Source of the DNA: Litorilinea aerophila | GTDB taxonomy: Bacteria; Chloroflexota; Anaerolineae; Caldilineales; Caldilineaceae | Direction of reading: 5' to 3' | Assembly: GCA_945905745.1 (NCBI GenBank) | Contig: CAMDQF010000025.1 | Span: forward strand, 1 to 36,246 | Length of the DNA stretch: 36,246 nt | Part shown: in pieces, positions 1-36,246 of the stretch | How the letters are laid out: each line of letters starts with the position of its first letter | Position numbering within the stretch: the first letter of the stretch is position 1 | Notes under the pieces: generated by a model | What the model saw: only the letters and a program-made list of their open reading frames with translations | What the model was told of the DNA's origin: nothing | The model's database searches: none | Translations under genes and position numbers: made by a program

Positions 1-3
1 GCT

Positions 4-2862
4 GTGGGCTGGTGGTGGTTGGTGCTTTCCCTCCTCGGCCTCGCCAGTTGGCCTATCAGTTTCCTTCTTCTGCGCCGCCTGCGCGATCGGGGCTATCTAT
101 TCAGCCGAGCGCTGGGCTGGCTGCTGTCGGGCTGGCTGCTCTGGCTCTGCGCCAGCCTGGGGATTACCCAGAACAGTGTACTCAACGCCTGGCTGGTGGC
201 GGCTGTGGTCGGGGTGATCGGGCTGTCGTTGTTGATCTGGCAGTGGCGGGAGATTAAGACGTTTTTGGCCCAGATGTGGCCTCTGTTGCTGGTGGGCGAG
301 GCCCTTTTTGCGGTGGCTTTTGTCTTTTTTGTGTTGATCCGGATGCAGAATCCTGACATCTGGCAGCCCTGGTTTGGCGGCGAGAAGTTCATGGAGTTTG
401 CCTTCCTCAATGGCATTTTGCGCAGCCCTACCTTTCCGCCTGTGGACCCCCACTTCGCCGGCGGCTATATCAACTACTATTATTTCGGCATTTTTCTGGT
501 CGCCTATCTGGTCAAGCTGACGGGAATTTACGCCGAGGTCGCCTTCAATTTGGCGATTCCCTCCCTCTTTGCGCTGACTGTAGTGAATGCCTTTGGGGTG
601 GCCTATTCGGCGGTAGTCGGTAGCAGGTGGCAGGTGGCAGGTGGCAGGCTATCAGTGAGCAGTCATCAGTTATCAGTGGTTAGTGACGAGTCGGCGGAGC
701 TAACCCTTCACAATTCACAATTCACAATTCACCGTTCACAATTTTCTTCCGCCGACATCACCGAACCCGCACCAATTGTCGAAGCACCCGCCGCGCCTAT
801 CGACGACATCCTGGACATCGACCTGCGCCCAGCCACCCAATCAACCAGTCAACCAGTCAACCAATCGCCTGCCCCAATCGAGCGGTCAAGCATCGCAATA
901 TCCCAGCCTTCCCATCCAGCCACCCAATCACCCACTCACCTCCCGTGGCGCACCGGCCTCGCCCCTGCCCTTCTTGCGCCCCTATTTGTTGCTCTGTTGG
1001 GCAATCTAGACAGCTTTGCGCAGGTTGTCAAACGGCTGCTGGATATGAGCCAGAGCAACTTCGAGAGCGCACTTCCTGGCGTGCAGACGGTGGTACGCGC
1101 TGCCAGCGGGTTTTGGCAGGTGGCGACAACCGACATCCAGTTGCCTGGCTACGATTTCTGGGCACCCAGCCGGGTGATTCCAGCCACCATCAACGAATTT
1201 CCTTATTGGAGCTTCACCTTCGCCGACCTGCACCCCCATATGATCGGCATTCCCTTTTCCGTCCTCTTTCTGGGGCTGGTGCTGGCCCTGCTGCGCAGCT
1301 ACGACGTAGACTGGAGGCGCGAGTGGGGCCAGGGGCTGCTGCTGCTCGGGGGATTTGGGCTACTGCTGGGAACCCTGGCCAGCATCAATCTCTGGGAGTT
1401 GCCCACCTATTTTGGTCTAGGCGTGTTGACTTTGGCGGTCAGCCTCTACCGGGGGCGAGGACGGTTACCATTGCCCCTGCTTATCGGCGGCTCCCTTGGC
1501 TATCTGGTCGTGGCTTTCCTTACCTTTCTGCCTTTCTTCCGCAACTATCACAATGTGGGCGCGAGCGGCGTGGGGCTGGTCAACACACCGGACGATCTGG
1601 GCGTTTGGCTGCTGATCTGGGGCTTCTTCGCCTTTGTGCTGATCTCCTGGCTGCTGGTGAGCCTGCGGGCGCCGGCCCGGCCCGACGATGCCAAACCCAC
1701 GGGCCTGGAGCGCTGGCTGGCCCTGGCCTGGGGCAATCTGGAACGGCTGCCCCGCTTGCTGCTCTGGCAGGCGCGGCTGGTGCGCTGGCCGACGCTGGGC
1801 TTTTTGGTGGGCGTCTGGTGGATTCCCTTTTTTGTTATCGTCGGTGTGGGGCTGCTGATCTTCACTGAACAAAAGGTGCTGGGGCTTTGCCTGCCTTTCC
1901 TGGCTATCGGCTTTCTGCTGCTTTGGCGGCGGGGACGCGCTGCTGATCCGGGCGCGCTGCTGGCCGCGCTGCTGACCGTCACCGGCTTTGCCCTGCTGGC
2001 TGGAACCCAGCTAATCTTCCTAAAAGATTTTTTGCAGGGTGGCGACTGGTATCGGATGAATACGCTCTTTAAATTTTTTATTCAAGTCTGGGTTCTCTGG
2101 GGCATCGCCGCCGCCGTCGCCCTGCCCCGCATTCTGGAAGGGAAGAATAGAACGCGGATGGCGCGGATGGACGCGGATGAGGCTTTGATGCCTAATCCCC
2201 AATTCCCAATCCCCAATCCCCCACTCCTCCGCCCCCTCTGGCTTACAATTTTCACCCTCCTCCTCTTTGCCAGCCTGGCCTATCCCCTGTGGGGAACCGC
2301 GGCCCGGCTTGATCAGCGGTTGATTGGCTGGCGCCCGCCCATCGGCACGCTGAACGGGCTGGATTTTATGAATGAGGGAGTCTATACCTGGCCGGATGGC
2401 AACAACTCTATAGAACTGCGCTACGATCGGGAGGCTATCAACTGGCTGCTGGCCAATGTACGGGGCAATCTGGTGGTGGCTGAATCGTCCACCCTGGAAT
2501 ACTACCGGGCGGGCGGAAGCCGGGTGGCCTCGATGACCGGACTGAGCGGTGTGAGCGGTATGCACGAAGGCGAGCAGCGCTGGGGCGAATTGGTGGGGGA
2601 GCGGGGCGCTCTGCTGGGCGAATTCTGGAATACTACGGATTTGGGCCGTACCCGCCAATTGCTCCGGGAGTTGGAAATTTCGCTGATCTATGTGGGTCAG
2701 TTGGAGCAGCACGAACATCCCCAGGCCACAGCCAAATTCACGGAAATGGCAACTGCTGGGGAACTGTCTATCCTCTATTCCAACGACCGAGTGAAAATTT
2801 ACGCGGTGGATGGGCGGTTGCTCCCACTGGCGGACGGCCAGTTTGTCCCGAATCAACAGTAA
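4..2862 (+). CDS. DUF2298 (Chlor_Arch_YYY) polytopic membrane protein, copy 1, possibly 5'-incomplete
   Basis: This is a 952-residue, strongly hydrophobic protein of the Chlor_Arch_YYY family, whose function is unknown; it occurs in some archaea and Chloroflexota. The hallmark YYYFG is at residues 158-162, preceded by the conserved FLNGILRSPTFPPVDP stretch. A second conserved block contains ADLHPH in an outward loop, and RMNTLFKF lies near residue 685. Many transmembrane helices alternate with short loops. Two hydrophilic inserts, about residues 206-314 and 713-743, are made of short direct repeats and are absent from the paralogue at 3655. The GTG at position 4 is only the first start inside the window. 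Alignment with the paralogue suggests about eight more N-terminal residues, so the true start may lie upstream. A role in envelope glycan assembly is inferred only from neighbouring PMT-like genes. Confidence 0.85.
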   Translation: MGWWWLVLSLLGLASWPISFLLLRRLRDRGYLFSRALGWLLSGWLLWLCASLGITQNSVLNAWLVAAVVGVIGLSLLIWQWREIKTFLAQMWPLLLVGEALFAVAFVFFVLIRMQNPDIWQPWFGGEKFMEFAFLNGILRSPTFPPVDPHFAGGYINYYYFGIFLVAYLVKLTGIYAEVAFNLAIPSLFALTVVNAFGVAYSAVVGSRWQVAGGRLSVSSHQLSVVSDESAELTLHNSQFTIHRSQFSSADITEPAPIVEAPAAPIDDILDIDLRPATQSTSQPVNQSPAPIERSSIAISQPSHPATQSPTHLPWRTGLAPALLAPLFVALLGNLDSFAQVVKRLLDMSQSNFESALPGVQTVVRAASGFWQVATTDIQLPGYDFWAPSRVIPATINEFPYWSFTFADLHPHMIGIPFSVLFLGLVLALLRSYDVDWRREWGQGLLLLGGFGLLLGTLASINLWELPTYFGLGVLTLAVSLYRGRGRLPLPLLIGGSLGYLVVAFLTFLPFFRNYHNVGASGVGLVNTPDDLGVWLLIWGFFAFVLISWLLVSLRAPARPDDAKPTGLERWLALAWGNLERLPRLLLWQARLVRWPTLGFLVGVWWIPFFVIVGVGLLIFTEQKVLGLCLPFLAIGFLLLWRRGRAADPGALLAALLTVTGFALLAGTQLIFLKDFLQGGDWYRMNTLFKFFIQVWVLWGIAAAVALPRILEGKNRTRMARMDADEALMPNPQFPIPNPPLLRPLWLTIFTLLLFASLAYPLWGTAARLDQRLIGWRPPIGTLNGLDFMNEGVYTWPDGNNSIELRYDREAINWLLANVRGNLVVAESSTLEYYRAGGSRVASMTGLSGVSGMHEGEQRWGELVGERGALLGEFWNTTDLGRTRQLLRELEISLIYVGQLEQHEHPQATAKFTEMATAGELSILYSNDRVKIYAVDGRLLPLADGQFVPNQQ
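610..945. repeat. Short direct repeats embedded in frame in the first YYY gene
   Basis: The stretch is a mosaic of short repeat arrays: caggtggcaggtggcagg, a caattcacaattcacaattc array, atcagt/gttatcagt units and ccaatcaaccagtcaacca units. It is read through in frame as a Ser/Gln/Pro-rich hydrophilic segment between two membrane helices. Heptamer repeats of this kind are well known in cyanobacteria as short tandemly repeated repetitive sequences. That this is the same class of element is inferred from appearance only. Confidence 0.75.
2141..2225. repeat. Dispersed repeat (tagaacgcggat type) read in frame
   Basis: The sequence contains tagaacgcggat followed by gcgcggatggacgcggat and then a caattcccaatccccaat array. 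The same tagaacgcggat core recurs at 32214-32225 and, inverted, at 32315-32326. Here it encodes a Lys/Arg/Asp-rich loop in the YYY protein between a helix after the RMNT motif and the next helix. Confidence 0.65.
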
Positions 2863-2938
2863 CTGCATGGGCATAAAAAAGGGCAAGGAATGTTGGTTTT
2901 TCTGTACTGGTCAACGACAGCTTGAAGTGCTGATTTTC

Positions 2939-3017
2939 AACGCAGAGATGCAAAGGAGCAGAGGCGCAAAGAAAGCGCTTTTCTCTCTGCCTCTTTGCAT
3001 CTCTGCTCCTTTGCGTT
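2939..3017. repeat. Imperfect inverted repeat between genes
   Basis: The left half (aacgcagagatgcaaagg onward) and the right half ending cctttgcgtt are near-complementary around a ctttctct-like centre, giving an approximately 38-bp imperfect stem. It occupies the gap between the first YYY gene and the Nudix gene. It could fold in RNA and act as a processing or termination signal, but no clear run of T follows. It resembles dispersed repeats common in filamentous phototrophs and Chloroflexota. Confidence 0.6.
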
Positions 3018-3109
3018 AAAAATCAACATTTTCCTGACCGTTTCAGAATTTCGGCTTTTCTTTGTGTTTTGTGCCTTTGTGGTTGAAGAAATAGCGAACG
3101 GCGAAACTT

Positions 3110-3589
3110 GTGGCACAATTCAAATCGGTAGTACTCTCCCGGCTCTGGCAGTGGATACCGGGCCTGTTTCAGTGGTGGATCATCTGGCTGCTGCGGCCCA
3201 AACTCTTTGTGGGCGTGAGCGGTGTACTGCTCAATGACGCGGGCGAAGTGCTGCTGTTGCGCCACCGCTTTCATCACCGCTACCCCTGGGGACTGCCTGG
3301 CGGTCTGCTGGAACGGGGCGAGAATCTGGTGGAGTGCTGGCGGCGGGAGGTGCGGGAAGAGACGAATCTGACCATCGCCGTTGAGAGGCTGGTTCTTCAG
3401 CGCAGTACCCGGCTCAACATCGACTTTATTTTGCAGGGCCGGGTTGTCGGTGGCGAGATGCTCCTCGATTCGACGGAGATACTAGAAGCCGCCTTTTTCT
3501 CCCCCGATGCCCTGCCCGGTGATCTGCACAAAAATCACCGAAGCGCTATCTGGAAAGCATTGGCAGGTGAGTCACTGCTGGCGTTGTAA
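3110..3589 (+). CDS. Nudix hydrolase
   Basis: The product is 159 residues. Residues 65-87 carry the Nudix box: Gly65, Glu71 and REVREE at 79-84. The usual Gly of the last pair is Asn86, a mild departure. Nudix enzymes hydrolyse nucleoside diphosphates linked to another group, with Mg2+ held by the Glu residues of the box. Substrate cannot be told from sequence; an NDP-sugar would suit the neighbours but that is inference. Residues 11-33 form an unusual Trp-rich hydrophobic N-terminal segment that could associate with membrane. The start is GTG with no strong ribosome-binding site; a later start would keep the Nudix fold. It sits between two YYY genes on the same strand. Confidence 0.85.
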   Translation: MAQFKSVVLSRLWQWIPGLFQWWIIWLLRPKLFVGVSGVLLNDAGEVLLLRHRFHHRYPWGLPGGLLERGENLVECWRREVREETNLTIAVERLVLQRSTRLNIDFILQGRVVGGEMLLDSTEILEAAFFSPDALPGDLHKNHRSAIWKALAGESLLAL

Positions 3590-3590
3590 T

Positions 3591-3643
3591 GTAGGGCGGA
3601 ATGGCATTCCGCCCCCATCGGACGGAATACGATTCCGTCCTAC
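3591..3643. repeat. Double palindrome of the GTAGG...CCTAC family
   Basis: Two perfect stems lie side by side: gggcggaat/attccgccc at 3594-3614 and ggacggaat/attccgtcc at 3620-3640. The whole is bounded by gtagg at 3591 and cctac at 3639. The related palindrome at 22660-22686 has the same GTAGG/CCTAC ends, so both look like members of one REP-like family. The element lies just upstream of the second YYY gene. Confidence 0.75.
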
Positions 3644-3654
3644 GCGGATGGTTT

Positions 3655-6171
3655 ATGGCTGCAATCATTTCAGACTTTTTCATCTGGTATCTGATCGTAC
3701 AACTTATTTCCCTGGCCGCACTGCCCCTGGCATTGACGCTCTTTGCCAATCTGCCGGATCGGGGCTATGCCTTTGCCAAAAGCCTGGGCATTCTGCTTGT
3801 CGGTGTGATCCTCTGGTTGGGGACGAGCTACGGCGTTCTGCGCAACGAGGTGGGTGGCGCGTGGTTGGCGGTGGTGCTGGTGGCGCTGCTGAGTGTTGTA
3901 GCTGGTCGGGAGGAGATGGCCCGGCTGTGGCGGGAGCGACGACTGCCCTTCGCCGGTGGCTGGCGCTATCTGCTGGGGGTGGAAGCGCTCTTTCTCGTCG
4001 CTTTTGCTGGGTGGACTCTGGTGCGCGCCTACGACCCCGCCATCAATCACACCGAGCAGCCCATGGACCTGATGTTCATGAATGGCATCTGGACCAGCCC
4101 CACCTTTCCGCCCCGAGACCCCTGGCTGGCGGGCTACGCCATCAGCTACTACTATTTCGGCTACTGGCTGCTGACAACCCTCGCCCACTTGACCGGACAG
4201 GTGCCGGAGATCGCCTACAATCTGGGCCAGGCCTGCTGGTTTGGGCTGCTGCTGGTGGGCAGCTTCGGCGTGGGCTACAATCTGTTGATGGCTGGGGCTG
4301 ACGATAGACGGCAGACGGCAGACGGCGGATCGATTGCGGCGGTTGGCGGTCTGCTCTCCGCGGTCGCTATCGGTGTGACGGGCAATTTGCTGGGCATTCT
4401 CGAATGGCTCTATGCCCAGGGCGTAAATATTGAGGGGGTCACTCGGTTTTTTGCCGTGCGCAACTTCCCCGCCGAGGCCCGGGTGACAAATCTCTGGCAC
4501 ATTGACGACGGTTGGTGGTGGTGGCGCAGCAGCCGGGTGCTGTCCGACAGGACGCTGCTGGGTGATCACATCGAAGTCATCGACGAATTCCCCATCTTCA
4601 GCTACATTCTGGGCGACAACCACCCCCACGTCCTGGCTATGCCTTTTGTGCTGCTGGTAGTGGCACTGGCTCTGAATCTCTTTCTAATGCGGAATGCGGA
4701 AGTCGGAATGCGGAGTGGGGAAACATCAATTCGCAATTCGCAATTCGCAATACGTGATCTTCTCGCGCTTATTCCCTTACGCTTCTCCGGTCTCCTCCTG
4801 CTCGTCGTCGCCGCGGGTGGCCTGATTTTCTTCAACACCTGGGATTTCCCGCCCTACTGGTTGCTGCTTACGCTCTGCGCCCTGTGGGTGGCGAAGGATA
4901 CCTTCGGGCTCGGTCGCGGCTTCTGGTTGGCCATCGGGCTGGCCGGGAGTCTGCTGTTAGGCGGGCTGATCGTCTACTTTCCCTATTTTCTCAGCGCGCA
5001 GAGCCAGGCAGGCGGGGTTGTGCCCAACTTTTTCAATCCGACCCATTTGCCCCAGTTCCTGCTGATGTTCGGCCACTTCCTGCTGGGTGTGGGCAGTCTG
5101 CTGCTGCTGGCCTGGCGCGAAGGCGCGCCGAGTCTGCGCGTGCTGGCGGTTAGCGCTGGGATTGTGCTGGGGCTACCCATTCTCTTTCTGCTGGGCACTC
5201 TGGCGATTGCCAATAACACAGAAGCCGGACGTTCTCTGCTGGAGCGGATGCCTCTCTCACCGGAGATGACCGGCTACCCCGCAGCTATCGCGGCCCGTTG
5301 GCTGGCCCGCCCGTGGACCTTTTTGCTGCTGGGTGCGCTCGTTTCTCTGGTGGCGGCGTTACTCTGGCAGCGTCTTACCGACCACAATAGTGCGCCCTCC
5401 CCTGAGACGGGGGAGGGTCAGGATAGGGACTCTGCCTCGACCTTTGCCCTGCTCCTGGCCGGAATTGGGCTGCTGCTTGTCTATGCGCCGGAGTTTGTCT
5501 ATCTGCGCGACAATTTCGGCTCGCGCATGAATACAGTCTTCAAATTCTACTATCAGGGCTGGCTGCTGCTGGGGCTGGCCGGTGTATTCGGGATTGTGCG
5601 TTCTTTCCAGGCGCGCAATCCTGCCCGGTCTTTGGCTGCGCCTCTTCTCGGCGGGCTGGCGCTCTTGCTGATTCTTGCCGCATTGATCTATCCTGTAGCA
5701 GGTGTCTACACAAAAGCCAACCACTTCCAGGGCACTCCGACTCTCAACGGCCTGGCCTACGTCGGTCCGGATGAGCTGGCGGTGATCGAGTGGCTGCGGG
5801 CCAATACACCCCCCGATGCCATTGTGCTGGAAGGCAAAGGGGGCAGCTATCGGGCCGAGACTGCCCGCCTGAGCGCAGCCACCGGGCGGGCCACCCTCTT
5901 GGGCTGGGACGGCCACGAATCCCAGTGGCGGGGCGAGGCCTACGGGTCAATGGCCCAGGGACGGCCCGAAGCCCTGGACGGGGTATATCGCAATTCCTCT
6001 GTCGAGCAATTGCAGGCTGTGCTGGACCAGTGGCAGATTGCATTCGTCGTCGTCGGCCCTGCCGAGCGCAATCAATACGGCATCCCGCCGGGGGTGGAAG
6101 ATCGGCTGGGGCAGGCGATGGAGTTGGCCTTTGCCCTGGGGGACTATCGCATTTACCGGCAGCGAAAATAA
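3655..6171 (+). CDS. DUF2298 (Chlor_Arch_YYY) polytopic membrane protein, copy 2
   Basis: With the ATG at 3655 the product is 838 residues. An in-frame ATG at 3601 lies inside the palindromic repeat and would add 18 non-conserved residues, so 3655 is preferred. The family motif SYYYFG is at residues 164-169, after MFMNGIWTSPTFPPRDP. A Trp-rich loop, DEFPIFSYILGDNHPH and RMNTVFKFYYQGW follow, all matching blocks of the first YYY protein, so the two are paralogues. Many transmembrane helices are present. Three repeat-derived hydrophilic insertions occur, near nucleotides 4302-4329, 4685-4753 and 5395-5417. Function is unknown; membrane-associated envelope sugar transfer is inferred from neighbours. 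Confidence 0.87.
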   Translation: MAAIISDFFIWYLIVQLISLAALPLALTLFANLPDRGYAFAKSLGILLVGVILWLGTSYGVLRNEVGGAWLAVVLVALLSVVAGREEMARLWRERRLPFAGGWRYLLGVEALFLVAFAGWTLVRAYDPAINHTEQPMDLMFMNGIWTSPTFPPRDPWLAGYAISYYYFGYWLLTTLAHLTGQVPEIAYNLGQACWFGLLLVGSFGVGYNLLMAGADDRRQTADGGSIAAVGGLLSAVAIGVTGNLLGILEWLYAQGVNIEGVTRFFAVRNFPAEARVTNLWHIDDGWWWWRSSRVLSDRTLLGDHIEVIDEFPIFSYILGDNHPHVLAMPFVLLVVALALNLFLMRNAEVGMRSGETSIRNSQFAIRDLLALIPLRFSGLLLLVVAAGGLIFFNTWDFPPYWLLLTLCALWVAKDTFGLGRGFWLAIGLAGSLLLGGLIVYFPYFLSAQSQAGGVVPNFFNPTHLPQFLLMFGHFLLGVGSLLLLAWREGAPSLRVLAVSAGIVLGLPILFLLGTLAIANNTEAGRSLLERMPLSPEMTGYPAAIAARWLARPWTFLLLGALVSLVAALLWQRLTDHNSAPSPETGEGQDRDSASTFALLLAGIGLLLVYAPEFVYLRDNFGSRMNTVFKFYYQGWLLLGLAGVFGIVRSFQARNPARSLAAPLLGGLALLLILAALIYPVAGVYTKANHFQGTPTLNGLAYVGPDELAVIEWLRANTPPDAIVLEGKGGSYRAETARLSAATGRATLLGWDGHESQWRGEAYGSMAQGRPEALDGVYRNSSVEQLQAVLDQWQIAFVVVGPAERNQYGIPPGVEDRLGQAMELAFALGDYRIYRQRK
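4302..4329. repeat. agacggc heptamer array in coding sequence
   Basis: The run is roughly three and a half copies of a 7-base unit (agacggc), read as ADDRRQTADGG. It lies at the loop that corresponds to the large repeat insert of the first YYY protein. Confidence 0.7.
4685..4753. repeat. atgcgga and caattcg heptamer arrays in coding sequence
   Basis: Units of aatgcgga and then caattcgcaattcgcaattc are read in frame as a hydrophilic loop (MRNAEVGMRSGETSIRNSQF) between two membrane helices of the second YYY protein. Confidence 0.7.
5395..5417. repeat. ccctcccc/ggggaggg palindrome in coding sequence
   Basis: Arms ccctcccc (5395-5402) and ggggaggg (5410-5417) flank a 7-base loop. The element is related to those at 7137-7159 and 26901-26919. 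It is translated in frame as a short Ser/Pro/Glu/Gly loop. Confidence 0.65.
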
Positions 6172-6203
6172 GAAGAACCGAACTTCGTTTTTAGGAACTC
6201 TTT

Positions 6204-8039
6204 GTGAACAAACCGCTTGCGGCAATCCAGCCGTCTGAACCGAACTCTGTTGCTATCCCTACCACTGGGCTGACGATTGAGCAGGCACTCTATGGCCTGC
6301 TTCTGCTGATGGCTCTGTTGTTGCGTTTTCTGCGTCTGGGAAGCACCGCACCCCTCAACCCCCTGGAAGCCGGGCAAGCCTGGGCCGCCTGGGCCGGGGC
6401 TTTTGGACAGGAGGCAATGCTCCCTGCCCTGGCCCATTCGCCACTTCTGCATACAGCCCAGCGCTTTCTCTTCTGGCTGACCGACGGCGGCGGAGATGGT
6501 TGGGCACGGGCGCTCCCCGCACTGGCTGGCGGGCTGCTGGTGCTGGTGCCCTGGCTGCTGCGCGATGCTCTGGGCAAACCCGCCGCACTGATTCTGGCCC
6601 TGCTGCTGGCCCTGGACCCCTGGCTGCTCACCTTCAGCCGTATGGGGGACGGTGGGATTCTCTCTGTCGGGTTGGGGCTGCTGTTGATCGCTGGATTTGT
6701 CGGTGGAAGGGAAGTTTCACTCGGTGGGCGGTGGGGGCTGGCGGTTGTCGCGGGACTCTTTCTGATCAGCGGACCCCTGGCCTGGCTGCTGCTGCCGGTG
6801 GTGGTGGGGACCTTCTTCCTCTTTGGCCGAACCGATCTTTGGCCCAAGGAGCAGAACGAACGCGCCCAATTGCTCAGTATCGCCGGGGTGACAGTTGTGG
6901 CTGGCTCTACTGGCTTTCTGTCCCACTGGGATGGACTCGGCGTCATCAGCACAAGTCTGACTGTGGCCCTGGATTCCCTGCGTGCCGATGGGGGCTATTC
7001 CCTGGGCTGGGGCTTCCTACGCCTGTTCGTGGATCAGCCCCTGACACTCGTCGCCGGACTCCCCGGACTCATCGCCCTTTGGCTGAAAGTTCCTTCGGTT
7101 TCCACTTCGGAAGATGCTGATAACGAAGCATCTGTCCCCTCCCCCAGAATGGGGGAGGGCTGGGGTGGGGGTTCCCCCTGGCGTCTGCTGCTCACAGGCT
7201 GGTTTGCCTGGGGACTGCTCCTGCTCCTCCTGCCGGGGCGCAACCCGATGACGCTGCTGGTGATTGGCCTGCCCCTGGCCATCAGCGCGGCCCGCACAGG
7301 TGTTTCCTTGCTGGCCTATGCCACCCGCCAGGTCAATTGGCAAGATGGCTCACTGATTGGGACGGCGCTGGCTGTTTTACTGGTCACGACTGCTTTTTGG
7401 ACAAACCACTACAGCAACGAGTGGAGCAATCCGGGCTTCGATCGGCTGACACTTGCCTTTTACGCAATCCTGCCAGTCCTTTGTCTCTTCTTTGTCTGGT
7501 GGGCCGGCTGGCACACGAGCAGCCAGATCTTTTTGCTGATGGGACTGCCCCTGCTCTTGCTGGCCTCCTTCAGCAGCGGATGGAAGATCAACCAGCCAGG
7601 GGATACGACGGCCGGCAGCGCACTCTTTGCCGAGGTCGCCCAACCGGGACTGATAGCTCTGGTCCAGGATGTGGAGCGGCTTAGCTCCCTGCGTGCGCTG
7701 GACCCATACGAAGCATCGGTGCTGGTGGATGTAGAAACGACGGCGTCGGCGGACGCACAGGCCTTGCTGGGCTGGAATCTGCGTTCCATGCACAAGCTGA
7801 GCTTTGTGGAAGGGGTCAACCCTGCCTTTTTGACCGATGCATCCGCCCTGGTAATCGGGAATGAAGCCACGGCTTCCTCCTTGCCCGGCGGCTATATGGG
7901 CAGCGACTATCCGGTGTTGGAGCGCTGGCTGCCTACAGATTTGACCGGCGCGGGGCCGACCACCCGCTGGATTTTGATACGTGAATTGAAGATCACCCCA
8001 CCCACCACAAGCGTTGTGCTGTGGGCCAGAGAGGAATAG
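6204..8039 (+). CDS. PMT/ArnT-like (GT39-type) membrane protein with altered acidic motif
   Basis: The product is 611 residues, with about a dozen hydrophobic segments in the arrangement of dolichyl-phosphate-mannose mannosyltransferase-like proteins. The start is GTG at 6204, with aggaa eight bases upstream. GT39-type proteins use polyprenyl-phosphate sugars, and an Asp-Glu pair in the first outer loop is important. Here the equivalent site reads NPLEAGQAW: Leu54-Glu55 instead of Asp-Glu, followed by the typical AGQAW. The enzyme may therefore be inactive or altered. A C-terminal soluble segment follows the last helix. Residues about 295-325 are an in-frame repeat insertion. The next gene begins two bases after the stop, so the two are probably cotranscribed. 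Confidence 0.78.
   Translation: MNKPLAAIQPSEPNSVAIPTTGLTIEQALYGLLLLMALLLRFLRLGSTAPLNPLEAGQAWAAWAGAFGQEAMLPALAHSPLLHTAQRFLFWLTDGGGDGWARALPALAGGLLVLVPWLLRDALGKPAALILALLLALDPWLLTFSRMGDGGILSVGLGLLLIAGFVGGREVSLGGRWGLAVVAGLFLISGPLAWLLLPVVVGTFFLFGRTDLWPKEQNERAQLLSIAGVTVVAGSTGFLSHWDGLGVISTSLTVALDSLRADGGYSLGWGFLRLFVDQPLTLVAGLPGLIALWLKVPSVSTSEDADNEASVPSPRMGEGWGGGSPWRLLLTGWFAWGLLLLLLPGRNPMTLLVIGLPLAISAARTGVSLLAYATRQVNWQDGSLIGTALAVLLVTTAFWTNHYSNEWSNPGFDRLTLAFYAILPVLCLFFVWWAGWHTSSQIFLLMGLPLLLLASFSSGWKINQPGDTTAGSALFAEVAQPGLIALVQDVERLSSLRALDPYEASVLVDVETTASADAQALLGWNLRSMHKLSFVEGVNPAFLTDASALVIGNEATASSLPGGYMGSDYPVLERWLPTDLTGAGPTTRWILIRELKITPPTTSVVLWAREE
7137..7159. repeat. ccctccccc palindrome in coding sequence
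   Basis: Arms ccctccccc (7137-7145) and gggggaggg (7151-7159) flank agaat. The 19-base core ctcccccagaatgggggag is identical to the intergenic copy at 26901-26919. Translation runs through it as SPRMGEGWGGG, a loop between helices. Confidence 0.8.
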
Positions 8040-8041
8040 AA

Positions 8042-11000
8042 ATGGTACGCGACGAATTTGCCTCCGTATCGACATCAACCAATCGTCCAGCTTGGCTGGA
8101 ACGCCCCCTGTCTGGGTTGTGGCGTCTCAATTGGGAGAGCGCCGCCTGGATTGCGCTCTTTGTGCTGGCTGTGGTCAGCCGTTTTTATGATCTGGGGGCG
8201 CGGGCGATGAGCCACGACGAGAGCCTCCATGCGGTCTATTCTCTTGACCTCTTCCGCCAGGGCAGCTACCAGCACAACCCGATGATGCATGGCCCCCTGC
8301 TCTTTCACGTCAACGCCTTCTTCTACTCCCTCTTCGGCGTCACCGATGCCACCACTCGTATCTTCCCCGCGCTGAGCGGTATCGCTGTGGTGATGATAAG
8401 TTGGTTCTTCCGGCGCTGGATCGGGCGCACAGGCGCACTGCTGGCCGCGGTTATGCTGCTGATCAGCCCCAGCCTGTTTTTCCACAGCCGCTACATACGC
8501 AACGACATTTATATCGCCATTTTTGGGATGATCTGGGCCTATGGGATGTTCCGCTATCTGGAAGACCGGAAGGCCAAATGGCTCTATCTGATGGCGACCG
8601 GTATGGTCTTTTCTTTCATCGCCAAAGAGGTTGCGTTTATGACGGGCGCGCTCTTTGGTGCGTCTATCGGCGGGCTGGCCCTCTGGCGCAGTCTGGGCAA
8701 GCGCGCATTGGTGGTCATCGGACTTGGCTTGATAGCTGTGCTGGCTTTTCTTTTCCGCCCGGCAGAGGGCAGCGGACATACCCTGGCCCTGGCTATTGTG
8801 GGGCTGGCCCTGCTGGGTGCGGCGGGTCTGCTGATCTACGATCTGCGCCAGGCTGGCTGGCGGCGCTTTCTGGCCCTGCCCGAGATGGACCTGGCGGTGA
8901 TGATGCTCACTCTGGTTCTCCCCTTTACCGCGCCCTTGGGCTATCTGGTGCTCCCCTGGGAAAAGGTGGATTGGTCGTCGCCCGCGATTACCAGTGAAGG
9001 TGTGGCCCGTTGGGCGCTGCTGGTGGGAATTATGACCGTCGCCGCGATTGGGATTGCCTGGTATTGGTTCTCGGCGGCGGAGCGGGACGAGGAAGAGTCG
9101 CCCCGACCCACGCTGGCGACCTGGGCCGGGGTGATGCTCTTTTTTTGGGTGATTGCCATTGTCTTTTTCACCACTTTTTTCACCAATCCCCTGCGTGGGC
9201 TGGCTACGGGGATTGTGGGCAGTCTGGGCTATTGGATCGGCCAGCAGGCGGTGCAACGGGGCAGCCAGCCCTGGTACTACTACGGAATTCTGACGTTGCT
9301 CTATGAATTTCTGCCTGCGTTTCTGACTGTAGGCGGCGGATTGGCGATTCTGCGTGGTTTCTGGGGGGGGCAGTGGGCGGCGACACCTCCGACAGACCTC
9401 CCCGACAATCTGGCAGCCACATCTGTCCCAACGACAGCGCCCATCGCCAAAACAAAGATCGGATCTGAAACTGGTTCGCTCTTGCTGTCACCCAAAGATG
9501 CGGGTATCTATTTCGTCCTCTTTCTGGCTGCTTGGGTGGTGGGTGCCTGGGTGGCCTATTCCTACGCAGGCGAAAAGATGCCCTGGCTGCTGACCCACAT
9601 CGCCCAACCGATGGCGATTTTGGGCGGCTGGTGGCTGGGGACGGTTTTCAACCGCACCGACTGGGCAGAAGTGCGGGCCAAACAAGGCTTCTGGCTGCTG
9701 TTGCTCCTGCCTGCCCTGGGTTTTGCTCTGCTCAGCCTGGGCAAGGCCGGTCTGCCCTTTGCCGGGCGGGATGTGGAGAGCCTGGGTTCGACAGTACGCT
9801 TCTTCTTAGCCCTGGCAGCCAGCGGCGGGCTGCTCTATGCGGGCTGGCGCTGGATCGAGCGGGGAGGCGTAGCCCTGGCACTGCGCCTGTCGCTCATCGG
9901 CATCGCCGCCATTCTCTTGCTGCTCACTGTCCGCTTCAGTTATATGCTCACCTATGTCAACTACGATATGGCGACCGAATATCTGGTCTATGCCCACGCC
10001 AGCCCGGACATCAAGCGGGCGTTGACTGAGATTGACACCATCAGCCGCCGCACAGTGGGTGAGCGGGAGATTCGGGTGGCCTATGACGATGATGTGGCCT
10101 GGCCCATGAGTTGGTATATGCGCTTCTATCCCAACAATGTTTTTTATGGCAAGAATCCATCGGCGGATTCCATGAGTGCGCCGGTTGTGCTGGTGGGCAG
10201 CGCCAACTACGACAAAGTGGAACCCTATTTGCAGCGAGACTACGTGAGCCGGGACTATCGGCTGGTCTGGTGGCCGGATGAGAGTTACAAAGGCGAGTGG
10301 GACGCCGAGGCCGGGCGTTCCAAAGGGCTGACACTAACCCAGATTTGGGGTGCGTTGACCGATCCGGTGCGCCGCTCCCGGCTTTGGCAAATCTGGTTCT
10401 ACCGCAACCATCCGGGCGAGTCGGTGACGGCCTGGTCCCATCGCCACGAGTTCCGCATGTATGTGCGCCGGGACATTGCCCAAATTGTCTGGGATTTGAA
10501 TGTGACACCCACCGACGTCGTCGCTTCGACGGCTGGCCCCACTTTTGACTACGAAGAAATCGACCTTTCGGCCCAGATGGTCTACGTCGGCGTCTTCGAT
10601 AATTTGCCCCTGCTCCAACCTCGGGATGTGGCTGTGGGCGCGGACGGCAACCGCTACATTGCTGACACGGGCAACAACCGTATTGTCGTAGTGGACCGGG
10701 CGGGCAATTATGTGCGTTCCTTCGGCAGCACCTGCTTCCTTTCGGATGGGGCCGCGGGCAAGTGTGTGGACCCGGACACTGCCGGCCCTCTGGAATTGGG
10801 CGACGGCCAGTTCCGGGAGCCGTGGGGCGTAGCTGTCAGCCCGGACGGCACGATTTTTGTGGCCGATACTTGGAATGGCCGGATTCAGGTCTTTGACAAC
10901 CAGGGCAAATTCCTGCGCAAGTGGGGCGTCTTCAATATCATCGATGGAGACAACAAAGATCCCAATTCGCTCTTTGGCCCCCGGGGGCTGGCGATTGCCC

Positions 11001-11494
11001 AGAACGGCAATCTGCTTGTGGCGGACACGGGCAACAAACGGATTCTGGAATATACGCCCGCTGGTGAATTCGTAAATCAGGTGGGCGGGGGCGGCGTAGT
11101 GCTGGGCCGCTTTGAGGAACCGGTGGATGTGGCGGTGGACCCAACCACAGGTACAGTCTATGTGGCGGACATCTGGAATCGGCGTATCCAGATGCTCACG
11201 CCGGGATTGGAAGCCGTCGCGGAGTGGCCTGTGCCCAGCTGGGAGAGCAAAGACATCTGGGATAAAGCCTATCTGGCTGTGGACGGCAACGGGAAAGTCT
11301 ATGCCTCAGACCCACAGTTTTCGCAGGTCTATGTCTATGGTGCTGACGGCAAACTCCAATCGTCATTTGGTAAGTACGGTGCGGAACTCAACCGTTTTGC
11401 CAAACCCAATGGACTTGCCATCGATCCGAGCGACAATTCCTTGCTGGTGACGGATGCAGACAACAACCGGGTGATGGTCTTTGCCGGGCAATAA
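8042..11494 (+). CDS. TIGR03663-type membrane protein with C-terminal six-repeat NHL propeller
   Basis: The start is ATG 8042, preceded by gagagg at proper spacing and two bases after the previous stop; an earlier ATG at 8021 overlaps that gene. The product is 1150 residues. The N-terminus resembles PMT glycosyltransferases and carries the invariant family residues: Asp59-Glu60 and HGP at 83-85. Members of TIGR03663 usually occur beside YYY proteins, as here; from memory, current databases name the family after an archaeal flippase-associated protein, Agl23. Many helices fill residues 35-630. Residues about 860-1150 hold six NHL repeats, each with a VAVxxDG...YVADxxNxRI pattern, predicting a six-bladed propeller outside the membrane. 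Likely role: transfer or presentation of lipid-linked sugar. This is inferred. Confidence 0.85.
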   Translation: MVRDEFASVSTSTNRPAWLERPLSGLWRLNWESAAWIALFVLAVVSRFYDLGARAMSHDESLHAVYSLDLFRQGSYQHNPMMHGPLLFHVNAFFYSLFGVTDATTRIFPALSGIAVVMISWFFRRWIGRTGALLAAVMLLISPSLFFHSRYIRNDIYIAIFGMIWAYGMFRYLEDRKAKWLYLMATGMVFSFIAKEVAFMTGALFGASIGGLALWRSLGKRALVVIGLGLIAVLAFLFRPAEGSGHTLALAIVGLALLGAAGLLIYDLRQAGWRRFLALPEMDLAVMMLTLVLPFTAPLGYLVLPWEKVDWSSPAITSEGVARWALLVGIMTVAAIGIAWYWFSAAERDEEESPRPTLATWAGVMLFFWVIAIVFFTTFFTNPLRGLATGIVGSLGYWIGQQAVQRGSQPWYYYGILTLLYEFLPAFLTVGGGLAILRGFWGGQWAATPPTDLPDNLAATSVPTTAPIAKTKIGSETGSLLLSPKDAGIYFVLFLAAWVVGAWVAYSYAGEKMPWLLTHIAQPMAILGGWWLGTVFNRTDWAEVRAKQGFWLLLLLPALGFALLSLGKAGLPFAGRDVESLGSTVRFFLALAASGGLLYAGWRWIERGGVALALRLSLIGIAAILLLLTVRFSYMLTYVNYDMATEYLVYAHASPDIKRALTEIDTISRRTVGEREIRVAYDDDVAWPMSWYMRFYPNNVFYGKNPSADSMSAPVVLVGSANYDKVEPYLQRDYVSRDYRLVWWPDESYKGEWDAEAGRSKGLTLTQIWGALTDPVRRSRLWQIWFYRNHPGESVTAWSHRHEFRMYVRRDIAQIVWDLNVTPTDVVASTAGPTFDYEEIDLSAQMVYVGVFDNLPLLQPRDVAVGADGNRYIADTGNNRIVVVDRAGNYVRSFGSTCFLSDGAAGKCVDPDTAGPLELGDGQFREPWGVAVSPDGTIFVADTWNGRIQVFDNQGKFLRKWGVFNIIDGDNKDPNSLFGPRGLAIAQNGNLLVADTGNKRILEYTPAGEFVNQVGGGGVVLGRFEEPVDVAVDPTTGTVYVADIWNRRIQMLTPGLEAVAEWPVPSWESKDIWDKAYLAVDGNGKVYASDPQFSQVYVYGADGKLQSSFGKYGAELNRFAKPNGLAIDPSDNSLLVTDADNNRVMVFAGQ

Positions 11495-11539
11495 CGCGCC
11501 GGACAGAGTTATTTCTCCTGCCATAAAGGAACGAAAACT

Positions 11540-12520
11540 GTGAAAGCCATCATTGCAGAAAAATATGGCACGCCCGACGTTCTTCGGTTGACGGAGATGG
11601 GTAAACCTGTGCCCAGGGAGGACGAGGTATTGGTGAAAGTCCACGCCTCCTCCCTGAATGCCTACGATTGGCATATGCTGACCGCCGATATCTTTCTGGT
11701 ACGCTTGGGAGGGCGCGGGCTGCTGCGCCCCAAATACCCTATCCTTGGCGCGGACATCGCGGGGACGGTAGAATCCGTGGGCAGCCGTGTCACCCAGTTC
11801 CAGCCCGGCGACCCGGTTTATGGGGATTGCGCCGGACATGGAAATGGCAGCTTTGCCGAGTATACGACGCTTCCCGAAAGCGCCCTCTCCGCCAAACCGG
11901 CCAACCTTTCCTTTGCCCAGGCCGCGGCAGTGCCAATGGCTGGGGTCACGGCCCTGCAGGGGCTGCGGGATGTGGGGCAGATTCGGCCCGGCCAAAGAGT
12001 ACTCGTCAACGGCGCGTCGGGCGGTGTGGGGACCTTTGCCGTGCAGCTTGCCAAATGGTCTGGTGCCGAGGTCACTGCTGTGTGCAGTACCCGCAATGGG
12101 GAGCAGGCCCGCAGCCTGGGCGCGGATCACGTCATCGACTACACAAAAGAAGATTTCACCCAAAGCGGCCAACAATACGACCTGATCCTGGCAGCCAACG
12201 GCTATCATCCCCTTTCCGCCTATAAACGCGCCCTGGCACCCAAAGGCATTTATGTGATGGCCGGGGGAACGATGGCCCAGATTTTCGGGGCTGTGCTGCT
12301 GGGTGGGTGGATGTCCAGAGGTGGGGAGAAGAAGATGACGAACGTATCCGCCAAGATGAACCGGGCCGATTTGGAAATCCTCACCGAACTGCTGGATAGC
12401 GGCAAAATCGTGCCCGTCATCGATAGAATCTACGCGTTGAGCGAAGTCCCCGACGCCATGCGCTATCTGGGCGAGGGGCACGCCCGCGGGAAGATTGTTA
12501 TTTCTATTTCTGGGCAATGA
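11540..12520 (+). CDS. MDR-superfamily NAD(P)-dependent quinone oxidoreductase / alcohol dehydrogenase-like
   Basis: The product is 326 residues, the usual length for medium-chain quinone oxidoreductases. The GroES-like N-terminal domain is followed by the nucleotide-binding motif NGASGGVG at residues 157-164. Zinc-ligand cysteines of true alcohol dehydrogenases are not evident, and NAYDWHM fits the zinc-free branch with Asn and Asp. It should reduce quinones or enones with NAD(P)H in the cytosol; the substrate is unknown. Start is GTG with aaagga upstream. Its stop overlaps the next start by ATGA, so it is translationally coupled to a GT39-like protein. A metabolic enzyme embedded among membrane glycosyltransferase-like genes is odd, and it could be incidental. 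Confidence 0.88.
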   Translation: MKAIIAEKYGTPDVLRLTEMGKPVPREDEVLVKVHASSLNAYDWHMLTADIFLVRLGGRGLLRPKYPILGADIAGTVESVGSRVTQFQPGDPVYGDCAGHGNGSFAEYTTLPESALSAKPANLSFAQAAAVPMAGVTALQGLRDVGQIRPGQRVLVNGASGGVGTFAVQLAKWSGAEVTAVCSTRNGEQARSLGADHVIDYTKEDFTQSGQQYDLILAANGYHPLSAYKRALAPKGIYVMAGGTMAQIFGAVLLGGWMSRGGEKKMTNVSAKMNRADLEILTELLDSGKIVPVIDRIYALSEVPDAMRYLGEGHARGKIVISISGQ

Positions 12521-15375
12521 GCAGTCTGCGCCGACGGTTGTCCGATAGTGGGTTGACCTGGCTCGGTCTGGCCATCACAGCCTGGGGCGTGATGCTGGTG
12601 CGTGGCCCGGGGGTGATGGAACGTCCCCACGGCTGGATGTGGTGGCTGTTGGCCCTGGGCGCGGGCATGGCCGGTTGGGGACTGTGGCGCATGGAGCGCT
12701 GGCTCCCCGAAGCATCACCGGTCGTCAGGCCGGTGGATCCGGCTACTGACCGGCGTCGTCAGTGGGGGCTGCTCTGTCTGCTGGCTGGTGTGGGCATAGC
12801 CGGATGGGTGGTACTGCGTCTCTGGCCCGATATTCAGGAGTGGCAGGCAACACCCTTGCCTTGGGCTGTGGCTCTGTGGCTGATGGTCGTGGGCGGCTGG
12901 TTGTTAGGGACAGCGGGCCAACCCAGCCGAGACTTCGGGCCAGAGTTGTTTCGCATAGACCCCCAATACTTTCCCCGCTGGCTGGAACTCCTCCTCTTTC
13001 TGCTGATTTTGCTCCTGGCCGTGGGTGTGCGCATCTACCGGCTGGACGAAATCCCCCCAGCTCTTTATGTAGACGAGACAAACGCCTCGCTGGATGCCCT
13101 CTACATTCTGGAAGGCCGACCTGATTCCCCCTTTGCCACGGGCTGGTATGAGACGCCCAACGGCTACATCTATTATATGGCGGCCCTGTATAAGCTGTTC
13201 GGGGCCAACTATTGGACGCTGAAGGCAGCTTCGCTCATCCCCGCACTCCTGACGATCCCCGCCGTCTTCATTCTGGGACGCTATCTCTTTGGCTCCCTGG
13301 CCGGGCTGGCCGCGATGTATCTGCTGGCGATCAGCCGCTGGCACATGACATTGAGCCGCTGGGGATGGAATGAACTGATGCCACCCCTCTTTCAGACAGT
13401 GGCGACCTTTCTTCTTATCCGCGGGCTGCGCGAGCGGCGCGGCCTGGACTATACAGCCGGGGGGCTGATCAGCGGGCTGATGGTCTACAGCTATCTGAGC
13501 AGTCGTCTGGCCCTGCTCACCCTGGCTCTCTTTGCCCTCTACTGGCTGCTGACCGAAGCAGACGGTTTTGTGGTTGCTCTCAACCGCCACGCCAGCGGGC
13601 TGCTGCTCTTTGCCGTGGCTGCGCTGGTGGCAATGGCCCCATTGCTGGTAACCTATGCGACCAATCCCTTTCTCTTTTTCAACCGATCTGCTGAAATTTC
13701 GATCTTTAACGAAGTCGCCCAGGCTGGCTCCTGGCAACCGTTGGCGGAGAATCTGTGGCGGCACGTTCAGCTATTCTACCAGCTTGGCGATCCGGTCGGA
13801 CGGCAAAATCTCCCTGGCGAACCCCAGACCGATCCTGTGACGGGAACGCTGCTGGCAATCGGGCTGGCCTATGGGCTGTTCACCTGGCGGGATCGTCGGC
13901 GGGGGTTGCTCTGGCTCTGGCTGGTGGTGGCGCTGGCGGGTGGCTTTCTCAGCGAATTGCACGTCAATTCAGCCTTTGCGCCTGCTTATGTAATCTCCCC
14001 CAACTCCTACCGCACCCTTTCCGCACTGATTGCGGTGGTGCTGATCGCCGGAGATGTGGTGAGCCGTCTTGTGCGCAGCCCTGTGTGGATCGGGCCGCTA
14101 CCTGCCAATCGGCGGTACGGCACGTGGGCCGGAGCCGGAATCGGCGCCGTATTGCTTGTGTGGCCTGTGGCTTGGGAAGTGCCGCTCTACTTTGGACCCC
14201 AAGCTGCTTCGCTTGGGGTTCAACACAGTTTCAACCAAATGGAGACAAAGGTTGGTCAGACAGTTGTCGAGGGTCTGGCGGAGGGTGCGGATGTCTACCT
14301 TTCGCCTAACTTCTACAATTTTTCGCCCCTGCGTTTTCTGGTCTATGGGGCTGTGGCCGACCAGATGGCCGAAAACCCTTTGGACCGCCCCCCCTATCGT
14401 CTGGCCCGCCCGGAGGTCGATCTGCCCCTGGCGGCGACTGGCAACGGTGCAATGCTCCTGCTCGATCTGCACTACGAGTCCCTGCTGGGCTACGTGACTG
14501 GTTTCTACCCGAATGCGGAGGTGGAACTGATGCGCGGACCGGGGGAAGTGCCGCTCTTTTGGCGAATTGGGATACCCCTGGCCGACTTGGCTGCCTATCA
14601 GGGGCTGTGGCGCACGTTGGTAACGTCGGATGGCGAGTCGGCGGCGGCACGGGTGGCCGGGTTTGATTCACCTGCCCAGCCAGCCTTTACCCAACCGGCG
14701 CTTCGCGAGGTGCGTTGGGCGGGGAGCTTGCAGGTTCCTACCAGTGGCTTGTATACTTTCACGGTAACCAATGCCCAACTCTATATCGATGGCTCGCTCT
14801 GGGTGGCGCCCCGCTATTTGAGCCGCGGGTTGCACGAGATCAGCCTGCGTCAGTCGGACAGCTTCGGGCAGCCGCCCCGATTGGCTTGGGGGCTGGGGGA
14901 TGGGGCTGTTGCGCCGGTCCCTCGCTCAGCCCTTTTTACTGCGCCAATGGCTGAGCAAGGCTTGACAGGATTTTACTTTGCGGGTGATAATTGGGCTGGC
15001 ACACCCGTCTTCCGGCAGGTCACTCCCTTTCTCTTGTTGGCCTGGCCTCCCAATGAGCCGCTGCCCCATCCGTTCAGTGCCATTTTTGTCGGGTCCTTGC
15101 GCATCGAAACGCCGGGGAGCTATCGTTTCCATCTCCACGCGGATGACGGGGCGCGGCTCGCTCTGGATGGCGTTGTGCTGGGCGAGGCCATGACACCGGA
15201 TCAGCCCAACCAATTCAGTGTTGAGGTGGCGTTGACGCCGGGCCTGCACGATCTGCGCATCGACTACTTCCAGCGCTATGGGGGGAGTGCGTTACAATTC
15301 TGGTGGCGGCCGCCTGATCAGCCCGAAGCGCCTGTGCCGCCGGATGTGCTTATCCCCAAACTTTTCTACCCGTAG
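12517..15375 (+). CDS. GT39-like membrane protein with C-terminal PA14-like domains
   Basis: The 952-residue product begins with several helices, then a PMT-type core with VDETNAS in the first outer loop (Asp186, Glu187). A later conserved block, QLGDPVGRQNLPGEP, is shared with the protein at 17488 (YLGDPNGRHNFPGDP), showing that these are paralogues. After the last helix, residues about 700-790 form a PA14-like beta segment and 816-945 a clearer PA14 domain (GLTGFYFAGDNW, then LHADDGARLALDG, then GLHDLRIDYFQ). PA14 domains commonly bind carbohydrate. This suggests a lipid-linked-sugar transferase with an extracytoplasmic glycan-binding tail, though acceptor and sugar are unknown. The start ATG overlaps the previous TGA by four bases. 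Confidence 0.83.
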   Translation: MSSLRRRLSDSGLTWLGLAITAWGVMLVRGPGVMERPHGWMWWLLALGAGMAGWGLWRMERWLPEASPVVRPVDPATDRRRQWGLLCLLAGVGIAGWVVLRLWPDIQEWQATPLPWAVALWLMVVGGWLLGTAGQPSRDFGPELFRIDPQYFPRWLELLLFLLILLLAVGVRIYRLDEIPPALYVDETNASLDALYILEGRPDSPFATGWYETPNGYIYYMAALYKLFGANYWTLKAASLIPALLTIPAVFILGRYLFGSLAGLAAMYLLAISRWHMTLSRWGWNELMPPLFQTVATFLLIRGLRERRGLDYTAGGLISGLMVYSYLSSRLALLTLALFALYWLLTEADGFVVALNRHASGLLLFAVAALVAMAPLLVTYATNPFLFFNRSAEISIFNEVAQAGSWQPLAENLWRHVQLFYQLGDPVGRQNLPGEPQTDPVTGTLLAIGLAYGLFTWRDRRRGLLWLWLVVALAGGFLSELHVNSAFAPAYVISPNSYRTLSALIAVVLIAGDVVSRLVRSPVWIGPLPANRRYGTWAGAGIGAVLLVWPVAWEVPLYFGPQAASLGVQHSFNQMETKVGQTVVEGLAEGADVYLSPNFYNFSPLRFLVYGAVADQMAENPLDRPPYRLARPEVDLPLAATGNGAMLLLDLHYESLLGYVTGFYPNAEVELMRGPGEVPLFWRIGIPLADLAAYQGLWRTLVTSDGESAAARVAGFDSPAQPAFTQPALREVRWAGSLQVPTSGLYTFTVTNAQLYIDGSLWVAPRYLSRGLHEISLRQSDSFGQPPRLAWGLGDGAVAPVPRSALFTAPMAEQGLTGFYFAGDNWAGTPVFRQVTPFLLLAWPPNEPLPHPFSAIFVGSLRIETPGSYRFHLHADDGARLALDGVVLGEAMTPDQPNQFSVEVALTPGLHDLRIDYFQRYGGSALQFWWRPPDQPEAPVPPDVLIPKLFYP

Positions 15376-15451
15376 TTTGGTTGTGGCTGGGCCTTCCCAC
15401 ACCTTTTATCTGATTGCACACCCGTTTGTTCCACCCGGTATTGGATATTCT

Positions 15452-17476
15452 ATGAGCCTTCTTTTGTTGCTAGGGTCCATTGCCTTGGCAGTCTATGGGG
15501 TCAGCACAGGCAATGGACCACTTCTGCTCCTGGCCGTGCTGGCGATGGCAATTGCCAGCAGAGGTCTAAACAGCAATCAAAAGGGGCTTGACCGCATCCG
15601 CACTTGGGGCAGCACGATTGGGCCTGCCCCCTGGCTGCCTTTATTGATTGCCACACTGGTCTGTGCAGGGATGGCGATTGTCCGCATTCGTCAGGCGGAC
15701 CCGGACCCGCTGGGGATCGGACTGTGGGCGATCAGTCTTGTGCTGGCCGTCATCACAGGTATCGTCTATGACCGGGGGACTCTCTTTTGGCGGAGATTCC
15801 GGGAGGAAGTCCGCTGGGAACGGGTGGATTGGCTCATAGCTCTGGGGCTGACTGCCGTTGCCCTGGCCCTGCGTGTCTATCTGCTCGATCAGCATCTGCC
15901 CGCCATCCACGGCGACGAGGGGGAGATGGGGGTACTGGCCCGTCTGGCGCTTTACGGCCCCGGCGGCGAACTGGGGCCGAATCCCTTGCACTACTTCCGC
16001 ACCGCCTTTCTGGATCACCCGAACCTTTTCCATTATGTGCAGGCGGCCGGGCTGTGGGCTTTTGGCGATTCGGAGTGGGGGCTGAAGATGGCTTCCGTCG
16101 TCTTTGGCGCACTCACTGCCCCGCTGGTCTTTGCTGCCGGGCGGATCGGCTGGGGGCGCACCAGTGGCATTGTAGCCGGTTGGTTATTGGTGGTTTCTCA
16201 TCTGAACATCCAATTCAGCCGCATCGCGCTGAATAATATCCACAGTGTCTGGTTCGCGGCGCTCTTTTTCGTGTTGGTGCTGATCGTCTATGCGGCCGGC
16301 AATATCCGCTCGGAACAACGGGCAACACCGGCAGCAGCGGCAGCAGCAGCGGCAGTAGCCGCCGCAGATGGCAGGGCTGCTGACTCCCATTTCTATCCCG
16401 ATGCCCGCCTCGCCATCTTTATTCTAATTGGGCTGGCTGTGGGCTTAAGCCAATATTTCTACTACGGCTCCCGCCTGATTGCTGTCATGGCTGTCCCGTT
16501 GCTGCTAATGCTCTGGCGGGAAAAGCGGGCTGCTCCCCTCTATATTTTGGCCGCGGGGGCCAGTTCGATTTTGGCCTTTCTGCCGATGGTTGATTTCTAC
16601 ATCAGAGACTTCGCGCCATTTGTGAACCGAATGCGCGGGGTCAGCGTACTCAAACCAGAAGGGATAAAGAGCCTGCTCGGCCCGGATGCCGTCTGGCCCA
16701 ATGACTTGCCCGCTCTGATCTGGACACAGCTCGAACGCAATATCGCTTTCTTCATCCGCGATGGGGATGCCTCTGCCTTCTACGTGCGAGAGATTCCCGG
16801 CTTTGATATGGCTACTGTCGTGCTCTTCTGGCTGGGACTGGGCTTGCTGATCGGTCGTTGGCGCCATTTCCCCAACCAGATGATGGCCTGGTGGTTTGTG
16901 ATTGGGCTTTTTCTGGGCGGTGTCGTGACCAACGATGCGCCCAATTCCCCCCGTCTCCTCATTGTGGCCCTGGCTGTCTACTTTATTGCATCTCTACCAA
17001 TTCACTACTTTTTCGATGCGATTCAATCCTTCCTGCCTTCGTTGCATCGCCGCACTCCCCAGGCTCTGGTCGCGATCCTCTGCGCTGTCACCCTGTACCT
17101 GAATTTCGATCTCTATTTTGTTCAGTATGCCCGCATCAACCCGATCTTGCCCCTGACCGAAATTGCTATCGCTATGCAGGAACACGGCAAGAGCGAGCGG
17201 GTCTATCTCATGGGCGCGCCGGTTCTCTATGCCGAGCACGGGGTGCCCCGCTTCATTGCCAAGGATGCACCCCGTCGGAATCTGTTCGATGTCGCCGACC
17301 TGCCTGCTTATGTGGCGGAGGCCCAGGCTTCCGGGCAAGCCACCTATCTGATCATCCTCTCGCCGCGGGTGGGTGATCTGGATGCGATTATGCAGATGTT
17401 TCCCGATGGGGTGCGCGAAGATCGCCTGGATCACCTGGGCAGATTCCTTTTCATCTCTTATCTCATTCCCGCCTGA
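15452..17476 (+). CDS. GT39-like polytopic membrane glycosyltransferase
   Basis: The start chosen is ATG 15452, giving 674 residues with an immediate hydrophobic segment (MSLLLLLGSIALAVYG). The in-frame frame extends upstream to 15278 but would overlap the previous gene by 98 bases and add non-hydrophobic sequence. The first outer loop has HGDEGEMG with Asp155-Glu156, the acidic pair expected in PMT/ArnT-like enzymes. A dozen or so helices and a short C-terminal domain follow; no PA14 or NHL domain is present. An Ala-rich stretch, residues about 288-304, is encoded by gca/gcg repeats and lies in a loop. Likely transfers sugar from a polyprenyl carrier; substrate unknown. Confidence 0.82.
   Translation: MSLLLLLGSIALAVYGVSTGNGPLLLLAVLAMAIASRGLNSNQKGLDRIRTWGSTIGPAPWLPLLIATLVCAGMAIVRIRQADPDPLGIGLWAISLVLAVITGIVYDRGTLFWRRFREEVRWERVDWLIALGLTAVALALRVYLLDQHLPAIHGDEGEMGVLARLALYGPGGELGPNPLHYFRTAFLDHPNLFHYVQAAGLWAFGDSEWGLKMASVVFGALTAPLVFAAGRIGWGRTSGIVAGWLLVVSHLNIQFSRIALNNIHSVWFAALFFVLVLIVYAAGNIRSEQRATPAAAAAAAAVAAADGRAADSHFYPDARLAIFILIGLAVGLSQYFYYGSRLIAVMAVPLLLMLWREKRAAPLYILAAGASSILAFLPMVDFYIRDFAPFVNRMRGVSVLKPEGIKSLLGPDAVWPNDLPALIWTQLERNIAFFIRDGDASAFYVREIPGFDMATVVLFWLGLGLLIGRWRHFPNQMMAWWFVIGLFLGGVVTNDAPNSPRLLIVALAVYFIASLPIHYFFDAIQSFLPSLHRRTPQALVAILCAVTLYLNFDLYFVQYARINPILPLTEIAIAMQEHGKSERVYLMGAPVLYAEHGVPRFIAKDAPRRNLFDVADLPAYVAEAQASGQATYLIILSPRVGDLDAIMQMFPDGVREDRLDHLGRFLFISYLIPA
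16320..16371. repeat. gca/gcg triplet run encoding an Ala tract
   Basis: The sequence is a run of gca, gcg and gcc codons giving Ala nearly without interruption. It sits in the loop after NIRSEQR and before ADGRAADSHF. Triplet expansion keeps the frame, unlike the heptamer arrays elsewhere in this locus. Confidence 0.7.
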
Positions 17477-17487
17477 GTCTAACCCCT

Positions 17488-20400
17488 ATGTCACAAATCC
17501 TACCCTTTTGGCGACGTTTCACTGGCTTGCCTCTCCTTTTGGGGGCAATTGCGCTTGGGCTGGCGATTGCCGCCCAACAGTTTGTGATGCGTGGCGACGA
17601 GCGCATGGGGATCGGCCTCTATGCAATAGCCGTCGTCGTTGGCATCCTCGCCCCACACCGCTCCCGCTCTTCGTTACCCATCGGCCTCGTCACCCAAAGA
17701 GTCTGGTCCCGCCCAGCTTGGGCTGGTCTGTTGCTCTGTCTGGTTGCGATTGGGCTGGCGCTCTTTTCCATCCCCCGCTTTCAAGAGGAGCCAACCCCCA
17801 GCGTGGCCTGGTGGCTGCATATCGCCAGCCTGCTGGCCTTCGTCGCGGCCGTGGCCCTGCTTGACCGCTTCTGGATTGGCACGCGGGAAGAAGTTGTTGA
17901 CGAGGAGAAGCGGCCCTGGTCCCTTACAGAAGCTGGCGCGCTGCTCCTGATTGTGCTGCTCGGCGCGGCCCTGCGTCTCTATCGGCTGGGCGATCTCCCC
18001 TTTGGCACCTGGTACGACGAAGCCAGCGCCGGCCTGCAGGCGTTGCGTATGCTGGCCGAACCCCTCTTTCGGCCCATTTTCGACGGCGCAATCCAGTCCC
18101 CCTCCCACTACGTCTATATGGTGGCGGCCTCCTTCAAACTCTTTGATGTCAGCACGGCTTCGATTCGGCTGGCCAGCGCGGTGCTGGGGATTGCGACTGT
18201 GCCCGCGGCCTATCTGGCTGGGCGGGAGTTCTTCGGTCGCCGGTTGATGGGGTTGGTGCTGGCCTTCTTATTGGCTGTATCCAGTTGGGATATCAACTTC
18301 AGCCGTATCGGTATGTTCAACATCGCCACCCCGCTCTTTCAGTTGTTGGCGTTGGGCCTGCTTCTGCGGGGGCTGCGCACCCAACGACTGCTGCACTTTG
18401 CCTTGGCCGGGCTTTCTCTGGGTTTTGGGTTGGCCTTCTACCGGGTCTTTCAGATATTTTTGCCGGTGATCGGCCTCTTCTTTTTGCACGCGGCCATCGC
18501 CCACCGCCAGCTATTGCGCCGTTCATGGATGGGGCAGATGCTGCATCTGATGCTGCTTGTCGGGCTGGGATTGGTCCTGGCGATTCTGCCTGTGCTGGTC
18601 TTTGCCTATCAGCAGCCCGATGTCTTTTTATCCCGTACCCAGGACACCTACATTTTTACGGGCAAAGCCCCGGACGAACGCATCCCCGCCCTGCTGGAAA
18701 ATGTGCGCAAGCACGTGCTGATGTTCAACTATCTGGGCGATCCCAACGGACGCCATAACTTTCCCGGCGATCCGATGCTCGATCCGATTGTCGGCGCGCT
18801 GATGGTGCTGGGGCTTGCCCTCAGCCTGCGCCGTTTCTGGCAACCCACCCGCTTCCTGCTGCTGTCGTGGATGGTGATTATGCTGCTGGGCGGCATTCTC
18901 TCCTTGGACTTTGAAGCCCCCCAATCCCTGCGCGCTATTGGCACGCTACCGGTGGCCTATCTGCTGGCCGCGCTCCCCATCGACGCCCTCTGGCACGCCT
19001 GGCGGCAGACCCGTTTTGGAGGACGCTTCCCCCGGCTCTTTGTTTGGCCTTTGCTGGCTCTGCTGATTTATGTGGGCGTACTGAACGTAAATAAATATTT
19101 CGTGCGCCAGGCCAACGATTTTGCCGTCTGGAATGCCCACTCCACGCCGGAAACCATCGCCGCCAACTTTTTGAAAAATGAGGGCGACGAGGCCGATTTT
19201 TACATCATTTCGTTTCTCACCAACCACCCTTCTGTGAACTTCCTGGCCCGGGGCCACGGCGAGATTTTCCGCCTGGATACGACCGATCGCTTCCCGCTGC
19301 GGGTAGCAGCTGACCGGGATGTGGTTCTGATTATGAATGCCGAGAGCCGCTCGCTGTATGAGGATGCCCGCCGATTCTACCCCAACGCGACTTTCAAGGA
19401 AATCCAGCCAGATTTTGGCGGCGATGTGGTGATCTATTATGTGCGGCTGACGCCCGAAGACATCCGCAGCCTGCAAGGGTTGAACGCTACCTACTATTCC
19501 ACGCCCGATTGGAGCGGCGACCCGATTCTGACCCGCCGGGAGGAGACAATCGCCATTGACTGGGCGAGCGAACAGCCCGTGGCAGAGCCGTTTTCGGTGG
19601 AGTGGAAGGGGGTGCTCAATGTGGTCAGGTATGGCCCCTATCGCCTGACCCTGCGCGCCCCTGCCGAAGCCGAACTCTATCTGAACGAGGAGATGCTGCT
19701 TTCCGGCAGCGGGGAGTTGACCGCGGACCTGGTGCTGGCCCAGGGCAACCACGCCATACGCCTGCGGGCTGTGGGCGGGGTTGGTCCTCTGGAGCTTGCG
19801 TGGCAAGCCCCGGGCAGCGCCACCGAAATCATCCCCACCCAGGCGTTCTATGTGCCGCCGGTGACCAACAATGGGCTGCTGGGCAACTATTACGCCAACG
19901 GCGATTGGGCTGAACCGCGCGCGTTGGCCCAGATCGATCCCACCCTCAATCTCTATTTTCACGTCCCTTTGCTGCCCCGTCCCTATACCGTAGAGTGGAT
20001 CGGTAAGATTCACATCGCCGCGCCAGGCTTTTATCGTTTCGGGCTGGAATCCATCGACGAATCGTCCCTCTTCATCGACGAGCAACTGGTGACAGAGGCA
20101 GTGGTGGACAACCAGTATAGCGAAGGCTCGATTGAACTCGGCGAGGGGCTGCACGACATCCAGGTGCGCTTCGGCGACCGCACAGGCCACACCCACATCA
20201 ATCTCTACTGGACGCCGCCGGGCCGGGGCCAGTCAATTGTGCCTGCGGCTGTACTCTTCCCGCCCCAGGGCAACTACGAATATATTGAGCTGGCCGCTGC
20301 GGATACTATCTTTGCCGAGCCGCCCCCCCAGTCGTCGGACATCGCGGGTGTTGCCGGCGACTTTCCCCGAATCTCCGTGGAGGCCCAGAGCGTAGCGGTT

Positions 20401-21177
20401 GATTTGACATTGCCTCGAGGTTTGGCGATCTCCCCGGATGGGGCGACGCTCTATGTGGCCGATGCCAAGACGGTTCTGGTGATGGATGTCAGCGGCAAAG
20501 TCCAGGAGCGTCAGCAGATGCTGCTGCTCCAGCAGGGTGCAGAGCGCTTCCAGGAAATCTCGGACCTGGCCGTGGGACCGAGCGGGGAAGTCTATGTGTT
20601 GGATGCAGGCAATGGCCGCGTCGCTGTGCTGGACCCGGCAGGGGACTATCTGCGCGACATACCCATCGACGAAGCCTACAGCGGGCGCGCACGTGGGCTG
20701 TTTGTGGACAGCCAAAACCAGGTCTGGATTGCCAATACATCCAATGGGCAGGTGGCCTCCTTCGACCAGAGCGGAACGCTCCTGCGATCCTTCCCCTTGG
20801 CTCCCGGGCAGGAAACCCAACCGGTAGATGTGGCGGTCACATCCGATGGCACCATCTATGTCACCGATGTGGTCTCCAATCAACTCTTCCAGATCAAAGC
20901 CGGTTCTACCCTGCGTCAGGCCTGGAATATCCCGGTTGCCAACAGTGGCGACGGTCCCCACCTGGCGGTGGGCAGCGACGACACCCTCTACATCACCGCG
21001 CCGGAACCGGGACTGATCCTGACATTGACCCCGGACGGCGAACGCCAGGCCTGGGCTGTTCCCTGGCGCACGGATGTCCCGCCGAAACTGGTGGGTATCG
21101 CGGCCGGGCCTGACGGCCAAATCTGGGCCGTCGACAGCAGTGGCAGTGTGCTGCTGTCGGCCAGAGGGGGCAACTGA
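17488..21177 (+). CDS. GT39-like membrane protein with PA14 domains and C-terminal NHL propeller
   Basis: At 1229 residues this is the longest protein of the glycosyltransferase-like block. The PMT-like core has WYDEAS with Asp177-Glu178, and YLGDPNGRHNFPGDP shared with the protein at 12517. Helices end near residue 545. Two PA14-like domains follow, about 660-785 (ATYYSTPDWSGDPI) and 795-925 (GNYYANGDWAEP, HIAAPGFYRFGLESIDESS). Residues about 970-1229 contain six NHL-type repeats with the LAVGPSGEVYVLDAGNGRV pattern. So it unites the two extracellular modules that are found singly in its neighbours. No ribosome-binding site is obvious at ATG 17488, which starts 11 bases after the previous stop. 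A surface glycan-transfer role is inferred. Confidence 0.84.
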   Translation: MSQILPFWRRFTGLPLLLGAIALGLAIAAQQFVMRGDERMGIGLYAIAVVVGILAPHRSRSSLPIGLVTQRVWSRPAWAGLLLCLVAIGLALFSIPRFQEEPTPSVAWWLHIASLLAFVAAVALLDRFWIGTREEVVDEEKRPWSLTEAGALLLIVLLGAALRLYRLGDLPFGTWYDEASAGLQALRMLAEPLFRPIFDGAIQSPSHYVYMVAASFKLFDVSTASIRLASAVLGIATVPAAYLAGREFFGRRLMGLVLAFLLAVSSWDINFSRIGMFNIATPLFQLLALGLLLRGLRTQRLLHFALAGLSLGFGLAFYRVFQIFLPVIGLFFLHAAIAHRQLLRRSWMGQMLHLMLLVGLGLVLAILPVLVFAYQQPDVFLSRTQDTYIFTGKAPDERIPALLENVRKHVLMFNYLGDPNGRHNFPGDPMLDPIVGALMVLGLALSLRRFWQPTRFLLLSWMVIMLLGGILSLDFEAPQSLRAIGTLPVAYLLAALPIDALWHAWRQTRFGGRFPRLFVWPLLALLIYVGVLNVNKYFVRQANDFAVWNAHSTPETIAANFLKNEGDEADFYIISFLTNHPSVNFLARGHGEIFRLDTTDRFPLRVAADRDVVLIMNAESRSLYEDARRFYPNATFKEIQPDFGGDVVIYYVRLTPEDIRSLQGLNATYYSTPDWSGDPILTRREETIAIDWASEQPVAEPFSVEWKGVLNVVRYGPYRLTLRAPAEAELYLNEEMLLSGSGELTADLVLAQGNHAIRLRAVGGVGPLELAWQAPGSATEIIPTQAFYVPPVTNNGLLGNYYANGDWAEPRALAQIDPTLNLYFHVPLLPRPYTVEWIGKIHIAAPGFYRFGLESIDESSLFIDEQLVTEAVVDNQYSEGSIELGEGLHDIQVRFGDRTGHTHINLYWTPPGRGQSIVPAAVLFPPQGNYEYIELAAADTIFAEPPPQSSDIAGVAGDFPRISVEAQSVAVDLTLPRGLAISPDGATLYVADAKTVLVMDVSGKVQERQQMLLLQQGAERFQEISDLAVGPSGEVYVLDAGNGRVAVLDPAGDYLRDIPIDEAYSGRARGLFVDSQNQVWIANTSNGQVASFDQSGTLLRSFPLAPGQETQPVDVAVTSDGTIYVTDVVSNQLFQIKAGSTLRQAWNIPVANSGDGPHLAVGSDDTLYITAPEPGLILTLTPDGERQAWAVPWRTDVPPKLVGIAAGPDGQIWAVDSSGSVLLSARGGN

Positions 21178-21358
21178 TTCAGGAGGTCGGCTTTTCGTAA
21201 CTGCCAGGCCTTGCCCACATCCCAAGCGACCAACTGTTCGCGCCATCCTCCCATTCGCTATCACTGGTCGCACTTTGCTGCCTGTGCTGAAATTATCCCA
21301 CCAGGGCAATCTCGTGTAGCCATCGGTTGCTGCGATGCCCGGCAACGCTCCCTCTCCC

Positions 21359-21365
21359 GGAGGAG
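21359..21365 (+). promoter_or_regulatory. Strong ribosome-binding site ggaggag
   Basis: The site ggaggag is six bases before ATG 21372. It decides the start of the lipoprotein gene in favour of 21372 over the in-frame ATG at 21327. Confidence 0.85.
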
Positions 21366-21371
21366 ACCCCT

Positions 21372-21998
21372 ATGGCAATCCGTCGGCCTCTGCCATTCTT
21401 TCTGCTGTTGCTGATCGCGCTGACCGGCTGCGGGTCTGCCCCCGTTGCGACGCCCGCGCCCGCGCCATCTACCCAATCCGCGGCGCTGCCCGCGCCAGCG
21501 GATGCGGCCATCCCCACGCCTCCCGACACCGCAGACGAAGAGTTGCTCACCGGCCCAGGCGAAGGCACCCCGGATGTCTACGTGGCGCGGGCAACGCTTG
21601 CCAAAGCGGAGTTGGCCGCCTTTCTGAAGACGACGGCAGCCCAACTGGAGCGGCTCAACCCCGACCTGCCCGACCCCATCCCCGCGGACACGCTGCTGAC
21701 TGTGCCGCTGGATTACATCACCGGCGAGGGAGAGACGCTGGACGCGGTGGCCGCGCGTACGGGGCTGGCCGAGGCAATTCTGCGCCTTGCCAATCCGACA
21801 GTCGGCGCTCAGGCGATTCTGCCCGCCGAAACGCGTCTGCTGATACCGCGCCTTTTTGTGGTCTACCAGCCCACTCCACTGAACGAAATCGCCGCGCTTC
21901 TGAAGACCACCCCAGAAACGTTGCTCTCCTTCAACCCGGAATGGGTTGGGGTGGAGACGATTCCGGCGGAGAATGTGCTGGTTGTGCCGTTCGAGTGA
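21372..21998 (+). CDS. Lipoprotein with LysM-like repeats
   Basis: The product is 208 residues. MAIRRPLPFFLLLLIALTGC is a classic lipoprotein signal with lipobox LTGC and Cys20 as the predicted lipidation site. A Pro/Ala-rich linker follows. The rest holds three LysM-like units of about 45 residues, each with an LxxIAxxxxxTxxxLxxxNP... core ending in a VP/IP strand (NPDLPDPIPADTLLTVP, NPTVGAQAILPAETRLLIP, NPEWVGVETIPAENVLVVP). LysM domains bind N-acetylglucosamine polymers such as peptidoglycan. It lies downstream of the glycosyltransferase-like block on the same strand but after a 194-base gap, so cotranscription is uncertain. Confidence 0.82.
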   Translation: MAIRRPLPFFLLLLIALTGCGSAPVATPAPAPSTQSAALPAPADAAIPTPPDTADEELLTGPGEGTPDVYVARATLAKAELAAFLKTTAAQLERLNPDLPDPIPADTLLTVPLDYITGEGETLDAVAARTGLAEAILRLANPTVGAQAILPAETRLLIPRLFVVYQPTPLNEIAALLKTTPETLLSFNPEWVGVETIPAENVLVVPFE

Positions 21999-22041
21999 GG
22001 GGATGTAGGGTGAAGAGGAACGTAGAACGAGGGCGAGATGG

Positions 22042-22326
22042 CTACGTCGATTTCGTATGGGCTTCCATATAGGCGCGTAACAGTGCGTTGATGCGGGTCT
22101 GGTAGCCCTGGCCCTGCTCTCGAAACCAGACCACCACATCGCTGTCGATGCGCATCGTCAATTGTACTTTGCGGGGCGGCGCGCTCAATCCCCGACGCAC
22201 AACAGCCCTGGCAAACATCTCCGGTGTAATCTCCGGGCTGTCGGACAGGTCAATGTCGTCGTCGGTCATGGCGTCAATGCGCGCCCAGTCAGTGGCCGAT
22301 AGATTGGAAATAGGTTCGTTCTTCAT
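22042..22326 (-). CDS. brnA: BrnA-family antitoxin
   Basis: The product is 94 residues on the minus strand. The C-terminal GQGYQTRINALLRAYMEAH together with VQLTMRIDSDVVVWF is the typical BrnA ribbon-helix-helix region, which dimerizes and binds DNA. BrnA neutralizes the BrnT ribonuclease and represses its own operon. It lies downstream of brnT, overlapping it by 38 bases, so the pair is cotranscribed and probably translationally coupled. A later start at an internal Met (MTDDDIDL) would shorten the N-terminus and remove the overlap; the longer form is chosen because it includes the acidic segment seen in the family. Confidence 0.9.
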   Translation of the reverse strand: MKNEPISNLSATDWARIDAMTDDDIDLSDSPEITPEMFARAVVRRGLSAPPRKVQLTMRIDSDVVVWFREQGQGYQTRINALLRAYMEAHTKST

Positions 22327-22564
22327 AGTTGGTTGCCTTGCGCATAGAGATCAGGTGAATGACCTGATCGGTTTCCGTATGGACGATTACAACAGCGCGC
22401 CCGTTGAGCAGGCCGATGCTTATGAAGCGGGTTTCGCCGTACTCCCAGCGGTCATCTTCAACGGTTACGATATCGTCGGCAAAGATGATCGGGGCGTCGG
22501 TAAAATCGAAGCCGTGTTTATTCAGATTGCGGCGCCGCTTGGATTCACTCCATTCGATATTCAT
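22289..22564 (-). CDS. brnT: BrnT-family ribonuclease toxin
   Basis: The product is 91 residues on the minus strand. IEWSESKRRRNLNKHGFDF matches the BrnT N-terminus and RKATNYEERTYF its C-terminal active region with Arg and Glu residues. BrnT is a RelE-fold ribonuclease that cleaves RNA and slows growth under stress. The gene precedes brnA in the usual toxin-first order. The ATG at 22564 fits the family start. No Shine-Dalgarno sequence precedes it, and a near-consensus promoter ends only six bases upstream, so the mRNA may be leaderless. It lies between the lipoprotein and protease genes, in opposite orientation. Confidence 0.9.
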   Translation of the reverse strand: MNIEWSESKRRRNLNKHGFDFTDAPIIFADDIVTVEDDRWEYGETRFISIGLLNGRAVVIVHTETDQVIHLISMRKATNYEERTYFQSIGH

Positions 22565-22570
22565 AGGCGT

Positions 22571-22599
22571 ATTGTAGCTACAAATTGTAGTCTCGTCAA
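22571..22599 (-). promoter_or_regulatory. brnTA promoter with overlapping palindromic operator
   Basis: Read on the minus strand, TTGACG (22599-22594) and TACAAT (22576-22571) are separated by 17 bases, close to the sigma-70 consensus. Two overlapping palindromes lie on the -10 and spacer: ttgtagctacaa (22572-22583) and ctacaaattgtag (22578-22590). BrnA is known to repress its own promoter in Brucella, so these are plausible BrnA operators. The transcript would start near 22564, at the brnT ATG itself. Confidence 0.72.
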
Positions 22600-22650
22600 A
22601 CTGCTTTTCAAGTTTCGATACGAGACGTTTCCCTTTTCGTAAAGGTGCGC

Positions 22651-22656
22651 TATAAT
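22651..22656 (+). promoter_or_regulatory. Candidate -10 element for the protease gene
   Basis: TATAAT lies 57 bases before the ATG at 22713. No good -35 hexamer sits at 16-18 bases. If it is used, the transcript would start at or near the palindrome at 22660-22686, giving a structured leader. Confidence 0.4.
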
Positions 22657-22659
22657 CCC

Positions 22660-22686
22660 GTAGGTCGGACTGCCAGTCCGACCTAC
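22660..22686. repeat. Perfect 13-bp palindrome of the GTAGG...CCTAC family
   Basis: The arms gtaggtcggactg (22660-22672) and cagtccgacctac (22674-22686) flank a single base. The same terminal GTAGG/CCTAC is seen at 3591-3643. It lies in the leader region of the protease gene and just upstream of the divergent brnTA promoter. Confidence 0.85.
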
Positions 22687-22712
22687 AAATACCACCCCAT
22701 CGGGACTCTGCG

Positions 22713-25700
22713 ATGAAGCCCACGTATTCCATCCGAACAGTCGTCTGCGTTGTTGTCGCCCTGGCCGTCCTGGCCGGGTTTGTGATGCGCGTCGCCGAGG
22801 CGCAGACGGCTCGCATCGATCTGGACGTGAAGCGGGCAGTGGTGCGCATTGTGCCGGAGCGCTCGACCGCAGCAGAGCCGCGCCGCGTGGAAGACCAGCC
22901 AGGCAGCGGTGTGATCATCCATCCCAGTGGCATTGTGCTGACGGCCTGGCACGTCCTGTCACAGGATGAGAACTTCAGCCAGCGCAACTATTGGGATGAT
23001 TTTGTGGTGGAGGTGATCGAAGACGACGACAGTTCACCGCCGGTGGCCCGTTATCGGGCCAAAATTATCGCCGTGCGCCCGCAAGACGATTTGGCTCTGT
23101 TGCGATTGGATCGCAAACTCGATGGCCAGCCGCTGACCCCCGACGATTTGACCGCTCTCGCCTATCTTCCGGTTTTTACGGAAACAGGCGACAACAGCCG
23201 TCTGCTCGACCCCGGCAATACGCAATTGCGCGTACTCGGCTACCCCAAACCCTTTGCCGCCAGCGGCGAGGAGAGCGAACTTTACATCGAACCGGCGACA
23301 CTCAGCAGCCGCTCGCGCAGCCGGGGCGAACTGATTGTGCAGGAAACTTTTGACGCTGGCTACAGCGGCGGACCGGTGCTGGTGGAAGCCGAGGGCCGTC
23401 TGGCTGTGGCGGGGATTGTGCTGTCGGCCCGGGGCAGCCGCACCGTTCTGCGCGATCTGGCCGAGCGCTTTCGGGGATTCGAGTGGGTGGCTGGCGAGCA
23501 AAACGCTTTCGCCCAGAATGTCCGTGTGACTGAGGTGGTGGAGGGCAACAGCCGCACTCTGCAATTCGATCTGGATGTGCAGAGTATCGGTCTGGAAGGC
23601 GCGCCGGTGCAGCTTCAGATCAATTTTTACGATGCGAATCATCGCCCCTGGCGGCCCGGCGCTGTGGGATTGTCCCAGCAGACCAATGGCTCGGTCTATT
23701 GGGAGGAGGATATCCGCCCGGATCGACCTGTGGCTGGCTATCCCATGCAGGTGCGGTTTTCTTTGGTAAGTCTGGGCGTGACGGCCGAGGAACTCTCCTT
23801 CCGGCTGATGCTGTACGACAAATCGTCGGGACAGCAGTTGTGGAGTGATGCCACTTGGTATCAGGCCCAACCCGCCGCGATTGCCCAGGCGGATACATCC
23901 ACGGCAACGTCCACCCGTACACCGACACCGACCATCGATCCACGCATCGCCATCGAAGCTGGCGCTCGCGCTACCCTGACCGCGCTGGCACCCACGGCTG
24001 TCCCTACCTCTACGCCGACCCGTCCTCTGCCTACGCCCACATTCACACCGACGCCGGATGCCCAGGCGTTGATCGCTGCCGCGGTCAACGCCACTTTGAC
24101 TGCCCTGGCCCCTACGGCCACACCGACGCCGACAGCAACAGATACGCCCACGGCTACAGCTACACCCAACGCCGCGGCTACCTTCCAGGCCGCGGTCAAC
24201 GCTACCCTGACTGCATTAGCCCCCACGCATACCTCAACTCCGACAGTGACAGCATATCAGATAGCGACACCATATCCAGTGATGTGGGAGCAGCCGGTGA
24301 ACCCGTATCGTGTACCGCGCGGGCAGAATGACGGGGATTCATTGGAGATATCCATTGTCGTTGAACGCTCTGCTACAGACGAGCAGAAGTTCTATGTGAC
24401 AGGTGTAGATGGAAAAGGAACGGAAATACTGCGTCTGCCCCTGGTAGCGGAGGAAGGCGACCGGTTGATTGTCGCGGATGGGACACCCGGTGTCTGCAAC
24501 CTGCTGTCTGACTTGTCCAAGCAGGGGTTGACATCCTGGGAAGTGGCGGAGGATGGGAAACTGGTATGGATAGCTGATCTTTCTTTGCAGTTGTGGCAGG
24601 GTACAGTCAGTGCTGCATCCTCCCGTGTCAATGGACCAGTTTACGCTGTGCGCTTGCAAGCCATGCCCCAAATCGAGTGGCTGGTTAGCGAAAGCTCCCG
24701 CACGGAGTTGTTGACAGGCCAAAGTGTGGATGTTGAGGTGAGTCTACATTGTGGCGAAGTCGAACTGACTCTGGATGACATAGATATCTCCAGCGGAGTG
24801 ACACAGGTGGCAGTTGTCAAGGATGCCTCTGGTCGATCTGTCAGCACTGTGCCGTTGGAGCAAACAAGCCCGAATGCAAAGACATATATCGGCGAGGTTT
24901 CCTTTTCGGTGGCAGGTAGTTATAGCATTGAAGTCCAGATTTTGGTAGGAGACGAAGACGCAGGTAATAAGGAATTGTGGACAGTAGTTGTGATTACGCC
25001 AACGCCGACATTTACTCCAACAGCGACGGCGACGCGTACGCCTACTGTGACACCAACCCCGACGCCGACGCCCTATCCGGTGACGTGGGAGCAGCCGGTG
25101 AACCCGTATTCTGTTCCGCGGGGACAGAATGACGGGGATTCGTTGGAGATATCCATCATCGTTGAACGCTCTGCTACGGACGAACAGAAGTTCTATGTGA
25201 TAGGTGTGGATGGAAGCAAAGGAGAAGTCTTGCGTCTGCCACTGGTGGCGGAGGAAGGCAACCGGTTGATCGTGGCGGAAGAGACGCCGGGAGTGTGCAG
25301 TCTGTTGGCCGATCTATCGGAACAGGGGTTGACTTCTTGGGAAGTGATAGATGGCAAGCTGGTATGGGCGACGGACCTCACCTTGCAGGTGTGGCACGGG
25401 ACAGTTAGTGACACGTCATCCCGTGCGAATGGGGCCGCCTATACGGTGCAGCTACAGGCCGCTCCCCAGATTGATTGGAAGCCGACTGATGGGACACCTG
25501 TGCAATTGCAGGCAGGAGGCAGTGTACTGGTGGATGTGAGTCTGTTCTGCGGAGAGCAAGAGCATGCACTCACACTGGATGACATTAAAGTGAGTGGTGG
25601 TGTAAGCCTGGTTGCTGTAGCAAAACAGGGCGAAGAGGTCGGGGGACGCCAGGAGTTACTAAAGAACTCAGGCAGTGCAACTTATGCTGGAAACCTGCGT

Positions 25701-26576
25701 ATTTCTAAATCAGGGCAGTATTGGATTGAGGCCGAGATTCAGGTGAATGGCAAGGGTGTAGGTGGCAGACAACTGTGGCAGATCGATGTGGTTACACCGG
25801 TGCCAACTTCGACACGCACACCGACTCCGACACGCACACCGACTCCCACACGTACCCCCACCGCAATGCCTGTGGCGAGAGTGCTGTCGCCGGAGGTGTC
25901 CATGAATGTGCCGGGCACGACGGGCGCGAAATTCCCGGTTCAGGTTGAATACAAACTGACTATGCCTGCCGGCGAAACACTGTATTTCTCGATTGCCAAT
26001 GAATTGCCAATCATGCCTTTGACCAGGGACACGCGCGGTGATACTTATTCGGATAACACACCGGATGATGCATGTAACTTCCTAGAGAAGTTACCTCAAC
26101 GACGTCTGCAATGGGCTGTCGCGGGTGATGCCTTTACGTTGAATTATGCTTATGCGCTGCGTCTATATAAGGGTAGGTCGGCGGGGGGTGATCTGGACCT
26201 ACTCACAGAATTTGGGGGGCAGACGATTCGTTATCTGCCAGTGCCGCAGATTGAATTGCAGGAGGCCGCATGGAGCAATCTGCATGTAGGGGATCAGGTG
26301 GAGATGAGCGTACATCTTTACTGTGCAAATGGTCGGATTACCAGAGCTTTAAATATTGGCAATACGGATGTTCAACTGGTTGTGGTTGTCAAACCACCGA
26401 ACTCGTCCACATTGCCTCCCATAGAGTTGCAGTTGGCTGAAGACGGGGAGTTGACTTTTACAGGGAATTGGCGGATAACGACATCTGGCTCTCATGAGAT
26501 ACACGTAGAAGTTCGACACTCCCAGACGGGAACCATTCTTGTTAGCTCGGAGCTTGTTTTTGTTTCAGTGGAGTAG
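22713..26576 (+). CDS. Secreted trypsin-like serine protease with Thr-Pro linkers and three C-terminal modules
   Basis: This protein has 1287 residues. A signal peptide occupies about residues 1-30 (cut after AEA). The trypsin-like/DegP-type domain has an intact triad: His80 in TAWHV, Asp126 in DDLALL and Ser218 in GYSGGP. A beta-rich segment follows to about 390, then a long Thr/Pro/Ala linker holding three copies of ATLTALAPT. Residues about 520-760, 785-1027 and 1055-1287 are three related modules; the first two are nearly identical over their first half. Each has one Cys in the first half (GVCNLL, GVCSLL, DACNFL) and one in the second (LHCGE, LFCGE, LYCAN). No PDZ domain is seen. It should cleave exported proteins; its targets are unknown. 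Confidence 0.85.
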   Translation: MKPTYSIRTVVCVVVALAVLAGFVMRVAEAQTARIDLDVKRAVVRIVPERSTAAEPRRVEDQPGSGVIIHPSGIVLTAWHVLSQDENFSQRNYWDDFVVEVIEDDDSSPPVARYRAKIIAVRPQDDLALLRLDRKLDGQPLTPDDLTALAYLPVFTETGDNSRLLDPGNTQLRVLGYPKPFAASGEESELYIEPATLSSRSRSRGELIVQETFDAGYSGGPVLVEAEGRLAVAGIVLSARGSRTVLRDLAERFRGFEWVAGEQNAFAQNVRVTEVVEGNSRTLQFDLDVQSIGLEGAPVQLQINFYDANHRPWRPGAVGLSQQTNGSVYWEEDIRPDRPVAGYPMQVRFSLVSLGVTAEELSFRLMLYDKSSGQQLWSDATWYQAQPAAIAQADTSTATSTRTPTPTIDPRIAIEAGARATLTALAPTAVPTSTPTRPLPTPTFTPTPDAQALIAAAVNATLTALAPTATPTPTATDTPTATATPNAAATFQAAVNATLTALAPTHTSTPTVTAYQIATPYPVMWEQPVNPYRVPRGQNDGDSLEISIVVERSATDEQKFYVTGVDGKGTEILRLPLVAEEGDRLIVADGTPGVCNLLSDLSKQGLTSWEVAEDGKLVWIADLSLQLWQGTVSAASSRVNGPVYAVRLQAMPQIEWLVSESSRTELLTGQSVDVEVSLHCGEVELTLDDIDISSGVTQVAVVKDASGRSVSTVPLEQTSPNAKTYIGEVSFSVAGSYSIEVQILVGDEDAGNKELWTVVVITPTPTFTPTATATRTPTVTPTPTPTPYPVTWEQPVNPYSVPRGQNDGDSLEISIIVERSATDEQKFYVIGVDGSKGEVLRLPLVAEEGNRLIVAEETPGVCSLLADLSEQGLTSWEVIDGKLVWATDLTLQVWHGTVSDTSSRANGAAYTVQLQAAPQIDWKPTDGTPVQLQAGGSVLVDVSLFCGEQEHALTLDDIKVSGGVSLVAVAKQGEEVGGRQELLKNSGSATYAGNLRISKSGQYWIEAEIQVNGKGVGGRQLWQIDVVTPVPTSTRTPTPTRTPTPTRTPTAMPVARVLSPEVSMNVPGTTGAKFPVQVEYKLTMPAGETLYFSIANELPIMPLTRDTRGDTYSDNTPDDACNFLEKLPQRRLQWAVAGDAFTLNYAYALRLYKGRSAGGDLDLLTEFGGQTIRYLPVPQIELQEAAWSNLHVGDQVEMSVHLYCANGRITRALNIGNTDVQLVVVVKPPNSSTLPPIELQLAEDGELTFTGNWRITTSGSHEIHVEVRHSQTGTILVSSELVFVSVE
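24272..25790 (+). repeat. Tandem duplication of a ~0.75-kb coding module
   Basis: Copies begin near 24272 and 25067. Long near-identical runs occur, such as gagcagccggtgaacccgta and gaacgctctgctac, covering roughly the first 350 bases of each copy; the second half is diverged but alignable at the protein level. A third, much older copy follows to 26573. The copies are joined by short Thr-Pro linkers. Confidence 0.85.
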
Positions 26577-26937
26577 TAGGCAAATTCACATAGGAATATG
26601 TGTGTCATCGTATTTGTTGTCGTCGGTTGTCTTCTTTTGCACAGCGCCGGTTCATCTAGTTTAAATCATAGGGCGAATGGCGTCTGCGATTCAATGGCTG
26701 GTTTTCTCGTTTCCACGCCTTGCTTGCTCTCGCCGAGTCCGTGATCCGGCGGCAACACCAGCCAGCACTCCACCGCCCGCCGGTCACGGACCGGCGGAGA
26801 GCGGACAATCCCGTAGGTTGGGTTGTTGCCGTGGGAAGGGATCGTTGGTGGGACGGGTGGTGTTGGTTGTACAGTCGACAACTCTACGTGCGATCAACTC
26901 CTCCCCCAGAATGGGGGAGACCAGGTGGGGGTGAACC
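26577..26937. other. Intergenic region with hairpins and a dispersed repeat
   Basis: No convincing gene is present in these 361 bases. Three structures can be seen. The first is a small stem cacata/tatgtg just after the protease stop. The second is a perfect 8-bp hairpin ccgccggt/accggcgg at 26777-26797 with loop cacgg. The third is the palindrome ctcccccagaatgggggag at 26901-26919. A gtaggttgggttg motif near 26814 resembles other Chloroflexota dispersed repeats. No terminator with a T run was seen. Confidence 0.6.
26901..26919. repeat. ctccccc palindrome abutting a start codon
   Basis: It is identical over 19 bases to the copy inside the gene at 6204. The following bases (accaggtgggggtgaacc) continue to the GTG start at 26938, so purine-rich repeat sequence provides the only Shine-Dalgarno-like stretch there. 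Confidence 0.75.
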
Positions 26938-28797
26938 GTGGCCGAACCCAACAACCGCAATCCCGATCCAACTTCCCGCCGGATAATTCTCATTATCACC
27001 GCCTCCCTTTCCTCTCTGGCTGGCAATGTCGTCACAAATTACATTCAAGTCAACCGAATCTGGCCGATTATCGCCATCTGGCTTCTTCTGCTTGCTGTGG
27101 AACTATGGCTAACGATCACTGACGGTGGCGGTCATCTGTCCAAGAGGATCACCCAACTGCTTCAAATTCCAGGCTACGTATGGAAAAAACATCCAATCCC
27201 CACAGCCGGTGCCGTTCTGCTCCTCGCTCTTGCCTTTGCCGGGTTCATCGCCTGGCAGTTGCGGACCAATTGTCCCCCTGGCAAAGCTTGCATTCTAGTC
27301 GCTCACCTTTCGCCGCAAGAGAACACCAAAGCCATCGAAATCACCACTGCCCTGGAACAGGAGTTGCGCGGCGTGTTGGACGCAGCCGGCGCAGCCGACG
27401 TGGCGATTGTGCAGGTGCGCGAGGTGGCCGACAGTCAGGCAGCCAGAATCGTGGTCGCCGAGGAAAGCGCGCTGCTCGTCATCTGGGGCACAGTCTTTCC
27501 TGCGGAGGGCAAGACCCGCATCTATTTTGAATTGACCGACCGCTTGGGGGTGGGCGAGAGCGGGCAGATTCGCCCCTACCGGGCCGAGCCTCTGCGCTAC
27601 GACCCGGTGGCCGAACGCATCGAATGTACAGCCTGCATTGACATCGCGGGCGAAGTCACCCAGCGCACCCACGTCATCGCCTGGTTTGCCCTGGGGCTGG
27701 CCCGTTATGCCGTCGGTCAACCCGAAGCAGCCCAGCCCAACTTCCTGGCCGCGCTCTACTGTGCGGGGGAAGAGGTGGACGGGGCTTTGCTTCCCGTCCG
27801 CCCGGACTGCGCGCCGTCCAGCGACCCCGACCCCAGCCAGACCGCGTTGATCCGCTACTATCTGGGCAAGTCTTTTGTCCTGCAGGGGGACTATCGGCAG
27901 GGCGTCGCCGCGTTGAGAGCGGCAGCCGAGGCCAACCCCCACGACCCCGCGGCCTGGATTGCCATCGGTGAAGCCTATACCAACTGGTACGGCGACGCAC
28001 TTCCCAACCCGTCCGCGGCCGAGGACGCTTTTGCCCAAGCCGCGACAGCCGCCCACGCCCTCTCCCCGGTCATCTTCGGAAGGCAGCGCGCCTTTGCCCT
28101 GGGGCTGATCCACGAGTTGCAGGGCGATCCCGCCGCGGCTGCCGCCGCGTACACTGCGGTCATCGCTGGTTTTGCCGCCGACGATGCGGGCGCGTATGTC
28201 TCTCTAGTGGCCCTGGCCCGCGCCCAGACGCAGGCGGGCCTGTCGGACGCGGCCGGAGCTAATCTGAGCCGGGCCACGGACCTGCTGACCAGTGCGCCCT
28301 GGGCGCATTTAGAACTGGCCCGTCTGTTGGCTGATGACCGGGCCGCGGCAGATGCGCTCATCGAACAGGCACGGCAGACAACGCCCAACGAAGCCTACGT
28401 CGCCATCACACAGGCTGGGCTGTGCGCGGGGTGGGGGGATCGGGCGTGCGCCGAGGAAGCCTATTCACAGGCGTTGGCGCTGCGCCCCAATTCCGGTTGG
28501 CTGCACAGCCGGGTGGGGGATTTCTATTTGCCGACGGCTGCGCCCGTGGCCGGGCAAAGCTGGCAAGAAGCCGAACACCACTACCGCAAGGCTGTGGAAT
28601 TGCGCCCGGCGGACCCGTGGGTACACCAGCGGCTGGGCTATGTGCTGCTCAATGTCCAGAAGAACGCCGAAGCCGCGGCCGAGTACGCTGCGGCCATCGC
28701 CCTCCTCCCCGACGACCTGCCGCCGGGCGAGTTGGCCTGTACCCTGGCCGAAGCCCAGAAGCGCGCCCATCTGCCGGTCACAGCGGTGTGCCCGTAG
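26938..28797 (+). CDS. Membrane-anchored TPR protein
   Basis: The product is 619 residues, starting at GTG 26938. Hydrophobic segments lie at about 16-33, 42-60 and 89-108. Residues 112-230 form a mixed alpha/beta domain with the pattern CILVAHLSP...ALEQELRGVLDAAG...VIWGTVF, which I do not recognise firmly. From about 245 to the end, Ala-rich helical pairs with the TPR pattern (FLAALYCAG, YLGKSFVLQGDYRQGVAALRAA, WIAIGEAY, YRKAVELRPADPWVHQRLGYVLLNVQKNAEAA in pieces) make an array of TPR repeats for protein binding. The last 30 residues recur almost unchanged in a fragment before the histidine kinase at 30020, so a TPR protein and that kinase were probably once adjacent. Confidence 0.8.
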   Translation: MAEPNNRNPDPTSRRIILIITASLSSLAGNVVTNYIQVNRIWPIIAIWLLLLAVELWLTITDGGGHLSKRITQLLQIPGYVWKKHPIPTAGAVLLLALAFAGFIAWQLRTNCPPGKACILVAHLSPQENTKAIEITTALEQELRGVLDAAGAADVAIVQVREVADSQAARIVVAEESALLVIWGTVFPAEGKTRIYFELTDRLGVGESGQIRPYRAEPLRYDPVAERIECTACIDIAGEVTQRTHVIAWFALGLARYAVGQPEAAQPNFLAALYCAGEEVDGALLPVRPDCAPSSDPDPSQTALIRYYLGKSFVLQGDYRQGVAALRAAAEANPHDPAAWIAIGEAYTNWYGDALPNPSAAEDAFAQAATAAHALSPVIFGRQRAFALGLIHELQGDPAAAAAAYTAVIAGFAADDAGAYVSLVALARAQTQAGLSDAAGANLSRATDLLTSAPWAHLELARLLADDRAAADALIEQARQTTPNEAYVAITQAGLCAGWGDRACAEEAYSQALALRPNSGWLHSRVGDFYLPTAAPVAGQSWQEAEHHYRKAVELRPADPWVHQRLGYVLLNVQKNAEAAAEYAAAIALLPDDLPPGELACTLAEAQKRAHLPVTAVCP

Positions 28798-28805
28798 CTG
28801 GGCAG

Positions 28806-28868
28806 GTTGGGTGAATCCCCCACCTGCAACAACCTTTGTCCCGTCAACGGCCCAGGGATTCACCCAAC
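28806..28868. repeat. Inverted repeat after the TPR gene
   Basis: Perfect 14-base arms gttgggtgaatccc (28806-28819) and gggattcacccaac (28855-28868) flank 35 bases. It starts nine bases after the TPR gene stop, so it may stabilise or end the transcript, but there is no T run. Its ends resemble dispersed repeats in this group. Confidence 0.6.
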
Positions 28869-28981
28869 ACAGACGAATTCGGTGGGCGGTTGGGGCGTGG
28901 GGGCACCCGGCGGAGAGCGAGCGTATTCCTATGGGTATTTGGGCCGTCGACGCAGAAGACGGGCGAGGAGAAGAAAGCCTG

Positions 28982-28990
28982 TGGTATAAT
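28982..28990 (+). promoter_or_regulatory. Extended -10 promoter for the toxin-antitoxin pair
   Basis: TGGTATAAT is a consensus extended -10 element (TGn followed by TATAAT). No -35 hexamer is evident, which extended -10 promoters can do without. It would give an approximately 90-base leader before ATG 29086. Confidence 0.55.
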
Positions 28991-29085
28991 GCCATCACAA
29001 CCAGTCCTCGCGAATTGGCAGATAGACTGGCGCAGATAGCGGGATTCGGTCCGTGGGACAGCGGCTTATATTTCAGGGAGAAGTT

Positions 29086-29307
29086 ATGATGAGCAACATT
29101 CTAATGACCGTACCGGCCTATTTCGACGGTATTCGTATTCAACTGGACGCACAACTCGATCTGGCCCCGAACACAAGGCTATTGGTTACGATCTTGCAGG
29201 AAGATATCTCTCACCTGGCGTTGGTTCAGGAGGCAATGAAGCAATCGGAAGCAGCCTTTGCCCACGTTTGGGATAACGAGGAAGATGAAGTCTATGACCA
29301 GCTATAG
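29086..29307 (+). CDS. Antitoxin of a MazF/PemK-type pair
   Basis: The start at ATG 29086 has agggag at good spacing and gives 73 residues; an in-frame ATG further upstream at 29053 has no such signal, and a second ATG follows at 29089. The N-terminal half (AYFDGIRIQLDAQ...NTRLLVTIL) is the short beta domain seen in small antitoxins. The acidic C-terminus (SEAAFAHVWDNEEDEVYDQL) is typical of the toxin-binding tail of MazE-like antitoxins. It overlaps the toxin start by 14 bases, showing an operon. It should bind and inhibit the toxin and may help repress the promoter. Confidence 0.82.
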   Translation: MMSNILMTVPAYFDGIRIQLDAQLDLAPNTRLLVTILQEDISHLALVQEAMKQSEAAFAHVWDNEEDEVYDQL

Positions 29308-29632
29308 GCAGGGCGATGTGCTGTTGGTGCCCTTCCCTTTCACCGATCAGAGAGGTACGAAACAGCGTCCGGCGGTAGTCTTAAGCGAGGATACTTACAA
29401 CCGAGTTCACCCTGATCTGGTTATGGCCCCGATCACCAGCCAATTCAAAGGCGGCGCAGACGAAGTGGAAGTGGTAGATTGGCAGAGTGCCGGGCTGCTA
29501 AAACCAAGTGTTGTCAAACCCGTCTTGTCGTCGTTTGAAGTCCGTCTGGTACGACGCCCTTTGGGGAAATTGAGCCAGTCAGATTTGGCGCAGGTGCGTA
29601 GGCTTTTCGCGCGTATCCTCGGATTGCCGTGA
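29294..29632 (+). CDS. MazF/PemK-family toxin ribonuclease
   Basis: The start at ATG 29294 gives 112 residues; an alternative in-frame ATG at 29285 adds three. The N-terminus YRQGDVLLVPFPFTDQRG plus KQRPAVVLS is the family signature, in which the QRPAVV arginine and the APITS threonine/serine region belong to the active cleft. These toxins are sequence-specific endoribonucleases that cut mRNA in the cytosol and stop growth when the antitoxin is lost. gaggaag overlaps the end of the antitoxin gene and serves as ribosome-binding site. A MITE-like element starts eight bases after the stop. Confidence 0.9.
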   Translation: MTSYRQGDVLLVPFPFTDQRGTKQRPAVVLSEDTYNRVHPDLVMAPITSQFKGGADEVEVVDWQSAGLLKPSVVKPVLSSFEVRLVRRPLGKLSQSDLAQVRRLFARILGLP

Positions 29633-29640
29633 CACACAGA

Positions 29641-29787
29641 GATATCCGGCTCTTTGGGATCTCAGGGGGTTGACAAATGCAGTGACTTCAAACGGTGGCC
29701 TAATTTGGGCAGTTTTTCAAAAATTGTGCGCACCGCCATCATCGTTTCGGCTTGTCAACCCCCTGAGATCCCAAAGAGCCAGATATC
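29641..29787. mobile_element. MITE-like element with 36-bp terminal inverted repeats
   Basis: The left terminus 29641-29676 begins gatatccggctctttggg. The right terminus 29752-29787 is its reverse complement with one mismatch in 36. The 75-base centre has no coding potential. Size and structure suggest a non-autonomous miniature transposable element. No target-site duplication is obvious: the flanks cacaga and ctctag differ. No transposase gene is in the window. Alternatively it could be a long hairpin acting on RNA. Confidence 0.7.
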
Positions 29788-29906
29788 CTCTAGAGAGACG
29801 CCAGCATAGATGAAATCCACAACCGGGTGACAGCGTGGAAGGCGAAACGACAATCCCTAGATCGTCCATAAAGCCCAATCATCCCAAGACCCCAATGACC
29901 GAACGG

Positions 29907-30023
29907 ATTGCTGCGATGAACCTGCCCGTCGCTCCCCTCCCCGACGACCTGCCGCCGGGCGAACTGGCCTGCACCCTGGCCCAGGAGCGGGCCGATCTGC
30001 CGGTCACAGCGGAATGTCAATGA
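29907..30023 (+). pseudogene. 3' remnant of a TPR-protein gene
   Basis: Codons ending at TGA 30021-30023 encode PLPDDLPPGELACTLAQERA, then DLPVTAECQ. This matches the last 30 residues of the TPR protein at 26938 (LPDDLPPGELACTLAEAQKR, then AHLPVTAVCP), with a three-codon deletion and long DNA identity such as ccccgacgacctgccgccgg. Upstream of the match the reading frame has no similarity to the TPR protein. It is the surviving tail of a second copy. Its stop overlaps the kinase start as ATGA. Confidence 0.75.
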
Positions 30024-32197
30024 ATCACCCATCGCCCCGCCCCGCCGACAATGAATTCCTGGTCCAAGTACGCATCCCCGTCCAGGCTGTGATCGCTGGT
30101 CTGGCAGTGGCGGGTGGGGTAATTGGGCTGGTGGGCGGCACACCCCAATACATTGCGTCCAGTCTGCCGCTCTCTCTGCTGATCTTTGTTCTGGCCGGCG
30201 TGATCTGGCTGATCGCCGCCTGGCGCGAGGTTGCGGGTGTGTGGGCCCTGCTGGCTGGCCTAACGGCCACTGTCTTTCTCCTGCGTTTCTGGTTGCCCTG
30301 GGAAGGGGCGCTCGTTTTGCTGGCGATCCCCGCTACTCTCGGCCTGATTCTTCTGGGCGACCGGGCTGGGCTGATAGTTGCGGGGTTCTGCACGCTGGGG
30401 ATCGGGTGGCTATGGGCTACAGAGCGTCTGCCTATCCCGGAACTGCTTCTGGCCCTGGCTGGCGTCTGGCTGATGGCGTTGGTCTTTTGGGGCAGTCTAC
30501 GCTCGATTGCCCAGTTGGCTGACTGGGCGTGGCGTCACTATCTGGGTGCCCAGGGCACACTGGACGAAGTGCGCGCCAACCGCGCCCAACTACACCAGAC
30601 ACTGGACGATCTGGCCCATGCCAACCGGCAGCTTGATCTGATGAACCGGCGGCTGGCCGCGGCGCAGATGGCCGCCGAAGAGGCGCACAAGACCAAAGCC
30701 GCCTTTGTCGCCAATGTCAGCCACGAATTCCGCACGCCGTTGAATATGATCATCGGCCTCTCCGACCTGCTCATCGAAGCCCCCCACGTCTACGGTGCCC
30801 CGCTGCCCACCCCACTGCTGGAAGATTTGGAGATTGTGCGGCGCAACACCCAACACCTGCTGGCAATGGTCAACGACGTGTTGGACCTGAGCCAGATCGA
30901 GGCCAACCGGCTGGCCCTGCACCGCGACCGGGTAGATTTGTCCGCTGTGGTGGAGCGGGCCGCGGCGGTGGTCTACCCTCTGCTGGAAAAGAAGGCGGTG
31001 GCGCTGCATCTGGAGCTGCCGCCGGATCTGCCGCCTGCCTATTGCGACAGCAACCGGGTGCGCCAGGTGCTGGTCAACCTGCTCAGCAACGCGGCCCGCC
31101 ATACCGAACAGGGCAGCGTGCGCGTGCAGGTGCGTCACGACGACCACTCGCTGACTGTCTGTGTGCGCGACACCGGGCCGGGCATTGCGCCGGAAGATGC
31201 CGCGCACATCTTCGAGCCGTTCTACCGGGGCACCTTTGGGGCGCGGCGCAACGAGAATGGCAGCGGTCTGGGGCTGAGCATCAGCAAGCAGTTTATCGAG
31301 ATGCACAGCGGCCGTATGTGGTTGGAAAGTACGCTGGGCGAGGGCAGCGCCTTCTATTTCAGCCTGCCCATCACCGCGCTGCCTCTGCCCGCCGGGGGCG
31401 CGGATCGCTGGCTGTTGGATGAATGGCAGTGGCATGTGCGCGATCAGGCGGCCAACCTGCCCCAGAAAATTGTGAAGCCCCGTGTCATCATCTGCGACGC
31501 CAACACCGATCTGTGCGACGCCTTCAGCCGCTTCGACGATCAGGCGGAGTATGTGCGCGTGGCCTCTCTGGCGGAGGCGGTTGGGGTGGTGGCGGAGTTC
31601 CCTGCCCACTCATTGATTTTGAACGATGCCTCGCCCCGTCTGCTCCTGGAGATGCTGGCCGAGGCCCGCCAGAAGTGGCCCGACCTGCCGGTGATGGGGT
31701 GCAGCTTGCCGCCCCGTCTCGGCCATGCCCTGGCCGCGGGTGCGTCGGGTCAACTGCTCAAACCCATCACACGGACTGAGTTGGCCGCGGTCATCGGGCA
31801 GGTGCAGCCGAAACCGCGCACTGTGCTGGTGGTGGACGACGACGGGGACACGCGCCGTCTTTTTGCGCGTATGCTGGTTGCCATTGACGAGACGCTGCGG
31901 GTGGTCAGCGCGGCGGACGGACAGGAGGCGCTGGCCCAGATGCGGGCGGAACAGCCGGACCTGGTGCTACTGGATGTGAAGTTGCCCGAAATGGATGGCT
32001 GGCAAGTATTGGCCGCCAAAGCGCTGGACGATGCTCTGCGCCCGATCCCCGTTTTTCTCCTCTCGGCGCAGGACCCGGGCGACGAACCTCTCTCCAGCCA
32101 GATTCTCGTTGCGGCCGCGGGCGAACGCACACCCTTTTACAAACTTCTACGCGCCGCCCAGGTCATCCCGCTGCTGCTGGGCCAGCCCGACACGTAG
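30020..32197 (+). CDS. Membrane hybrid sensor histidine kinase with receiver domains
   Basis: With ATG 30020 the product is 725 residues; ATG 30014 is an alternative, but agcgga spacing favours 30020. Five or six helices fill residues about 18-170, with no large outer sensor domain. A coiled-coil-like linker leads to the dimerization domain with SHEFRTPLN (phospho-acceptor His235). An ATPase domain follows with N-box NLLSNAARH, DTGPGI and GSGLGL. Residues about 488-590 are receiver-like but weakly conserved (VIICDANTD, LILNDASP, LLKP). The last domain is a full receiver with VVDDD at 604-608, phospho-acceptor Asp652 in LLDVKLPEMDGW, though its expected late Lys is not clear. The convergent response regulator at 33518 may be its partner. 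Confidence 0.9.
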   Translation: MNHPSPRPADNEFLVQVRIPVQAVIAGLAVAGGVIGLVGGTPQYIASSLPLSLLIFVLAGVIWLIAAWREVAGVWALLAGLTATVFLLRFWLPWEGALVLLAIPATLGLILLGDRAGLIVAGFCTLGIGWLWATERLPIPELLLALAGVWLMALVFWGSLRSIAQLADWAWRHYLGAQGTLDEVRANRAQLHQTLDDLAHANRQLDLMNRRLAAAQMAAEEAHKTKAAFVANVSHEFRTPLNMIIGLSDLLIEAPHVYGAPLPTPLLEDLEIVRRNTQHLLAMVNDVLDLSQIEANRLALHRDRVDLSAVVERAAAVVYPLLEKKAVALHLELPPDLPPAYCDSNRVRQVLVNLLSNAARHTEQGSVRVQVRHDDHSLTVCVRDTGPGIAPEDAAHIFEPFYRGTFGARRNENGSGLGLSISKQFIEMHSGRMWLESTLGEGSAFYFSLPITALPLPAGGADRWLLDEWQWHVRDQAANLPQKIVKPRVIICDANTDLCDAFSRFDDQAEYVRVASLAEAVGVVAEFPAHSLILNDASPRLLLEMLAEARQKWPDLPVMGCSLPPRLGHALAAGASGQLLKPITRTELAAVIGQVQPKPRTVLVVDDDGDTRRLFARMLVAIDETLRVVSAADGQEALAQMRAEQPDLVLLDVKLPEMDGWQVLAAKALDDALRPIPVFLLSAQDPGDEPLSSQILVAAAGERTPFYKLLRAAQVIPLLLGQPDT

Positions 32198-32213
32198 GCA
32201 GCAGTTCCAAATA

Positions 32214-32326
32214 TAGAACGCGGATAACGCGGATAACGCGGATGGAGCGAATTTTTGCGGATTTTACTGCGCAGGTTTTTGCTTTTATCCGCTTTGATCT
32301 GCCCAATCAGCGTCATCCGCGTTCTA
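32214..32326. repeat. tagaacgcggat dispersed repeat, inverted pair between convergent genes
   Basis: Left arm tagaacgcggat (32214-32225) runs into acgcggataacgcggat units; right arm atccgcgttcta is at 32315-32326. The right arm encodes the last codons of the response regulator on the minus strand, including its TGA stop. It lies between two convergent genes and could work as a bidirectional termination or processing structure. The same core is read in frame at 2145-2156. Confidence 0.7.
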
Positions 32327-33518
32327 TTTCTGTCAAATATGGAATTGCCGGCGTAGGAGTCACCGCCAGGGCCGCGTTGAGCGCTTGCAGCAGTTCCTGG
32401 CGGCCCACGGGTTTGCGTATGTAGCCGGACGCGCCCAGGGCGCGGGCCAATTCTTCTTCCTGAATCACCGAGCAGACCAGAATGGGGAGCGTGCGGCCCA
32501 GGGGGTGCTGGCGCAGATGGGTGAGCAGCTCCCAGCCGTCGGCAGTCGGCAGCATTACATCCAAAACAATGACATCGGGCCGCACAGCTTCCAGCGTCTC
32601 CAGGAGCAGGTCGCCATCGGTCAGTGGGATGATCTGGTAGCGGGTGTTTGCCACGTAGCGCCGGTAGAAGTGCAGCAGATCCTCGTTATCATCCACCACC
32701 AGTATACGGATGGGGGGCGCGGCAGCCAGGCTGAGGGTCAGATGGGTGGCTGTCTCGCTCTGTTCCAGGCGCAGAGAAGCGCCGAATTGGCTCAACAACT
32801 CTTGCAGCAGGGGGTCGTCGGGCATCTGTTGTATGGCGACGGGGCTACCAGCCAGTCGGATCCACACCTGCTCCCCTTCTCGCCCGGCGCCGATGTCGAT
32901 CTCCCCGCCGGGCAGATGGCGCGACCACTCGGTAAGGATGCGTAGCAGAAGTTGGCGCAAGCCCGCGGGGTGTACGGCCACGGCCAGTCCCGGTGACAGG
33001 GTACCCACGCGCAAGAAGATACCCGCTTTCTCTTGCACAGGGGCCAGCAGATCGACCACCCGCTGGATCGTTTCGCCGGCATCGCTTGTGCCGGAGGGTG
33101 TGCCCCGCTGCAAGGCCGTCAACTCCTGGCGGAGCTGTGCGGACCACTCGTCTGTGGGTGTCTCTGGCTGCGCGGGGTAGTCCCAGAGCAGACGGGCCAA
33201 CGCCTGCACCGCGTCGGTCTGTTCCCGGCGCAGGTGGCGGGCGGTGATGTGTAGCTGTTCGGCGGTACTTTCCTGGGTTTCGTTGTGGATGTAGCGCTGG
33301 AGCAACACCTGATAGAGGCGCTGCCCTCGACTGTGGGCAGAAGCAGAGGGAGTGGGCTGCAGGCGCTGGATGGCCTGGCGCAGGGGTTCGGCCCAGTTGT
33401 AGGCTGCTGCCGGGACGCCCAACTTCTGGCAAAGTGTGGCCGCTGGGCGGAAAGTTGGATCGTTGAGGTGGTTGAGCGCCTTCTGTAAATCTTCCAGAAA
33501 AGTTTTGTCACCTGTCAT
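32313..33518 (-). CDS. Response regulator with HTH-like and kinase-ATPase-like segments
   Basis: The product is 401 residues on the minus strand. The C-terminal receiver spans 270-384 with VVDDNED (Asp276-277), phospho-acceptor Asp320 in VLDVMLP and Lys369 in RKP. The N-terminal segment about 66-112 (YQVLLQRYIHNETQES, then STAEQLHITARHLRREQ) has the look of a sigma-4/helix-turn-helix. Residues about 143-265 resemble a histidine-kinase ATPase domain (HPAGLRQLLLRILTEW, then a beta-sheet), but the N-box Asn and a His box are missing, so it should not phosphorylate. It probably takes phosphate from the hybrid kinase beside it. The last codons come from a dispersed repeat. Confidence 0.83.
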   Translation of the reverse strand: MTGDKTFLEDLQKALNHLNDPTFRPAATLCQKLGVPAAAYNWAEPLRQAIQRLQPTPSASAHSRGQRLYQVLLQRYIHNETQESTAEQLHITARHLRREQTDAVQALARLLWDYPAQPETPTDEWSAQLRQELTALQRGTPSGTSDAGETIQRVVDLLAPVQEKAGIFLRVGTLSPGLAVAVHPAGLRQLLLRILTEWSRHLPGGEIDIGAGREGEQVWIRLAGSPVAIQQMPDDPLLQELLSQFGASLRLEQSETATHLTLSLAAAPPIRILVVDDNEDLLHFYRRYVANTRYQIIPLTDGDLLLETLEAVRPDVIVLDVMLPTADGWELLTHLRQHPLGRTLPILVCSVIQEEELARALGASGYIRKPVGRQELLQALNAALAVTPTPAIPYLTEIERG

Positions 33519-33589
33519 GTCCGCTTTATGTCCGTTCTCGGTCCTTGCGCTTGCTCGATTAATTCTCTATGCTTTATTCACCTCACAGC

Positions 33590-33618
33590 ATTTTAGCATA
33601 CCGCCTATGGCTGGTCAA
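33590..33618 (-). promoter_or_regulatory. Promoter of the response regulator gene
   Basis: On the minus strand TTGACC (33618-33613) and TAAAAT (33595-33590) are separated by exactly 17 bases. The predicted transcript begins near 33583, leaving a leader of about 65 bases before ATG 33518. Confidence 0.6.
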
Positions 33619-33733
33619 TCGCCCGTCGCCAACCCAAGCCGTTTCGACAAGTCCCTATTGATTAACATCGCAGTGCAATGTAGGTAGCCGATTGCAGGAA
33701 TTTTTCGGCGCACGCTGTGGGCGAAATCAGACT

Positions 33734-33755
33734 CTTGTCACTCCCCCTTGACAAG
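33734..33755. promoter_or_regulatory. Inverted repeat upstream of the ABC importer genes
   Basis: Arms cttgtca (33734-33740) and tgacaag (33749-33755) are separated by eight bases. It is placed 60 bases before the binding protein start, where an operator could be, and the right arm overlaps a ttgaca hexamer. No matching -10 was found, so a regulator site is only a suggestion. Confidence 0.35.
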
Positions 33756-33801
33756 AAGGCCGATTAGATGTCCGTTTTTTGTGTGTTTCTATTTCAATTT
33801 C

Positions 33802-33807
33802 AGGAGG
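33802..33807 (+). promoter_or_regulatory. Ribosome-binding site aggagg
   Basis: The aggagg is eight bases before ATG 33816. It decides the start of the substrate-binding protein over the in-frame ATG at 33768, and places the Tat motif at the N-terminus. Confidence 0.9.
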
Positions 33808-33815
33808 AATTTGCT

Positions 33816-35585
33816 ATGCAGAATCGAGTAAGCCGAAGAGATTTCCTGCGCGGTGCAAGTCTGGTGGCATTTGGTGTTGCCACCAGCTCTCTGCTGGCCG
33901 CCTGTCCAGCCATGCCACCGATTGCCCCGGCACCGGCCGCGCCCGGCAACCAGGCTGCTGCGGAAACAGTGATGAACGCGTTGGGCAAAGAGTTCCCAGC
34001 CGATGCTTTGCCCCTTGATCAACAGTTTTGGCGCGAGGCTGTCGGTCAAACTGGCGGCGGCTTCGGGCACATTATGGAATCGCTCTACAACCGTGCCTTT
34101 GAGCATGGCGGTGGCGCAGAAACCCTCACCTCACTTGACAACGATTTTAACGTGATTGGTATCGGTGCTGAAAGCTGGAAGGCGTCGGATGACGGCGCTT
34201 ACTGGGATTTTGCCCTGCGCAAGGAATTGCAGTTTAGCGATGGTTCGCCGATCACTGCCCATGACTGGGTTTACACCATGCAGTATTCGCTCAGCCATAA
34301 CTACGACTTTGGCTGGTACTACTTCGATATCAAAAATGCCCAAAAGGTCTTGGCTGGCGAAGCCAAGCCCGAAGAGTTGGGCATGGAAGCGGTGGACGAT
34401 CACACCTTGCGCGTCTATACCGAATCACCGGTCGCCTATCTGCCCGCCGTCTTTGGCTGGTTCATGGTGGCAAAGAAAGGCATCTGGGAAGATGTGGGCG
34501 AGAATTGGGCGCTGGATCCCGCTCGTTATATCTCCTCTGGGCCATTTAAGTTGACCGAGTTCAATCGCGACATCAGTCACAAATGGGAATTGAACACCAA
34601 TTATAAGGGCGTGCGCCGGCCCTATTTCACCGAAATTCGTGAAGAGACCATGCCCAGCGGTCTGGCCGCCTATATTGCCGGTGACGTCCCTGGCTATGGT
34701 GTCGGACCTACCACGCCGCCTGCCGAATTGCAGATCATTGAAGCCAACCCGGTGTTAAAATCCGAGATGGCGGAAGGTATTGCCACCGGCACCGACTACA
34801 TTGGTTTTAACACCACCGGCAAATTTGCTCCGCTCGACAACCCAGATGTGCGGCTGGCGCTCTGCAAAGCCATTGACAAAGACACCCTGGTGCAGGAGAT
34901 CTTCCGTGGGTATTCCTATACGGGGTGGGGTTTGATTCCGACCGGCTTTCCCAACAATCAGGACGATGCTATCAAGACGCTTGACCCGAATGTCTATGAC
35001 CCCGAAAAAGCGCGCGAATTGTTGGCCGCGGCTGGTTTCCCCGATGGGAAGGATTTCCCCACTTTTGAGATGTATATCCGTCAACCAAGTGACACCGATT
35101 TGGCCTTATGCGAAGCCATGCAGGCGCGTTGGAAGGAAAACCTCAATATCACCGTTGAGTTACGTCCTTCGGACTTCCAATCCTTCACCAGCAGTCTGAA
35201 GGAGAACGCGCCAATCTACTATGTGAATTACAACATGGACTATCTGGACCCAGCGACCTTTATGAATGTTTGGCGCTCGAGCGGGCGACATCCCCATACT
35301 GACACCTCCTGGGACGAATTTTACACAGCGGCCAACTCAATCTTGAATGATCCGGCCAAGCGCTTTGAACTCCTGCGCGAGGCAGAAAAGCGCCTGATCG
35401 AAGGCACCGCCTGGTTCTTTATGAAACACAACTTCGGTATTGGTCTCTCACCTTGTAACCTTAAGGGTGAATGGGCAACCCCCAACAAGAACGGCTTTGT
35501 CTTCAAGGGCGGCCCTCCTGGTGTACCCAATGCGCGCGAAGGCGTCTATTGGGCCGAGGCAAGTTGTCGGGCAGGGGTGGCTTAG
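33816..35585 (+). CDS. ABC transporter substrate-binding lipoprotein, SBP family 5 (peptide/oligopeptide type)
   Basis: The product is 589 residues. The N-terminus carries a Tat-type motif SRRDFLRG (residues 6-13), a hydrophobic stretch and lipobox LAAC with Cys30, so it is exported folded and lipid-anchored outside the membrane. The remainder fits the family 5 binding proteins: WDFALRKELQFSDGSPITAHDW, here cut to two parts (WDFALRKEL and FSDGSPITAHDW), then NPDVRLALCKAIDKDTLVQE, then YDPEKARELLAAAGFPDGKD. It should bind peptides, oligosaccharides or another solute and hand it to the permease encoded next. The ligand cannot be read from sequence. A strong hairpin follows the gene. Confidence 0.93.
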   Translation: MQNRVSRRDFLRGASLVAFGVATSSLLAACPAMPPIAPAPAAPGNQAAAETVMNALGKEFPADALPLDQQFWREAVGQTGGGFGHIMESLYNRAFEHGGGAETLTSLDNDFNVIGIGAESWKASDDGAYWDFALRKELQFSDGSPITAHDWVYTMQYSLSHNYDFGWYYFDIKNAQKVLAGEAKPEELGMEAVDDHTLRVYTESPVAYLPAVFGWFMVAKKGIWEDVGENWALDPARYISSGPFKLTEFNRDISHKWELNTNYKGVRRPYFTEIREETMPSGLAAYIAGDVPGYGVGPTTPPAELQIIEANPVLKSEMAEGIATGTDYIGFNTTGKFAPLDNPDVRLALCKAIDKDTLVQEIFRGYSYTGWGLIPTGFPNNQDDAIKTLDPNVYDPEKARELLAAAGFPDGKDFPTFEMYIRQPSDTDLALCEAMQARWKENLNITVELRPSDFQSFTSSLKENAPIYYVNYNMDYLDPATFMNVWRSSGRHPHTDTSWDEFYTAANSILNDPAKRFELLREAEKRLIEGTAWFFMKHNFGIGLSPCNLKGEWATPNKNGFVFKGGPPGVPNAREGVYWAEASCRAGVA

Positions 35586-35588
35586 TGT

Positions 35589-35649
35589 TGACAGGGTGAG
35601 GGGGTGACAGGGTGAAGTTACACAACCAAGTCACCCCCTCACCCTGTCA
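35589..35649. repeat. Perfect 19-bp inverted repeat between binding protein and permease genes
   Basis: Arms tgacagggtgagggggtga (35589-35607) and its exact complement (35631-35649) flank 23 bases. The stem begins four bases after the binding protein stop. It should form a stable RNA hairpin. Its gggtgacaggg-type units resemble dispersed heptamer repeats. Confidence 0.85.
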
Positions 35650-35674
35650 CCCTGTCATAGAATAAAGGTTGTCT

Positions 35675-36246
35675 ATGCTTGAATACGCCGTCCGCCGCGT
35701 GCTTGGTATTCTGTTTACACTGCTGCTGCTCTCGCTCTTCACCTTTGCACTTTCGCGCACGGTGCCGGGTGGGCCGTGGTTGCAAGGTGCCGAGATTCCG
35801 ATGAGCGAAAAGCAGATTGTGCAGTTCAAGGCCAAGTATGGGCTAGATAGACCAGTCTGGCAGCAATACCTGGTCTGGTTGCGCAATGCGCTGGTGTTCG
35901 ACTTTGGCACCCCCTTTTCCGCGCCGGAAAAGTCGGTGACGGCGATCATTCGCGATCTGTTACCCTACAGCGCGCTGGTTGGGGGGCTGGCGGCAACCTT
36001 TGCCGTGACGATTGGCATTACGATTGGCCTGATTGCCGCCAGTCACGCCAATTCCTGGTTTGATCATGGGGTGACGATCTTTTCGGTTGCTTTTGGCATT
36101 ATTCCCAGCTTTGTGTTGGGCTTTATTCTGGTCTACATTTTTGCCGCCAGGCTGCGTTGGTTGCCGGCCGGTGGCTGGGGCGGGCCGGATCATCTGATCT
36201 TGCCGGTGGTGGCCTATGGGCTGCCGGCGGTGGGCGGGGTGGCGCG
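35675..36246 (+). CDS. DppB-type ABC transporter permease, 3'-truncated by the window
   Basis: An open frame from ATG 35675 runs to the window end (190 codons). MLEYAVRRVLGILFTLLLLS begins the typical N-terminal helix of dipeptide/oligopeptide permeases, followed by RTVPGGPW, then KYGLDRPVWQQYLVWL and the DFGTPFS region, all family hallmarks. Further helices follow (LVGGLAATFAVTIGITIGLI, then VAFGIIPSFVLGFILVYIF). The protein forms half of the membrane channel, with a DppC-type partner and ATPases expected downstream. It is in an operon with the binding protein, with aaagg before the ATG. Confidence 0.9.
   Translation, partial: MLEYAVRRVLGILFTLLLLSLFTFALSRTVPGGPWLQGAEIPMSEKQIVQFKAKYGLDRPVWQQYLVWLRNALVFDFGTPFSAPEKSVTAIIRDLLPYSALVGGLAATFAVTIGITIGLIAASHANSWFDHGVTIFSVAFGIIPSFVLGFILVYIFAARLRWLPAGGWGGPDHLILPVVAYGLPAVGGVA

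Follow-up and report, generated by a model that had tools for sequence, protein, structure and literature searches.

The question raised by this locus is why seven membrane proteins are encoded side by side on the plus strand at positions 4-21177, and what they might build together. The window, namely the whole stretch of DNA that was analysed, is the entire contig C25 (36,246 bases) of a 6.4-Mb Chloroflexota assembly. A sequence-only reading had listed two YYY proteins, one TIGR03663 protein, three PMT-like proteins and a protein with a Leu-Glu motif (the Leu-Glu protein), and all of these are present with profile support. The genes of the run are as follows, in order.

4..2862, +: P0001, C-terminal part of a PMT_2-YYY fusion (YYY domain), cut by the contig edge; TIGR03662 497 bits, DUF2298
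3110..3589, +: NUDIX hydrolase; PF00293, E 1.4e-18
3601..6171, +: P0002, stand-alone YYY protein (DUF2298/TIGR03662); TIGR03662 459 bits
6204..8039, +: P0003, Leu-Glu protein, a degenerate Agl23 paralogue; Agl23 profile match E 7e-95
8021..11494, +: P0004, Agl23 (TIGR03663) with a C-terminal six-bladed NHL propeller; TIGR03663 249 bits
11540..12520, +: zinc-type alcohol dehydrogenase/quinone oxidoreductase (ADH); PF13602, PF08240
12517..15375, +: P0006, probable PMT_2 GT-C enzyme with a PA14 tail; PMT_2 28.7 bits, PA14 E 2.3e-17
15452..17476, +: P0007, probable PMT_2 GT-C enzyme without a tail; PMT_2 27.5 bits
17488..21177, +: P0008, probable PMT_2 GT-C enzyme with two PA14 stretches and an NHL tail; PMT_2 43.6 bits

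Because each of these genes has homologues, we do not regard any of them as a chance frame; for P0007, translation probably begins at the ATG at 15452. The genes had been described as lying in one direction with small gaps. The direction was borne out, and the spacing is mostly tight (-19 to 73 nt); the exceptions to the description are a gap of 247 nt 3' of P0001 and the NUDIX and ADH genes inside the run. Spacing and shared direction fit one or two putative transcription units. The NUDIX gene is found at the same place in seven of the loci compared, in several Caldilineaceae only, and the ADH gene has a 90% identical counterpart at the matching place in one sister genome. Outside Caldilineaceae, neither gene is consistently at the matching place, and we claim no role for them as parts of a pathway.

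Several other features of the window are recorded here for completeness. Immediately 3' of the run, a putative lipoprotein with LysM-like domains is encoded at 21327-21998, and two related genomes have a LysM-M23 peptidase gene at the corresponding place. A large protein encoded at 22713-26576 is trypsin-like in its N-terminal region and contains Thr/Pro-rich linkers, which lie between two 300-base repeats (80% identical) of its gene. Small overlapping frames on the minus strand (22042-22326 and 22289-22987) look by eye like a BrnT/BrnA-type toxin-antitoxin pair; the two small overlapping genes at 29053-29632, the second of which is PemK/MazF-type toxin-like by eye, suggest a toxin-antitoxin module. 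A short G/C-rich palindromic element (CCTCCCCCAGAATGGGGGAGGG and variants) is found at 5396-5427 and 7138-7169, in frame within the P0002 and P0003 genes, and at 26900-26931, where it is intergenic.

Family assignment was based on profile scores. P0001 and P0002 are well above the TIGR03662 cut-off of 300 bits, and the best named relatives of P0002 are mostly from Caldilineaceae. P0004, which also contains NHL repeats, is above the TIGR03663 cut-off of 126 bits; P0003 was filed as a paralogue and not as a member of that family, because it scores only 56 bits. P0006, P0007 and P0008 exceed the Pfam gathering score of PMT_2 (26.1 bits), the former two barely, and all three keep Asp-Glu; judging from these Pfam scores, they are probable GT-C enzymes. 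PA14 and NHL tails had been attributed to the PMT-like proteins, and this is correct for P0006 (PA14) and P0008 (PA14 and NHL) but not for P0007. The TIGR03663 family is now named Agl23, and experimental work on it has been done in Haloarcula hispanica (PMC11182771); we hereafter call P0004 Agl23-NHL.

P0001 is open at the first base of the contig, and its 5' part lies off the contig. A sister genome has the orthologous PMT_2-YYY fusion intact, with 1672 aa; P0001 aligns with its residues 738-1672 with 88% identity, and the part missing from P0001 is a PMT_2-type GT-C domain. The sequence-only reading missed this fusion because the contig edge cuts the gene. Another contig of the same assembly, C200, ends in the same PMT_2-type domain, with its frame continuing into the start of a YYY domain. 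Since C200 shares no exact overlap longer than 10 bases with the window and the common stretch differs in sequence, C200 may derive from a co-assembled relative, and we claim no join; strains may be mixed in this assembly, because it is rated 6.98% contaminated. The two copies of the YYY start, at 12410-12550 of C200 and 1-160 of the window, are similar and non-identical. In-frame short tandem arrays (CAATTCACAATTCAC, GCAATTCGCAATTCG and GGTGGCAGGTGGCAG) are present in P0001 (622-745) and P0002 (4690-4759), and the YYY-domain profile match of P0001 is split by a stretch at about 616-972 that contains the former array. At one of the loci compared (L079, 8644-10221), the PMT_2-YYY fusion is closely preceded by a gene for a G5/3D-domain (DUF348) cell-wall protein, and sister genomes have a frame of similar length at the matching place.

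Conservation of the neighbourhood was surveyed in 301 genomes drawn across Chloroflexota. The sequence-only reading had stated that YYY and TIGR03663 are known to co-occur. TIGR03662 is above the cut-off in 193 of these genomes and TIGR03663 in 191. According to the TIGRFAM notes, TIGR03663 is said to be present usually in genomes with TIGR03662, often nearby. DUF2298 beside PMT2/PA14 has also been noted in one Chloroflexi contig (PMC8756737). The bare co-occurrence is accordingly not new. Many Chloroflexota families share the order PMT_2-YYY, YYY, Leu-Glu, Agl23-NHL, so that a neighbourhood confined to the present genome can be rejected, and the locus is a real, phylum-wide GT-C cassette. Among 82 Leu-Glu genes, YYY is directly upstream in 79, and Agl23 is downstream in 46, with a contig edge there in 11 more; these counts are biased upward because YYY or Agl23 served to retrieve most of the loci. 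When the whole phylum was searched with Leu-Glu proteins alone, the strongest non-training matches with visible context adjoined YYY or Agl23 (for example, in four genomes). The four-gene set is incomplete at some loci, including some that lack the Leu-Glu gene, and at others (L066-L069) triple-domain fusions of about 2500 aa are found, with Agl23 elsewhere in the genome.

The PMT/PA14/NHL genes had been thought to share the locus as such. GT39-like relatives of P0006 or P0008 are indeed found at 22 of the 67 loci holding both Agl23 and YYY, and relatives of P0008 adjoin Agl23-NHL at five of the loci examined; P0007 is the least conserved member of the run, with one other relative among these loci. 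The PA14 PMT_2 enzymes are thus an optional addition to the locus, outside its core. Genes for PF03706 flippase-like proteins are present at 17 of the 67 loci, and PF03706 flippase-like and GT2 genes adjoin the core in other families. The window contains no gene for a polyprenyl-phosphate-sugar synthase or flippase within its 36,246 bases, and PF03706-type gene(s) are found elsewhere in the present genome.

Structure prediction, which had been proposed as a check, was carried out for Agl23-NHL and for the YYY protein P0002, and GT-C folds were predicted for both. With the neighbourhood conserved as well, neither of the two results named in advance as refuting the sequence-only reading was obtained, the PMT_2 members being assigned by their Pfam scores. 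The AlphaFold model of P0002 (pLDDT 87, pTM 0.92) was compared with the PDB, and its best matches are STT3/AglB proteins with a Z score of 14.4 over 460 aa, a value of about which size is possible by chance with all-helical models; unrelated chains score about 5-6 in the same comparison, well under the GT-C matches, and nearly all matches above Z 8 are GT-C enzymes or GT-C-fold subunits. ArnT (Z 12.5), PMT (Z 12.4) and arabinosyltransferases (Z 12-13), the latter including mycobacterial AftA, AftB and EmbB, are also among the matches. Residues 719-855 match the isolated C-terminal domain of AglB with Z 11.5 (2.7 A over 116 aa), and a marginal hhalign match to STT3 (probability 55, E 1.2e-4) is located in the same domain. 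The YYY proteins are therefore predicted from the model to have a GT-C fold nearest to STT3/AglB, including an STT3-type C-terminal domain. At the sequence level, the YYY profile has no significant match among PDB sequences, only chance matches to triosephosphate isomerase being obtained, and the STT3 family PF02516 has no match to P0001 or P0002 up to E 0.01. WDYG is found in none of 199 YYY domains, and because they are without WWDYG, we did not file the YYY proteins as STT3. The possibility that YYY is a variant of Agl23 by sequence was discarded, as profile comparison shows no relation (probability 9.6).

No paper on what DUF2298 does turned up in the literature searches. Each residue of the YYY motif, Y183-Y184-Y185, is kept in 96% or more of 199 domains, and the counts for other positions are 196/197 for E152, 196/198 for an acid at 156, 196/199 for D339 and 199/199 for H341. 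Glu152 and Asp156 follow the first core helix, as placed from helix boundaries and not by superposition. Because Glu152, the acid at 156 and Asp339-x-His341-x-His343 are kept almost without exception, the YYY proteins look like active GT-C enzymes.

For Agl23-NHL, the AlphaFold model (pLDDT 81.5) matches ArnT (5f15) over residues 37-826 with Z 28.8 (3.7 A over 438 aa), and residues 844-1157 match NHL propellers with Z up to 41.7; the membrane part is accordingly modelled as an ArnT-type GT-C fold, which we treat as a prediction. H65, D66, H70, P87, H90, R113 and R157 are invariant in all 61 Agl23-NHL proteins, and the acidic pair after the first core helix is Asp66-Glu67, again positioned by helix boundaries and not by superposition.

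The sequence-only reading did not recognise the identity of the Leu-Glu protein. Its alignment with Agl23 has a profile match probability of 100 (E 7e-95), and it also has a profile match to ArnT (E 1.1e-7). All 80 Leu-Glu proteins form a single clade with support 1.0 among Agl23 paralogues. At the position of Asp66, only 11 of 79 have an acid; in most of them Pro stands in place of Glu203 and Gly in place of Glu518. A sequencing error or local decay was rejected as the origin of the Leu-Glu motif, since the entire clade has the loss, and as judged from these relatives the Leu-Glu protein is a paralogue of Agl23 that has degenerated and is stably inherited. Because most of the active-site residues are lost, it is probably a non-catalytic partner. 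It might instead still be a glycosyltransferase that uses another donor or acceptor with a single acidic residue, and Glu67 (78/79), Arg113 (79/79) and Arg157 (75/79) are kept in its relatives, which have conserved positions of their own; we consider this rather unlikely, because the Asp, three histidines, Glu203 and Glu518 of Agl23 are replaced in most members.

Taking these results together, we propose with a probability of roughly 0.6 that the locus encodes an outer-face GT-C assembly line using polyprenyl-phosphate-linked sugars, for which family membership, gene order, predicted folds and the kept and lost active-site residues are shown by the present data, and the donor, the acceptor, the pairing and the product are what we infer. 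Proteins of the GT2 and PF03706 types would make and flip the polyprenyl-linked sugars, and Agl23-NHL would be an active ArnT-like transferase that uses them on the outer face, its NHL propeller probably holding an acceptor or a partner. Without being catalytic itself, the Leu-Glu protein would probably pair with Agl23-NHL. The YYY proteins, one of which is fused to a second GT-C domain, would probably perform transfer to the final acceptor, either a protein or a surface polymer. The PMT_2-PA14(-NHL) enzymes may be lineage-specific additions decorating exported proteins or glycans, with PA14 and NHL tails that probably bind acceptors. A role in surface glycans, as suggested by the sequence-only reading, is still the best reading, with a substrate and product that we infer. 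The accompanying statement that TIGR03663 has no established function is out of date, because flippase and glycosylation data exist for haloarchaeal Agl23 (PMC11182771).

These haloarchaeal data also provide an argument against a transferase. In liposomes, the purified H. hispanica protein is reported to translocate M5GN2-PP-Dol, which is movement of a lipid-linked oligosaccharide and a non-transferase activity, and it rescues a yeast rft1 deletion (PMC11182771); that paper and its reference 33 connect haloarchaeal Agl23 with the way lipid-linked sugars are used to make N- and O-glycans. Both Agl23 and the Leu-Glu paralogue could thus be flippases for lipid-linked sugars, with the YYY and PMT proteins using the flipped donors, and a paralogue without an active site is still compatible with transport. 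We regard this as unlikely for the present proteins, because the model of Agl23-NHL is ArnT-like (Z 28.8), a GT-C active-site signature invariant in 61 of 61 proteins is not required by transport alone, and separate PF03706 flippase-like genes adjoin the core at many loci. Better placed, while still short of even odds, is the possibility that a polysaccharide or a glycolipid, and not proteins, is what the cassette builds or decorates: ArnT, AftA, AftB and EmbB, all among the structural matches, have glycolipids or glycans as their targets, in Citrobacter O antigen is acted on by GT-C enzymes that carry a carbohydrate-binding tail (PMC11127046), and the run encodes no protein acceptor. Against it, the best matches of YYY, including those of its C-terminal domain, are protein glycosyltransferases, and the archaellin of Litorilinea aerophila has likely O-glycans (PMC12488501).

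The proposed assembly line has also to be viewed against the distribution of STT3. Canonical STT3 is strong in only seven of the 301 Chloroflexota genomes, and six of these seven lack any match to YYY (P about 0.01, with kinship ignored). Two archaeal control genomes have both YYY and STT3, and for this reason YYY is not simply an STT3 replacement; the idea is weakened. A bolder proposal, that YYY is an unrecognised OST-like class serving most Chloroflexota in the place of STT3 together with a stable pair of active and inactive Agl23, is in our view improbable. What is new for specialists is the predicted YYY fold and the pair of active and degenerate Agl23. An uncharacterised family, DUF2298, gains a specific and testable hypothesis on its fold and active site and is placed in a conserved GT-C cassette of a large phylum where canonical STT3 is rare, and the pairing of an intact GT-C enzyme with a degenerate one is described as a conserved feature. 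Enzymes of the cassette are also candidates for adding the likely O-glycans at two threonines of the archaellin of cultured Litorilinea aerophila (Caldilineales), for which no enzyme has been named (PMC12488501).

We finally compare the cassette with known systems. In the GPI transamidase, PIG-U is a GT-C-fold subunit that is considered non-catalytic. It serves as a precedent for the Leu-Glu protein, and PIG-U-type chains are among the structural matches of YYY, whereas the present locus has no transamidase partner. In three-component extracytoplasmic glycosylation (PMC11127046), a polyprenyl-phosphate-sugar synthase and a flippase are combined with a GT-C enzyme that has a carbohydrate-binding tail. 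The pathway logic is likely the same, with a GT-C enzyme carrying a binding tail in both, but the present locus has several GT-C enzymes, and the synthase and flippase genes are absent from the window. With STT3/AglB/PglB, YYY has in common the predicted GT-C fold and the C-terminal domain, and its acidic and Asp-x-His sites are at matching topological places (by inferred positions, not superposed); YYY differs in having three extra N-terminal helices, in lacking WWDYG and an STT3 Pfam match, and in its marginal sequence similarity. H. hispanica Agl23 belongs to the same NCBIfam family as P0004, but the latter is fused to an NHL propeller and paired with a degenerate paralogue in a host without strong STT3. 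With ArnT and PMT (GT83/GT39), the resemblance lies in the closeness of the Agl23 model to ArnT and in the PMT_2 matches and Asp-Glu of P0006-P0008, whereas the enzymes here have PA14 and NHL tails and are clustered with YYY.
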